Origin: Polytrichum commune
Taxonomy: Eukaryota > Streptophyta > Polytrichopsida > Polytrichales > Polytrichaceae
Direction: 5' to 3'
NCBI GenBank assembly: GCA_950295325.1
Contig: OX485804.1
Location: 30,566,001 to 30,630,000, forward strand
DNA: 64,000 bases
Positions within the stretch are counted from its first letter, which is position 1; the number at the start of each line of letters is the position of its first letter. The position numbers and the translations under genes are program-made. The notes below the pieces were generated by a model. It did no database searches. It was not told the DNA's origin and saw only the letters and a list, made by a program, of their open reading frames with translations. Of this stretch, positions 1-64,000 are shown piece by piece.

Positions 1-55
1 ATAAGTTTTAATCATTATAAATTTTAAGAACACATGTGGACGCAGTTTTGGGCTC
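1..55 (-). mobile_element. Remnant of an older LTR, interrupted by the solo LTR at 56-1296
   Basis: Bases ~16-55 match the terminal segment of this LTR family (compare 54713-54743), including an ACATGTG..GGGCTC block. The sequence is cut by the next copy and resumes for three bases (ACA, 1302-1304), completing GGGCTCACA. In the inferred sense direction (minus) this is the first few dozen bases of an LTR whose remainder lies left of the window. The younger copy therefore landed three bases inside the older copy's edge. Confidence 0.75.
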
Positions 56-211
56 TGTGAGGTCAAACCACCCACCCTTATGCGTCCTAGTCCGGGTGAG
101 GGCATGGGGATCACATTCATGTTTATATAACTCCCTCTTCCCAACTTCGTAAAGATCCATTACATCTCTCATCAACTTTGGCACACCAATTTATTCCATG
201 ACATGAGTACA

Positions 212-227
212 AGCGTTGACAAACGCT
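212..227 (-). promoter_or_regulatory. Conserved LTR palindrome (copy E)
   Basis: AGCGTTGACAAACGCT: a perfect 6-bp stem with a 4-base loop. TTTATT (AATAAA in the inferred sense) lies 16 bases away at 190-195. The same module occurs in all six LTRs of the family that include this region, with covarying stem bases. It may be a poly(A)-region RNA hairpin or a palindromic binding site. Confidence 0.7.
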
Positions 228-477
228 CTTCTCTATTATCACAATCCTAACACACCCTATTGCGACCCCACAATCACTTACATCAAAATTCACCCCTTAA
301 TCCCACCATCTAATGACTCGTGGTCCCCTAACTGGCTAATGAACTAATTATTTAAATTAATATTATGTACTAACCTAATTAACTAAGCTATAATATAGTC
401 TAGTGTAAACTATTAATTCCCCCCCCCTTTCACCACTTCAGTCTTAAACCCTTAGGTAACGGCCTAGCTGCCGAATA

Positions 478-915
478 CTAGCAGCCTCCCCCGAATCCTT
501 ACCCAGCTGCTAATGTTGGCAGCCTCCTTCGAATCCTTACCCAGCTGCTAATGTTGGCAGCCTCCTCCGAATCCTTACCCAGCTGCTAATGTTGGCAGCC
601 TCCTCCGAAATCCTTACCCAGCTACTGCATCGGCTTGCTGCCTCCTCAGAATCCTTTCCCAGCTGCTAATTGCTATTAGCCTGCTCCGAAGCTACCAGTA
701 TGCTCCGAAATCCTTACCCAGCTGCCGCCTCGGCTTATTGCCTCCTCATAATCCTTTCCCAGCTGCTAATTGCTATTAGCCTGCTCCGAAGCTATGAGTA
801 TGCTCCGAAATCCTCACCCAGCTGCCGCCTCGGCTTGCTGCCTCCTCATAATCCTTTCCCAGCTGCTAATGCTGGCAGCCTCCTCCGAAATCCTTACCCA
901 GCTACTGCCTCGGCT
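478..915. repeat. Tandem repeat inside LTR copy E
   Basis: About ten imperfect units built around the phrases CAGCTGCTAATG, GCAGCCTCCTCCGAA and TCCTTACCCAGCTGC. A basic unit of ~37 bases comes first; a longer compound unit (~110-120 bases) repeats from ~620. No other LTR copy in the window carries this array. Confidence 0.9.
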
Positions 916-1304
916 TGCTGCCGAGAGAGAGAGGGAGAGAGAGAGATTCAACAAAACAAACCACAACCCTTAAACCCCTTCCATCTAAAAATAACCCCAA
1001 TCCTATCCACTAAACCCTCAACCCCTAAACCAACATGGAAAGGTCTTAATTCGAACAATTAAACCTCAAGGCCCTTCCCCTTATTTAACACACACACTCT
1101 CAACTTAATTCACCCAATCCCCTAACGCCACTAATCCTTTAATTAACCACACTAAATAAGCCTAAGGCCTAAAACATAAATCCACACCAAGCCTCACTCT
1201 TTTTAATACTTTTTGTTGCTTCAATAACGATGTCAATTGCAACTCCAAGCAAATTTTAAATATAAAACGAATATGAGCAACCATTTTGGGCTCATAGGCT
1301 CACA

Positions 1305-2265
1305 CCAGCACTACAGCCCGCCACAGGGGAAGGTACTAAAACAAAATACAAGGAACAATGCAATAACATCACTGGATCCTCTTCCCCAAAACAACACTTA
1401 AGCGGAAATTGAAAGTGACCGCAACCAACTGGCACCCGCCTACAGTTGGTGGTCAAAATGAAAAGCCCATGTTGCTTAGGAAAAGAAAATTGCATAAGCA
1501 CATCTCTCATCTCCCGCTACAACATAAAATATTTTCCTCCCTTAAATCCCTGGAATTTGTGTTTCTAAACACAATTCGCCCTTAACAATTATCTTGTTGA
1601 GTCGAATGGTGATTCCATATGCCAATTCGCTCCACCCCTCGGCAATCCCTCGACAATCTAATAAACCTATCCCAAAATAAATCCTATACATATTCCCAAA
1701 TAAATTCCAACAACAATATAATAAACCTATCTCCAATTAAATTCCAATGCCCTTATTTTCCTTCTAATAAAAAAAGAAGAATGAAAATCCCCGTTTTTGA
1801 CAAGTACCTCTATCAAGTCGTTGTGGAAGAAAAAGAAGCTAACCGCAAATTCGCCGAGATCCCACGTCCTCCGCGTGTTACCGGATGCTCCCACGAACCT
1901 TTCCCGCAATGCTCCACCTCTCTCAACAAATTGATTTTGGTACCAAACCTCCCACAACCCCCAAGGAAGTTGAGAAAATGCTCTTAATTTTTTCGCCGAA
2001 GTTTGTTATTCAAAAATCCAAGAATTGCACGTTCTTCAAAAATTTGAACACCCCCAACTTTCGTTTTTAATTAATGAAACACCCATGGAGAAGGTCTCCG
2101 TCAAGATACATATCTCTTAGATCCAAGGAATTTGTATCTCAATTTATTATATTTCTTTTTTGTATTAAAAAATACAAATAAAAATAAGATGATTGTATTT
2201 TTATTAAAAATACAAATATTAAAATATTAAAAACAATAGTCTTTTTTTAAAATAAAAAATAAAAA
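1305..2265. other. Unassigned sequence right of the nested LTRs
   Basis: This is moderately AT-rich sequence with no protein family or RNA gene I recognise. If the outer LTR ends at 1304, its target duplication should start here as CCAGC (1305-1309); the partner lies outside the window. Short frames on both strands (for example 1619-1987 plus) show no recognisable domain. Confidence 0.5.
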
Positions 2266-2267
2266 GA

Positions 2268-2580
2268 CCCCCTGCCCCCCCCCCTGCAGCAGCAGCAGCA
2301 GAGGAGGGGGGGGGGCTTAGGCTTGGGCTTAGGCAGATGGAGGGGGCTTGGGCATAGGCTTAGGGGGGAGGGGCTTAGGCGTAGGGGGGAAGGGGGAGGA
2401 AGGTGAGGAGGGGGGGGGGGGGAAGGTACAAGGGGGGAGGTACCGGGAGGAAGAGGGGGGAGCCGCGGGCCCGGGCCACCGCCGTGTGCCGCCGTGTTGT
2501 AGAGCTCCGGAGCCGTCGAGGAGCTCCGACTCCCAGAATTGGCTACTTTTTTTTTTAATTTTTTTTAATTTTTTTTTTGA
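2268..2580. repeat. G-rich low-complexity tract with CAG run
   Basis: A C-run (~2273-2284) leads into a short CAG run, then ~200 bases of G-rich sequence built on GGGGCTTAGGC-like phrases and poly-G runs, ending in T-rich sequence at 2548-2578. The frame at 2348-2584 is a glycine/glutamate translation of this tract. The many G-runs could form quadruplexes. Confidence 0.8.
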
Positions 2581-2584
2581 ATGA

Positions 2585-3314
2585 AATCACACTTGATTCA
2601 AAATCAAGAGTGTTCTTGACAAGCTCAATAATGTGAATTCAAGCTTGCAAGCGAACAAATAACACGAAATTCCGTGGAGAATTCAAATATTTCTCACCAC
2701 AATTCAAAGAGGCACCACATTGAAGACTGAGGCATCACCCTCTCGTCTCCAACACGACACAATGACTAGGGAATTACCCTCTACAACGGATAACAACAAA
2801 AACAATTACTAAAATCCTTCCTTAATTAATTATCAAACTCACTTTGAAGAATGTCATACCTTAAGCAATTCGGGCTCCCCCTACAAGTTAGCACTCACCC
2901 TCGACCGTGATTCAACCTGACTTCAACCCTAGCAATTATCAAACGACAACTTCTAACTCTAGAACATTGAATGCACAACATCTAAATTTGGAAACTCACC
3001 CCAAGGTGAGTGTCAAAGTTGAATCTTCCTAAAATTAATTATTCCTCTAAGATTTAGTGAACTAGTGGTCGCGCTATTAATGTTATGTCCTTATGCCATC
3101 CCAAGAAGGTTTAGAACATCACCTCAAGCCCCGCTCCTTCCTCAAGACAAAAATGACTAAATGAAATTACAATTCATCCCAAAGGAAAGAACTTAAACTA
3201 AACTAATCAAATAACAAAAAATCAAAACCCAATGAAAGTACTCACCTTGCACCAAGTGCTCCTTCCTCACCCTCTAGTTCATGCCTCCAAACTTCCAATA
3301 TCCTAATCCCACTT
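2585..3314 (-). mobile_element. Putative untranslated leader of an LTR retrotransposon (minus strand)
   Basis: This stretch lies directly downstream (minus strand) of the primer binding site at 3315-3334 and should be the 5' leader and start of the internal region of the element with the LTR at 3339. I see no gag open frame or other coding motif, so it is non-coding leader or strongly decayed. The boundary at 2585 is a guess, set by the G-rich tract. Confidence 0.4.
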
Positions 3315-3334
3315 CACTCCCGGCGGACGCACCA
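3315..3334 (-). other. Primer binding site complementary to tRNA-Gly(UCC)
   Basis: On the minus strand the LTR terminus (..TGACA at 3339) is followed by four bases and then TGGTGCGTCCGCCGGGAGTG. From memory, plant tRNA-Gly(UCC) ends ..CCCGGCAGACGCACCA; its complement agrees at about 18 of the first 19 positions. This placement a few bases after an LTR end is diagnostic of a 5' LTR and fixes the family's sense direction independently of the AATAAA evidence. Confidence 0.72.
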
Positions 3335-3338
3335 TTTA

Positions 3339-3780
3339 TGTCAGCTACAAACCCCCACCTTTAAGTGTCGTAATCCAGGTGGAGGCCCATGGCTCACACA
3401 CGAGCCTTCTTCTTCTTACCTCAATAATCAAGTGTTGAATGCATTCATTTATTCATTTGGACCAAGACGATGAGTGTTTAGAAACACTCACCACATCCTG
3501 ACCATCCACAATACATCATGCGCCACATGAACACCCAACACAACATTCATCCATTTAATCCAATCCCTTCACACATGTAGGGAATCCTTGCTAATTAATC
3601 TTTGTCCCTCTAATTCCTAATTCTCTGATCCCTAATCTCCTAACTTCCACTTTCTAATCCCCCCTATTAGCCACTAACCCCTACTTACTACCCCCTACCT
3701 ATATCTCCAACAATTGCTCGGTGCCAGTGCAGCTGGCTCCCTCGAAGGGACTCCCCTGTCTTCCCAGTCCCTTGGCCAAC
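3339..3780 (-). mobile_element. Partial LTR, copy F, with adjoining primer binding site
   Basis: On the plus strand it begins TGTCAGCTACAAACCCCCACC and continues with phrases parallel to the other copies (a CACCTTTAAGTGTCGTAATCC block where copy E has CACCCTTATGCGTCCTAGTCC). It carries the palindrome AGTGTTTAGAAACACT at 3473-3488, with TTTATT at 3448-3453. The sense start of the LTR (GGGCTCACA on plus) is not found; the sequence runs into the copia fragment near 3780. This is a truncated 5' LTR. Confidence 0.6.
3473..3488 (-). promoter_or_regulatory. Conserved LTR palindrome (copy F)
   Basis: AGTGTTTAGAAACACT, stem of 6. Sense-strand AATAAA is the complement of 3448-3453. The stem combination (T-A and G-C at positions 3 and 4) is unique to this copy. 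Confidence 0.68.
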
Positions 3781-4985
3781 CGGTCATCCACTGAAAGTCA
3801 TTGATTTCGTGCTCTTATTGTGTTTCTACAAATGTTCGGAACTCCTTAAACCTCTCAAACCATTTTTCTTTGGATTTCATCATGTGAACCCACACCTTCT
3901 TTGAAAATTATTAACAAAAGTAACAAATTGATTGCCCCTCCCATGGACATGTCCCTCATTGGGCCACAAATACCTGAATATACAATCTCCAAGGATGTTG
4001 TTGTTTGTCTCTCCACATCGTTGTCCCACTTCACCGCATATTGCTTACCTTCCGTGCATTTTTTGCAAACCAATGTAGAGGTGGGACAAGAAATATTATG
4101 TAAATTCATGCCCCTTAATATACTTTGGAGTGCAAAAATGTTCATCGCATTCAAATGTCCAAGTCGGCGGTGCCAAAGCTCCATTGAACCACCTCTCCCA
4201 TGTGAATGTACGAAGTTGGCCGCTTCTGCTCTGCATACCTCCGTAAAGGTCATTTGGTATAAATTCCTTTCACGTCGAGCTATTGCAACCATGTCGCCAT
4301 TCGCACCTCCTACAATGCATTTGTTTATGCGAAATTATACCCTCAACCCTTTTGATAAAAGTTTGTTCACCGAAAGCAAGTTTGCTTGCAACTTGGGCAC
4401 ATGAAGCACATTCATGATACGAATTTACTCATTTTGCTTTTTGTTTCAATTCCCATGACAGTGGACTCCATTTTGATGACTTCGGCCACCCTTTCACCAT
4501 CCAAACAGACGTTGCATGGAGAAATTACCTTGTATGTATCAAATGCCGCCTTATACGAAGTCATATGCTTTGTGGCTCCCGAATTCATTATCCATTGCAA
4601 ACGCTCCTCAAATGTGCTCTGATACCTCCAAATACGCGAGCTATTTCACAAGCGTTTTGACCTTGTTTACGTGGTCCAACAAGTCATCACTCCTTTGCAT
4701 TTTGTACATGAAGAATTTGCGAAGAACGTAGAGATATTGGAATTTTTTGTCATATGAATATTGCAAAGAGTCCCCCACGCTTCCGTTGGTCTTTTGCAAC
4801 TCTTGATGTGTATAAGTTGGTTGTCCACCAAGTTGAGGTTGATGATGGACATGGTCTTCTTGATGCGCCTATAGTACTCCTTCAACATTTTGGAATCCGC
4901 ATTAGAAGGTGGAATTTTTTCGTATATGTCCACAATGTCCTAAAGGTCCATGGAAGCCAAGACTATGTCCATTTTAACTTCAAAA
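3780..4985 (-). pseudogene. Decayed Ty1/copia gag-protease-integrase fragment
   Basis: Read on the minus strand from ~4985 down, three parts follow in copia order. First is a gag (UBN2-like) segment with PPSNADSKMLKEYYRRIKK and LVDNQLIHIKSCK. Next is an aspartic-protease segment reading IMNSGATKHMTS, in which the family D-S-G-A motif has become N-S-G-A. Then comes a gag-pre-integrase segment with LHVPKLQANLLSV and ELWHRRLGHLN, plus a CKKC pair. Integrase begins with LEIVYSGICGPM, where copia elements normally have H-S-D-V-C-G-P-M, so the first catalytic Asp is lost as well. The frame is broken by several stops and shifts. The gag zinc knuckle and spacer before the protease are missing, and integrase stops at ~3780 before reverse transcriptase. 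Gag would assemble the particle; protease and integrase would process and insert the element. This copy can do neither. Frames on the opposite strand at 3901-4731 are shadows. Confidence 0.9.
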
Positions 4986-5089
4986 AGCTAAATTATTCCC
5001 CATGAAACTTGTCCATGATTCTAGTTCCTTTACTATTGAGACATGCCATTTTATGCTCAAGAATGGTTGTATGCTCAAAATTCTTAAAT

Positions 5090-6500
5090 CAAATCTTTAA
5101 GACCTAAAATGCACCCCTAATATACCCAACTTATGCCCTTGCTCAACGAAGGTATTTATTCTCAAATGAAATATTTTAGTCATTTTATGCCTTGATTTGT
5201 TCAAGTTTCATCTTCTTCTTGTCAAAATACACTCTTGTACATCAACGCCTTAGCTTTATCCCTTAAAACACTCAAGTATGCTCCCTTTGAGCTTAAATGA
5301 CTCGCTTATCCTCCATATATTATTTTCAACACTGAAATTACTCAAAACACTCAAGTATCCTCTTATTGAGCTCAAATTACTATCCTCTCTATCGAGTAAG
5401 CATTTCAACACTCACATGGCCCAAGTCAAATCATTTCAAACTCCATATACGCTCAATGCCCTCAAAGAAACCCTCAAATATTCGAGTCAAATTCAAATAA
5501 ACGCCTCATACTCTAAATGTATCATTTAAATCTCCAATGAATCCTCTTGCCTTGAAATTATGTGTTTCCATTCAAATCCACTAAAACCAATCCATTTCAG
5601 TTCAAAAATGTTTTCATGGTGTCAAATGGGCTTTTGGACTCTCAAATCATTCAACTAAAATCTAGGTCAACACAAATAAGAGTTTTTGCTCTCAAACATG
5701 CCCTAGAACTATCAAATCACTCAAGTTAGGTCTTCTTCACCTCAAATGACTTTGCTTCGTCTCCAAAGTGGCAAAAGACACTATACTCATTCAAGTTAGA
5801 TCTCTCACACCTCAATAGAAGTTCTAAGACATTGAAATTACTCAAACAATATCTCTTTCAACTCAAATGTGCCTTAAATTTTGAAATACCTCAAGCCAAA
5901 TGTTCTACACCTTGAAAGAAGTATCGAGACACTCAAATCATTGAAATAATATTTTCTTCACTCCAAATGTGTCTTACACTATCAAGTAACTCAAGTAAGA
6001 TCTTCTACACATCAAGAGAAGTTATGAGACACACAAATCTTTGAAATAAGATTATCTACATTCTCAAATAACTTAAGTCATGTCTTCTACACCTCTAGAA
6101 AAGTCTTGAGGCTCTTATAACTTCTTGAACGGTTTCAAACAAGTCTTTCAACACTCAAACCTCATAAATAAACCTCAAACCACTAAAAAGAATCAAATCA
6201 AATACTTTTGAAATATAAACACCTCAAAAACTCTCAAATTATCTTTTCAACACTCAAATCTCACAAGTTGGATCATCTTGGACTCTAAACATCACAAATG
6301 CTTTCAAATAAGCCTCTCAACCCTCAAGGCTTATAAATCAGATGCCCTTGGAGTCTAAACACCTCCAAACCTCTTAAATAAACTTCTCAACACCCAAAAC
6401 ATTAAAGTCACATGTTTTTGAAGTCTAAACACCTCCAAACCTCTCAAATAAGCTTCCCCCGCACTGAAAACACTCAAGTCAACACTCTTTGAATCAAACA
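5090..6500. repeat. Degenerate tandem array (CTCAAA-rich)
   Basis: The region is dominated by CTCAAA, ACTCAAG and CTTCTACACCTCAA phrases. Between ~5700 and 6090 the phrase YTTCTACACCTCAA..GAAGT recurs at about 80-105 base spacing. From ~6230 to 6470 a better-kept unit of ~71 bases (AAATAAGCTTCTCAACACTC ... GAGTCTAAACACCTCCAAAC) repeats at least three times. Long frames here, such as 5278-5529 plus, are repeat translations. It looks like an old satellite or a variable LTR/UTR repeat. Confidence 0.75.
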
Positions 6501-8390
6501 AACATTCAAGCAAAAACAAAACACAAAACAACACTTACAACAACCAAATGCACCATCTCAAATGCTCCGAAGCTTCAATGCGCCAACTCCTCGAGATTTA
6601 CTCTGTAACCTCAAAACACTCAAATCTCTAGGCACTTCATTTGCATGCGTGGGCGCATAACCTATTAGAACTCAATAAGATTAGAGATGAGATTGCACAA
6701 GTAAAATCACATACACAAAGGCATATGAACAATGCTTGGAATGAGATGGTCATCCTCACCCCTTGCATTGTCCTTTATTGCTCATTTTCAACTTGGTTTT
6801 CACAAATAACAAGGGATGACTCTTCTCCCACTACGGACCAGCCTTGTAGGCTTATTATTATTAATGGGTTTCTTCACTCCTTCCTTGCTCCATTAACTAG
6901 TTTACCGTTTAGTCACACCTACGCCTTGCAAAGACCATGGGTGGGCCCCTTTGCTATTGCAACTTGCAATTAATTGCTATTTGAGGAGCCTAAAAAACAT
7001 TCTCTCATCTTTATATTTTTCTATGAGCATAGCAATGAATGACCTTGGTATCTTACTTGATTGCGCAATGATTATTAATTTATAGTTTTTTTCCTTAGAT
7101 ACTTTTGCTATGCGTAAAAGTTTAGTTGTAATAAATAAATGATTTGTGATCCCGTATATATTTATGAAAATGGAATGGGTTTATTTTTTTCTATATAAAA
7201 TAAAGTTGTTGCCTCCAACATTGTATATTTGACATGTCATCGTAGGCGTGTGTTAGCAATGGACTATTGTATTGCTTGTACTCAATGTGGTAATTTATTT
7301 CTAACTCTTTTGATAAGTTGCATTTTTTTGTTACACGAGGCCTATATGATACTACTTCTATGTTCATTTAGTGATACATGTGGGCAGAGAAAAAGGCCAA
7401 ATTAACAAGGGATGTACGGGTTGACACCGAATCAAGGCAGAATTCAATAAGTGGTGAGCATGAATTTTTGGATAGAAAGTAGGAAATAAAGGAATTGAGT
7501 GGGAGCACAAGCCAGAAGAGAGCCCATGGAGTTGGAGGGAAAATTTGAGAAGGGGGGGGGAGGAGGATTTTTGCAATTGAATATGTGAAGGACAATTGGG
7601 AAGTTGCAACAATATGTATAAATAGGACCGAAGTTGGCAGCTTCGCCACATGAATAAGTTTATGTGGAGAAACACCAAGCAAAAGTATTAGCAGAGATAG
7701 AGAGTTGGAAAAAATGACATAAAACCATGCAATAATGGATTCCTCAAAGCACGCATGCTTTCTCTTGGAGTGGGGTCTTTGCTAGGTGACAATTTAGTTG
7801 AAGGGGTCATCAAAGAGGGTCTTGAGTTGGACATGGAATCATGAATACAACCAAGTGAATGAAGAGTTGCTTGAGTCTAACAATGACAACGAATTGAAGA
7901 AGATGCAACATCCATGGCTCAAACTTGAAGAGAAAGGCAAAATTTGGGGCCACTGTAGCATCCTTAGAGTTTGGACCCAGAAGAGGTGCCAAAGTGTGGT
8001 AGTTTGTGGACAAATATGGTGGCGGAAATGCAGAAGTTTTCAAACCTCTGCTAGCACTACAATAAAGCCTCCTTTGTTGATAGGAGGAGGTGCACACAAA
8101 TTTGTGATGGCAAAAATATATTCACGGCAAGGGCATAATTGAAGTGTTTGGTGGTCGAGCTAAAGTGGGGCGACATAAAGAGATTTAGATAAGCAATCAA
8201 GGAAATAAAAGAAACTTGGTTTTATGCAATGAGGAAAGCCCATGTGGGAAAATTTATAGGTCGGAATCATAGTCTCCATACAGAGAATAGTGGGTGCACT
8301 CGGATGTTGAAGGACGGCCATGCACAACTTGCACAGGGGGACCAATGAAACCCATCTTTCTTTTAGCAGTGGTTCCAAGTATTGATATTT
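6500..8390. other. AT-rich sequence with no recognised gene
   Basis: No domain or RNA gene was recognised. The purine-rich stretch at 7380-7690 makes overlapping minus-strand frames (7364-7678, 7368-7682) with no family signature. The plus frame 7798-8142 (114 residues, from ATG at 7798) has some basic and acidic residues but nothing I recognise. A G-run sits at ~7551-7561. Confidence 0.4.
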
Positions 8391-8394
8391 TAGT

Positions 8395-8525
8395 GAATAA
8401 TGCCAAGTGCTAAGATGAATAATGATTTTTAGATATTTTTGGTGGCACTAATTCATAGTGTAAAGGAATTTAGCATTACATTCATTAATTTCCCACCCTC
8501 ACTAATTGGTATGTGTAGTGTAGTA
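8395..8525 (-). mobile_element. Partial CACTA-type MITE (one terminus)
   Basis: The right edge reads CACCCTCACTAATTGG..GTGTAGTGTAGT, matching the complement of the element at 30404-30704 over ~130 bases. Only one terminal half is visible, so the copy is truncated. Confidence 0.55.
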
Positions 8526-9379
8526 AGAAGTTACCCCAAGGGGGATGTGGTCTAGGAAGCAAATAAAATGACCTATTGTTCATCGTTTTTAGATTAGAAT
8601 AAGGTAATTAGTGGGGGGGAAAATAAATATTCACGGTATCAGATGTTGAAATTTGAGCAGCAATGGAAAGAAAGGTACACCACCTAGTCATGTGTGCTTG
8701 TGTAGTATGTAATGCAGTTATTGGGTAAAGGGGTTACTCAGTTAATCACTACGCATATTTAATACATATAATTACTTCACACACTTATCGTATATAGTTG
8801 TTGTACATATATAATTCACAATTACTACATAAAGTTATTGTATGTTTTGTAAATTTTGTAGGTGGCATGTGTATTTTGTTTTTTTCCATGATTATATAGA
8901 TTGTTTATAGGTTTTCAATTCTTTGGATTTTTTAAGAATTTATTTCAATTTATTTAACCTTCCTAAAAGGTTGATTACTCAAAATAGTTTTGGAAAAATC
9001 TTTAGGTTGTATATGAATTTATTATTTTTTGAAAATAATGTTGTAGACTATTTATAGGTTTTCAAATCTATGGAAGTTTTTTTGAAATTTATTCAAGCTA
9101 TCTGACTACCCTAAAAGGCTCATTTATTTAAATACTTTACGAATTTATGTTGGTTGCATACGAATTTTGTATTTTTGAACAAAAATTATAGACTCTTTAG
9201 CCTTTACCAAACATATCTATTGAAGATTTTCTAAGCTATCTGACATGCCTAAAATTTTGTGTTAAACTTTTAGATCTCATTATTATCTTAAACTTTGTAG
9301 ATCTGCCATGATCACGGGGCCAAATGACAAGGAGCTTACAAAGCTACCATATATGTGCATGAGTGCATAAATCTTTTAA

Positions 9380-9535
9380 TAACTAGGATAGTGGGTTCAA
9401 ACACACACTTGGAATTGACACCATGATTCTTTGGTGTAAAAGTGAGCATTTAACAAATAGCTATGTCGACACAAAGGACCATTGCGACAAATGCAAATGT
9501 GTGGTAGTACCCGCAATCCTAGTAGTGCGAGAACC
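9380..9535. repeat. Dispersed repeat with internal inverted symmetry (pair of 19880-19985)
   Basis: Shares phrases with 19880-19985 (GTAAAAGTGA, ACACAAAG, CCCACAATCCTAGTA-like). In this copy the left edge (ACTAGGATAGTGGGTTCAAAC) and the right edge (TACCCGCAATCCTAGTA) are inverted relatives, making a loose foldback. The GTGGGTTCAAAC core resembles a pol III B box, so a SINE origin is possible. Confidence 0.45.
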
Positions 9536-9879
9536 GCATTGGATGCTTTTTGCATCATAAACAAGTAGCATTCGAGGAAAACTTTGAGGGAAACCTCTTG
9601 ATATGCGTGTGTGTCGGTCTTAAAAATCGTGTTTCGAATCTCAAGACCATGCCAGCTCTCACAATGATTGCAAAAGACACAGACTGATCTGAATGTTGGA
9701 TGCTTACTCCCATTGCGGAAAGGAGCATCAGCCATTATGTTAATCGTGGCATTATTCCTGCGTGCACTAGCTCCAATAGTGCACAGAACCGGTCAAAAAA
9801 AACTTCTTAATTATTATCTTCTGTCGACGTTGAGGCTTCGAAGTCATCGAAGAGTGCATTTATATACTGCACATGAATC

Positions 9880-10640
9880 GACCTAATTTGTTCCATTTCC
9901 AAGGGTAGCATCCGAGTGCTCGTTGATACTCATGCGGAGTGATTAACACCGGAGGCGCCAGGACAGGAACGATCAGTCCATGTCTACACATAGTTTGAAA
10001 CCTTGCCGTGCACGCACCCTTGCGGCTCTGTATCGATCAAACGTGACTCAAGGTTCTAACATGTCATGACGGCATGACCTTTACTCCTCACCTCTGACAC
10101 GATTGTAACTCACTGCATAACTCCTTACCTGAAAGGCTTTGTGTGTAAGTTAAGCTGAGTCCAGAGTTCTTCCAAAACAACTATGTTTGCAGAAAGCTCA
10201 AGGACGTGTCAACGTGCTCAAGACTATGGGCCAGAGCAACAGCCATCTGCCGAGGAGCAGGCCGCGGAGTACAACAGTTGAACAGTCCCTCCTGTAACCT
10301 CGTCATCAACCACCGGCACTCCAAGGACTAATTGATTCTTTATACAAGGTTCATCGGCGCACCCTCTCAGCGAAAGAGGGAAACACTCAAATAGGTTTCG
10401 AATACAAAAGAGAAGCACGCCAAGCTTGCTTGATTCCTTGCAAACGAGAGGCGTGCTGATGAACGCCAGCGATGGGCCCTTACAAGTTACCACTATTATT
10501 ACCAAGGTAAAGGGGGTCTACACCGTTTTGTCTAAGGGCCACTTCACACACGAGACTGAGAGCCCGTGACCAATATAAACTTCAAGCCCTCTCATTGGTG
10601 GAAAAGGCGGAGCTGGTCCAAGTTCGCTACGCACTGTAGT
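9880..10640. other. CpG-retaining, GC-richer island
   Basis: Base composition changes sharply: many CpG dinucleotides against a CpG-poor background. In methylated plant transposon DNA CpG decays, so this stretch is either young or was not methylated. It contains a 93-residue minus-strand frame at 10224-10505 (Cys-rich, ending ACSSADGCCSGP) in no family I recognise. It may be a gene remnant or recently arrived DNA. Confidence 0.35.
10224..10505 (-). CDS. Hypothetical open frame in CpG-retaining island
   Basis: 93 residues from an ATG at 10505. It has a hydrophobic start (MVIIVVTC), about ten cysteines including CADEPCIKN, and an acidic VVDDEVTGG stretch. I recognise no domain. In its favour is the unusual local CpG content. 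Against it are the lack of a detectable neighbouring exon, promoter or family match. It could be a chance frame. Confidence 0.15.
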   Translation of the reverse strand: MVIIVVTCKGPSLAFISTPLVCKESSKLGVLLFCIRNLFECFPLSLRGCADEPCIKNQLVLGVPVVDDEVTGGTVQLLYSAACSSADGCCSGP

Positions 10641-10644
10641 TATT

Positions 10645-11125
10645 TTGACTTTTAAAATTTGAAAGGGCCTTTGCAAGTTTAAATTGAAATCAAAATCTTA
10701 GGCTAATTCATTTGTTGTATGTGAATGGCCTTTGCTAGGTTCTTATGAGTGGATGAACAAACTTGTTTTATAATATTGTAATGAATGCCCAAAGTAAGCA
10801 AATTAAGATTTATTAGGCATACAAGGTTTAGGATTTGAGGCCCTTAATTAAAGATTGAGAGTTATTAGTTTGTAGTTTAGTTCATGATTTAGGGCCCTTA
10901 AATAAGGTTTTTTTTTGAAAGTGCTTGATTAATTTGAATATGTATGAATGCTTGTGAAAGGAGAAGGCATTAATTAAGATACTATAAAGAAAATTGGTAA
11001 ATGCTTCCACAAGTATTTATGCACATTTAAAAGAACCACTCACCTTACAAACAACAAGTGAATTTGCTTAAGATTTTAAGTTCAATTTAAAATGACAGAG
11101 GCCCTTTCAAATGGTGAGTCTTTAA
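10645..11125. mobile_element. Inverted-repeat (foldback) element, diverged
   Basis: The left edge (AATTTGAAAGGGCCTTTGCAAG, then AAATCTTAGGCTAATTCATTTGTTG) reappears inverted at 11055-11120 (CAACAAGTGAATTTGC, AGATTTTAAG, GAGGCCCTTTCAAAT). Sequence right of it to ~11345 (a TA repeat, then GAGGTGCACTTAATATGGG and GCCTTCAA) parallels the outer arm of the foldback family at 21003-22104 and 44150-44543. This may therefore be a distant, partly scrambled copy. Confidence 0.6.
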
Positions 11126-11239
11126 AGGTATAACATTATTATTATTGATGAATTTATTACATGCTTTCACGCCAATTTCACTAGTAATAAAATTCCAAAG
11201 ATTTACTTACGTACTAAGTTGAAATGAATGAATGAATGA

Positions 11240-11262
11240 ATATATATATATATATATATATA
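11240..11262. repeat. (TA)n microsatellite
   Basis: About 11 TA units following four GAAT units. A TA run also sits at the equivalent place in the foldback relative at 44315-44338. Confidence 0.95.
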
Positions 11263-11349
11263 GGACCTATAAGTGAGGTGCACTTAATATGGGTTTTTTG
11301 GAAAAGTAGCCTTCAAAGAATTTTTCATCAGGCAGGATGAGTAGAGGCA

Positions 11350-12289
11350 TGGGCCCTCTTTTGTGGAACACTTAGAGACGAGGTTGGGTAGCAATCCCTG
11401 GGCCCCCCATGGGAAGTTAACAATTGTGCATGGCCCAATTCTAGCACCGGGGGGGGGGGATAGCCTAGCTTGCAGACTAGGTTGGGCCTCAATATGGAAA
11501 AAATACCCTAGTTGGTTTGAAACTATCTTGATGCATTTTCAAACTCATTAGCCATTTGGCTTCCCGGACTTTAAAAATTAATTTCATCTCATCTCATCTC
11601 GTCTCATTGTAGTATAATGTTATAAATGATGTGATGAGAACAAGGTAGATACAACATAAACAAATACCTTATCCATTATACCCCACATTCTACGAGAACT
11701 TGACAGTCTAATTAGTTTGGCACAAATTGAAATATCTGTGGAATTGACAAAAATGATAAAAAAAAATGATAAAAACATTTGACAATGCTTGTCAAATATT
11801 TGAAGGGACTATGAGAGTTGGTTATTAACATAGCGCAACTGACATAAATCAAAACATGTTCTATGAATGGTGAGTGTATAGCCTATTGGAGGGGTTCCCA
11901 AATTTAAGTGCTCAAGTGTATTTGCCAAATTTTTACAGCAAGCCTAGATGTGACATTGGCATATTCATCTATTATTCATAGATGATAAAACAAAGAAGCA
12001 TTTTGGCTTCTTGGACTTGACATAAGATTTCGCAACTGATGAGTTGTGTTCATGGGCCAATAGTATATCAAAGAATACAAACATTAGAGTTGGAATCCCA
12101 TCACTTCAATTTACATATGAAGTCAAGGCAACTAAACATAGTTCATCAACTAAGCAATCTTAAGGAAAATCAATTTCAATTCATTTATTAAACACTACGT
12201 TGGATTGGGTGACCTTGACTTGGAATATTGACAAGGTAGTTGCACCTATTCTCATATTGCTAAGAAGTTAGGATGGTATTTAGGCTCGG
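11350..12289. other. No gene seen
   Basis: AT-rich sequence with a poly-G run near 11450-11459 and a short CATCT microsatellite near 11585-11605 (ATTTCATCTCATCTCATC). The plus frame 11363-11551 shows no domain. Confidence 0.4.
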
Positions 12290-12459
12290 GGGGATCTGTG
12301 AGGCCAAACCGCCCGGCGCCCACCCTTAAGCGTCCTAGTCCGGGTGCGGGTATGGTGATCACATTCATATTCGTCCTAGTCTACCCTTCCTCCGTCATTC
12401 ATCCCCATGACATCACACATACTTTGTGTCACACCAATTTATTTCATAGTATGAATACA

Positions 12460-12475
12460 AGCGTTGATAAACGCT
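12460..12475 (-). promoter_or_regulatory. Conserved LTR palindrome (copy D)
   Basis: AGCGTTGATAAACGCT: 6-bp stem, 4-base loop. The sense-strand AATAAA is 16 bases away (complement of 12438-12443). Confidence 0.7.
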
Positions 12476-12599
12476 TTTCTCTATTGGTACTATCTTCACA
12501 CCCTCTATCAACTTCCCACACAATTGCACCCCCGATTAACCGGATAGCCAACTACCTAGCTAACCCATCCATCTTAACTTAGGGTACTAAACCCATCTA

Positions 12600-13300
12600 A
12601 CCCCTCCGTCTAACTGTCCCTTAGTAGAGCTATTGTCGCAGCACCCTTAGTATAGCTGCCGTATCAGTTCCCTTAGCAGAGCTGCTGCCCAGTTCGGCCT
12701 TCGTTCCAACTGCTATCTCAGTCACCTTAGTAGAGTTGTTGCCCAGTCGGCCTTCGTTCCAGCTGCTATATCAGTCACCTTAGTAGAGCTGCTACCCAGT
12801 CGGCCTTCGTTCCAGCTGCTATATCAGTCACCTTAGTCTAACTGCCGTATCAGTTCCCTTAGCAGAGCTGCTGCCCAGTTCGGCCTTCGTTCCAGCTGCT
12901 ATCTCAGTCACCTTAGTAGAGCTGCTGCCCAGTTCGGCCTTCGTCCCAGCTGCTATATCAATCACCTTAGTCTAATTGCCGTATCAGTCCCCTTAGCAGA
13001 GTTGCTGCCCAGTCGGCCTTCGTTCCAGCTGCTATATCAGTCACCTTAGTAGAGTTGCTGTATCAATCCCCTTAGCAGAGCTGTTGCCCAGACGGCCTTC
13101 GTTCTAGCTACTATATCAGTCACCTTAGTAGAGCTGCTGCCCAGTCGGCCTTCGTTCCAGCTGCTATATCAGTCACCTTAGTAGAGTTGCTGCCCAGTCG
13201 GCCTTCGTTCCAGCTGCTATATCAGTCACCTTAGTAGAGCTGCTGCCCTTCGTCCCAACTGCTATATCAATCACCTTAGTCTAACTGCCGTATCAGTTCG
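12600..13300. repeat. Tandem repeat inside LTR copy D (~53-bp unit)
   Basis: About a dozen imperfect units of CCTTAGTAGAGCTGCTGCCC, AGTCGGCCTTCGTTCCAGCT and GCTATATCAGTCA, with some units switched to a CTAACTGCCGTATCAGT variant. Units differ by a few bases, so copies have been homogenised or expanded recently. Not a CRISPR array: there are no unique spacers. Confidence 0.95.
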
Positions 13301-13309
13301 GCCTTCAAT

Positions 13310-13490
13310 CAACTAATCTTATAAATCCCCTCTAATTAACTATATTCTATAAATCCCCTCTAATTAACTATATTCTATAAGTTCCCTCTAATCAACTACA
13401 TTCACTAAGTTCCCTCTAATCAACTACATTCACTAAGTTCCCTCTAATCAACTATATTCTATAAGTCCCCTCTAATCAACTACATTTTCT
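13310..13490. repeat. Second tandem repeat in LTR copy D (~30-bp unit)
   Basis: About six units of TATAAGTTCCCTCTAATCAA plus CTATATTC or CTACATTCAC. This separate array directly follows the ~53-bp array and is followed by a GA-rich tract at 13525-13570. Confidence 0.93.
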
Positions 13491-13925
13491 ACCACACTAC
13501 ACAACACACACCTACACACACCCACACGAGAGAGAGAGAGAATGAGAGAGAGGAGGGAGGAATGAGAGAGGGCATCCCACAACCACGACCTCTCTAACCT
13601 TTTCCTACTTAGTAGGACCTTATCCTATCCACTAACTCCTCACCCCCTAAACCAACAAGAACATGTTCTAATTCAAACATTTAAGCCAAGGCCCTGCCCC
13701 TTGCTTCTTCAAACACTACTCACTCAACCAAAACACTCCCTAATGTCGCTAAGCTTCTAATTAACCACACAAAATGGCTTAAGGCCTAAAACATAAACCA
13801 CACCAAGCCTCACTCTTTTTATACTTTTAATTATTTCAATAACACTCCAATTGCAATTCTAAGTAGATACTAAACATAAAACAAATATGAGCAACCATTT
13901 TGGGCTCATAGGATCACACCCCCAT

Positions 13926-14500
13926 TACATTATGTAACCACGTGCAATAATGGGGTATTTAATAGGGGGGTATTTATGCACCTCTCAATATGTTTTCCCT
14001 CCTTATTTGTAGATATAAAGCTACTTTGACTTATTTTTTAGCACACTATATTTATTTGTAATTGTTTAGAAAAGTTAATTTTTGGCACCATATTTTTTTT
14101 TATAAATCGTACAAGTACCAAATAATGGACGGAATACCATAGCATTGCAAAATCGACAATGTGAGCAACAAATGTTCCATATCATTCATCTTGTCATTTA
14201 ATCGGTCTTAATTAGTTATACCAATGCTAAATTATTCAATATGCCATTTAAGACACAACCAATAGCACTTGGATACTAGTTAGAAGGTTACCAATAAACA
14301 CGGAGATAACAAAATGTACAAGCTAACATAGACAAGTTTGTAAACACGGATAGGAAAAAACAAGAAATACAATAAATTATCACAAGACATGACATTTTGC
14401 ACAACTATCTACTCCAAAAATAAAAGATTGCATTCAAATGAAAGAAAGCTAAATTAAAAAATTAAAAATTTTTACAATAATTGTGTTCACAAACACATTT
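13926..14500. other. No gene seen
   Basis: AT-rich sequence to the right of the copy D target duplication. I found no motif. Confidence 0.4.
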
Positions 14501-14509
14501 AACCTTGTA

Positions 14510-15534
14510 TCAAATATTTACAATGTGAAGGGTTAGGATATAACTATGCACCCTCCAATACATGTCAAGGTACATGTCAATATTATCTACAATGACATGA
14601 TTAAACTGAAAAAAATCGAGAGGTTTAAAAACCAATGATAAGAAATAATTAAAACTAATTGTTGGCATGAGGCAGGCAACCTTCAAAGTCTCCAACCACT
14701 CCACCACGTCTTCCTCCAAGGCAAAGCGCAATCCTTTGAGTCTACCACGGTGAGGTTGCCAAATGTTGTAGCGCACCATCGATCATCTACAAAAGGTAGT
14801 TGTAGCAAAAAAAACAATCAATAGATGTTGGCATATTGGACACAACTAGCAGGACAAGAATAACAACAAAAACTGATGAAGAATGAATCACAAACCAACT
14901 TTAATTCTCATAATTTTATGGCTTGAAAATTAGGTTTTTAGATTTAGAGAATTGAACATGCTCAATCAAAAATACATACAAGACCAAACAACAAAAAAAT
15001 GTACAAATACAAGGTTTAGGAAAACATAATACCTAGCTTTCTCCGAATCTGGATTGAAAGTTAACTCATCATCTTCATGCATTTGAAAAGTCTAATACAT
15101 GCTTATCACTTCAACCATCCAATGCTCATTAATAAATGACATCTTTAAATGAAGCAAGAAAACTTCATAAATTAAATAACACTTACTAACTTAGAAAACA
15201 ATTTTTACACCAATCATTCATAATTTGTACACTAGAAAGAGAATTAGTATGAATATGGGGTCACAACCAATATTCTATATCGCTATTAATTTCATGTATA
15301 TTATTCAACAAACTCATTCAAGGTGTTCTCATCAACTGGATCAAATTCAAAGGCATCCCTCTTTACATCAAATGACATAGTCACTATGCAAATTATGCTA
15401 TCTACATCAACCCAAATAAAATCCGAGTGGTCATATTTGAATTTGAAGTGTCCAAAGACTTTTCTAAAATAATTCAGATAAACCTTAATATGAGATCTGG
15501 CAATATTTAAAAAAAAACTTTGTTCACCTTCCAA
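14510..15534 (-). pseudogene. Possible captured or decayed gene fragment
   Basis: Three minus-strand pieces look more protein-like than their surroundings. They are 15534-15301 (..FIWVDVDSIICIVTMSFDV.., ending DPVDENTLNEFVE), ~15125-15040 (..MHEDDELTFNPDSEKAR, followed directly by GTATTATG, a plausible 5' splice site) and 14779-14510 (..LKGLRFALEEDVVEWLETLK..). Stops separate them. I recognise no family, and no terminal inverted repeats flank them, so I cannot call a Pack-MULE. They may be exons of a dead gene or chance frames. Confidence 0.2.
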
Positions 15535-15539
15535 TTAAG

Positions 15540-17420
15540 AAGGTTAATGGGATGTCTGCAACTTCCCCACCTTATGTCTCACTTTCTAAACTCCTTATAT
15601 ACACCACGTGCCATGGGCAACTCCATTGAGGACACATGTAGTTTGCAAAATTTTGGAAGGTCTTCCCATAGTCCTCCTAACAGCTGATTTAATTGTAGAT
15701 GAGATAGTTGTCATACTTCTCTGCATAAAATACACTCCACAATTCATCCCAAGACCCACCAACATTCAATCTATAGAAGATGAAGCATTGATGTAATCAT
15801 CAACACCTCATCTTTCTACGGTCACATTCAAGACTTGTAACTCTTCATCTTTCTATATCTCACATTTAGAAGGGTGTCGAAAATCAATAGCATGTCATAA
15901 AAAAAATCAATGGAAGGGGAAAATCAAGGAATTGGAGTTTGAAATCGACTCTTACCGCACGAGAATGGAGGAAGCCAAATCTTCAGCGTTCATGAAACAC
16001 CATGTGTGAATGCTATGAAGCAAAGAAGAAAGCTCCAAAAAATGTGTCTTACCTACCACCTTTGCGCCGCTTCACCGTTTCACGCTTTACCAACATAAGA
16101 CCTCCTACACGAACGCTTTACTGCCTTTACACCACTGTGCTTGCCCAAACTCTAAGCAAGCACAAGGGTTGTTGAGAAGTCACAACATTCTTTCTCCCAA
16201 GAAAATCCACAACATTTCCAACCATACTAACGCGTTTCATTCAAATTTGGACATATTTTACCCAATATTCATTTAAGTAGTCAAACCCATAATTATTCTA
16301 TTGATCCTACGACACACATTTGGGGGGATTCAATATCTATGACCTTATTTTTTTTCTATTGATTACTAGAATGGAAGAATTATTCACCACCTTATTTTAC
16401 ATATAATCATGTAGGGGACATATTTCCAATGCTATGGTAGATCTAACGAATTTATAAATTTTACTCTCAACGAATTAAATTGATCTTCTTTTTTATCTCA
16501 CTTGGTTTCTAAAATTCCGATAGTCACCTTCTCGAGTACTTAGAGCCAATATGACATAAATGCCTACTGGACAACACTTTGTGATCGCTCGAGACTAATG
16601 TTTTGAGTTGCGTCTAGCAAAACGATAGTCCCAACTTGCAGTGGCCATTCACGATTGGGGTATTACTTTTGGGACAAAAGAATTAAGGACTATGTCGCAT
16701 TGGATTTTGGCATTTATTATGATTTATTACGATTTAATCAATAAAATTTAAATAGATAAATAGATAGGTCATAGGACTTATCAATAAATATATTATTTAT
16801 TATTAAATAATCACCAATAATAGATAAATCATTTATGAAATGAATAGATAGGTCATAGGACTTGTAAAGAGGTCATATGATTTGTTTGGGCCACATCAAT
16901 AGCAATTTCATTATTGAAGTGTACATCGAAGGTTAATTATTTCTTGCTTTCCATCCTAGTACCTTGGTCCAAGTGTCATGTGTCCATATATATATATTTT
17001 ATGTCCAATTCTAGAACTAAACGTTCATTTTTCATGTAGCCATGTTATTGCGTATTATTGGCTATGTTTGGTGTCAGATGTGAAGCTATACAATTGGTAT
17101 GCAACATATTTTTAGTTCTATTAGTACACAGTTGAACGATAATTGTGAAAAAAAAATTGGGATCATTTCAATTAATTTTTGTTGTCCTTTTCATTCCTTG
17201 ATCCTAAGGTCAACAATTTTGACCGCACCCGTGGATGTTTGTTAAGGAATCAAAATGATATCTTAGATAACCCAATTCCTTGTAAATTAACCTTGTATTC
17301 AATATGGAATATTAAATGTAGGTATGATCCAAAATATGCTCCATAATACAAATCTAAGCACACTAACTATGTAAAGTTATCTAGTTTAGTCCTTTAACCG
17401 TTAGACACCCAAAAGTAGTA
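15540..17420. other. No gene recognised
   Basis: AT-rich sequence. An imperfect direct repeat carrying ATAGATAGGTCATAGGACTT occurs at about 16756-16780 and 16842-16866. The frame at 15608-15796 plus shows no domain. Confidence 0.4.
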
Positions 17421-17499
17421 CGCCAACCATGAATGCCCCTCGCAACACAAGTTTCAAGAACTACATGCTTAAAAATAACCAAGATATGACTTTAATGGA

Positions 17500-17560
17500 T
17501 ATAAACATACTTTGTAGTTTCTCGAGGATCAAAAGTTGGGACTTTGCCTCCATGTTGGAA
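17500..17560 (-). repeat. Fragment of dispersed repeat (see 30815 and 38930)
   Basis: The complement of TTCCAACATGGAGGCAAAGT and AACTTTTGA lies here, matching blocks at 30845-30880 and 38945-38980. Confidence 0.55.
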
Positions 17561-17569
17561 CAACAATGT

Positions 17570-20100
17570 CCAAAATGCAAGTTCCTACTTGCACTATGCA
17601 TTCTAGAAGCCCCAAGCATTGCCTTATCCACATAACCACTTGATTTTTATTTTTAAAAAATTTTCTTGCATGATTACACCAAACAAAACACATCCATTTT
17701 TGTTTATGCCGACTTCATGAAACATGTGAAACATATCATCGTTGGTATTCTATCATTGCAATAAGCCCACAAGAAATGCTCATTCATTGACAAAGTGTGA
17801 AACTGATAATGTTAATTTGATTATTGTAGATTGTAAAATAAGCAAAGCAATGAAAACATGGCATGCTTTCATGATCATGTGGACTTGTGGATTGGTTGCT
17901 TTTAGGTTCATATTTGAATATTTAGTGTAGTCCATCAATATTGAAAATTTAACCCTAGAGCGTTTAAGAAGCCTACCTTTTTTTAGATTACCCCCCCCCC
18001 TCCCCCACTTTCCCCCTTCCTCTTCTCCTAGCTCAATGCACAACAATGTGATATGAAGAAGGCATTAAAAATATTGGGATGTTTAATGCTTAGAAGATAA
18101 GTGCTTGATTATTCTTTTAAATTATCAAAAAAATCAAGACAATCGGGAGTTAGTCTTGGAATAGGGCATCACTTCTGTTCCACCCTGCTTAAAGGCAAAG
18201 CCTCAACTCCTTGGCACCATATTTGTTGCCATGTGTGGAACTTAAGAATGGAGACCTAATGTGAAGCCATTGCTATGTTTAGGTGGTGAAGCTACACTAA
18301 TGCCCCCTCCGCACCTGACTTTAGCTAAGCCTAAGAGTTGGTTCTAAAAACATGGCCTTCACACCACCGACATTATCTAGTGCCGAGCCTAGTTGGCAAA
18401 TGATGTCGTGTGGTTTAAAAGTGGAGGTTCTAAGCCTCAAGCACCGACCCTCCCATGAGTCACATTGGTGACTAGACATGAGGCAAGAACATAGGACCTT
18501 TAAAAGTGTCGCCTCCTGCCCTTGTGATTCGTTGCTTTTTAGCCTTAGGGCCGCTTTACACCTAGAGCATAATCTAGCATAGAGCCGTTCATATTTTCAC
18601 ATAATCCAATGGATATGGTTCGCTAAAAAAATCATATTTTATTTAAAAAAAATCTTTATTGAAATTTGACATTGGCCCCAAGGCCAAGAATTGGCCTTCC
18701 ATTTTGGGTGCACCCAATGCAATGAGCTCGGGCCGTGTCATACCATGCATTTTTTGATTAAAAAAATCATACCACCAAATCGGCCCGGCCTCTAGGTGTA
18801 AAGGGGTTGGGGCCGATTTTAGCCTTTTGGCCAATCACAAGTGAGGATTTCAAGCCTCTTACACAACAAATTGGCATGGCCTCTAGGTGTAAAGTGACCC
18901 TTGGCTATGAGGGCATGAGGAGCTCCATTAACAAAAACCGATGGTAAGATAGATGAGTAGTAAGGGATTTGAGGATGGGACAAAAACTGCCCAACATTCG
19001 TTGCTTGGTACATGAAACCATGAACATGTGTGAAAGCTACTTAACTAAAACCTACTCAAAAATCTCCGGAGCAAGTTCTTGTAGGTGCGTTGGGATACCT
19101 CCCCTATAACCAAGGGAGCTTTACCCGGTTTTTAGGAAACACTTTGGTTATTTGGTAAAGTTAGGTGGGGAGGGGGCATAAGTATTGTATCTAGTGTCAC
19201 CAATTCCATTTTTTTTGCTCAATACTAATTTTGAACTGTCCAAGTAGTGTCACCAACACCAAATGTAAACCTAACATTATTTATCATTCCATGTGAAAAC
19301 TTTTTGGAATTATAGGTTTACAATGTTGCAAGTGTTGTCACATACTATGTGATTTTTCATTCAAAATTTCAATCATCCATAATAATATTTTATTACAAAA
19401 TGCTAGGACACAAAATATACCAAACTAAAAGTGGATGAACTAAAGTCAGTTGGGATGGCATTACTTGTGAACTTATTCATAAGAAGTGTAATTAGAAACA
19501 TTATGACATAAATGTTACCATAGTGACATAAATAGCCATATGATCCTAAATACAATATTTACTGTACTTCTATATGTGAAGTTAGAAGTCGCCGCTGCAC
19601 AAACTAAGTTATATTGTTAGCCATTATCATGAATATTTCACAAACCCTCGTAAGGTGAGTGACTAGACAAGCCCTAAGTTGCTTCAGTTTGTCCACTAAA
19701 TTCAAGCTTTGGTTTGTTTTGTTGATGTCTTCACTAATAGGACTACGGGGCCACGGCGATAACAATTTTGACTGGATTTTTACAGAAGGCTCCTCCCACT
19801 GCAGTCAATATAGTGACAAGATCTAATGCCTCCAATCAAATAGCTATTGATTGGGTCATGTTGCAATGTTCATAGTCCTTAAACCACTCTTTGATGTAAA
19901 AGTGACAATTTGGCAAATGGTTATTTCAACACAAAGAATCATTGTGTCAATTGCAAATATGTGATTGAACCCACAATCCTAGTACATTGTTCACGGTATT
20001 TAGTGTCACGTTCATTATTTGCGAAAGGCTTCAATTAGATGCCTAGAGGTCTCAAAGTGTCACCTCTGCTAATTGCCAGTGTGGTACTATTCGCCAACAT
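17570..20100. other. Unassigned sequence with repeat fragments
   Basis: No gene recognised. A C-run at 17991-18003 sits next to pyrimidine-rich sequence. At 18551-18566 the phrase GCTTTACACCTAGAGC is mirrored by GCCTCTAGGTGTAAAG at 18788-18804 and again near 18878-18895. This gives inverted and direct copies of one terminus (type AGGGYCRCTTTACACCTAG), possibly hAT-like MITE ends. 19880-19985 pairs with the repeat at 9380-9535. Confidence 0.45.
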
Positions 20101-20109
20101 AAATAAAAA

Positions 20110-20400
20110 AATGAAGTAACAAATCATATGCATAACACATTGAGATGATAGTTATGTGTTTTAGTATGCAAGGAGAAGATATTATCGGACATACTAATGG
20201 CAAGTGTTATGTGTTTACATTTTTAATGCAACATGAAGATATTCTTGAGCATATTAATGTCAAGTATCCTTTATGTACATTTTTAGTCAACTCGTAGACT
20301 ATTGTGTAACATAGGCATACACCTCATTACACTTTTGAACATACTCATGTCAAGATACTAGCAAGCACACTTGAATCCCAAGTGTCATGTGCTAACACTA
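20110..20400. repeat. Short degenerate tandem repeat (~60 bp)
   Basis: ATGTGTTTTAGTATGCAAGG, ATGTGTTTACATTTTTAATG and ATGTACATTTTTAGTCAAC each begin a unit containing GAAGATATT and CATA(C/T)TAATG(G/T)CAAGT. About three units are recognisable. Confidence 0.5.
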
Positions 20401-20861
20401 ATGGTGAAGTTGTCGATCATTAGTGTAACCTAGCATACGCTTCGAAATAGAGTAAGTGACACTATTATGCATGTGACACTAAATACCATACACGATGTAG
20501 TGCTTGGAGGTAAGATCTAAAGGAAGCATATTCCCACGTCACATGAACAATTGGAAATCTCCGAGAGTCAGCGACAATAATATGTACTTGTCAACTCTGA
20601 GGGGCTGATCACACCGGGCAGTTCAGACACCATCCGTCGACATCTCTAGCTATAATAGTGTGAAAAGTTGTGGACCAACATCTATTTCTGAACATAATCC
20701 CCAACAATTTCATGGTTGGAATTGGACGAAAAGTTTGGTGTGATCGGGGCATGAGCCTGATCCAATTTATAACACTCACCCTATAATTCACCCCAACATG
20801 TGAAATGTCCCAACTTTACCATCTAACGGTGAAATTCGGCGGCGGTCATGATGATTAGATC

Positions 20862-22136
20862 TATGATCGGGGAGAACCGACACTTAGTTACAGATGAACA
20901 GGTTGAGTTTGAGAAATAACCGGTTGAAGTTCAAGACTACAAGCAAATTACCGATCATTTTAGAGATATTTATAGAATATACCCCAATTTAATGGGGGGA
21001 CGTTAAAGTTCCCCCAACAAACTTATAGGGGAGGTAGATTCGGGCAAGGCAGCCACCCGCCCAAAAAATTTAGATTTTCTGTACCCGACCGAAAATTGTT
21101 GCCCGTTGCCCGACTTCAAAAAAACCATTGCCCTTGCATTCTTGAAGACCACTTATCCACAAATCCCATATTGAGTGCATTTCACCTTCAAGGTCCAAAA
21201 TCCAATATATATGTTCACTACCATTGAATAAATAAGCGATTGATTGGGATTTCATTTTGAAAATGAAACCGCCAATAAAGCATGTAAATAACTAGGAAGT
21301 CAAAAATATTATAAAACCCTCATTAGCACCGAGGTTATGATTTTTGTGACTTGCCATTGCAAGGGTCTTTGTCATTCTAAAATGGAACTAAAATTCGTGG
21401 TTTAAATTTAGTATGTTAAATGTTATAATCTTTTAGTTAATACCTTCTACTTTCACAAAGTTTCCATAAATATTTAAACTAATTAAGTGTGATTTAATGT
21501 AATTAAGTCTAGTTAATTCTGATTAATCCTAATTAAGACCAATTAAATCAGAAAGTATGCTTACCAAATTAATTAAGCCTTATTAATGATAAAATAGACT
21601 TACTGGAATTAATCACACTTAATTAATTTAAACGCATATGAATACTTTGTGAAAGTAGAAGGTATTAACTCGACTATAATACTAAACATACTAAAAATAA
21701 AGCTGAAAAATTTAGTTCCATTTTAAGAATGACAAAGACCCTTGCAATGGCAAGTCACAAAAATCATAACCTCGGTGCTAATGAGGGTTTTATAATATTT
21801 TTGACTTCCTAGTTATTTACATGCTTTATTGGCAGTTTCATTTTGAAAATGAAATCCCAATCAATCGCTTATTTACTCAATGGAAGTGAACATATATATT
21901 GGATTTTGGACCTTGAAGGTGAAATACACTCAATATGAGATTTGTAGATAAGTGGTCTTCAAAAATGCAAGAACAATGGATTTTTTGAAGTCAGACAGGC
22001 GGGCAACAATTTTTAGTCCGGTCCAGAAAATCTAAAAAATTTGGGCGGGCGGCTGGCCCTGCCCGAATCTACCTCCCCTATAAGTTCGTTTGGGGAACTT
22101 TAAACCGATTATGCACAAGAATCTCCCCGATCACTG
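20862..22136 (+). mobile_element. MULE-type MITE, copy G1, interrupted by a foldback element
   Basis: Starts TATGATCGGGGAGAACC and ends TCTCCCCGATCACTG, an inverted pair. It is flanked by 9-bp repeats GATTAGATC (20853-20861) and GATCAGATC (22137-22145), one mismatch. Internal phrases (GGTTGAGTTTGAGAAATAA, GTTGAAGTTCAAGACT) match copy G2 at 31139. A 9-bp duplication and terminal inverted repeats fit Mutator-like elements. The ~225-base element is split by the foldback at 20994-22104. Confidence 0.82.
20994..22104. mobile_element. Foldback element, ~1.1 kb, nearly all inverted repeat
   Basis: The left arm (from GTTAAAGTTCCCCCAAC at 21002) and right arm (ending GGGGAACTTTAAACC) are inverted copies over ~400-500 bases each at high identity. 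Shared blocks run in mirrored order, such as GGGGAGGTAGATTCGGGCA, CCTTCAAGGTCCAAAATCC and CATAACCTCGGTGCTAATGA. The two short frames at the arms are repeat shadows. If transcribed it would fold into one long duplex. The arms are similar enough to suggest recent origin or gene conversion. Confidence 0.93.
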
Positions 22137-22149
22137 GATCAGATCATGT

Positions 22150-23285
22150 GCCCTCAGCTGCCGCTCGTGCGCAGGATGCGAGCTGCTGTGATCTCATTCG
22201 ACTGCTCAATTTCTTTTGATCGAGTCCCCAGAAAAGCTGGACTTGATCGACCAGCTCTCGAGTGCCGATCGAGAGCGAGCAGCATGACCATGCAAATTTT
22301 GTGGTTCAGTGGATCGGAATGTTGGGGTAACCCTCCGCTGCCTACGCAGTTTGGGCCGTCGATGACATTGAATCAAATGATGCACAGAGAAGCCTCCAAC
22401 TTGATACAATCTTTTGTTGTCTGCCAGTAATGTTGAAGATGCTCCCGGCCGGTGGTAGTTGTGATCAGTCTACAAGCTGTGAAACTGGTAGGATTTTCCG
22501 TGGATCGTCATCAGCATCATATATACTATCACTAGAAGAGATGAATCTTGTAGAATTGTGGTACTTCAATGTCTGCACAAGTACAATATTATACTGTAGT
22601 GCGCGCTCAAATTGTTTGTCGGTATAGATGCAGCGCATTTGAAAGTCAATATTTGACAGTAAGAGTGCAGCAAGCATGCGTTCTGCGATCGGGGCCATGG
22701 AACTCATTGCAATTGGTGGCTTCTCTGGAGCCTCGCGACCTAGCAGTCGGGACTAGCCAGACAAAAGTAATATTCGTGAGACTGGCTATTCAGATTCCCA
22801 AGAATGATTTGTAAAGTAGTAACACCTCACAAATTTCAATCAACTTGTGCATCTCTTGGGCAGTCGGTGATGAGCACAGCAAGTTCATGTTGACATTTTA
22901 CTTGGCATCTATCTCTGATTGTCGGTAATCAACCATTCATATGAAAGCCTGCAATGATCCTGTACGACAGGAATTTAAAGCAACCTGGATGAATCTAGTA
23001 GAACACAAGTTGAGTTGCGTTGAACTCCGTGAGCAAGTTGAGGCCACAGCATGATGTCAACGCAAACAAAGACAAGACACAGGAAGCCATCCATGCAACC
23101 TATAAGAACCACAAGCTAGCTGGAAACCCAATCTTGGTTTTCATGGTTTCCCTCAAATCCGCTGAGCCATTCAAGCTGATCCTCTGCAAGCCACAACTTA
23201 TTAATCGTCACTTTATCCAAACACTCCAACATTCACTACAGTTGTACACATCACGGCTCTTTTGAACATGACAAAAAAAAAGACA
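22150..23285 (-). other. GC-richer low-repeat island between two transposons
   Basis: The composition is richer in G, C and CpG than its surroundings, and I see no repeat from elsewhere in the window. On the minus strand 22707-22465 reads 80 residues (MSSMAPIAERMLAALLLSN.. to ..ILPVSQLVD), followed in another frame by 22409-22206. No domain is recognised. It may be a gene remnant or genuine low-copy sequence trapped between G1 and the CACTA MITE. Confidence 0.35.
22465..22707 (-). CDS. Hypothetical open frame
   Basis: 80 residues from an ATG at 22707. It contains an Asp-rich DADDDP stretch and mixed codon use, and sits inside the GC-richer island at 22150-23285. An in-frame stop lies 16 codons upstream, so nothing longer is hidden on the same frame without splicing. 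I recognise no family. Coding status is uncertain; a spliced transcript would be needed to believe it. Confidence 0.18.
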   Translation of the reverse strand: MSSMAPIAERMLAALLLSNIDFQMRCIYTDKQFERALQYNIVLVQTLKYHNSTRFISSSDSIYDADDDPRKILPVSQLVD

Positions 23286-23289
23286 TTTT

Positions 23290-23580
23290 AACTACACTAA
23301 ATAGGTAGATTAGTGTTGGAAACACTAATAGTTGACGAAAACGCTAAATGTAAATTGTCTCTATAGTGTTAGAACACTAAATGTCAACTCTAACACTATT
23401 TGTACCAAGTAGTAACTTTAAATATTTACATGAGCGCATTTAGTGTTAGATGATATTTTGTAAATCTTGGAATGAAGAATTTGTTCAAACCCTATTCAAA
23501 CACTAATTGTAATATCAGTTGAAAATTATTGTTTTATGTAACTATTGCATCTAACACTAATCTACCTATTTAGTGTAGTG
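23290..23580. mobile_element. CACTA-type MITE (291 bp)
   Basis: Left end AACTACACTAAATAGGTAGA, right end its inverted copy finishing TATTTAGTGTAGTG; about 28 bases of near-perfect terminal inverted repeat. A 3-bp duplication TTT flanks it (23287-23289 and 23581-23583). CACTA ends with a 3-bp duplication define the superfamily. It has no coding capacity. Confidence 0.85.
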
Positions 23581-23899
23581 TTTAAAACTTGGTCCATGGT
23601 TCCCAGCTGGTTTAAAGAGCGTTGTTCGAGTCGTGTTCTCCAGGTCATGTCTCCTTTGATACAAACCCCCTTCAGACATAGATTACCTTGTCCGATTGTC
23701 CGGATCCACCTCAATTTTCATGACAAATTAATTCTAATGGCTCATGACACAAATTTATTTTTGTATGCAAAAAATAATCTCATTTTTAATACTTACCAAA
23801 CCTTTTTTATTTTTTTATTTTTTGTTTGCCGTGAGATTTTATGGTAAATTTCTCCAAATGAATACATTCTTTTAAAACCAAATGTAACACATGTGTAGG

Positions 23900-24005
23900 G
23901 CTTTTCCCACCTATAAGATGTGGCCAAGGAATGTGCGGCCAAGGATTTGAACTTTGGGCCTCCTAGCCTTCTCCAATACCTCGGCCACCAACCCTTTACA
24001 TCTCA
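23900..24005 (-). mobile_element. tRNA-derived SINE-like sequence
   Basis: On the minus strand a box-A-like GGTGGCCGAGGTATTGG (complement of ~23976-23992) is followed ~35 bases later by a box-B-like AAAGTTCAAATCCTTGG (~23940-23956). Spacing and sequence fit a pol III promoter of tRNA type. It does not fold into a complete tRNA, so a SINE head or tRNA pseudogene is more likely than a working tRNA gene. Confidence 0.55.
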
Positions 24006-24009
24006 CATG

Positions 24010-25800
24010 TGTAAAGAAAGGGTTTTGTAAGAATGTAGAAACTAAAACATTTCTTATCCATCCAATATTTTAACTCGTCCCTTATAGATTTTTGGTGGTT
24101 TCATCTCAAATGACTTGGACTAAAATAATTTGGGGTCTTTAAACCTAAACTGGCATCTAATTATCCAAAAATAATAAAATGTGGTTTGTGTATTATTTCA
24201 TGGCTTCTTTGTTGGATGAATGAAAGGTATTTGTATATTTTGTTTTTTCACATTAGTAATACTTAAGAAGGTGACTAGAATAATTTGGGGTCTTTGAACC
24301 TAAATCCGGAATCTAAAAGACCAAAAATATAAATATACTACTTATTTTCTATTTCAGTGCTTCTTTATAGGATGAATGAAAGAAATTTATATGCGGTAAT
24401 TTTTGTTTTCCCTCTCATATTGGTTATTATTTAGGAAGGGGGGTCACATCTAAATCTACAAGATCTCTAAAATTAAAAAAAAGATAATACATTCTTTCAT
24501 TGACATTTAATAATAAACATGAAATCTAGTGTGTAAGTTAATAAGTACCCAAAAATATAACAATTGGATGAGGGGCCATATATAGACAACTATAAGAAGA
24601 TCTTTGAATTAAACAAAGTGAGAACTAAATCTCTTTATATTGTACATTCATAAATATGCATAGATCTAGATATTATGAATTAACTTGAATGGAAGTTATG
24701 ACTAATAAATAGCCAAAAATATAACAAAAACTTCACAGACCTTACGCATGGCCAACAAAATAATAAGGCGGCACCTTGACCCACAAGAATGTGATTATAA
24801 TCCGTAAGACTAATAAGATAAGTTTAGTGGTGGCCCAGTGGCTCAATGGAGGTATAAAAGAAGTGTGGTCCATACACCACAAATGACCATTGTTTTCATT
24901 TCAAATGTACAAAATATCATGGACTCACCCATAAATTGCATGTGAGTATCAATCTAACCTAAGTTGTCCAGCATGACAAATTGGTTTATCATATCGTTAG
25001 TGGGCCGTAAGGTCAGAGTATGAACATCTAACATCATTCTTCACCAATTTTATTTCTTCGACAATATAACTATAATTTATAGACTTGTTCTAGCAACGCA
25101 TATTCTAGGGCTCGGCACCTGGCCAGGGCTCCTAGAGCTTGGGAGGGCCCTTGGAAGACTTGGGTTGCTATAGTCAAAGTAAAAACATGAACGGGACAGC
25201 AAAAGTTTGTGGTAGAATTACATCCTCCCATCATGTAAAGCATGGGCAATGTGTTTATTGCGTTGGGGTGAACCTCACGTTGCGTTTGTATTGCATTTTC
25301 CAACATGCCTGGTGGTCTGTCTTGGCAACAACCACTTATTTGTTGTGTTGTACCGTCAGTCGTCCAGGTGTCCAACCTCCGTAGCAGCTAGAAATAGATG
25401 CGGGACAACGTAGTTGGGCCATGTGCCCAACCCTTTCTCAATTTGCTTTTTACTTTCATTAGTTTTTTGGTTTTTCGGATTCTAAAATCAACTTCATTTC
25501 ATTGCATGCAATTGTCATGTAAGATCATCAAATTTCTTAATGAGTCAACATTCTATATTATTCGAGTGGTAATATATGGTGAGGTTTGGAGTTGAGAATA
25601 GACACTAAGTGACGTGTGTTGCATCAAGAGATTGGACTGTGTGATCAAAATGAAGACAATACCCTAGATTCATCGGTATTGAATACATTTGGAAGCGTCT
25701 ATGTGATCATTTTAAAAGAATGGGAATCTTCATTTTGACTTCTTATAAGTTTTGCATTTCAACTTTGAAGTCAACCCAACTTGGGGGGGGGGGGGCTAGA
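24010..25800. other. No gene recognised
   Basis: AT-rich sequence. At 24832-24850 GGTGGCCCAGTGGCTCAATG looks like a pol III box A, but I find no matching box B. The frames near 25070-25384 on both strands overlap one another and show no family signature. A poly-G run lies at 25784-25795. Confidence 0.4.
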
Positions 25801-25822
25801 TAATCCCTTAAAGAATCATCCA

Positions 25823-25978
25823 AGTCCGGTTGGTTGCATGTTGTGTGAACTTTCGCTTTTTTCTTTATTAATTTGAGGTATATTCTCTATATTGATCGAT
25901 TCGATCGTGTGATTGAATGATTGATAAGTTCCGTGAGGTCTTGTTCAACCGGTTATTTCTCAAACTCAACCAATTAAT
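25823..25978 (-). mobile_element. Truncated MULE-type MITE, copy G6
   Basis: Contains GTCCGGTTGGTTGCATG, TATATTCTCTA and CAACCGGTTATTTCTCAAAC in the same order as the complement of G2. Both termini are missing. Confidence 0.6.
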
Positions 25979-26507
25979 ATATGTAATTCAAGGTACAACC
26001 AATGCACTAGAGTAGGGGTAGAATGATACTTTTGTGGACCCAAAAAAATAAATTTTAAAAGTGGTGGCCTAAAAGGTCACAATGATAGGTTGGATGCAAT
26101 GATTGGCTAGATAGGTGCTATCTCATACCACTTACTATCGGTTATGGGTGCCCATTGAGTTCATCGTTCCTTGTGCACAGTAGGATATATCGATGTTGAA
26201 ATTGAGGAACCTCTACCATACAAGTAGGGAGTTTGACTTACTTAACTCTTTGGGGTCACGTAACTAATTATTGACATGAAATAAAATTACGAAACAACTT
26301 ACATTCCTCATCATTTCCTCTACTCCATCTTTGATATCTTTTGCACACTTGGAAGTAAATATTTATGACCAAATTAGCTTATTTTCACCAATTTCCATCT
26401 ATAAGATAAGTTAAGTTCTATTCATGAAACATTGTCATGATAAAATACAATTATTTTAATTATAGAATTTTACTAATTGTGTATGATTGTTGTTTGACAT
26501 GTTGACA

Positions 26508-26655
26508 TCTTCCGGTTTTGCTTCATTTAATCTAGACATATTCTACAGATTCCTCGAAAGTGATTGATCATTCTACTGAAGTCTCGAACTTCAACCTGGT
26601 TATTTCTCAAACTCAACCAGTTCATCTGCACCTAACCGCCGATTCTCCCTGGACA
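26508..26655 (-). mobile_element. Truncated MULE-type MITE, copy G5
   Basis: Carries TTCCTCGAAAGTGATTGATC, CTCAAACTCAACCAGTTCAT and CGCCGATTCTCCCTGGAC, matching the terminal half of the family. The other end is missing. Confidence 0.65.
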
Positions 26656-26817
26656 TATGTAACGAAACTCTAATTCCTTGTTGGAAGTTTCTTTGGCATG
26701 AACCGCCCAACCACGAGGTAAGATAAAAAGACCCTTACTCTTGCGCAAGAGCCCTTTATATACCTCCCCACCATGCCCGTTTTGTCTTAAGTTTAACTGA
26801 AGTGAAAGCAAATTCAA
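26632..26817 (-). pseudogene. Possible fragment of a receptor-like kinase domain
   Basis: 61 residues on the minus strand. NGHGGEVYKGLL resembles the glycine-rich ATP loop (family G-x-G-x-F-G-E-V-Y-K-G), and GWAVHAKETSNKELEFR lies where subdomain II (A-V-K .. E-F) would be. The expected Phe of the loop is absent and the lysine context is disturbed. No further kinase subdomain follows, and the frame overlaps the MITE piece G5 at its end. The resemblance is weak and could be chance. Confidence 0.22.
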
Positions 26818-26819
26818 TT

Positions 26820-27361
26820 ATAATGAACTCTATGCTTTTACTTTAAACTTATTCTAGACTACCGTTATCTTAGTTCTAGTTCAACGTGTACCAATTGTGG
26901 CCCATGTTACAACATAGGCCCACACTTAACTTACTGGTGGCAGTGAATGGAGTTCACCTGTTTATTGTTGCCCACCACCACCCGTATGCATACGTGGGCG
27001 GCCTATAACTGTATAAATGGTGTAACCTGTGATCATGGAGTGACGATTCTGAATGCCAGGCTGAAGAGAGAAGCGTCGTCACAACGTCTGTTGTGCATGG
27101 GTGGCGTATAATGAAGGACTTGACCATGCATTTCACCATCTGTACACCGGCAGCTAACTTAGTGCCACGCTCTTCTGCTCACTCAGTTAAACAGTGGGTT
27201 TCATGTGGCATCAGCAGCTTGCCCATGCCATGAGGAGTCTGCGTGGAGTGCTGGACACCAAACATAACTTTGCATGAGGTCGATTCCATTCCATGACCAC
27301 AAATGTCGTCATTTTATTAGATGTTTTTTTTTATATGTATTTATTGTCCAAGATCCTGGGG
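26820..27361. other. Moderately GC-richer sequence, no gene recognised
   Basis: Several CpG-containing phrases around 26980-27150. The minus frame 26954-27139 shows no domain. Confidence 0.35.
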
Positions 27362-27370
27362 GATTCTGAT

Positions 27371-27599
27371 CCACTGATGAGGGAGATTCTTGGGCATAAT
27401 CGGTGGAGATCCTAGTGTTTGCAAGTCGAACTGGTTACATGTTGATGACATCATTCGGTTTTTCTTTATGAATTTGACGTATATTCCATAAACTCCTCGA
27501 AAGTGATCGGTAAGTCTCTGGAAGTCTTGAACTTCAACCGCTTATTTCTCAAACTCAACCGGTTCATCTGCAACTAACTGCCGGTTCTCCCCGATCGTA
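27371..27599 (-). mobile_element. MULE-type MITE, copy G4 (~229 bp)
   Basis: Starts CCACTGATGAGGGAGATTC and ends GGTTCTCCCCGATCGTA, an inverted pair. It is flanked by 9-bp repeats GATTCTGAT (27362-27370) and GAGTCTGAT (27600-27608), one mismatch. The body matches the complement of G2. It is the fullest minus-orientation copy. Confidence 0.85.
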
Positions 27600-27609
27600 G
27601 AGTCTGATT

Positions 27610-28330
27610 TGCACCTCTGAGTATAGAATGTTGTAGAGAGCCTCGAGTGATTTCCTCAATGTTTGACACAACGAAGTGAATAGGAAAGTTGGAAGTCTAG
27701 CAGTCCAAGGCCATGGCCCTCTGTAGTAAGTTTTTGCTATGGCTCAAAACAACAAAACCCAGGGAACAAAGTCTCCAGGAAGACTGAGCTAGTGTCTATA
27801 AGGGTTATTGTCACATTGGATTAAGGATTTTAATAACATGTTAAGATCTTTCTTCCTTCATTACTTCTTAATTCCAGTTATTTTCCCACTCTTATGGTTC
27901 TTTTGTGCTTCCTCAGTAGTGAGTGACTCCGTCCTATCAAAAGGTAATTTTCTATCATTCTATGGTTTCGACCTATGTCAGTCGTGAAGCTCAACAGCTT
28001 GGCAAGTAGTCATTGGCAATTTGTCAGGACCAAAGTCCGGGGTAATGTCTTTTAGTAACCGCATCGTCTTTGATCAATGTAAATCACAATTGCAACAATT
28101 CAACATTTTAATTTCCTTTTAATTGAACTTACAACCATCATGCCTATCTTCACATGCTCAAGTCACCACCTTAGTCTTCGACCATCTGGTGACTCATCTC
28201 AAACAATCATCCATTTGTCAATACGGAATCAATACATCAACAGCTAGGCGATATTCTTCCTTAAGGCTTTAGTCCTCTATAGACTAATCAATCAACATAC
28301 AAAGGGTAAAGTCTTACTCCAGTAAGATAT
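27610..28330. other. No gene recognised
   Basis: At 28022 the phrase TGTCAGGACCAAAGTCCGGG has the look of an LTR start (compare the main LTR family's TGTGAGGCC.. and GTCCGGG). I find neither a matching end nor a target duplication, and the conserved palindrome is missing. Confidence 0.35.
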
Positions 28331-28339
28331 TATTTCCTT

Positions 28340-29460
28340 CAGGGGAAGGTACAGCTTTGACAGCCTATAGCCTGCCTCTAGCCCTTCCATCTTTTCCGCT
28401 GACACTTTGCTTAGCTCTTCTCTTCTTTCCCTCTCTGACACACTAGCTAATGGCTGTGAATTTGGGGCGCTAGCCCAGGCGATGGCCTCACTCTAGCCTC
28501 CCTGTCTTTCTCTCTTCCTAAGACTATTGCCCTTCTCGGCTGGCTACTAAGCAGCCCCTCGGGACCTCTCAGCCCTCTCTACAGACTATGGCCATTATCT
28601 TTTCTTGACTTGGCCCATGGCCTGATCCCACTGGTCTCGGCTACTAGTCTTTAGCCAAGTCTATTGCCCTTCTTGCTTCCTATCAAGCCTTTTCTTACTT
28701 GCCTTCTTCACGACATGCGGTATGTATCCGTCAAACTCTCTCTGACCAGTTGCCTTGCCACTCTCTGGCCTTTTATCAGACTATTGCCTGTCTTAGCCTT
28801 GCTCTCGGCCACTTCTTGATCTTTCAGACCATTGCCTCACCTCATTCACACTCCATATCTCTCAACCTCTTTCCGTCTCATCTCTGATCACTCACTCTGA
28901 ACCAATCTCTACTCTTCCGAATGCAGATTTCCTCTCAGACTACTTGCCTGATTTTGTCATTACAATGCTATGTCAGACTACTTGCCCAACCTTACTTCCA
29001 AATATCACTCACAACATTTCACATAACTTACTTCAACAATCCTCTTCACTCATAAGACAAACAATTTCACATAATACTTCACTCATAATCATCTCATTAA
29101 CACAAAAGAGATAAGTCCACTTCAGGGTCCAAGTTTTTCGGCCCTTTAACTTCCTAACATTGTCATTCCAAGCTTCCTGCTTGTTCAAGACTATTGCCTG
29201 GCTCAATCACTGAGCTACAGACTTCTACGCCTATTGCTAATCTGAGACTATGTAAGATCTTGCTGCTTGCAAATAGCCTGCCTTTCTTCCTGACACCCTC
29301 TTCCTAAATGCCGAGAGAGAGAAGGTCAAGTGGTTAGCCGTCATAACCACTTCTTAACGGCTATTGCCTGCTTTCATCCCTCTGGATGGCTACTGACTGC
29401 CTATAGCCAGATGAAATACGTTAGATTTCAAGAATTGCCCTTTTCAGACGGGCGATAGCC
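28340..29460. repeat. C/T-rich degenerate repeat (AGACTATTGCC motif)
   Basis: The motif AGACTATTGCC or close variants occurs at least eight times (near 28521, 28583, 28658, 28778, 28829, 28937, 28974, 29190), set in pyrimidine-rich sequence with CTCTCT, GCCTTCTT and CTTGCC phrases. It resembles the variable tandem cores of the LTRs elsewhere in this window, but is more decayed. The frame 28699-28887 is a repeat translation. Confidence 0.65.
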
Positions 29461-29464
29461 AAAA

Positions 29465-30400
29465 AATCAGTTCTACACCCTCCACATTCTAGTAGGCCAC
29501 CAAAACGTGGTTGGTTGGTTGATTTCCTTTAATCAACATGAGAACACTTCCAATCCAACATTCTCTAGAATATAGTGAGCGAGCGGTATACATGGAAACT
29601 CATCCTAACTACACCCAATTTTCAAGTGTCAACTTGAATGTATGAAAAATAACAAGATATTACGACACTCATCATCTTAATTAGTGCATGTTACTAATCA
29701 GAGTTACGTAGTGCAATAATATCTTACTCGGGAATTATTTTTTTACTACTAAAAGTTTAATAGATGGTTCGGACATTAAAAGTACAATAGGTTGACTTTA
29801 CTTGGTAAAAAATTACATTCTCCTTGAATAGTTACAACACCGCATACCTATGAATAGACCTAACACACACTAATTGGGATACATAGTGTACTTTGTTATG
29901 GGGCCCATAAAATATCATTTTTTTAATTCCAAGGTCAATGGAACTGACCCATATAGTTGAATGATGTTAGGTTCACATCACTACATGCTTTATATTAAAC
30001 TTTATGTGGTTAAATCTTTTGATACTAGCACATGCCCACTATTGTCTTACACATTTTGAGATATAATATCATGTATTGGGCAACAATTGGTGTTGTAGTG
30101 GTGATGATTCCGCCACTAGAGTTTTAAGACCTCTCCATATAACACCCCACAAGCTCCGCTACCAGCACTTTGGAGTAGAAATTGGAGGGAGATGTGATGG
30201 CATGGTTGGAGATGCTCTAACACAAAATGGGTTCAACATCCCAGCGACTCTCGAGAATTTTCTTTTGATAATTTTCTTTCATAAGAAATTTGCCATGTGT
30301 TTGTTAGTACATTGATTTCTAAGATTATAAAGAATCCCGTGTGAAGTTTAATCTTGACAATAAAAGTGCCAAATAATCTTGACCTATATCTTTAATGCTC
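29465..30400. other. No gene recognised
   Basis: AT-rich. A phrase near 29770-29830 (ACTTGGTAAAAAATTACAT) recurs near 41430-41455, so part of this stretch is a dispersed repeat. The plus frame 30076-30315 has no recognised domain. Confidence 0.4.
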
Positions 30401-30403
30401 ATT

Positions 30404-30704
30404 CACTACACTAAATATCCCAATTAGTGAGGGTGAGAAATCAGTGAAGGTGATACTAAATTTCTTTACGCTATGAAATTAATGCCAAAAAAAGATTTAG
30501 TAATTATTGTTCATCCCGGCACTATTCAATGACAAGCATGTTGCACGCACTAATTTTCTTGAAATCCATGGTAAATGAGCATGTAAACATGACTTTAGTG
30601 TCACTCAATAAAAATTACAGCCCTCGATACCTTCAAGATTTTGCTAAATGGTGCTTCTTTGGGAATTACTACCACCCTCACTAATTGGGATGTATAGTGT
30701 AGTC
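30404..30704. mobile_element. CACTA-type MITE (~301 bp)
   Basis: Left end CACTACACTAAATATCCC, then AATTAGTGAGGGTG; the right end is the inverted CACCCTCACTAATTGGG..TATAGTGTAGT. The flanking 3-bp duplication is not clear (ATT versus AAA), so ends may have drifted. Related fragment at 8395-8525. Confidence 0.75.
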
Positions 30705-30814
30705 AAACACATTGAGGGTGATCCAAGCATAATTAGTTTTCTATGGATGCAATTTGTACTTCTAGAAAGAAATGTACAAGATTTGAGGGTTGGTTCACAT
30801 GGGATCCCAAGTCC

Positions 30815-30965
30815 CAAGTCCCAAGTCCCATTCATGTTAGCAAGCCCCAACATGGAGGCAAAGTCCCAACTTTTGAGCCTCAAGAAACCATTAAAATTGG
30901 ATTATTATCATCAAAGTCAGATCTTGATTATTTTATGCACAAATATTTGCATAAACCCTCTTAGA
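30815..30965 (+). repeat. Dispersed repeat, copy 1
   Basis: TTCATGTTAGCAAG, CAACATGGAGGCAA and CTTTTGAGCCTCAAGAAACC, then a ..GATCTTGATTATTTTATGC block, match 38930-39060 closely. A shorter inverted piece is at 17500-17560. The three adjoining frames (30644-31055) are repeat shadows. Confidence 0.75.
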
Positions 30966-31053
30966 TTCTACATAAATGGACATAAATATGTCTTACAGGA
31001 GCTTCCTAAGTGTATATTAATGCATCCAAAGGGTGGCTTAAACCCAAGGCCTT

Positions 31054-31125
31054 AACCCGGATCCCATGGAAATTATGAGATTAAGCCGCCTAATGCCGGA
31101 ATAGTACTTGGATGGGTGCTTTCCA
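31054..31125 (+). pseudogene. 5S rRNA-derived fragment
   Basis: CCCGGATCCCATGG, then GATTAAGCCGCCTAATGCC and ATAGTACTTGGATGGGTG, line up with plant 5S rRNA (CCGGATCCCATCAGAAC.., GTTAAGCGTGCTTGGG, AGTAGTACTAGGATGGGTG as I know them). These parts include the internal pol III control region. The 5' third of the gene is absent and changes are many, so it is not a working 5S gene. It may be the head of a 5S-derived SINE (SINE3 class) or a pseudogene. MITE G2 inserted right after it. Confidence 0.68.
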
Positions 31126-31138
31126 AACACTTGAAATC

Positions 31139-31363
31139 TATGATCGGGGAGAAATGGCAGTTAGTTACATATGAACCGGTTGAGTTTGAGAAATAATCGG
31201 TTGAAGTTCAAGACTGCAAGAAAATTACGGATTGTTTTAGATGAATCTATAGAATATACCCCAATTTAATAAAGGAAAACCGAAGGATGTCAACATGTAA
31301 CTAGTTGGACTTGCAAACACTAAGATATCAACCGATTAGGTTCAAAAATCTCCCCGATCACTG
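31139..31363 (+). mobile_element. MULE-type MITE, copy G2 (225 bp)
   Basis: Starts TATGATCGGGGAGA and ends TCTCCCCGATCACTG. It is flanked by a perfect 9-bp duplication CTTGAAATC (31130-31138 and 31364-31372). This is the best reference copy of the family. It contains no coding sequence. Confidence 0.93.
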
Positions 31364-31479
31364 CTTGAAATCCTATGTTCCTTACCAACAAAGATCCACC
31401 CAATCATAATGGGGGTATCCAAGTGAGCCGGATATGTTTAACCAACCATGTGGAAACCTAAGGCCTTGCCCTTGTGGGA

Positions 31480-31765
31480 GATAAGTGCCGGGCGGCTTGT
31501 CTGTGCTTGTTCAAGGTGTTCACCTTCAAAAGGAGGTTGTAATCATCGAAGGCCCTTTGATTCTTGTAATGCCCATTTCAGGATTACATATAAATTTCAT
31601 TTTCACATTATGAAAATGTGAAAGTGAAGCAACACCGTAATTCACGCCGGTGGCAACATTGGAGTCGTCTTTCTTTCTTTTTGCATCCAAACTAATCAGT
31701 AATTGTTTTTGAACAAGCTAGTTTGGAGTATGGCCTAAATAACTTGGTACCAGAGTGCAAGCATG
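31480..31765 (+). mobile_element. Possible copia LTR end with tRNA-Met-type primer site
   Basis: TTGGTACCAGAGTGCAAGC at ~31743-31761 resembles the TGGTATCAGAGC primer site (initiator tRNA-Met) used by many plant Ty1/copia elements. The ~250 bases before it contain ACATATAAATTTCATT, which could hold a TATA box. The LTR edge is not clear (..CTAAATAAC rather than ..CA), and no second LTR or coding domain is seen nearby. Confidence 0.35.
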
Positions 31766-31769
31766 GTTA

Positions 31770-34255
31770 AGTGGACCAAAAAGTGCTCTTGAATCTTAAA
31801 ACCTTAGTTTTTGGGTCAAAAGCTTAAAAGTAGTAGCCAATTGTTGCTTAAATTGAAATTATTTCATGGTGACTTATATTTTTGTGTTTAAGTACTCAAA
31901 TGTAGAATACCAAGATGAGATCTTCAAAACTTATCATTAAAAGCATATGGCTAGATTTGGTTTTGAATGTAAATTTCATGACCTTAATTATTTTGAACTT
32001 GATTTTCTCTCTTCATATTACTTGAATTTATTATACACTTGAGGTCATCATCAAATTTTCTGTAGAAAATATTCCATTCAATGTAAAATTATCATATTTT
32101 AAATAATGTTTTTGACAATTACTTATTCCATACCACCACTTACATTGTCTTCTAAAATATGTAAACTTTTTTGAGATTATTTCTGTCAACATAAATACTT
32201 GTCTTTTTAGACAAATATGTTTTTAAAAATCTTATGATTTTCTTTTCAAAAAAATCAAATTTCATTATATTATGTTCAATCACTTTCACCTTAAACATGT
32301 CCACTTTACCACGCTTGCACCCATCGGTCAACTCCAGTCCATAAATCAACCTTGTACTTTATTTGTACCTCATTGTGCAAAAGGTAATTTAAGTGGTTTC
32401 AAACATATTTGAATTTGATTGGCAACATGGATATGCGAATGGATGTGATGTGATGACCCCTAAATATAATTCTTTTGATTACACTTAGATCAAAATATTA
32501 CCTCTTGGATCACTTGACTTCCCCAAAAAAATTAGAATAAAGAAATTTCAAAAGAACCTAATTCGGTAGATCTTGTTGGCTACACACAATGAGTTTAAGT
32601 AATATAGATGGTACGAAATTATAACTTATAACTCCAAACAAATACAAATATTCTCAAGGACTGTTGAAATAGGAGTCCAAAGAATTCTAGAGTTGTCTAC
32701 CCAAGTTAGCAATTGTCATCTAATCCAAATTCCCTACTAACTTTTGAAAACTAACAATTTTATTAACACCAAATTATAAAGAGTTCTCTAATAAGAAATG
32801 AAACAATAATGATGCATAACGTTTAGCAACATACTAGGCAAGAGGCCACTCTAACCCTAACCATGTTCATTCGGCACTAGTAACCCTAATTCTCTTTAAG
32901 GTCCCAATGGTAAGTGAAGCTCCCAAGTGAAAATGGATGTATTTTAGATGTACATAACATAGATGAAAAGAATTTTAGCATTGACTACCTCTTTAATATG
33001 ACAAATTGGAGATTCTAAATGTCGCATTATCAAGTGTCGTAGTCGTATAAAAGAGGGAGTTTTGAACGAAAAAATTTGGTCGCGCAAAAATGTGTTGTAA
33101 TATCGAGGGTGTCATATAAACGAATGTCATATTAACGAGGGTAGACTGTAGTAGCAATTGGTCAACTTACTTATTTCTCTAGGTTGACTTAAAGTAGTTG
33201 GCTAGCTCGTTGTTTGCTACTAGCAATTGACTTCAAGAAAAACCAAAAATCAACAAATCCTTGATTGGGAGATCTTCTAGCCAACAAGATCTATCGTTTT
33301 GGAGTTCTATTAAAAAAAATCTTTGAAGTTGACTATTATGTCAACAACAAAATAACAATTGACTAGGGGATTGACTATGTCAATTTACCCCTAGATAAAA
33401 TGTAAGACTTACCCTTGTTGACATTTTTTTTTTGTTCCACTATCACATCGCCACCAAAAGATGTAGCCAACATGACAAACGTTAATGTGTAATCAATGAT
33501 TGGCACATGCATGATTATAGATGAGAGAATGAGCTAAAAAAACATGGTTTCAAGATATGTACAACATAGTTTCCCCCCACCCCAAAAAGAGTTAATGGAT
33601 TGTAGTTCAATCTCAAGGTTGAGTCCCAAAGGCATCTTTGTGGAGAGGGGGAGAGCAATGGAAATATCCTCTTTTGAGTCCCACTCGTGTATCTGCTTGA
33701 ATGATTTATTTAATTACATGGTACAAGTTTCATGACGTTCCTCAATTAACCACAAAGTTCATATCATGGCATCTCAACTCTCTCAATTTGAAATGCTCAA
33801 CCTTTATCTTAACAACTTCCTCTATCGTTTTTGGTATCGGTATCGGTTCAAGACATTGAGTTGGGATTTGTTTGTTGACTCACACCTTGAAATTGAGATT
33901 TAAAATTTGTAATTTGACCATGTTGTGGGAGGGTCCTAGTTACCATCTTTGTCATTGTTTGGGATTTATGGGCTCCAAGAATTCGGCGATTGGAGGCCAA
34001 AACTAGCACATATTGAATCTTTGCAAATCATGTCTTCACTTATGTAAGTCTTCCAAGAAGTTCACAACAATCCATTGTTTGTGGTTGAGGGTTGGCGGCG
34101 GTTAGTTTCCAATGTAACGGTTTCAAGGTATACTTTCATGCAAGCTACGCATCCCCATAAAATCCTATCCTGAACTTGCGGTCCAAATTTTTTGTTGTAG
34201 CTGTAGATAATATTGATTCATATAAATAATCCCTAAGGTCAGCTGAACGCTCCTA
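31770..34255. other. AT-rich sequence, no gene recognised
   Basis: No domain, RNA gene or clear transposon end. Around 33025-33150 repeated phrases (GTCGTAGTCGTATAAAAG, TAATATCGAGGGTGTC, ATTAACGAGGGTAGACTG) look like a decayed element edge. Confidence 0.4.
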
Positions 34256-34269
34256 CCTTATCGGGATTG

Positions 34270-34405
34270 TGGGGTTTAAAACACACTTCCCATTTGACAC
34301 GGGTGATCATTATAACATGTGTTCATTTACATGTGTTGAATCCAATCTATGACCATGTCATGTCATAATGACCGCCTATGTCAAATGGGAAGTGTGTTCT
34401 AGGGC
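34270..34405. mobile_element. Inverted repeat, CACTA-MITE-like hairpin
   Basis: Left arm AAACACACTTCCCATTTGAC.., right arm GTCAAATGGGAAGTGTGTTC; arms ~45 bases with a short centre. 39251-39335 is a related half copy that begins CACTACTAGAAAAC and so supplies the family's terminus. Confidence 0.75.
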
Positions 34406-34691
34406 CACATTATCTAGTGGTTAATCATAATTTACTTGAATATTGAGTGGTGGAATATACCACATCCAATAGAAGAAGTCATGGTAAAAAAAACACATGA
34501 TTTTCATCATTATATGATGAAAATCATAGAAGGGGCTATCCCCATGTGCACCCATTTCCGGATAGGCATGTATGACCCTTAGCATGTGGTGACCCGGGTC
34601 TTTGAAATTAGTAAATTGTATGATGCCTCTTATAAACATTAAATGTCTCAGTTGATGTTTCACTCTTCCATCAATAAGAACATGATCGCCA

Positions 34692-34726
34692 AAAACCCTA
34701 AACCCTAAACCCTAAACCCTAAACCC
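34692..34726. repeat. Interstitial telomere-type repeat
   Basis: About 4.5 units of CCCTAAA, the complement of plant TTTAGGG. A second short tract lies at 37768-37798. Confidence 0.93.
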
Positions 34727-34729
34727 ATA

Positions 34730-37700
34730 CACCAAATACTAACACAAAAGGTTGTTAAATTGGGTAACATAATTTACTCTAGAGGGGATTAGTCTCATAT
34801 ATGTCCCCTCTTTCTTGTGCTCTACCCCAAATTGCTTTTGAGGTTTTTTTTGTTTTTTTTTGTTTTAGATTATTTACTGGATTTGTGGATGTGATCTGTA
34901 ATATCAACCAGGGCCTCAATGACAATAAACAGTCCTATTTAATTACTTGATAAGGAGAGAGATCCATATTTTCCGAAAAGACATTTTCAATTCTAAATCT
35001 CAAGCAACGTTATCATATAAGGCTCTGGATTCACTCACACAAAATCCGGTTATCTTGGTACACTTTCCCTTGCAAGAGCCAACTCCGCTTTTCAGGGAAG
35101 TGCTTTTGTTTGATTTTATCACGACCCCATGTCGGGTGCCGTTGGATCTTTTGGAAGATGTTATGGTCTAAATTAGTATGGGTGAGGAATCAATGTGGGA
35201 ATAATTAGCACGGGCCACACTAATTTTCTAGTCAAGGTGGAATTAATGTGGATCTCAAATCCTAAGTCTCTTCCTAAGTCTTAACAAAGACTTCCTGTCA
35301 ACATGTTGAATATTAATTATAAGACAAAAGTAGCACAAAATGAAATAATCCACATAATTTTTTACTAGAAATTTAACGGGGGCTGAAATTAAATTTGGCC
35401 CACATCGATTCTCACTATGAGAATTAGTGGGCCCTAGAGAATTATTGTGACCCACGGTAACATGACGATTTAGTGTAGTCGTTCTTTAGTTACATCGTTG
35501 TTGGGAATTTCCGGATTTTGAGATGCAAGAGTTCATTGAGTTTGACCACATGTTGCCCCCATCATGTTGTTTGGTCATATTGGTGAGCTAGTGTCACTCA
35601 ATGACGCACTCGTCCCTAACATGATCGCCAAAATGTTAAGGGTCCGCTTCACCAGGATGAGGCAAGACACAAATCAACCAACATGTAAATTGTAGACACA
35701 TGATATCACTCCTAAGCATACACAATAGAGTTAACCGAAAAAAGTATGGGGGATCAATCGGGGTCGAATTGCCTTAACAATCATTTGTTTGGGTGTAACT
35801 AGAAAGTCTTGGAGGGCTTCTTTGAGTTTAAGAAGCCTACATACTATATCTTTATATGATTAAGAATTATCTCGTTTTCTTTGCCATCTATGTGCTCATG
35901 CATCTCTTTGCTCCTCTCGGCACTCATGTACTCCTCAAATAGAATGAACCTTAAGAAAAAACTCAAAATTTGTTTGCCACAAAATTGAGCATAACGACTT
36001 CCCTCCCTAGTTTTATTTTTAGGTTACTGACACAAATGTTGGAAGTGGAAAATATGAAAAACTTTGTCAAAAAACTTGGGTGGATCCCTACTTTGGTGGC
36101 ATTTTGATTGACTCCAATATGAACACAAAAAAGATACTCATAAAAAGACGAAGGGAACAATTACCAGAGTCAAGGAGAGAACAACTAGCTTCAACTGGGT
36201 TGAGAAATGTCCAAACTATCCATCATGTCACATTCGTGGGCACTATAACGGAATGATTCATCAAAATACATCCCTAGTAGAGCCCTCACACAAATACTCT
36301 ATACATCAAGGTCCCCACTCTCCAAAACGTCATGGAAGACCGGCTTGCAATGGGAGATCTCAATATCCACGAAGCACATGATGAAATCTAGATTTTCACT
36401 AGAATCAAGTGGGTGAGCATCCTACATGGAAACTAACCCTAAGTGAGATCACCACAAAACTAATCTTATTGCATGTGACATTAGCAATAGTATGGAAAAT
36501 GGCTCTTTTGAACACTAGGCTTCCACACAAATTTTTTTGAGTCGAAATCTAAGGTAGAGGGTGCTTAAACCAACACTTTAAGCTATTGCACATACATATG
36601 GCTATGTGGTTGATATATAAAATATATATTCATATTAGCGATTGGGCTAAACATAGGTATCAAGAAAGAAAAAATATTTTTAGTCTCAATTGAATATTCG
36701 ATGAATATTCAAAGTCAAAACTACTAGCTTCCTTATACCAATCCATAGGCCCCGTGTATGGCAACCTCGCATATGATGAGTACCCCCACCTTCATTGCCT
36801 ATAACCAACAAAACATAGCTGGGTACTAGACCCAAACTACATCAAAGCCCAAGTAGTAATGATATGCAAAGCCACACGGCTACCTCTATGATCCCTCCCT
36901 GTTCGCTTGCAAAACCATCACCTTGCATCCCGGGAACCGACCCCCTTGCATCCCGGGAAATCACCCTTTTGTGCTTTGTTGGCCTACCTCCTTGGCGTTG
37001 TGAATAGAATGGCTAGAATAGGCATTGCCAAGCCACCCTAATCCCACCTTGAACCAACCCGAGATAGACTGGAGACCGTTAACTTACATACCCTACATGA
37101 AGGTCATGGAGGCCGCTATGAGGTGGCACCACTAATGGCACCTAAAACCGTCACTTTGTGGGCCCAGACACTCCTACACTGTCGGGTACGGTTCAAGGTT
37201 GTAGAGTGTTGGCAATTGGGAGGCGTTTATAGGTGTTGGTTTTGAATGGGGTGTTGGTTTTAGCACCGTCTACCTTATGCTCTTTTGCATCACAGTTGAA
37301 GCCATCTTGTCATTTGGGCGAACACTAATTTTGTGTTATTAATCTTCAAGATTATAACAACATTTTTGTGGGCCATGATGCCGTCTTGCTATTTTGTTGG
37401 TAACCCAAAATGCTATTTTGGGTTAGGTCATTTGAAAGAGCCTTGTTTTGTACTTGTGTGACGACCTTTCATTAAATGAAGGTGCTATCCCTCTTTTATG
37501 GATCACTTCTTGCACCGCCTCGTTGAGAGCATGCATATCCCCAATTAGCCCTATGATTGGGCAAAGTTGGCGCTCTTCTAAAAATGCTCTCACGTCCTTT
37601 CAACACCGTTGTCATAAACAACCGAAACGGTGCTATTTTATACTGGACGTCTAATACGATTAACCGGCTTTCACAATGACTTACTCGATGGCGGACCCAT

Positions 37701-37765
37701 TGTGCTCACTCGTTGACGGCTCAAGGATTGAAAACATGTGTCACCAAAAGGAAGGTGATGCTTGA
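34730..37765. other. No gene recognised
   Basis: Short frames only. TTGCATCCCGGGAA is repeated in tandem near 36925-36960. Nothing else stands out. Confidence 0.4.
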
Positions 37766-37767
37766 AG

Positions 37768-37798
37768 ACCCTAAACCCTGAACCCTAAACCCTAAACT
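37768..37798. repeat. Second interstitial telomere-type repeat
   Basis: CCCTAAACCCTGAACCCTAAACCCTAAACT is broken into pieces of CCCTAAA with one CCCTGAA unit. Confidence 0.85.
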
Positions 37799-37799
37799 C

Positions 37800-38630
37800 A
37801 GCACCCTACAGATCACTTATAACAAACATTCCACTGATTCACTGGTGACTTAGTTGGAAAATCATGACATGGTGCTTAATTAAGTAACCGAGATTGATTG
37901 ATCTTCCCGTTACTTAACAATATATTTCTGTGGCTCTTATGAGCTGGGAAGGCCACTTTCATGTCATTCGTTCAGTTACGCAGCCACTTGCCATCTCCAG
38001 GAATCCTCAGTTATCCGGGCCTAAGGACCGATGACGTAATTGGGGCATTTGCAGTGAGTGGCTCACTCATGCGATGCTAAACATTGGTTGAGTGGTACAG
38101 ACATACCCCACATTCTGATAACCTGGATTCTGGACCCTGGATGGGAGCCGTGTAGAAATGAAGCCTTAAGTTTTCCAACACTTAACTGAAGTGCATGAAG
38201 GGCAAGTGGCACACTATATACCTAACATACTGACATTGATTAGTTATCAAGTAGAGAGTTTGTGTGTGTCTGAACGGCTATGTTAACTTATGTTATGGCC
38301 ATGCTTGTGGTCAGGAGCAGCCCTTACGTTAGTATTTGTTTGGAAAATGAGTAGTATGTTTGAGTACATGTTCAGTTCATAAGTATGCAGTCAGGGTGGC
38401 GAGCTTGAGATTCTTTGTGGACTTTGACCTTTAAACACTCAAGCCTGCACATTCCATTGTCGGGTACCTCCAACACCAGTGCTGAGAATTTATCAAAAGA
38501 GGGTTTTCCCCCCTTCAAACGCAACTCTACGGACGTGAACTAGACTATCATAAATGCTTTTCGTGAAAATTTGAAGTCGATCGGACCACATTTGCTAGGT
38601 CAGGTTCACATATGAACACGGCCTTCATCA
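37800..38630. other. No gene recognised
   Basis: Composition is closer to 45% GC than most of the window, but I see no frame or RNA of note. Confidence 0.35.
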
Positions 38631-38637
38631 AGCAATG

Positions 38638-38750
38638 AAATTGGAAGTCAAAAATATTACAAAATCCTCATTAGCATTGAGGTTGTAATTCATGTGACTT
38701 ACCATTTGACATTGTCTCTTGTCATTCTAAAATGAACTTATATTAGCCTC
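38638..38750 (+). mobile_element. Fragment of the foldback family
   Basis: GGAAGTCAAAAATATTACAA, CTCATTAGCATTGAGGTTGT and GTCATTCTAAAATG match the inner left arm of the element at 20994-22104. Confidence 0.75.
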
Positions 38751-38929
38751 AAAATTTTGACCAAACATATGGAAACATAAATGCTCAATTTTCGGTTGCC
38801 GAGGTTAGCCGCGGGTGCCGGATTGCGCGCCCCACCATTGACACCCCCTATCCCCCATGATGGCGTCATGGCTCAACTGGTTGGGTCCACACATTTGGCA
38901 TGAGCCCTAGCCCTATCTGGGCTCCGAGT

Positions 38930-39060
38930 CCCAATCATGTTAGCAAATTCCAACATGGAGGCAAGTGCCAACTTTTGAGCCTCAAGAAACCATTAAAGTA
39001 TGGTTTTATATCATTAAAGTTGGATCTTGATTATTTTATGCAAAAATATTTGCAAGACTT
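38930..39060 (+). repeat. Dispersed repeat, copy 2
   Basis: Same order of phrases as 30815-30965, ending GATCTTGATTATTTTATGC. Confidence 0.75.
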
Positions 39061-39250
39061 ATGTTGAGAGTTGGGTCAAACAAAATGCCAACCCTACACA
39101 CAAGTCCCAAGCCTCACCCCCAAAAATTGTATGCATCCATGTCATACGTGGGACTTAAGACTTGGGGCCCTGTGTGAACCGGCCATAAAGGATCGATTAC
39201 CTTGTTGGGTCTTGTTTGGGTAAGGGTCACAACTAGTAGCAACTGACAAC

Positions 39251-39335
39251 CACTACTAGAAAACATGGCCTTAGAACACCACTTCCCATTTGATATATAT
39301 GGGCAGTCATTACAACATGACCTCGTTCAACTATA
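39251..39335 (+). mobile_element. Half copy of a CACTA-type MITE
   Basis: CACTACTAGAAAACATGGCC at the start, then ACCACTTCCCATTTGATAT matching the arm of 34270-34405. Confidence 0.6.
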
Positions 39336-39339
39336 GTGT

Positions 39340-41735
39340 CCAAACAACCAATTTGACCTTTGTTGGTAAGAAATGAGATCTATAGTAAAACGTTATAGCA
39401 CAACATAACATCCAATAATAAGTGATACTAAATGCCATAAACAATGTAGTGGGTTGGATTTGTGTCATGAAGATAACAAAAGCAAGCAACCAACCACATT
39501 TTAGTTGCTTATTAGAATATGGAGGGCCATGACTCATGGGCCACTAGACTTTCCATGCACCTGCTAAACACAAAAGCTAATAATGGCCGGTTGGCACATA
39601 TGAACCCTACCCCACTGGATGTCATCAAAATTTGTTCTTACTCCACCATAGTCTAGTGGGTGAGCAACATACATGGAAAACCACCCTAAATTTATCACTA
39701 ATGTCAATATATACTAAATTCCAATTGTCACATCATGGGTCGTATGCCCTTAGCATTGATGGGAGGTCATTTTGAAACGAGGAGAGTTTTGGGGGACAAA
39801 CTTAGGTGCATCCATTCCAATTCGGTGTATTCTTAAGATGTGGTATCCCGTGATATACATATATACGAGATTGGATGAAGATGGATGCAAATCGTGACAT
39901 GTGTCCACATGAGTTGGCAAATCGAGTCAATGACAAGTGGGTGGAGGCTCCAACGTGGGTAGGGCCATAGACTTGTCAATTTTTAGACTCTAATGAATCA
40001 TATATAAGGGGTTAGAAGCAAGGATGTGGTCCTCATACTCATGTGATGTAGGGCAAAACTATAATACTTTGCTCAAGAAGCGCCTCATCCCACACAAAAA
40101 GTGGGGCATGGGAGCAAATTGGTTAATGTAACATCATATCCCTAGTTACCTTAAGTTTGAAGGCCGTTGAATTTGTTCCCTACCACAGGTGCCTCACTAT
40201 CTATCATAGTTTGTATATATACATGTGTCAAAGATTTTTTTGAGGGGTTATTCATCTTCTTTTTCTTTTCTTTCTAATACCCTTTTCTCCCTACTTCTAT
40301 TTTGCTCTATTTTCTTTGGTAATTTGAATCTATTTTTGTTTCATTTAAGATTGACCCTATGTTGATTCAAAGAATGGCTCTTTTGTGTTGTTTAAAATCA
40401 CCATATGTGTGTTGTTTTAAGGCACCCTTTATCAACATGCTTAATAACATCAAGCAACTCATTAACATAAGACATGGGCGGCCTTATGTTACTAAGTCTA
40501 TTGATAAAAGTTTGTTATGATTCATGACAAGGATACAACATGATGAACAAGAACACAACTACAAGAACACTACCAAACAATACAAAATAAACACTACAAT
40601 TAATATCATAATTAATCACTACAAGTTCACTACTAAACAATACAAAAACACTATAATAACACAAACAATCATTGCAAGAACACTACTAAGTGCTCGAGAG
40701 TTGAGGCTCTGAGTGGAAAAACCTTGTGACCTTTTGCAAGGTTTGTACCATCTTGAACACAATGCCCTATGTGTAGTTCTACAAAAAGTAATACACGACA
40801 CTATAGGGTATTGTATAGTATTTATAATGTAGTACATGAATAGAAATGATGCTATATTACATTTCAAGTTTTCAAGTTTTCTTGCTTGCACAGATAAAAA
40901 GTAGCCTATAATTGATATCACTCTATTTTTAATATTTTGCAAGTGAGTCACCCTTGGGCCCAACACGACCCTCTCTTGGTTCATAACATCCAAATGCTTG
41001 GATCCCATATTATGATTTATTCTAGTTTAGATATTCATTGAAGTCCTTGCATAAAAGAGTTCAAAGACATCTCTAAATAGGAAACTTAATTAACTTTTTA
41101 TGAGACAATTTGCTTTCAAGATTAGAGTTAATGGGGTTTTTGAACACATGGTTAAATGGCAAACTACCCAAAAACTTATTTTGGGTAGCCAACATTAGTA
41201 AGGGGCTTCATAGAATCATTATAACTGAAGTTTTTCTAAGATTACAATGGTGGGAATTGGTTTTGCAACCACCATCACTAACTTAGGCCAAAAAGTACAC
41301 TAAATATGATATTTAGTGTCATGTTCTATTTGGAATTACACAATGCTATATCTATTTACTATATATATATATATATATATATACCAACAAATGTGAAAAT
41401 GGTAGTTTGGACATTGTAGAACATGAACATCTTTACTTGGTAAAAAATCACATCAATAATAAAAATAGGGGATTGATATTTCCACACCTTTTTTGGCTAG
41501 ATTCACACCTTTTTGCCGGTTCGGTTGCCGTATCACTGAGGCGCTATATATGAGATTCTTCATGGTGCATCCGGACCGTTGATCTACCAAGGCCCATCCA
41601 AGGGCCTCAATGATCCTAGGTGGCGGTGGGGTGGGGGTGGGGGTGGTGCTTGCCACCAAGGCGGGGTGGGGCCGTGGGCCTCATGTCTTTTTTGGGGAGG
41701 CCGGATTTAGGGTGGTGTCGGGCCCAGTGGCTAGG
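39340..41735. other. No gene recognised
   Basis: AT-rich, with a (TA)n microsatellite at 41360-41383. The frames at 40524-40712 (plus) and 40619-41008 (minus) overlap and show low-complexity Asn/Thr/Ile composition. 41285-41330 has ACTAAAT pieces of CACTA-MITE type. Confidence 0.4.
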
Positions 41736-41737
41736 CC

Positions 41738-41862
41738 TACTTATTATATAACTAGTTGCTTACCCTTACTCTACTTACTAAATAACTAGTTGGTCAGCCT
41801 TACTCTACTTACTAAATGACTAGTTGGTTACCCTTACTCTACTTACTAAATAACTAGTTGGT
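41738..41862. repeat. Tandem repeat, ~42-bp unit
   Basis: Three copies of TACTCTACTTACTAAATAAC plus TAGTTGGTTACCCT, with a diverged leading unit. Confidence 0.92.
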
Positions 41863-41869
41863 TTATAAT

Positions 41870-43800
41870 CATAAAAGAAAATCACAAGTTGAGATATCGC
41901 ATGCCGTATGTCCGGCACATGTAATATGTCCGTAGCATGGACACCCGTAACAACCTAACAAACTTCATGTCAATAACTGGTTGGTGAATGACCATACATT
42001 GAAAATTGAGATGTACGGTTGTTCAAAGTACATCTTGAAAACGGTGGTTGGACGACAACTATATTAAAATCTCGTTGGTTGGTATCCAACTTTTTATTTT
42101 TAAGACTAGCGGGTTCTCCATTTGTCTTTAACAACAACAATGTAGCAAAAGGGTGGTTTGAGATGACCCTAAACTACCGGATGATGGTGGAGAGGTACCC
42201 AAACCGAACATAGTGGTTGGCAGTTCAATTCCCGGCTGCGAAATCGTCTCTCTACTTGACGGGAAACTAGCTAGGTGGTCAAATGCCTCCCGTGTTCCTC
42301 ACCAAAAAACAATGTAACAAAAAAAGGGTGGGAGGGTGGGAGGGTGGGAGAGGGAAGGAATCCTATGTGTGAATAGAAACCCATGCTTTGTCCCCACTTT
42401 ATCATATCATCTCTTGGACCACTTTGTGAACAATGTTACCCAATTGAACCCAAACTTTGGTTTTGGGAATGGACAATCTTGCCATGATTTTCGATTGATG
42501 TGCAAGTGAGCTCAAAAGAAGAAGAAGAAGAAAAAGAAAAAGAAAAGGAAAGTGAATAGAAATCTCATTCATCCTTATATTTCTTACTGTGGTTTTGGAC
42601 CCGTACAACTTAAGGTTGCAAAGCTAGACACAACCTCTTGATCATTAGAGAGGTAAGACACGGTACCTAGTGTGATGAAGTTCGGGGTCATAGCACCAAG
42701 AGTCCAAGTATTTAAGAGGAACACATAAAAATAATCATAGCACACAATTAAGTCAAGGAATTAGGTATAATGAACTATCAGGTATGTGGGTTATATCGAA
42801 TCCTACAAGTCCCATGGTCACCTACTAAAGCATGAAACATTAAGGTTGTTATATATGAAGTCGTGCATGTGTGTGCAGACATTGTACTCTTTAAATTCAA
42901 ACGTACCATCCACAACAAACATTGCATTAAATTGAATGTTGTACTCCACGTCACAAGAATGCAACATACAAGTAACGGGCTCACAATAATGTTGGTACCT
43001 GGATATGGGCATTACTTTTATTTTACTTTATGTCACAAGAAGGTACAGTAGGACCAAGTTGTTGAATGATTGCTCCAAATACCCAACAGAAGTCGGCACT
43101 TGAAAAGTCTCTTTAAAATATTCTTAAAAGATAGGATCCAATTTTGGCCCTTTCTTGTAATTGATTTTTCAGTTTGGACCAGAAAAATAAAACTAAAAAA
43201 TAGGATCTAATTTCTTTCATCTTAGTGCCAAAGAACCGCTCAAAGGCACTTATTTTTCAAAGTGTTTCATTTGTAAGACTTGACGGGAAACGCCTATCCT
43301 TTATACATGTGTAGCAAAATAGTATTCACTACATATGTGGGATACGTATGCTTGAGATGAATCCCCGGCCAGGGATTCGTGGCACTCAAGTAAAGTCATC
43401 CGGTAACGAAAATCGGATGAGTCCATCAAGAAGCTCAGATGGAGCTTACTTTAGTGAAACACCTCCGAGTTGGCATGTAAGACCTATTTTCTCCCTCATA
43501 GTTATTTTATAAATATTAAATTAGTTGGCAAGGGGCAATGATGTGGCCTTGGATGCTCTAAGCTTATTTTCTAACCTCCCATTAGTTGTTTCCAAGGCCA
43601 TGATGTGGCTTTGAATTCCACATGGTTATTTTGATAAATATCACAAGATATCAACATGTGCAATATATAATTATGACGTGTTGTCATGGACTTTTTTTTT
43701 GTTCATAATTCATTTATTTTGCACGGGTGTGATTGCTCAAACATTTGTAATATGTCAAAATAATATATATCACCTTATGATAAATTGGTGGACCAAAAAT
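41870..43800. other. No gene recognised; one pol III box-B-like phrase
   Basis: GGCAGTTCAATTCCCGGCTG at 42219-42238 resembles a tRNA box B. No convincing box A lies at the right distance upstream, so a SINE or tRNA cannot be called. A (GGGTGGGA) run is at ~42325-42355 and an A/G microsatellite at 42515-42550. Confidence 0.4.
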
Positions 43801-43807
43801 TATTATT

Positions 43808-43809
<2 letters not shown>

Positions 43810-43852
<43 letters not shown>
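43810..43852. repeat. (GTT)14 microsatellite
   Basis: Uninterrupted GTT run preceded by ATT units. The frame 43678-43941 reads it as poly-Cys and is not a gene. Confidence 0.97.
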
Positions 43853-43853
<1 letters not shown>

Positions 43854-44149
43854 TAAAATAAATAATATACACCATGTGATTTTAAAGATAATAAAATATG
43901 TGATGAGGATAAATTATTACAATAATTCAGATAGGTTATAGTCAGAAACTTATGATTTTTTGAGTATACCCCATCCATAACGTTGTCCCACAAGTCTAAT
44001 TCCAAATAACATATCATTTATTTATACCTTATATTATATTACCTAAAAAAATAAAGTTGATAATTATGTTTTTTTGTTATATATTTTATATTCTATCTTC
44101 ATTGTTTCATTTTGGTCATCTTATAAACACTTGCACTAATCTATCATTA

Positions 44150-44314
44150 GAATGACAAAGATAATTTTAAATATTAAGTCACAAAATTATAACCTCAATG
44201 TTAATGAGGAGTTTGTAATGTTTTTGACCTCCAGATTAATTACGTGCTTCATTGATGGTTTCACTTCCGGAATGAAATCCCAATCAATTGATTATTTACT
44301 AATTGGAAGTGCAC

Positions 44315-44345
<31 letters not shown>

Positions 44346-44543
44346 TAGACCTTGAAGGTGAGGTGCACTCAACATGGGATTTGTAGTCAAGCGGCCTTCA
44401 AGAATGCAAGGGCAATGTTTTTTTCGAAGTTGGGCAAGGCGGACAACAGTTTTCGGTCGGGTTTAGAAAATTTCTCTAGAAGGTTGCCCCAACCCGGATT
44501 TGATACCTCCGAAAGTTCGTGAGGGGATATTTAACGTCCGCCC
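44150..44543 (-). mobile_element. Half of a foldback-family element
   Basis: Matches the right arm of 20994-22104 in order: CCTCAATGTTAATGAG, TCCCAATCAATTG, (TA)n at 44315-44338, GACCTTGAAGGTGAGGTGCA, CAAGAATGCAAGGGCAATG. It ends TTTAACGTCCGCCC, which mirrors the GGACGTTAAAG left end of that element and so defines the family terminus. The opposite arm is missing. Confidence 0.8.
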
Positions 44544-44549
44544 ATGTTA

Positions 44550-46095
44550 ATTTTTCTTTAAAATAACCGGATTAGTAGTGATAGGTTGGCAACACAAGAT
44601 GCCCCCACGTGCTTCTATATGAGGCATTATTTATTTTTATGTCTATACCCCTTTATATTGGTGCCTTAAGTATTAGATTAGACTAGGATTTTTAAAACCA
44701 CTAAAACTTGGTATTTTTGAAACCCTTGAGACAAGGAGTTGACGACGTATGGAAGTATGTAAAGTGGTTCATCTCATCCGCAAAGATGAATGAACTCTCA
44801 CTAATGAGAATACATGAGTGCCACGAATCCCCGGCCATGAATCCCCTAGGATCTACACCTCTTGAACTTATTATTGTGTGTCAAAAGTTGTGTGCATAGA
44901 AAATAGCGTGGTCCATTGTAATGTATGTGTGGGTTCAAAATCAAGGTGGCTTATGATTTAATTAAATAACAAACATATGTGATCTATTTTTAGGTTGGGG
45001 GGGGGTCTTATACTGGTATTATATTTCTCAACCCACATTAGATCTTGCTATGTAATAAACATTGATTTTATATTTCTAACTTTGAACATATGATTATGTG
45101 GGCTCAAAAATGACGACTTAAGATAACTTAATTGAAAGAAATATTGTGCAATGTCAAATTTTATAGTGGGCCACAATAATAAGTGGGAAAGGTGCATAAG
45201 CCTCTTGTGTGTGTTTGAGATATTATGCATAACTCATGCCAAAGTACTTCAAGTCCCTATTTGATTTTTGGGGTGATAGTTACTCTCTTTATTCTTATCA
45301 TTTTACAAGCAATGGATCCCATGACCTTACCTCGGGTGGGCACTTTAGTTTATTGTCATGTGTGTTAACCTCTAAGTGCCCATGGAGCCCAAATGTGCCA
45401 AAATGCATGATGTTTTTTTTTGGTGACTTTTGTTGATTTAATTTTATCTATATTTTGAATATTCTAGATGTTAGGTGATAGAAGATTTGGAAAATATATG
45501 CGATTTTGTTTTTTGCAAAACGGACTAGACACAAGACCTAAAGAATTTTGAAACTTTTATCGGTTGGGATTTCTACTATATTTGCTCCCCAAGCCGGCTA
45601 ACTTAGGAGGTTCAAGGTATTACGTATTGAGGGTCATAGCTCCCTCTATTCTTAGATTTAGTAGGGTACATGTCGCCTACAAGGTCTAAATGTTGATATG
45701 GTTGGATGTTGCATCCAAGGGTTAAGAGGGCATTTATCTAGGGGACGTTAAGTACATGAAATGTACTCAGATGAACCCTAATTTTACTAAGGAAAATCCC
45801 GCTCTTCTCATTTTGATTGACCCTATCATCAATTACACGATGCAGGAAACATAGATATATAGCATACTATTTTTGGTACAAAATTAAATGTTTTAATAGA
45901 ATTTTTGCATGGTAGTATTAGACCATACACTTGAACCCCAACAACTCTTAAAAATTTTACATATATAAAGAACATAAACTTCAATCTAGCAATTGAGGCC
46001 ACCTAAACTACTATGCACACTATAAACAAACTAGCTTGGACCCATGTCATCCCGACTTGTAACACCTGTGCACATGAACTTTGAATCATAAAGGT
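44550..46095. other. No gene recognised
   Basis: AT-rich, poly-G run at ~44997-45005. GCCACGAATCCCCGGCC near 44820 is inverted at ~43360-43385 (GGCCAGGGATTCGTGGC), a small dispersed pair. Confidence 0.4.
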
Positions 46096-46101
46096 ATAGG
46101 G

Positions 46102-47061
46102 TATGAGCCCAAAATGGGTGCTCACAATTGTTTTATGCTTAGAATTTACTTAAAAGTTGCATTTGATGCTATTGTCAAAACATCGAAAAGCAGAAAAAAG
46201 AGTGAAGTTTGGTGTGGAATTATGTTTTAAGCCTTAGGCTTGCATGGCGTGTTTAATTAAGGGATTAGCGGAATTAGGGGTTGGGTGATTAAGTTAAGTG
46301 TGTGCGTGTTCAAGTTAAGGGGAAGGGCCTTTGGTTTAAGTGTTTGAATTAGGGCCTTCCCGTGTTGGTTTAGGGGTTGAGGGGTTTATGGATAAGGGTC
46401 GTCTCGGGTTCAAGCTGGATTTTGAAGGCAGGGACAAAAGGAAGGTAAGGGGAGAAGAACGTCGGCATTACAACCCCCAAGGAGGAGAGCCCGAAGCCCC
46501 TGATTTCAGAAGGGAGGGGGTTAGCGGCTGGAGCTAAGCTCCTGATTTCAACGGCTTTGGAGCTAAGCTCCTGATCTCGGAGAAGGGAGCCCAACTGCCC
46601 GACCCGTGACGGGCAATGACGAGTCAGCCCAGAGCCCAGACAACGTACAATCATGGCCAAAATACCGGGACTGAAGTTAAGTTAAGGGAGGGGATTAGGG
46701 GTATTAGGACCATATTATATCATGGGTTGGTTAAGTAGGGAAGGAGGGAAGGATCACATTAGGAAATTAGATTAGTAGTGTGTGAGGGGGTCACAAATGC
46801 AAGGTTGTGACATAAGGGCGTGAGCCTTAGGTAGGGATTTGATTGTGGGGTGTGATAGTGTGTAGAAGGAGGGAAATAAGTAGAGAAGAGCATTTTTCAA
46901 TGCTTGTACACTTATTGTGGAATAAACCGGTGTGCCCATGTTGATGTGGAATGCGGTGGAGGTTGATGACATCGAGGAAGTGGAACATTGTGAACAATGA
47001 ATGTGAGCTCCATGCCCCCACCCGGACTACAACGCATAGGGGTGGGTGGTTTGGTCTCACA
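46102..47061 (+). mobile_element. Solo LTR, copy B (960 bp)
   Basis: Starts TATGAGCCCAAAATGGG and ends GTTTGGTCTCACA. It is flanked by the perfect 5-bp duplication TAGGG (46097-46101 and 47062-47066). Sense is plus: the palindrome AGCATTTTTCAATGCT (46889-46904) is followed by AATAAA at 46921-46926. It is the shortest complete copy and has only a short GGAGCTAAGCTCCTGAT duplication (46528-46580) where others have long tandem arrays. Frames on both strands at 46340-46660 are not genes. Confidence 0.93.
46889..46904 (+). promoter_or_regulatory. Conserved LTR palindrome (copy B)
   Basis: AGCATTTTTCAATGCT, 6-bp stem. AATAAA lies 16 bases downstream (46921-46926), a likely poly(A) signal of the LTR. 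Confidence 0.72.
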
Positions 47062-47069
47062 TAGGGTAA

Positions 47070-48535
47070 GTGGAATTAATTTAGTTGCTTATATTGAATT
47101 TGAGTGGTGCATGTCATGGGTGGATCCAAGAACAAACACCCCCAAAAAAAAACATGTGTTCAAAAGAGATTATATATATCTTCATTTTGAGAATGAGAAG
47201 TATATTTATATGAGCTCCAAAAATTATGAGAGTAGCAGCCACGACCTCAATTTGGATTTGCTAACCATAATCCATCTCATACAAATTGTGTCTTTTATAT
47301 CCTAGGAGAAGTGGGATAGTTGAAAAAAGTAACCACTTAAGACCTATTTACCTTCGAATCACCACACACCCGTAAAATTCTGCTCACTAAATAGGTCCCC
47401 CCCCCTTGCCCCTAGAAGTCTTGCAATACTTGTAATGAGTCATACTTTAGGGTTTTTCCTAATGTCAAGTGGGCATCCAAACACTATAGGACTATAAGTC
47501 CTAAGCAATCCTCGTGTGTCAACAAAAGAAAACACACAAAATCAACCATTATGGTAAATTTGCAGTTTTTTCTAGTGACATAGGACAATCTTCTAGTGAT
47601 GCAGGTTGATTGTCAGGATCCCCATGGTTGTAGTGAAAACAATCACCAGCAATGTTCTCAAGGTGCATACCTCTCCTACATAAATAAACTAAAATTGATC
47701 TTTAAAAAATATTTTATGTATTCTTTAATGCCCATATAATGTTAAGTATTCAATACGTGTATGTGTTTGTTCATAGAGGATATTTTAAGATTGAAAAGGA
47801 AGGACAAAAAATAACGCTAGATGTTTTGTAACCTTTTTTTTTTTTACCTCAACTTCTTTCCCAATTTTACTAAGTGTCCACATGGGAGGAGTTATGACCC
47901 CATAAAGTAGGTGGAGATCGTGGAGGGCATGACTCTTGGAGAAGTTTGAGAGACGCATTGATGTACATGTTTTGAAAGAGGACTCTCCGACTGACTAGGT
48001 TGCCGAAGTCTATATATTGTACCTTGCATGGCTACAAAGTGGCACATCACACCCACCAAGATTTGGAATTTGTGGGCCAACTTCCAAGTCCGTTGTGAGA
48101 TGAGCAAACATAATGGAAATTGATTCAACATCCTTGATTTGCTTTGACGTTCAAGTTGGCCAATGGCAAGACGGTCCTTTCAAAATTAATTGAATTCTGG
48201 AGTTCCATCTCCATTTGGCAACAACCCCAATTGTTATCAACGATGGAATATGTGAAAGTGATTGACTTTAGTTCAACATTGGAATTACAACTTCACACTT
48301 TGTTGTTCAATGCTCCTCACCAACTTCTTCTTCTTCTTCTTCTTCTTCTTTTGACACAAATTGAAACATCAATTGCAAGTACAAAAGGAGTCCAAATACA
48401 ACCACCTCAGAAGAACCAACGCAACCCCAGGGGAATCAAGCTCCTCACTAACATCAAAATAGTTGAATGAATGTTATGTGCAATCATGTGCCTTGAGTGA
48501 CTTTTTTGACCCTTTCACTCATATTGGTGGATGAA
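47070..48535. other. No gene recognised
   Basis: A C-run at 47398-47405 and a (CTT)n microsatellite at ~48324-48350. The frame 48144-48470 plus runs through the microsatellite as poly-Leu and has no domain. Confidence 0.4.
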
Positions 48536-48537
48536 AG

Positions 48538-48776
48538 CCATGATCAGGAGAACCGGCAGTCAATTACAAATGAACTGGTTGAGTTAGAGAAAGAAATAAA
48601 TGGTTCAAGTCCAGGACTGCATGGAAATTACCGATCATGTTAGAGGAATCTATAGAAGAATATACCCAACTTAATAAAGGAAAACTGGAGGATGTAATCA
48701 ACATGTAACCGGTTGGGCTTGCAAACACTAGGATCTCAACCGATTACGTGTGCCCAAGAATCTGCCCGATCCCTGG
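48538..48776 (+). mobile_element. MULE-type MITE, copy G3
   Basis: CCATGATCAGGAGAACCGGC at the start, AATCTGCCCGATCCCTGG at the end, with the family body between. Flanks GGATGAAAG and GGATAAAAAG are similar but not a clean 9-bp duplication. Confidence 0.8.
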
Positions 48777-49029
48777 ATAAAAAGTAGGGTTTCTCATCTA
48801 CAATAGCTTCATTCACAACTGGGTCCTCACCTACCATATACTTTTCAAAGTATTCCCTAAAATTGTGTGTGTGGTGGGGGGGACTTTTCATAAAATTTGT
48901 CTAGTTTTGTGAGTTGTGATTGTGCCTACGATTCTATCGTTGCAATAAGTGCAATAAGAGAGCTGTACATTTTAATTGGAGTTTGATGGAAGAGGAAAGA
49001 ATGCCTTGTTGTTTTTGGAGCTTCTTGGA

Positions 49030-49417
49030 TAAGGTAGGGGTGGCTATTTCCGTCCAAATTTCAGATGTGCCTAGTTGGGATGCTGAAACTATTTTTTTAA
49101 AAATTTTGAGCGCTCCGCAAAGCTGATGCAAGAGCAACTATGAAAAAATCAAAAATTTCCGGCATGTTTATGATTTCCTACAAATTTTTAAAGAAAACCT
49201 TGTAGAGTGACCAACACTCGCATATAGGGTACGTGGTATATCCACGGGTGGATTTCTAAAACCGACCGCTGGCAGCCAATGAAATGTTGGCAGCACTGTG
49301 AACGGTAAAAGCACCTTGATAGGTGCTTTTGTAAACCCAAGTAAAAGCACCTTAAAAGGTGCTTCCGACATAGGGGTCGACTTTAGGACCCACACGGAAA
49401 TTGCCACCCCTACCTTA
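49030..49417. mobile_element. MITE with 24-bp terminal inverted repeats (388 bp)
   Basis: TAAGGTAGGGGTGGCTATTT at the left is mirrored by AAATTGCCACCCCTACCTTA at the right, one mismatch in ~24 bases. The TAGGGGTGGC core resembles hAT-type ends, but no 8-bp target duplication is visible. Two small palindromes sit inside it (49307-49330 and 49343-49366). Confidence 0.75.
49307..49366. repeat. Duplicated palindrome inside the MITE
   Basis: AAAAGCACCTTGATAGGTGC followed by TTTT, then 12 bases later AAAAGCACCTTAAAAGGTGC. The same AAGCACCT/AGGTGCTT stem appears twice, 36 bases apart, with different loops. Confidence 0.85.
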
Positions 49418-49959
49418 GTGGGGTTTTGCTAGAGGTAGATGAACTTATTCGTCAAGGGTTTGAGTGGTTCACCCGGTTCAATTGAATGCTCGTAATTGGA
49501 TAATCTTGGGCATCTTCACGTGGTGCGCTTCAGGTGGTGTAGGGTCGGTTTACACTATGGACCATGAAGTTGGACCAGGGCTCTGCAAGGCAACTGATTG
49601 GCTACTGAAGTTGTCCCGGGACAACTTCGGTTTACACTAAGGAAAAAATGGCAGAGGGACCATGAAGGTCGAGGTCCCCAAAATATAATTTTCAAGGCCT
49701 AATAAATGCACTGATATGGTCTAATGGGTTTTGTGGTGACAGAGCCAAGAGAGGTGGTCTGGTAGGAAAAGGCAAGGGCCCATGTAAGAGAAATGCCATT
49801 TCATTTTTTTAACGAATCTACCCTCTATGTGCCTTAATTATATCATAGCTCGTGAGACGTACCAATACTACCTTGCCCTACCTCTTAAACCGGTTCACAC
49901 ATGTTTCACTAAACAAAGTGGGACGTCTAGAACTCAAGAATTTAAGTGCAGATTTGTTT

Positions 49960-50180
49960 TTTTGGTCTACCAATTGCAATGTTTGGAATTTGGGGGCTTG
50001 TAATATACCGTTGGAAAGGTCTTGAAAATAACTAACCAACGGTATGTTACACACCCCAAAATGTTTAAAATTTACAGCTACAAAATGAAAAAGAAAATTT
50101 CGTAGTGGTTTACTGACTGTAGATCATGGTGGTCAAAAGAACCGCAATGGGAAAACAATTGTAGTCCTTTTTCCCATCAT
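49960..50180 (-). mobile_element. Fragment related to the MITE at 54781-55103
   Basis: Shares GGTTGGAAAG-like, CAACGGTAT, CCCAAAAT and GGTGGTCAAAAGAAC phrases in the same order as 54781-55103. Termini are lost. Confidence 0.65.
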
Positions 50181-50186
50181 TTCCTA

Positions 50187-50510
50187 CGACATTAAAGGAG
50201 ATATTTAGTGTTTGATACACTAAATACGAATGCGTACACTAAATATCAATAACCCTATGAAAGTAAGTAACATTAAATGTAAAATCAAACACTAAATATC
50301 AACTATGATAATATGTGGAAGTTACATGTTTGAATTTAGTGTTAGTAAGGATATAAAAATAATTAAAAAGCAAAGAAGGAGAATTTCAACATATCTTCTA
50401 GCAAATCTCTTAACACTGATTATCAAAAAATTGAAAATTAGTGTTGAGCAAGGTAGGATGGTAACAACATCAAATATAATCAAACACTTAATATCCTATT
50501 TAGTATAGTG
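50187..50510. mobile_element. CACTA-type MITE, diverged
   Basis: The right end reads ATCAAACACTTAATATCC, then TATTTAGTATAGTG. The left end CATTAAAGGAGATATTTAGT plus GTTTGAT is its inverted relative. Many ACTAAATAT repeats lie inside. Target duplication not clear. Confidence 0.6.
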
Positions 50511-51559
50511 ACAACACAAGGTACATGTCACATGTACAAATTAAATCGCTCATTTTTTTGTTGTAAAAATTGTTGTGAGAAGATTTGCAAGCCACATATT
50601 CGACACATTTAACAAGTAGTGAAGACAAGTGAAGCCCAAGAGAAGACAAGAGAATGGTCAAACCTCGGGGGGTTCACTCCCTCTTATATTTTGCATACAC
50701 GTGCATTCGGGACCTATTTATTGGGGGGGTTATTTACCTTGCAGAAAAGATTATAAGGTGATGGTATTTTACATGTAGAAAGCCTAAAAATATTATATGT
50801 GATGGTATTTACATGTAAACATGTTTCATTATTTTAATATCCCCTACTTTACATGTACATTTTTTTCCAAAACTTATCTACAATGAATATATTGGACCCT
50901 ATTTTTTATCGCATGTTGTTCTACGATTTTCGCCAGTGAACCCCCCGAGGGTCAAACTTGAATTTTTTTCAAAACTTTTTTTTTGGGGTATATATTAAAA
51001 GAAATCAACACCTTCACTTTTTGGTGCATGGTCATTCTTCTTGGTCCACATTCGGTGTACACCTAATGAGGGGGCCCAAGGCTTTCAAAACTAGTTTTTG
51101 AAGAAGTCGGACCATGGAAGTTGGATCATGAACTCGGACCATTGGCAAAGGCCATCTTTCATGGTCCAACTTAATGGTCCATAGTGTAAACCGGCCCTTA
51201 GATACCTTGGCCTTCAAGAGAGAGATAGTTACCTATCACATGGCTCACAAACTTGATTTTCCTACCACATCTCCATGGGGCACGTAGTCATTTATTCCAT
51301 TGTTATGGCCTTGGGCTTAATTCTGTCCAAACATGAGAGTTGGATTTCTTGTATCAATCAGGTAAAGTCCATAGATGAAAATCACTTATGTACAGTGATT
51401 TAGACTCTTTCTTGCGTTGTCCTTGAACAAATAAGATTAAGTTAATTGCTTTATTGTTGCCAGCTCTCTTTCAAGTAGGCAGGTACTACAAGTCCTCTGT
51501 CCCAAATGTCTGGAAAGATCATGGCTATCTTATTCACTTGTACTACCAAGTTAATCTTA

Positions 51560-51665
51560 TTGAGTAATGTGATGGGTATGAGGGCCAACCACTAGTTTGA
51601 ACAAAGTTGTTGGAAATATTATTGTGTGACTTTTGGTTGGCCTCCATACCCATCACATTACTCAA
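51560..51665. repeat. Short hairpin with 32-base arms
   Basis: Left arm (51560-51591) TTGAGTAATGTGATGGGTAT.. and right arm (51634-51665) ..ATACCCATCACATTACTCAA pair with one or two mismatches around a 42-base loop. No terminal motif or target duplication of a known MITE superfamily is visible. Confidence 0.85.
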
Positions 51666-51669
51666 TTCC

Positions 51670-52160
51670 TTGGCTATGTTAGGTAGGATTGGATATTGGA
51701 CGAGCATACTTCTCATTTAATTTCGGGATTCCTTGTTTATGGAGAGCATTTGGGATGTGTACTATAGAGTTTCTGACAAGGACCCATAATCTATCAAAGT
51801 TTTCCAATCGCAACCTCTTGCTTTGGAAAGAGACCATCATTTAGTTGCTTAATAATGTTATGCCCACCTAAGGTATGTTTCCAAAGCTCAAGCTTTATGT
51901 AATCGTGCTTTTTGATTTGGGAGGAAGCAAGAAGAAGAAGAAGAAGAAATGTTGGGCAATCCAACGTGAATTTGAGCTTGTTGGCTCTACTCAAGCATCT
52001 CCTTGGTGTAGGGTGGTGTTTGCTGCCTACCTTGCAGTGGGCGGGCTCTTGATATCTATCTATCTATCTATCTATAAATTAAAATACATTATATTGATAT
52101 CCATTTACTATGTTGGGGGGGGGGGGGAACATTGGTTCTTGTTTATTGTCAAGTTTTTTC
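51670..52160. other. Sequence left of the LINE 3' end; microsatellites
   Basis: Contains (AAG)n at ~51928-51948, (ATCT)n at ~52051-52075 and a 14-base G-run near 52116. It may include LINE 3' untranslated sequence, but I cannot place the LINE end. Confidence 0.4.
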
Positions 52161-53053
52161 TTATCAAGTACTAGGTGTGTGAGATATGTGATGGCTATTT
52201 GGTGGATGGTTTTCATTGTTTTTTATTAGTGATGTGGGAATATGTAGGTTCTCAACGGGTCATATGCTTCTTGTGCGAATGGCTCCCCTTACTCCTGCAG
52301 TGATACCTATGAGGGGTCTAATATTCCAACCTTGTGCTCTTATTGCATCTACTATCGGGTTGTATTTGTCTTCTTTTGTTTGTATGGCTTGGTCAAGAAA
52401 TCTATCATGCATAGAGGTGGAATCAATGATTTGGGTGATTAGGTCTGGTGTAGGTATTAGTGGATCATTTTGTTCATATGCAACACCTTATATGTAGATG
52501 ATATCCAATCTTAGTTTTGTGAGGCATTAACATCGTGTAGTATTGCATGTGCAACTTAGGATCCCAGGCGGGATGGTGTTGTCTTGGTGGTTGCCATGTT
52601 GGTTACCGGCATTAATGAGTGTAGGGTGTCTAGTGTATACATTTAATTTGAGTAGGTTGGTGAGTTGGTGGGCAATGGCATTGTGTCTTGCGATTCTTAA
52701 GCCTTTTAGAAATTTATTGCTACATAGAGAGAGTAAGTGCGGCCAACTACCTTTGTCGTTCGTTTGGCATAATGTGGAGTTGGGGTTGGTGTGTATGTGT
52801 GTGTGTGGCTAGAAGAGTTTTTTTTTTTTCTATAATTGCCCATGTATTGGGCAAATCGGAACTTGAGGAGTTATGTGATTTGTGCGTCCATAGTTGGTGG
52901 GATTTCCTAGAAGTGGTTAAACAGTTTGTGGTGAATTTCCTCATTGGAGAGCCATTTTTTTGCATATGTAATTTTTATGGTTCTTTCTTTTGTGAGCCTA
53001 TTGTGTTATGTTTTTATGAATGTTTGTAGGTTCCTTATTATGCCTAGTAGGTT
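52160..53053 (-). pseudogene. LINE C-terminal region (decayed)
   Basis: On the minus strand, below the RNase H piece at 55545-55128, the coding remnant continues. It reads IRNLQTFIK and AKKWLSNEEI, then KFRFAQYMGNYRK (53050-52830). Next come GLRIARHNAIAHQLTN and NAGNQHGNHQDN (52740-52540), then KEDKYNPIVDAIRAQGW and IGITAGVRGA (52462-52232). I recall this order from C-terminal parts of plant LINE polyproteins carrying RNase H. Several stops and shifts break it. Solo LTR C separates it from the rest of the LINE. Plus-strand frames here are shadows. Confidence 0.72.
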
Positions 53054-54743
53054 TGTAAGCCCTAAACTCCCACCCTTATGCGTCGTGGTCCGGGCGAGAG
53101 CCTAGAACTCACATGTGATTGACTGACCTTCCTTAGCAATTGTGACTCGCTTCCAAGTTCCATGATGTAAATGCCAATACGCGCAACTTTTTATTCAAAG
53201 ACACAAGGTGACAAGTATTTAGAAATACTCTACTCCCTCGTAGTCATTGCCACACACAATCACCTAATACACCCCCACACACACTCTCAAGCCTCCAACT
53301 TGCGACAGTGAGCTACTTAACTAACCTAAGCAATTTCTAATGGCATCAAGGCAACACCAATTACACATTTGGCTTCCCCATGCTTGCCTCTTCAATCCGA
53401 ACACTCAGCTACTCTACCACACCCTAATCCACCACTTAATGCTCCAACACCTACCATGACTAAATTCTTCACTATTCACTAACCAACATCCAAGCTTTTC
53501 TTGGCCCTCTTACCCCTTGCACACACTCAATGGGCCTCCCCTGTTTCGGGAACTGTGATGCTTCTCCACCTCCCAGCTCCAGTTATTGAACTCGTCCGAT
53601 TACTGTTCAATGTCAAATTGCTCTTCCTAACCTCCCATGTGGCGTCCCTCCACTTCCAGCCACGATGGCAGTCACAACTCCCTTATAGAGCTGTGGAGGC
53701 ACAGTCACCCAGAGTTCAACCTCAACCGCAAGCACACAGAGGTTGGCGGCTCATGAAGGCCCCCTTTTAGCCTATGATTCCAACTGCTGTAGCGATCTCG
53801 CCCTGACCTCCTCGGCAAGAACTTCGGCAACTAAGTCCTCATCTGTGTTGCCGGAGCTGCTGGCACCTTCATCTTTTGGACTGGCCAGGGGCAACCACTC
53901 TTTAGCGGCAGATTCAACCTCCTGACGTCCGCACCGTTGCTTTCATCAACATCCCGGCCTGTCATGATACACTGCAGCCAGGTGCTCAAGGTGACATCAA
54001 TCTTCCTCCTCCCCTGCTCGGCCATTGCTGGCTTCCCTTGACCCTTGAGTCTTGGCCTCCAGGTCGATTCGGCAATGCCCCTGAAATTCCGTAGCTCCCT
54101 ATTCCGGCAATCTTCCTTCAGTGTCGAAGCCAACTCCCCAATAGCCCTTCTAGGTCCAACTGCTCTAGCCTTTCACTCTCTGTCGCCTCCACATTTTCTC
54201 CTTCCATCTAATATTCACATCCTTGAATTGGCATCCTGCCAGCTATTCCTCTCAACCCCTAATCCTCACTTAACACTTGATGCTACCTGAGCCTCAGAAG
54301 CCCCACACAACCCCCATCTTCTTTCCTGCATTCTTCCTTGCCGCTTCCAGCAGCAACCCCCGCCTTCCGCAAGCAGGACCTTACCAACAAAGAAGAGAGA
54401 GAGAGAGCCGAGAGCCCCCATGGGCCTTATGTTCAGATTCCCGGGATTATCCACTTAGTTCTAACCTCTCCTTAAATGAACAACAAAAGGGCCTAATTCC
54501 CACAATAGAATTTGGCTTCACATGGTTGGCCTTAAAAATCACTTAATCTTTAACGAATCCCCAATCCATCCTTCTAAATTCCTAGCAGTAAATAACTTCC
54601 AACCCAACCTTTTGAACTAATTCAAATCTAAACTTTGGAACATAATTCTTGTTGTCTTTTGAACTTTTCATGCAAATACAAAGACTAAGGTTTTAATAAT
54701 TTTTAGGATTAAAAACACATGTGAGCACGCCATTGGGCTCACA
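53054..54743 (-). mobile_element. Solo LTR, copy C (1690 bp), inserted in the LINE
   Basis: On the plus strand it starts TGTAAGCCCTAAACTCCC and ends CATTGGGCTCACA. It is flanked by the perfect 5-bp duplication AGGTT (53049-53053 and 54744-54748). The palindrome AGTATTTAGAAATACT is at 53214-53229, with TTTATT at 53190-53195. A GA tract lies at ~54391-54408. The LINE reading resumes on both sides, so the LTR landed inside an existing LINE. Frames between 53501 and 54546 have no recognised domain. Confidence 0.93.
53214..53229 (-). promoter_or_regulatory. Conserved LTR palindrome (copy C)
   Basis: AGTATTTAGAAATACT; sense-strand AATAAA at the complement of 53190-53195. Confidence 0.7.
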
Positions 54744-54780
54744 AGGTTGGTGCTTGAGGGAGGTTTAGCTAATCTATATG

Positions 54781-55103
54781 CACTAGTAGAAAACTATTTG
54801 AAAAAGAACTGCAGTCGTTTTTCCATTGCGGTTCTTTTGACCACCCTGCTAAAAGACTGCAGATTTTTTTTTTCTCATTTTTTTGACAATAATTTTATTA
54901 ATTTTGGGGCGTGTAATACACGGTTGGAAAGCTATTTTCAAGACCTTTCCAACGGTATATCAAAAATCCCCAAAATTTCAAATATTCAGCTGGTAAACCA
55001 AAAAAAGAGTTTGCAGTTGTTTTACGACTGCAAAGCAGGGTGGTCAAAAGAACTGCAATGAAAAAACAATTGCAGTTTTTTTTTGCATAGTTTTCTACTA
55101 GTG
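54781..55103. mobile_element. CACTA-type MITE (323 bp), inserted in the LINE
   Basis: Starts CACTAGTAGAAAACTAT and ends ATAGTTTTCTACTAGTG, perfect inverted ends. It is flanked by the 3-bp duplication ATG (54778-54780 and 55104-55106). Internal arms (TGCGGTTCTTTTGACCACCC and GGGTGGTCAAAAGAACTGCA) also pair, making most of the element a hairpin. LINE codons continue on both sides. Confidence 0.95.
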
Positions 55104-56240
55104 ATGGTATGGTGGGCGGTATGGGTGTTATGTGCCTTTTGAGGTGCCGTCATTTGAAAGTGAGTTGGCCATGTCATTTCCCGTAATTCTTGTGTGAGCT
55201 CTAACTTTTTGGATTGTTATTTTGTGTCGGACCCATGTTATGTGTTGAACTATAGATGTTATTAGTAGTTTGTCCAGGTGATTATGTTGGGAGGATGGGC
55301 GTCCTACGTGGTTGTTGATGAGGTAGATACTATTGAGGCTATCCGTAAAGATATGTATGTCGTGATTGACTTCTTGTGTGTTGGCAAGTGCTAACCAAAT
55401 AACATCCAATTATGTTTTAAGAATGTTTTGAAATCCTAGGAGTCTTTTATTTGTATGTTGTTGAGTTGGCTATATACTTCCTAATCCCATGAGGTTTCCG
55501 TTTCCATACCGTTTGGTGGCATAAAAGACCCATCCGTGTAGATCCTTTGGGATGGGTCGGGATGGGTTGTATTTTGTGGTTGGGGGTTATAGAACTCGGT
55601 TGGTATCTGGTGGATTTGTGCTACAAGTGGTGTGGGTAGTGGGTAAGATGTTTTGAGGGAATTTGTCCATTTGTCTGATATGTTAAGTTTTGTATTGCTT
55701 AATGGTAGGTGTGGGGTTGTGTGTGGGTATGTGTAGGTTGTAAGCTTCTTGAATGATTTATTGGAGTTGTGGGGTGAAGGTGTAGTTTATGGGTGGGGAG
55801 TCTTGGCTATATATGCATATGATTGTTGAGTGAGGTTTCTAGGTGGTTGTAGTAGGAGGGCCATTGGGGTGCGGATGGGTATTGAACGACGTTTAGTCGA
55901 ATGGTGGCTATGGTATGAATGTCTTGGTATTCTGCTAGGTCTAGTTCTTTGGGGGGAGGGGGGGGGGGGGTCCAATCTTTACGTTTTAGGGTCATGATGG
56001 TGATATTGCGTGGGTTTCTTTGGTTGCCATACTGGCCCAGTGTATGAATTCTGTTGTTGTGCGATGATTTGCCGGGTGTGCATAGCTTGCGCCGTTCCAT
56101 TTTGAGTATAGTGTGTGGCCTTATGAGCTGAAGATGATATCTCTAGTATGTGGTGAGTTGTACCTTTTGGGTAGAAGTGGGTATGTGAGAGATATGAATC
56201 CCCAAAGTGGTCCACCACTCCGTGGGATCACTTTTAGTTA
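55104..56240 (-). pseudogene. LINE fragment with type I RNase H domain
   Basis: Minus strand, 56230 down to 55104. The upstream part (56218-55790) is Pro/Gln/His-rich with PKELDLAEYQDIHT. Then comes a type I RNase H domain. IYTDGSFMPPNG (~55540) holds the first catalytic Asp, HIFTDSLNSIYLINNH (~55345) a later Asp, and KVRAHTRITGNDMANSLS (~55180) the conserved His/Asp region. RNase H would remove the RNA template during target-primed reverse transcription. A stop follows YTDGS (..TSWD then stop) and at least one frameshift is present, so the protein is dead. The reverse transcriptase core (YADD-type) is not seen. Reading continues past the MITE and LTR C into 53053-52160. Confidence 0.85.
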
Positions 56241-57437
56241 GGATTTTAGAATTAACAGTTAGAATTGATAGGGAATTGGAGACAAATTAGTTTATTTAGC
56301 ATTTAGCTTCAAAAAAGGGAAGGTGAATCACTGAGAACTTCGGGCCTTCATCCGTGAAGGAAAAAAACTAATTAAGGTAGGGGTAGTCAAAAGAAAACTA
56401 ACTTGTGGTAGAAACTAGTTAAGTTAGAAAAATTGTTATCTAAGAAAGAAACTAGCTTAGCGGGAATAAATACTAGCTAGTAGAAAAAACTAGCTAAGAG
56501 GCTAAGTTAGTAGAGGCCAACTCAGCAAGACAAGTGGAGGTGTTCGGCGTAAGAGGTAAAATTAGCGTCAAGATTTTTTGAAAAAGAAGAAGAAGTAAGG
56601 GGCCCACTTAAATAGATCTCCTTGTTAGCTATCTAAAGGTGAATGACAAGCCCTTATCAGAGTAATAATAAATTAGTTTTGGATTTTTGAAACTGAAAGT
56701 TAAATAGGTGGAGGTGGAATGATTGGTTGAATGGACATTGTGCTTCTACGCCTCATAACTTTTGCAATTTTTATCCGATTGGAATGGATTTTAAGTCTCT
56801 CAAAATTGATGACATGTACTAGTAGATTAATTATATTGAAACTAAAATTTTAGTGTATAATAGTGATATTTTGACCATTGAACAACCTAAGTCTCACAAA
56901 TAAATTAGCTAAAAAAAATATGATAAGATAAATTCTTGAGAAGTGTAGCGAGAACTAGGAATGTCCATTAAAGGGTTGAGGGAAACGTTTGGAGCACATT
57001 TTGAAAATTTGGAGTAGGACAAGGAGGTAGCGGCTTGGCCTACATCAAACCCAAATCGAACAAGGAACACTCAAGTAAGCCAACTATTGCCTTTTGTTTA
57101 GGATTAGAAGGAGCGCGGCCAAGGTGTGCATTCTTAAACCCACTCACTTATCTCGTAAGGTTAAGTGGTTTAGCCATTTGATTGCCAAGGAGGATATTCA
57201 ATTCTGTTATTCTTGGGGCCCTTTGGTATGTTTCGGGGTAATAACTTTGATTATTAGAAAAAATTCATGTATGGTGAAGTTAGATTAATCACCGGTACGA
57301 CCATTCTACATGTTGTTGGTGGAAATGTGAGGTTGATGACCTACAAATCCACTATTGTGTTCTTGACCTCATAGATTGGGAGTTATGGTCCCAATCCATG
57401 AAGATTATGCAATTGATTGAATATACATATTGCATGT
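56240..57437. other. Left part of an insertion separating LINE pieces
   Basis: LINE-like coding stops near 56240. AT-rich sequence with many ACTAGCTAAG/ACTAGTTAAG phrases at 56390-56510 follows, up to solo LTR A. I could not identify it. Confidence 0.4.
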
Positions 57438-58143
57438 TACCATGTGAGCCCAAAAGGGTGCCCACATTTAGTCTTAGACCCTTGAAACGTTAGTTGATGC
57501 ACTTTAAAGTAGCATGTTACTTCACAAAAATATAAAAAGAGTGAAATGTTAGTCTTAGAAGTACCATGTTGTAAGAGGCTAGGATGTGAGTTGTTATTGT
57601 GTTTTTACCTTCGGAAGGATTTGAGTGAATGAGGATAGGTAAGGAGAACTTGGATTGAGTAGTTAGTGAGTAGGCTAGTACAAATGGATGGAGACAACCA
57701 AAGTGACTCAAGAGGCAAGTGCATTCGAATTGGGATGAATGGAGGATCACATGGAGCGCACAAGTGGACCACCTCATCATGGCCACTTAATGGGGAAGGC
57801 CCAAGGAAGAATGCAAGGTGGAGGATAAGCAAATTCTCAAAGCACCAATCAAATCACGAGTTAAGCATCGTGGTTTGAATTAAGTGGTGAGCGACGATTT
57901 GGGAAAGTAAGGGGAGAAAGTTATGGCGGCGGAAAGCGAAGGAGGCTAAGTTTGGGTTGAAGCATCCCAAGTTTGGTAAAGTGTGGTAGGTAGAAAGCCA
58001 AGGCTAGTTAAATGTTCGAATTAGGATCCTTGTTGATCATTTGAGGGAGGAAGGCTTAGAAGATAGGATTGGCGCCTACTAAGTAGGAGGAAATCTCAAG
58101 GGCTTATCGTGAGCCTTGAGGGTGCTCACCCCCTCAAGCTTAC

Positions 58144-58150
58144 TATATAA
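58144..58150 (+). promoter_or_regulatory. TATA box candidate of LTR copy A
   Basis: CTATATAATCCCTCATTC with a pyrimidine-rich stretch just downstream, which is common around plant transcription starts. The placement upstream of the palindrome and tandem array fits an LTR promoter (U3/R boundary). Confidence 0.5.
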
Positions 58151-58664
58151 TCCCTCATTCTTCCCTCACTCATCCTCTCTTTCCTTTGTGCTCCAAGGCA
58201 CCCCACGAGTTATAAGTGTGGGTGTGGGAAGCCATATTGGAGCACATGTGTGTGCTTAGTTTTTAGTTTGAGAGCCAAGGCTTGTTAGCCTTGAAGAGGG
58301 CTTGACCTCTTGGTAGAATTAGTGTTGACGTGAAGGATTTTAAAGTTAATTCATGATTCCAATTTGTGGTACTTAAAGTTCATGTTTTGAATACACGTGG
58401 TTGTAAGTTCCATGTTTAAGAGTTGAGCACTTGATGTTGTGATGAGTGCCAAAATATACTTGTGTGGATTAGTTAGTCTTAGTGAAGTTAGGAAATTCTC
58501 TCTCCCCCTCTCCTCTCTAGGATTTTAGGATTTTAGGATTAGAGAAGAATTGTGTGATTAGAAAGGGGTTGTTAGTAGAATTAGGGAAATTAGGTAGGAA
58601 GATTAGTTAAGGGCTTGAATAATTAGTGAGGTAGTTGGGGATTACAACTACAAAGTTGTGGGTT

Positions 58665-58905
58665 CATGAAGGAGCTGGGTTTATGAAGGAGCTGGGTTTG
58701 TTTAGTTAGAAAGTAAAGAGCTGGGTTTATGAAGGACCTGGGTTTGTTTAGTTAGAAGCTAAGGAGCTGGGTTCATGAAGGAGCTGGGTTTATGAAGGAG
58801 CTGGGTTTGTTTAGTTAGAAGCTAAGAAGCTGGGTTTATGAAGGAGCTGGGTTTATGAAGGAGCTAGGTTTATGTAATTAGAAAGTAAAGAGATGGGTTC
58901 ATGAA
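58665..58905. repeat. Tandem repeat inside LTR copy A
   Basis: Units of GAGCTGGGTTTATGAAG (17 bases), alternating with GTTTAGTTAGAAGCTAAG, about ten in all. Unlike the arrays in copies D and E. Confidence 0.93.
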
Positions 58906-59167
58906 GGAGCTTAGTAGATAGCCTACCTAATTAGCTCATAGACAAGTAGTTAGTTACATTATGTTAGTTAGTGTTATGTGTGGCTTTCACAAGTAAATGT
59001 ATTTGAGATTGACTATAGAGAATAGTGTTTTTTTTTAACACTTGCATCCTCTCTTTAAAAATAAACCACGTGCACAACTTAAGGAAGAATGTGGAGCACT
59101 CTCGCGATGGCAAGACAAAGGAAGCAAAGACCAAAGGTGCGAGGGAGAGATTGACATAAGTCACATA

Positions 59168-59183
59168 AGTATTTCTTAATACT
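59168..59183 (+). promoter_or_regulatory. Conserved LTR palindrome (copy A)
   Basis: AGTATTTCTTAATACT, stem of 6; same AGYRTT..AAYRCT form as the other copies. Confidence 0.68.
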
Positions 59184-59613
59184 TAAAGGCTTATGTACGG
59201 TATGGAGACACCAAGTGAGACCTCTTATAGTAGCGATACGGAATACACAAGTGATAGTTCAAGTGGTAGTATAGAGTCAACGGCACGGACTCCATTTAGG
59301 AGAGGGATATCCTTAAGGGCTTGTGTAGCTAAAGCAGCCGGATGGACGTTAGAAGCAAACAAAGACAAAATAGCACCCGAGCATAAGGAGGTTAAAATAA
59401 CATAGTTAACTTGTGCATTCTCCACATACGTATTGAAATCGTACATTGAGTTGTTAAAAGTGAAATTCCAGTTAAATCCAAGACCACTTGAAGGGTGAAC
59501 CTTGCACTATGGACTCATCCAAGTCCAAATCCAATACCGCGGAGGAATGTGAGCCCAAACCCACTACTCGGACTACGGACGCTTAAGGGTGGGGGGTTTG
59601 GCCTCACATACCA

Positions 59614-60285
59614 TGGTCCCATTAAGTTACGTTTTGTGGTCTATATAGTATAACACATTGAATGATAAAACCATCAAAGATATCGTAAACCCTTATTGGC
59701 AGATAAACCTGAATTAGGAATTTAACTCGGTAGGGTGATACTACCATTCAGACTGTTGAAGTCCAAAGGGTTTGAGCTGTTATTTGACCTTCAAGGGAAT
59801 TGCACGAGGACCTAAAAGCTTCCGAGTTAAGGGGTGTACTAACCATGTAAAAAATGGTGTCTAAAACATGAATGTAGTAAGATAAGATGTATAAACAAAA
59901 TTAACTAAATAAGAAAGAAGTTGTGTAAAGGGTGGGACTTAAGCTAAGTCCCCCCGCTTAGAAAATCTAAACACAACTAAATAAGGAAGTAGGAAGGGAT
60001 TGAACGGTCGATCATACCACCGCTATTCTGTTCATTGAGCTAGGGTGGTATAAATCACACCCGGTTGGTGTGTACCAAAGCCATCTCAATTCATGAGTGA
60101 TGATTGCATTGGTTTCAAGGTTGGTATGTTTGCGTTTAGACTAGGTCGGAGGTCTAGGTTAAAACTAGGTATGAAAATGATTAGTGGGGTTTAGAGCCAC
60201 AATAGTCAAAACTAAGGCCCAACCTCCGGAGGTGCTACAACGCAAATTCAATCCCCCTCCAAAAACTAAGCACTCACCTTATACA
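59614..60285. other. Right part of the insertion separating LINE pieces
   Basis: No domain recognised. LINE-like reading resumes near 60290. Confidence 0.4.
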
Positions 60286-60289
60286 CCTA

Positions 60290-60990
60290 CCATCTAGGTT
60301 TGGATTGAGCACCTGCAAGTGTAGGCCACCCTTACCGAAGGGTTTGTGTGACACTTTAAGGCTCCCTCGGAGGGGGTGGCCCAAAGTGCCTTAAGGGATG
60401 ACGAGTAGTATGAGTGAGTGAGTTGGAAGGTTGTAATTAGGAGGGTTGTGATTGGTGGGCGTACGCTTTGGTGTTGATTAACTGGTAGGATGTTTTTGGG
60501 CTTATTTCTTGGTAGTATGGTGATGTATCTATTGAGGAGCCATGCAATTTTAGTGGCTAAGTCTTGTAGGGAAGGCTGTGAGGTGACTAGTAGTGGGTTG
60601 GTTTGGTTTTCCACGTGGCATTCCCATAGCCATTTGAGTCATTCCAAGGGAATTGTAGCTAGGTATGTATGTTCGAGTGTGGTCAAATATCCTTGCTTCT
60701 TCTTGTTTTACTTGTATTGTCAGTTGCGAGGCTAGTATGTCTTTGTCCAAGTTGTGTTCTTGTGTAATGAGGGTGAGGTGTGGGGTTTTAATTGGAGGGC
60801 GGACAAAATGAGGGTCTCTGGTTTGTGGGATGTGAAATTTTTTGGGGTATTGATGGAGTTTGTTGTCGTTGGATTTGTCCATGAGGAAAGTGCTGGCTAG
60901 TGCTAGGTTACGTTTGTAGGTTAAGTTATCCGTGTTTAGGATGTGTTGTTCATGAGTCCATTTTTCTATGGGTCTGTCAAAGTGTGTGCC
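60290..60990 (-). pseudogene. Probable upstream piece of the LINE
   Basis: Minus strand from ~60990. One frame reads WTHEQHILNTDNLTYKRNLA and FLMDKSNDNKLHQYPKKF, then PQTRDPHFVRPPIKTPHLTL; a shifted frame ends HSYYSSSLKALWATPSEGAL. The Pro/His/Gln/Asn-rich style matches the LINE remnant at 55790-56218 and lies in the right order and orientation to belong to it. It contains no reverse transcriptase or endonuclease motif that I can point to, so assignment rests on style and context. Confidence 0.45.
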
Positions 60991-60999
60991 ATTGGCATA

Positions 61000-62440
61000 A
61001 AAAGTAAGAGGCAGGAAGCAAGAAACAACCAGTCAACCCAAAGTAAACATACTCAAGTTTGAAATGTCCACTTTCAATAATTCCATTCAAGAAAATCTAG
61101 CTAGCAGGTGCACTCTAAGAATTCAAAAGACACTTATCCTGGATTTAAAAATTGGAAGTTCAGCTCTTATCTTCCTCATTTGAACTTGCTAACTGAATTT
61201 TTTGCATTTTTGTAGAATCCTTATATCTGTTGAAATGCTGGAAGCTGTTATAGTCTCGTGTACCTTATTTTAATGCGCAATGCCCTCACCTAGATTGCTC
61301 GTTTTTCCTAGACTAGTGGCAACGGTATTTTTGTGAAACTTTGTGACGCGTATCGCGCTCCAAAATCGTAGGAGCATGCATGGCTTTCCTGTCTGAAAGC
61401 AATCCACAAAGTACAAATAGAGGGCGGAAAAGCATTCCCAACTGCATATCGCCAAATTTTTTTTTGAGTTCTAGTAACGCACGATTGTAATTCCAAGGAC
61501 TGCATTCGTCAACGTGGTGCATAGACCTGTTATACCGCTAACTTGGAAATCAAAGTCATCCCAATGCTTGTTTTGCGCTCTTCGTCACGTGGCACCTATG
61601 CTAAATCAAGAAGATGGAGAATTCTATCACGGCACTACAAGTACACAACATCCCAGGTAAATCAACCTAATGCCACTAGTTGAAACAACGTGGAGCTTAC
61701 TCAGATTCAAACTAGAAGTTTACATGCTCCTCATGTGTCTATGCTTCCTACCGGCAAGACAACCGGAAAGAGTGTAATCGTAAGTATGAAACTTAACTTA
61801 GTTTAGGTTCACAATTTCCTGCCAGCATTCTTTTTCCATGTTGCTAATTCTCCTTGTGCCCTACAGAATTATGTGCAGATCTGGCTGAGTTGATTTAATG
61901 ATGGCAAATGATTTGGCAAAACCCATAACTAGACTTTGGGAATTGTGCTATTCAGATAAATGTTGAAATAGTCCATGGCAGTGAGATGTCTGCTTTCCAC
62001 TTTCTGTGCAATAAATCTCTCATCGGGTTGAACTTCATGTCCTTCGAGACCATTGATGTGCGCCAATTTCGTTGGCGATCAATATCCTTTCTCATTCCGA
62101 TGAGTAAGTTAAGATCATATTTGATGGGCTGAACATTGGACTCGAATGTGGATTGTGTGCTGCGGCACTTTCTGCATGCTTGTTTATCTATGAATGTGCG
62201 AATTGTGAACTTAATTAAGTCTGCAGAATTGAACCGGTGACTTGAACTATCGAGAGCCCACACAGCTGATAGTGTATTACCTGGCTCCCCATATACAATT
62301 TAGGACCTCGCATTCATGCTGGTGCACATTGCACAATGCATCCATGTCTTTTTGTTTTGTTATTTTTTGGCTTGTGGGTTTTAAACAAGAAACTCACTCA
62401 CATGCACATGACATGCACCTCCAGCTTGTTGAGGCATTCC
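61000..62440. other. GC-richer, possibly gene-derived island
   Basis: CpG-containing and free of the repeat families seen elsewhere. On the plus strand GTAAGT at 61780 and TGCCCTACAG ending at 61866 could bound an 87-base intron of plant type; two reading frames stay open across that join. On the minus strand the frame at 62263-61952 is gene-like. Neither yields a recognised protein. Confidence 0.35.
61952..62263 (-). CDS. Hypothetical open frame or exon
   Basis: 103 residues from ATG at 62263, rich in Lys, Arg and Asp, containing KQACRKCRSTQSTFESN and LIGMRKDIDRQRNW. TTCTGCAG inside it (~62218-62225) could equally be a 3' splice site, making the downstream part a terminal exon. Codon-like composition and CpG content are unlike the surrounding repeats. 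I recognise no family. Confidence 0.22.
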   Translation of the reverse strand: MWALDSSSHRFNSADLIKFTIRTFIDKQACRKCRSTQSTFESNVQPIKYDLNLLIGMRKDIDRQRNWRTSMVSKDMKFNPMRDLLHRKWKADISLPWTISTFI

Positions 62441-62441
62441 A

Positions 62442-62663
62442 CCAGTGTCTGGGGAGAGTTTGGGCATAACCAATCAAAATCCTAGTGAACCAAGCCCAAC
62501 CGGTTCTATGTTGTTTTCTTTTGGTTTTTCCATATAAATTTGAAGTTTATTCCTCAGATTCTTCTTAAATGGTAGGTAATTTTCCTGAAGCCTTAAACTT
62601 CAACCACTTAGTTTTCAAGCTCAACTGGTTCATCTGTATGTAGCCGTCAGGTCTCCCCTTTCA
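62442..62663 (-). mobile_element. MULE-type MITE, copy G7, diverged
   Basis: CCAGTGTCTGGGGAGAGTTT at the left; TAGCCGTCAGGTCTCCCC at the right; body phrases CCCAACCGGTTC and CTCAACTGGTTCATCTG match the family. No clear 9-bp duplication. Confidence 0.72.
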
Positions 62664-62664
62664 T

Positions 62665-63760
62665 TACATTACATTACATTGTACTTGGCACGAGGACAAA
62701 TTCATGTGATTAACAGTTTCATGACATGACAATTTCATGGAAGGTCATAAAAAACCACAGCTTTAATTTGGTGAACACATGAATCTCGTACAAATTTCCA
62801 AAGTCAAGATTCCTGAAAATCTTGATGTGAATCTATACGGATATTCCCTTCACAAGTTATGCACTGGAATCCCAATAATTGACTTTGTTTTATTTCAGTC
62901 AATAAAGTACATCTTTTGTCCTTAGGTGAATTCTACACAACAACAAAATGATTGATTTTTATGTCAAAGTTCATGGGAACATGAGCCAAAGCTAGTATAT
63001 GTGTATGTCCAAAATTATAAGAGAAGTTGTACACAAAAAAAAATTGAATGTCTAATTTAGATTGGCAACGTTAGCTACTTAACAATTTACACATGAGAGT
63101 AGGTAACGTGAATCTGAAGTGTAGTAACCGATGGCACACAAGTGTTTGCTATGTCTTGGTCATGCAACAGGATGTTGAATTTTTTAATTTAATTTTGATT
63201 TCAGAATGAAACATGTGATGAATGAAATTGTTATGAATGTTTAGGACTCATGGTCACCTTTCATGAGAGGGAAGCTATCTTATGAGCGATGAGCAGTGAG
63301 CAGTAACGCATGAGCAATGAATAGTAACATATGATCAATGAATCCAAATTTAGTAGAGACACACGGGTTTAGGGTACACAACCATAATTTTGACAAATCA
63401 ATTGCATATTTTCAATTGTAAATTGCCAGTATTTTAAATGAAGCACACGTGAAAGGGCCCTATTGCCATGGATCATTTAAAGCACTTTCAATCCATTGTT
63501 GATTTTTATTATAATAATCCAAATTAATACATGTCATTTATTGGCATCCTTATACATGTAGTTACAACCAACACTTGCACAAATACTCACATTCCACAAC
63601 ACCAACAAGTTCAAGTAGGTGCATAACCTCATTATATGTATATGTAGGTGCCATAATTGTGAGCCACTCAAACCGCTCACGGGCTGAGTTAAGGCCCACA
63701 ATCTACAAAAGCAAGGAAATTAGATATAAGAAATAGTCAATATGTAGGTAGCTACTAGGT
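62665..63760. other. No gene recognised
   Basis: AT-rich. A small tandem of GAGCAATGA/GAGCAGTAAC phrases (~22-base period) at 63283-63350. Confidence 0.4.
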
Positions 63761-63769
63761 TTTGAGACA

Positions 63770-63960
63770 TCTGCTTGTGGATGCGAGTTGTGTGAGAGAC
63801 TGGTATTAGGTCTGGATCAACCCGGGTTCGAATCCGGTTGGTTACATTGACTGGTGCTATCCCAAATTGAGCTAGTGATAAAGCAGGAATAATCTACAGG
63901 CGGATACCAAGAAGATGTTACTACACGGATGTGCGTAGAATCTTCTTGATTATTTTTTAT
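63770..63960 (+). mobile_element. SINE-like sequence with pol III box B
   Basis: CCCGGGTTCGAATCCGGTTG at 63820-63839 is a near-ideal tRNA box B. A weak box A (GGATGCGAGTTGTGTGAG) lies ~40 bases upstream. The sequence does not fold as a tRNA, and it ends in a T-rich tail near 63950. A second box-A-like GAGCTAGTGATAAAGC follows at ~63870. Confidence 0.4.
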
Positions 63961-64000
63961 TTTTAGAAACTTGTTATTATTTATCTGTGTGAATCAATCA

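What the first reader, a model, noticed from the sequence alone, without database searches (positions are those of the whole stretch)
56..59608. Covarying 16-base palindrome shared by six LTRs
All six LTRs that include this region have AGYRTT-NNNN-AAYRCT: AGCGTT/AACGCT (E, D), AGCATT/AATGCT (B), AGTATT/AATACT (C, A), AGTGTT/AACACT (F). All four base-pair combinations at stem positions 3 and 4 occur, and pairing is kept every time, while sequence around it has drifted heavily. In the sense direction set by the primer site, five of six have AATAAA 12-22 bases after it. That suggests a selected RNA hairpin in the poly(A)/R region, for example acting in polyadenylation or first strand transfer, or a palindromic protein site. 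I know of no description of it for this element.
Basis: partly seen in the sequence, partly recalled or inferred. Interest (0 to 1): 0.85.

Follow-up and report, generated by a model that had tools for sequence, protein, structure and literature searches.

The report
Conserved RNA hairpin in retrotransposon ends
Many families of one plant Ty3/gypsy retrotransposon group carry the same small hairpin just before the poly(A) signal in their long terminal repeats, and its two sides mutate together in a way that points to a working RNA structure in the element's own transcript.

Summary
The finding holds up, with one correction. All six pattern matches exist (chance 0.11), but the match in LTR A (59168) is a different palindrome. 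A's true counterpart is AGTGTT-T7-AACACT at 59024-59042. With it, all six LTRs have AATAAA 16-19 nt after the stem.

In 154 placed LTRs (149 fetched copies, 5 from the window), stem pairs 3 and 4 are Watson-Crick in 142 and 143; independence predicts 77 and 82. They rank second and first for covariation among 8385 column pairs, and 0 of 400 tree simulations reach either. Parsimony counts 11 double changes. One per cluster: 119 of 132 paired, best shuffle 104.

Genome-wide beside an AATAAA, broken pair 3 is sense-strand U.G in 95 rows and C.A in 18. That favours sense RNA over a DNA palindrome or protein site.

The elements are Ty3/gypsy. I read the hairpin as an R-region structure acting in poly(A) site use; that function is inferred. 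The loop resembles the histone mRNA stem-loop and the host encodes SLBP: a bold lead that the young A family contradicts.

The parts
212..227 (-). LTR E inner hairpin, sense AGCGTT-TGTC-AACGCT
190..195 (-). LTR E AATAAA, 16 nt 3' of the stem in sense
71..98 (-). LTR E second stem near the LTR edge (CACCC/GGGTG arms, conserved loop between)
   Evidence: read; homologous places
56..1304 (-). LTR E, TG...CA ends; end beside the primer site at 56
   Evidence: read
3473..3488 (-). LTR F inner hairpin, sense AGTGTT-TCTA-AACACT, with a long outer helix in the predicted fold
3448..3453 (-). LTR F AATAAA, 19 nt after the stem
3322..3334 (-). primer-site-like TGGTGCGTCCGCC, 4 nt outside LTR F (LTR edge at 3339)
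   Evidence: same motif beside LTRs of other elements
12460..12475 (-). LTR D inner hairpin, sense AGCGTT-TATC-AACGCT
12438..12443 (-). LTR D AATAAA, 16 nt after the stem
12297..13918 (-). LTR D, TG...CA ends
   Evidence: read
46889..46904 (+). LTR B inner hairpin, sense AGCATT-TTTC-AATGCT
46921..46926 (+). LTR B AATAAA, 16 nt after the stem
53214..53229 (-). LTR C inner hairpin, sense AGTATT-TCTA-AATACT
53190..53195 (-). LTR C AATAAA, 18 nt after the stem
59024..59042 (+).
59060..59065 (+). LTR A AATAAA, 17 nt after that hairpin
59168..59183 (.). AGTATTTCTTAATACT in LTR A: a different palindrome, not homologous to the other five

Best explanation
It is a small RNA hairpin in the sense transcript of a diverse group of plant Ty3/gypsy elements: a 6-bp stem AGYRUU/AAYRCU with a U-rich, mostly 4-nt loop (commonest form U-N-U-A/C), often extended by a weaker outer helix. 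It sits between a UG-rich stretch on its 5' side and AAUAAA, usually 16-21 nt on its 3' side. Shown here: the sequence, its place by the AAUAAA, the covariation at two stem pairs, and the bias of broken pairs at pair 3 towards sense-strand G.U. Inferred: because it stays with the AAUAAA even in the A family, where the LTR edge is about 410 nt further away, it most likely acts in 3'-end formation. It would bring the UG-rich far-upstream element and the AAUAAA near-upstream element together, or control use of the poly(A) site that occurs twice in the RNA. A role of the same hairpin in R during strand transfer may come on top.
For: Covariation: 142 and 143 of 154 cells Watson-Crick at pairs 3 and 4, against 76.6 and 81.5 expected; pair 4 first and pair 3 second of 8385 column pairs, 0 of 400 tree simulations as high for either; 11 Watson-Crick to Watson-Crick changes at the two pairs on the tree; 66 flank clusters: 119 of 132, best of 20,000 shuffles 104. 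RNA and strand: pair-3 breaks next to AATAAA are sense U.G in 95 rows and C.A in 18, controls 1 and 1; in the sample 10 against 1; tree changes to wobble 14, to A.C 5, over pairs 3 and 4. Sense direction set by the reading frames of the same elements. Outer helix: mean -11.38 against -9.83 for swapped partners, best of 60 swaps -10.44; helices of 6 or more Watson-Crick pairs in 16 of 66 clusters, best of 200 swaps 13. Place: AATAAA 16-21 nt after the stem in 135 of 154; 17 nt in A. The stretches 25-40 and 40-60 nt upstream have 4% and 7% C, about 36% G and 35% T, in 66 cluster representatives.
Against: No RNA data: start site, poly(A) site and hence R are not mapped, and TATAWA was not found at a constant distance within about 400 nt upstream. 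At pair 4 the sample shows no strand bias (G.U 5, A.C 4); pair 4 was not tested for strand genome-wide. Rows are copies, not independent events; some families recur. The plain number of paired cells (136, 137) is reached by some simulations whose columns hardly change; only the covariation measure is not. The outer helix is weak: with G.U allowed, mean longest helix 5.98 against 5.67 swapped with a best swap of 6.11, 44 of 66 with 6 or more pairs against a best swap of 43, and the reverse strand also exceeds its swaps. 19 of 154 lack an exact AATAAA. The loop is 7 U in the A family. Nothing here separates poly(A) control from strand transfer or packaging.
Confidence: 0.55

Rival explanations
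1. The hairpin is a sense-RNA structure kept for reverse transcription or packaging (first strand transfer through R, or Gag binding), and the poly(A) signal beside it is only a neighbour.
For: If transcription starts upstream, the hairpin lies in R and so at both RNA ends. Two more possible stems lie between it and the LTR edge: CACCC/GGGTG (sense pair C-G 125, U-A 7, U.G 16, C.A 4 of 152 parsed of 164; 132 paired, shuffles mean 121.3, best of 5000 shuffles also 132) and a 5-bp mini-hairpin (251 of 315 pairs in cluster representatives, best of 2000 swaps 247). That would make R-U5 a structured leader.
Against: Distance to the LTR edge and primer site is about 410 nt larger in family A while the AATAAA still follows at 17 nt. 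The common loop sequences are not self-complementary, so loop-loop dimerisation is unlikely (inference).
Confidence: 0.25
2. Histone stem-loop mimic: the hairpin is bound by the host's stem-loop binding protein (SLBP) and so couples the element's RNA to S-phase processing, export or translation.
For: 6-bp stem, 4-nt loop U-Y-U-M in 72 of 146 copies and 39 of 62 cluster representatives with 4-nt loops (U-N-U-N in 130 and 53), G-C at pair 2 in 137 of 154, purine-rich 5' flank. These fit in part the recalled consensus GGYYYU-UYUM-ARRRCC. The host encodes SLBP: Pfam PF15247 over its cut-off in two neighbouring exons, both matching SLBP structures.
Against: No Rfam histone stem-loop hit. Stem positions 1 and 4 differ from the recalled histone consensus. 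The 3' flank (commonest letters U, G, U or A, A) is not the recalled ACCCA. The A family has a 7-nt loop and 8 of 154 copies a 5-nt loop. Host histone genes were not examined.
Confidence: 0.1
3. A palindromic DNA site for a dimeric host protein, or a DNA cruciform.
For: The inner 16 bases are an inverted repeat and pairs 1, 2, 5 and 6 vary little.
Against: A degenerate half site predicts independent variation of the halves, not covariation. Neither a protein site nor a cruciform predicts the sense-strand wobble excess at pair 3.
Confidence: 0.05
4. No selection: shared ancestry plus CpG decay of AGCGTT/AACGCT.
For: YR at positions 3-4 is exactly the CpG decay series, and E and D copies do show single-arm decay.
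Against: Decay hits arms independently and both strands alike. Observed are paired changes in separate clusters, 11 double changes, and 78 against 11 wobble rows after taking out the rows with one intact CpG arm (17 and 7; counted by me from the listings).
Confidence: 0.02

Closest known systems
HIV-1 polyA hairpin (PMC2645353, abstract and section list seen)
   Same: A hairpin at the poly(A) signal in LTR sequence, present at both RNA ends in HIV-1, and there known to regulate polyadenylation.
   Different: In HIV-1 the hairpin encompasses AAUAAA; here AAUAAA lies 16-21 nt downstream of the inner stem and outside it. Different element group and host; no functional data here.
Conserved LTR motifs described by profile models (PMC3601003, 12 of 23 passages found by my terms seen)
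   Same: TG...CA ends, AATAAA and a GT-rich stretch after it.
   Different: In the passages I saw no hairpin upstream of AATAAA is described, and plant Metaviridae were not modelled.
Plant Ty3/gypsy non-chromoviruses (PMC6317226, 12 of 23 passages found by my terms seen)
   Same: Ty3/gypsy polyprotein domains in large elements.
   Different: Clade within Ty3/gypsy not determined here; no LTR hairpin in the passages seen (I did not search that paper for hairpins).
Histone mRNA 3' stem-loop with SLBP (consensus and molecular details recalled)
   Same: 6-bp stem, often a 4-nt loop U-Y-U-M, G-C second pair; host has SLBP.
   Different: Next to AAUAAA instead of replacing it; stem pairs 1 and 4 differ; loop length varies; no Rfam match.

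Membership tests
Ty3/gypsy LTR retrotransposon | Protease, RT, RNase H, integrase in this order | tested here: met
   L162 piece of an A element: RVT_1 at residues 1-153, RNase H at 218-348, Integrase_H2C2 at 449-505, rve at 524-621; L164 of a D element: RT, RNase H, H2C2; protease in L161 at E 1.2e-4, 23.1 bits, just below its cut-off of 24.3; no domain in the D piece L163
Ty3/gypsy LTR retrotransposon | LTRs with TG...CA ends, primer site just inside | tested here: met
   TGTGAG...CTCACA ends in E, read; TGGTGCGTCCGCCGGGAG 4 nt after the LTR in L155, at about the same place in L159, and its first 13 bases 4 nt outside LTR F; primer tRNA not identified
Retroviral polyA hairpin (HIV-1 type) | AAUAAA inside the hairpin | tested here: not met
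   AATAAA 16-21 nt after the stem in 135 of 154
Retroviral polyA hairpin (HIV-1 type) | Lies in R, at both ends of the RNA, and regulates poly(A) site use | not testable with these tools
   no transcript data
Histone mRNA 3' stem-loop | Match to the Rfam model | tested here: not met
   no such match at gathering level in the window or up to E 10 in 13 stretches
Histone mRNA 3' stem-loop | 6-bp stem with 4-nt U-Y-U-M loop (consensus recalled) | tested here: inconclusive
   39 of 62 cluster representatives with 4-nt loops fit; the A family has 7 nt
Histone mRNA 3' stem-loop | Bound by SLBP | not testable with these tools
   host has an SLBP gene; binding unknown
Retrozyme/hammerhead LTR | Hammerhead motif in the LTR | tested here: not met
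   no Rfam hit at gathering level in the window and no ribozyme hit

The most novel reading that the evidence does not exclude
A large plant retrotransposon group carries a mimic of the histone mRNA stem-loop beside its poly(A) signal and is handled by the host's SLBP, so that its RNA is processed, exported or translated in step with S phase.
Probability: 0.1. Interest if true: 0.88.

Novelty: new variant of a known kind. Interest (0 to 1): 0.62.

Why it matters
RNA structures in retroviral LTRs are well studied (recalled); my searches of an open-access library brought up no description of this one in plant LTR retrotransposons. Here one genome supplies enough diverged families to show compensatory change, the direction of the working strand and the link to AAUAAA. 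That makes it directly testable how such elements choose between the two copies of their poly(A) signal. The SLBP lead can be tested with one binding assay.

Tried and rejected
Reading A's 59168 palindrome as homologous: rejected. Known RNA family: no Rfam match at gathering level in the window; up to E 10 only two chance-level hits, ToxI and a lncRNA model. TATA box at a fixed distance to define R: not found. Terminal mini-hairpin: my first tally was off by one base and was redone; support is modest. Outer helix by longest-run counting: barely beyond swaps when G.U is allowed; the energy measure is clearer. My first location script timed out.

Dropped rows: of 164 LTRs, 10 are not in the 154. 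wA, L079 and L080 have the 7-nt-loop hairpin outside the search range; L010 and L053 have only a shifted GGCATT/AATGCC candidate; in L005, L014, L071, L085 and L116 no convincing hairpin was found. L015 and L016 were re-placed by hand at an insertion-shifted site. Placement asked for about 9 of 12 letters of the degenerate stem, so strongly altered stems and transversions are under-sampled. The 16 loci L165-L180 were picked from the wobble list and are in none of the sample counts.

Papers: 10 searches in an open-access library; one search failed on a term. Four papers on histone stem-loop, SLBP and histone mRNA were asked for and are not held, so the histone stem-loop consensus is recalled.
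Full report
What is there. The window is part of a 408 Mb genome in 64 contigs, of which seven of 42-78 Mb make up nearly all. It contains AAACCCT repeats and a Ty1/copia-like integrase fragment (my reading), so I take the host for a land plant; its identity was not established. All six reported palindromes exist. Five are homologous: they sit in LTRs whose edge next to the primer site begins TGTNAG and contains CCCACCYTTAWGCGTCSTAGTCCGGGTG or a near relative, 134-163 nt from the stem in the window copies. The sixth, in LTR A, is another palindrome; the true counterpart has a 7-nt loop.

What kind of element. Pieces of one A element and one D element encode RT, RNase H and an integrase zinc domain in the Ty3/gypsy order, with the integrase core and a weak protease match in the A pieces. 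Their reading frames are on the strand that I call sense (LTR strands), the strand on which AATAAA follows the hairpin. A primer-site-like motif follows the LTR in L155, L159 and beside LTR F. The A family is young: the 40 best of 1125 candidates match at about 100 percent, several as LTR pairs 9.2-9.4 kb apart.

Sampling. Searches with the six LTRs scored 40 places each. The queries for B, C, E and F stopped before the palindrome; those for A and D included it. I fetched 158 copies. With the six window LTRs this makes 164. The stem was located by similarity to the degenerate stem with either YR variant, not by pairing; 154 remained.

Covariation. Pairs 1, 2, 5 and 6 vary little (pair 2 is G-C in 137 of 154). 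Pairs 3 and 4 vary and stay paired: 142 and 143 of 154 against 76.6 and 81.5 expected. With one LTR per cluster of flank similarity (66 clusters) 119 of 132 cells are paired, best shuffle 104 of 20,000. On a tree of 149 distinct sequences built without the stem columns parsimony needs 5 Watson-Crick to Watson-Crick changes at pair 3 and 6 at pair 4. Among 8385 column pairs these two have the highest corrected covariation, and none of 400 simulations along the tree reaches either by the G measure; the bare number of paired cells is reached by some simulations in which the columns hardly change. The tree rests on about 160 columns and is rough.

Genome-wide. Of 4258 sites, 469 are unpaired at position 3 and 523 at position 4 (11 and 12 percent). 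For the reversed control the figures are 210 and 309 of 675 (31 and 46 percent). The 4258 include the young A palindrome, which is paired in the copies seen, so the contrast is somewhat flattering.

Which strand. A stem in RNA tolerates G.U, so wobble should be visible on the transcribed strand only. With TTTATT at 10-22 nt, sense U.G at pair 3 occurs in 95 rows (94 palindrome sites, one being listed twice) and sense C.A in 18; controls give 1 and 1. Seventeen and 7 of these rows keep one arm's CpG; the other 78 and 11 are not simple CpG decay of one arm (counted by me from the listings). Rows are copies, and some families recur. A sense C-to-T bias is not the likely cause, since at pair 2 A.C cells (G-to-A, 11) outnumber G.U cells (C-to-T, 4). 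Pair 4 in the sample shows no bias (5 against 4). The same direction appears in a second stem near the LTR edge: U.G 16, C.A 4 of 152 parsed, though its pairing (132 of 152) only equals the best of 5000 shuffles.

Fuller structure. A second helix often closes the hairpin (for example CACAAGG...CCTTGTG just before AATAAA; F and C). Over 66 clusters its mean energy is -11.38 against -9.83 for swapped partners, best of 60 swaps -10.44; the reverse strand also exceeds its swaps, -9.68 against a best of -9.18. Helices of 6 or more Watson-Crick pairs occur in 16 of 66, best of 200 swaps 13; with G.U allowed support is borderline. The loop is mostly U-N-U-A/C: first base T in 132 of 146 four-nt loops, third base T in 144, U-N-U-M in 109.

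Place. AATAAA starts 16-21 nt after the stem in 135 of 154; the other 19 lack an exact AATAAA in the up to 60 nt examined. The stretches 25-40 and 40-60 nt upstream are 4 and 7 percent C and rich in U and G, like a plant far-upstream element (recalled); a GU-rich motif lies 16-45 nt after the stem in 35 of 66. Distance to the LTR edge is about 410 nt larger in A while the AATAAA spacing is 17 nt. This is why I favour a role in 3'-end formation over one tied to the primer site. No start site could be placed, so that the hairpin lies in R is inferred.

Histone-like lead. Stem length, loop and second base pair recall the histone mRNA stem-loop. I therefore asked whether the host has its binding protein: Pfam PF15247 matches in two adjacent exons, E 7.2e-13 and 2.7e-9, both over the cut-off, and both exons match SLBP structures. 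Against it: no Rfam match, stem differences, and the 7-nt loop of the A family. I keep it as the boldest open reading, not as the verdict.

What is known. The searches showed no description of this hairpin in the listings, abstract starts or passages that I saw; the library is open-access only. The nearest analogue is the HIV-1 polyA hairpin, which contains AAUAAA (PMC2645353, abstract).

Noticed in passing
56-120 and homologous places in the fetched LTRs: A second possible stem near the LTR edge, CACCC/GGGTG around a conserved GCGTCSTAGTCC loop, with one varying pair and the same sense-wobble excess (U.G 16, C.A 4 of 152 parsed), and a 5-bp mini-hairpin next to it.
   Followed up: partly
L181:1189-1611 (G000:C7:8456455-8456868): The host has an SLBP gene (histone hairpin-binding protein), two exons over the Pfam cut-off. 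Its presence in this host may be of interest by itself.
   Followed up: partly
L165-L171, L176, L177, L179: Diverged LTRs have the stem only 10-12 nt from AATAAA; nine of these ten share the edge motif by eye (not L168), and several show an inverted repeat (GGTGT...ACACC) on the other side of AATAAA.
   Followed up: no
58985-59608: The A family is young: the 40 best of 1125 candidates match at about 100 percent, several as LTR pairs 9.2-9.4 kb apart. Its LTR carries a second, unrelated perfect palindrome at 59168.
   Followed up: partly
481-922, 12645-13248, 58659-58911: LTRs E, D and A carry tandem repeats upstream of the hairpin in sense, with different units in each.
   Followed up: no
3322-3334; L155; L159: The primer-site motif TGGTGCGTCCGCC is shared by the three places seen; the matching tRNA was not identified.
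   Followed up: no
23312: Another stretch has nearby short palindromes AGTGTTGGAAACACT and AGTGTTAGAACACT without a visible link to these LTRs.
   Followed up: no
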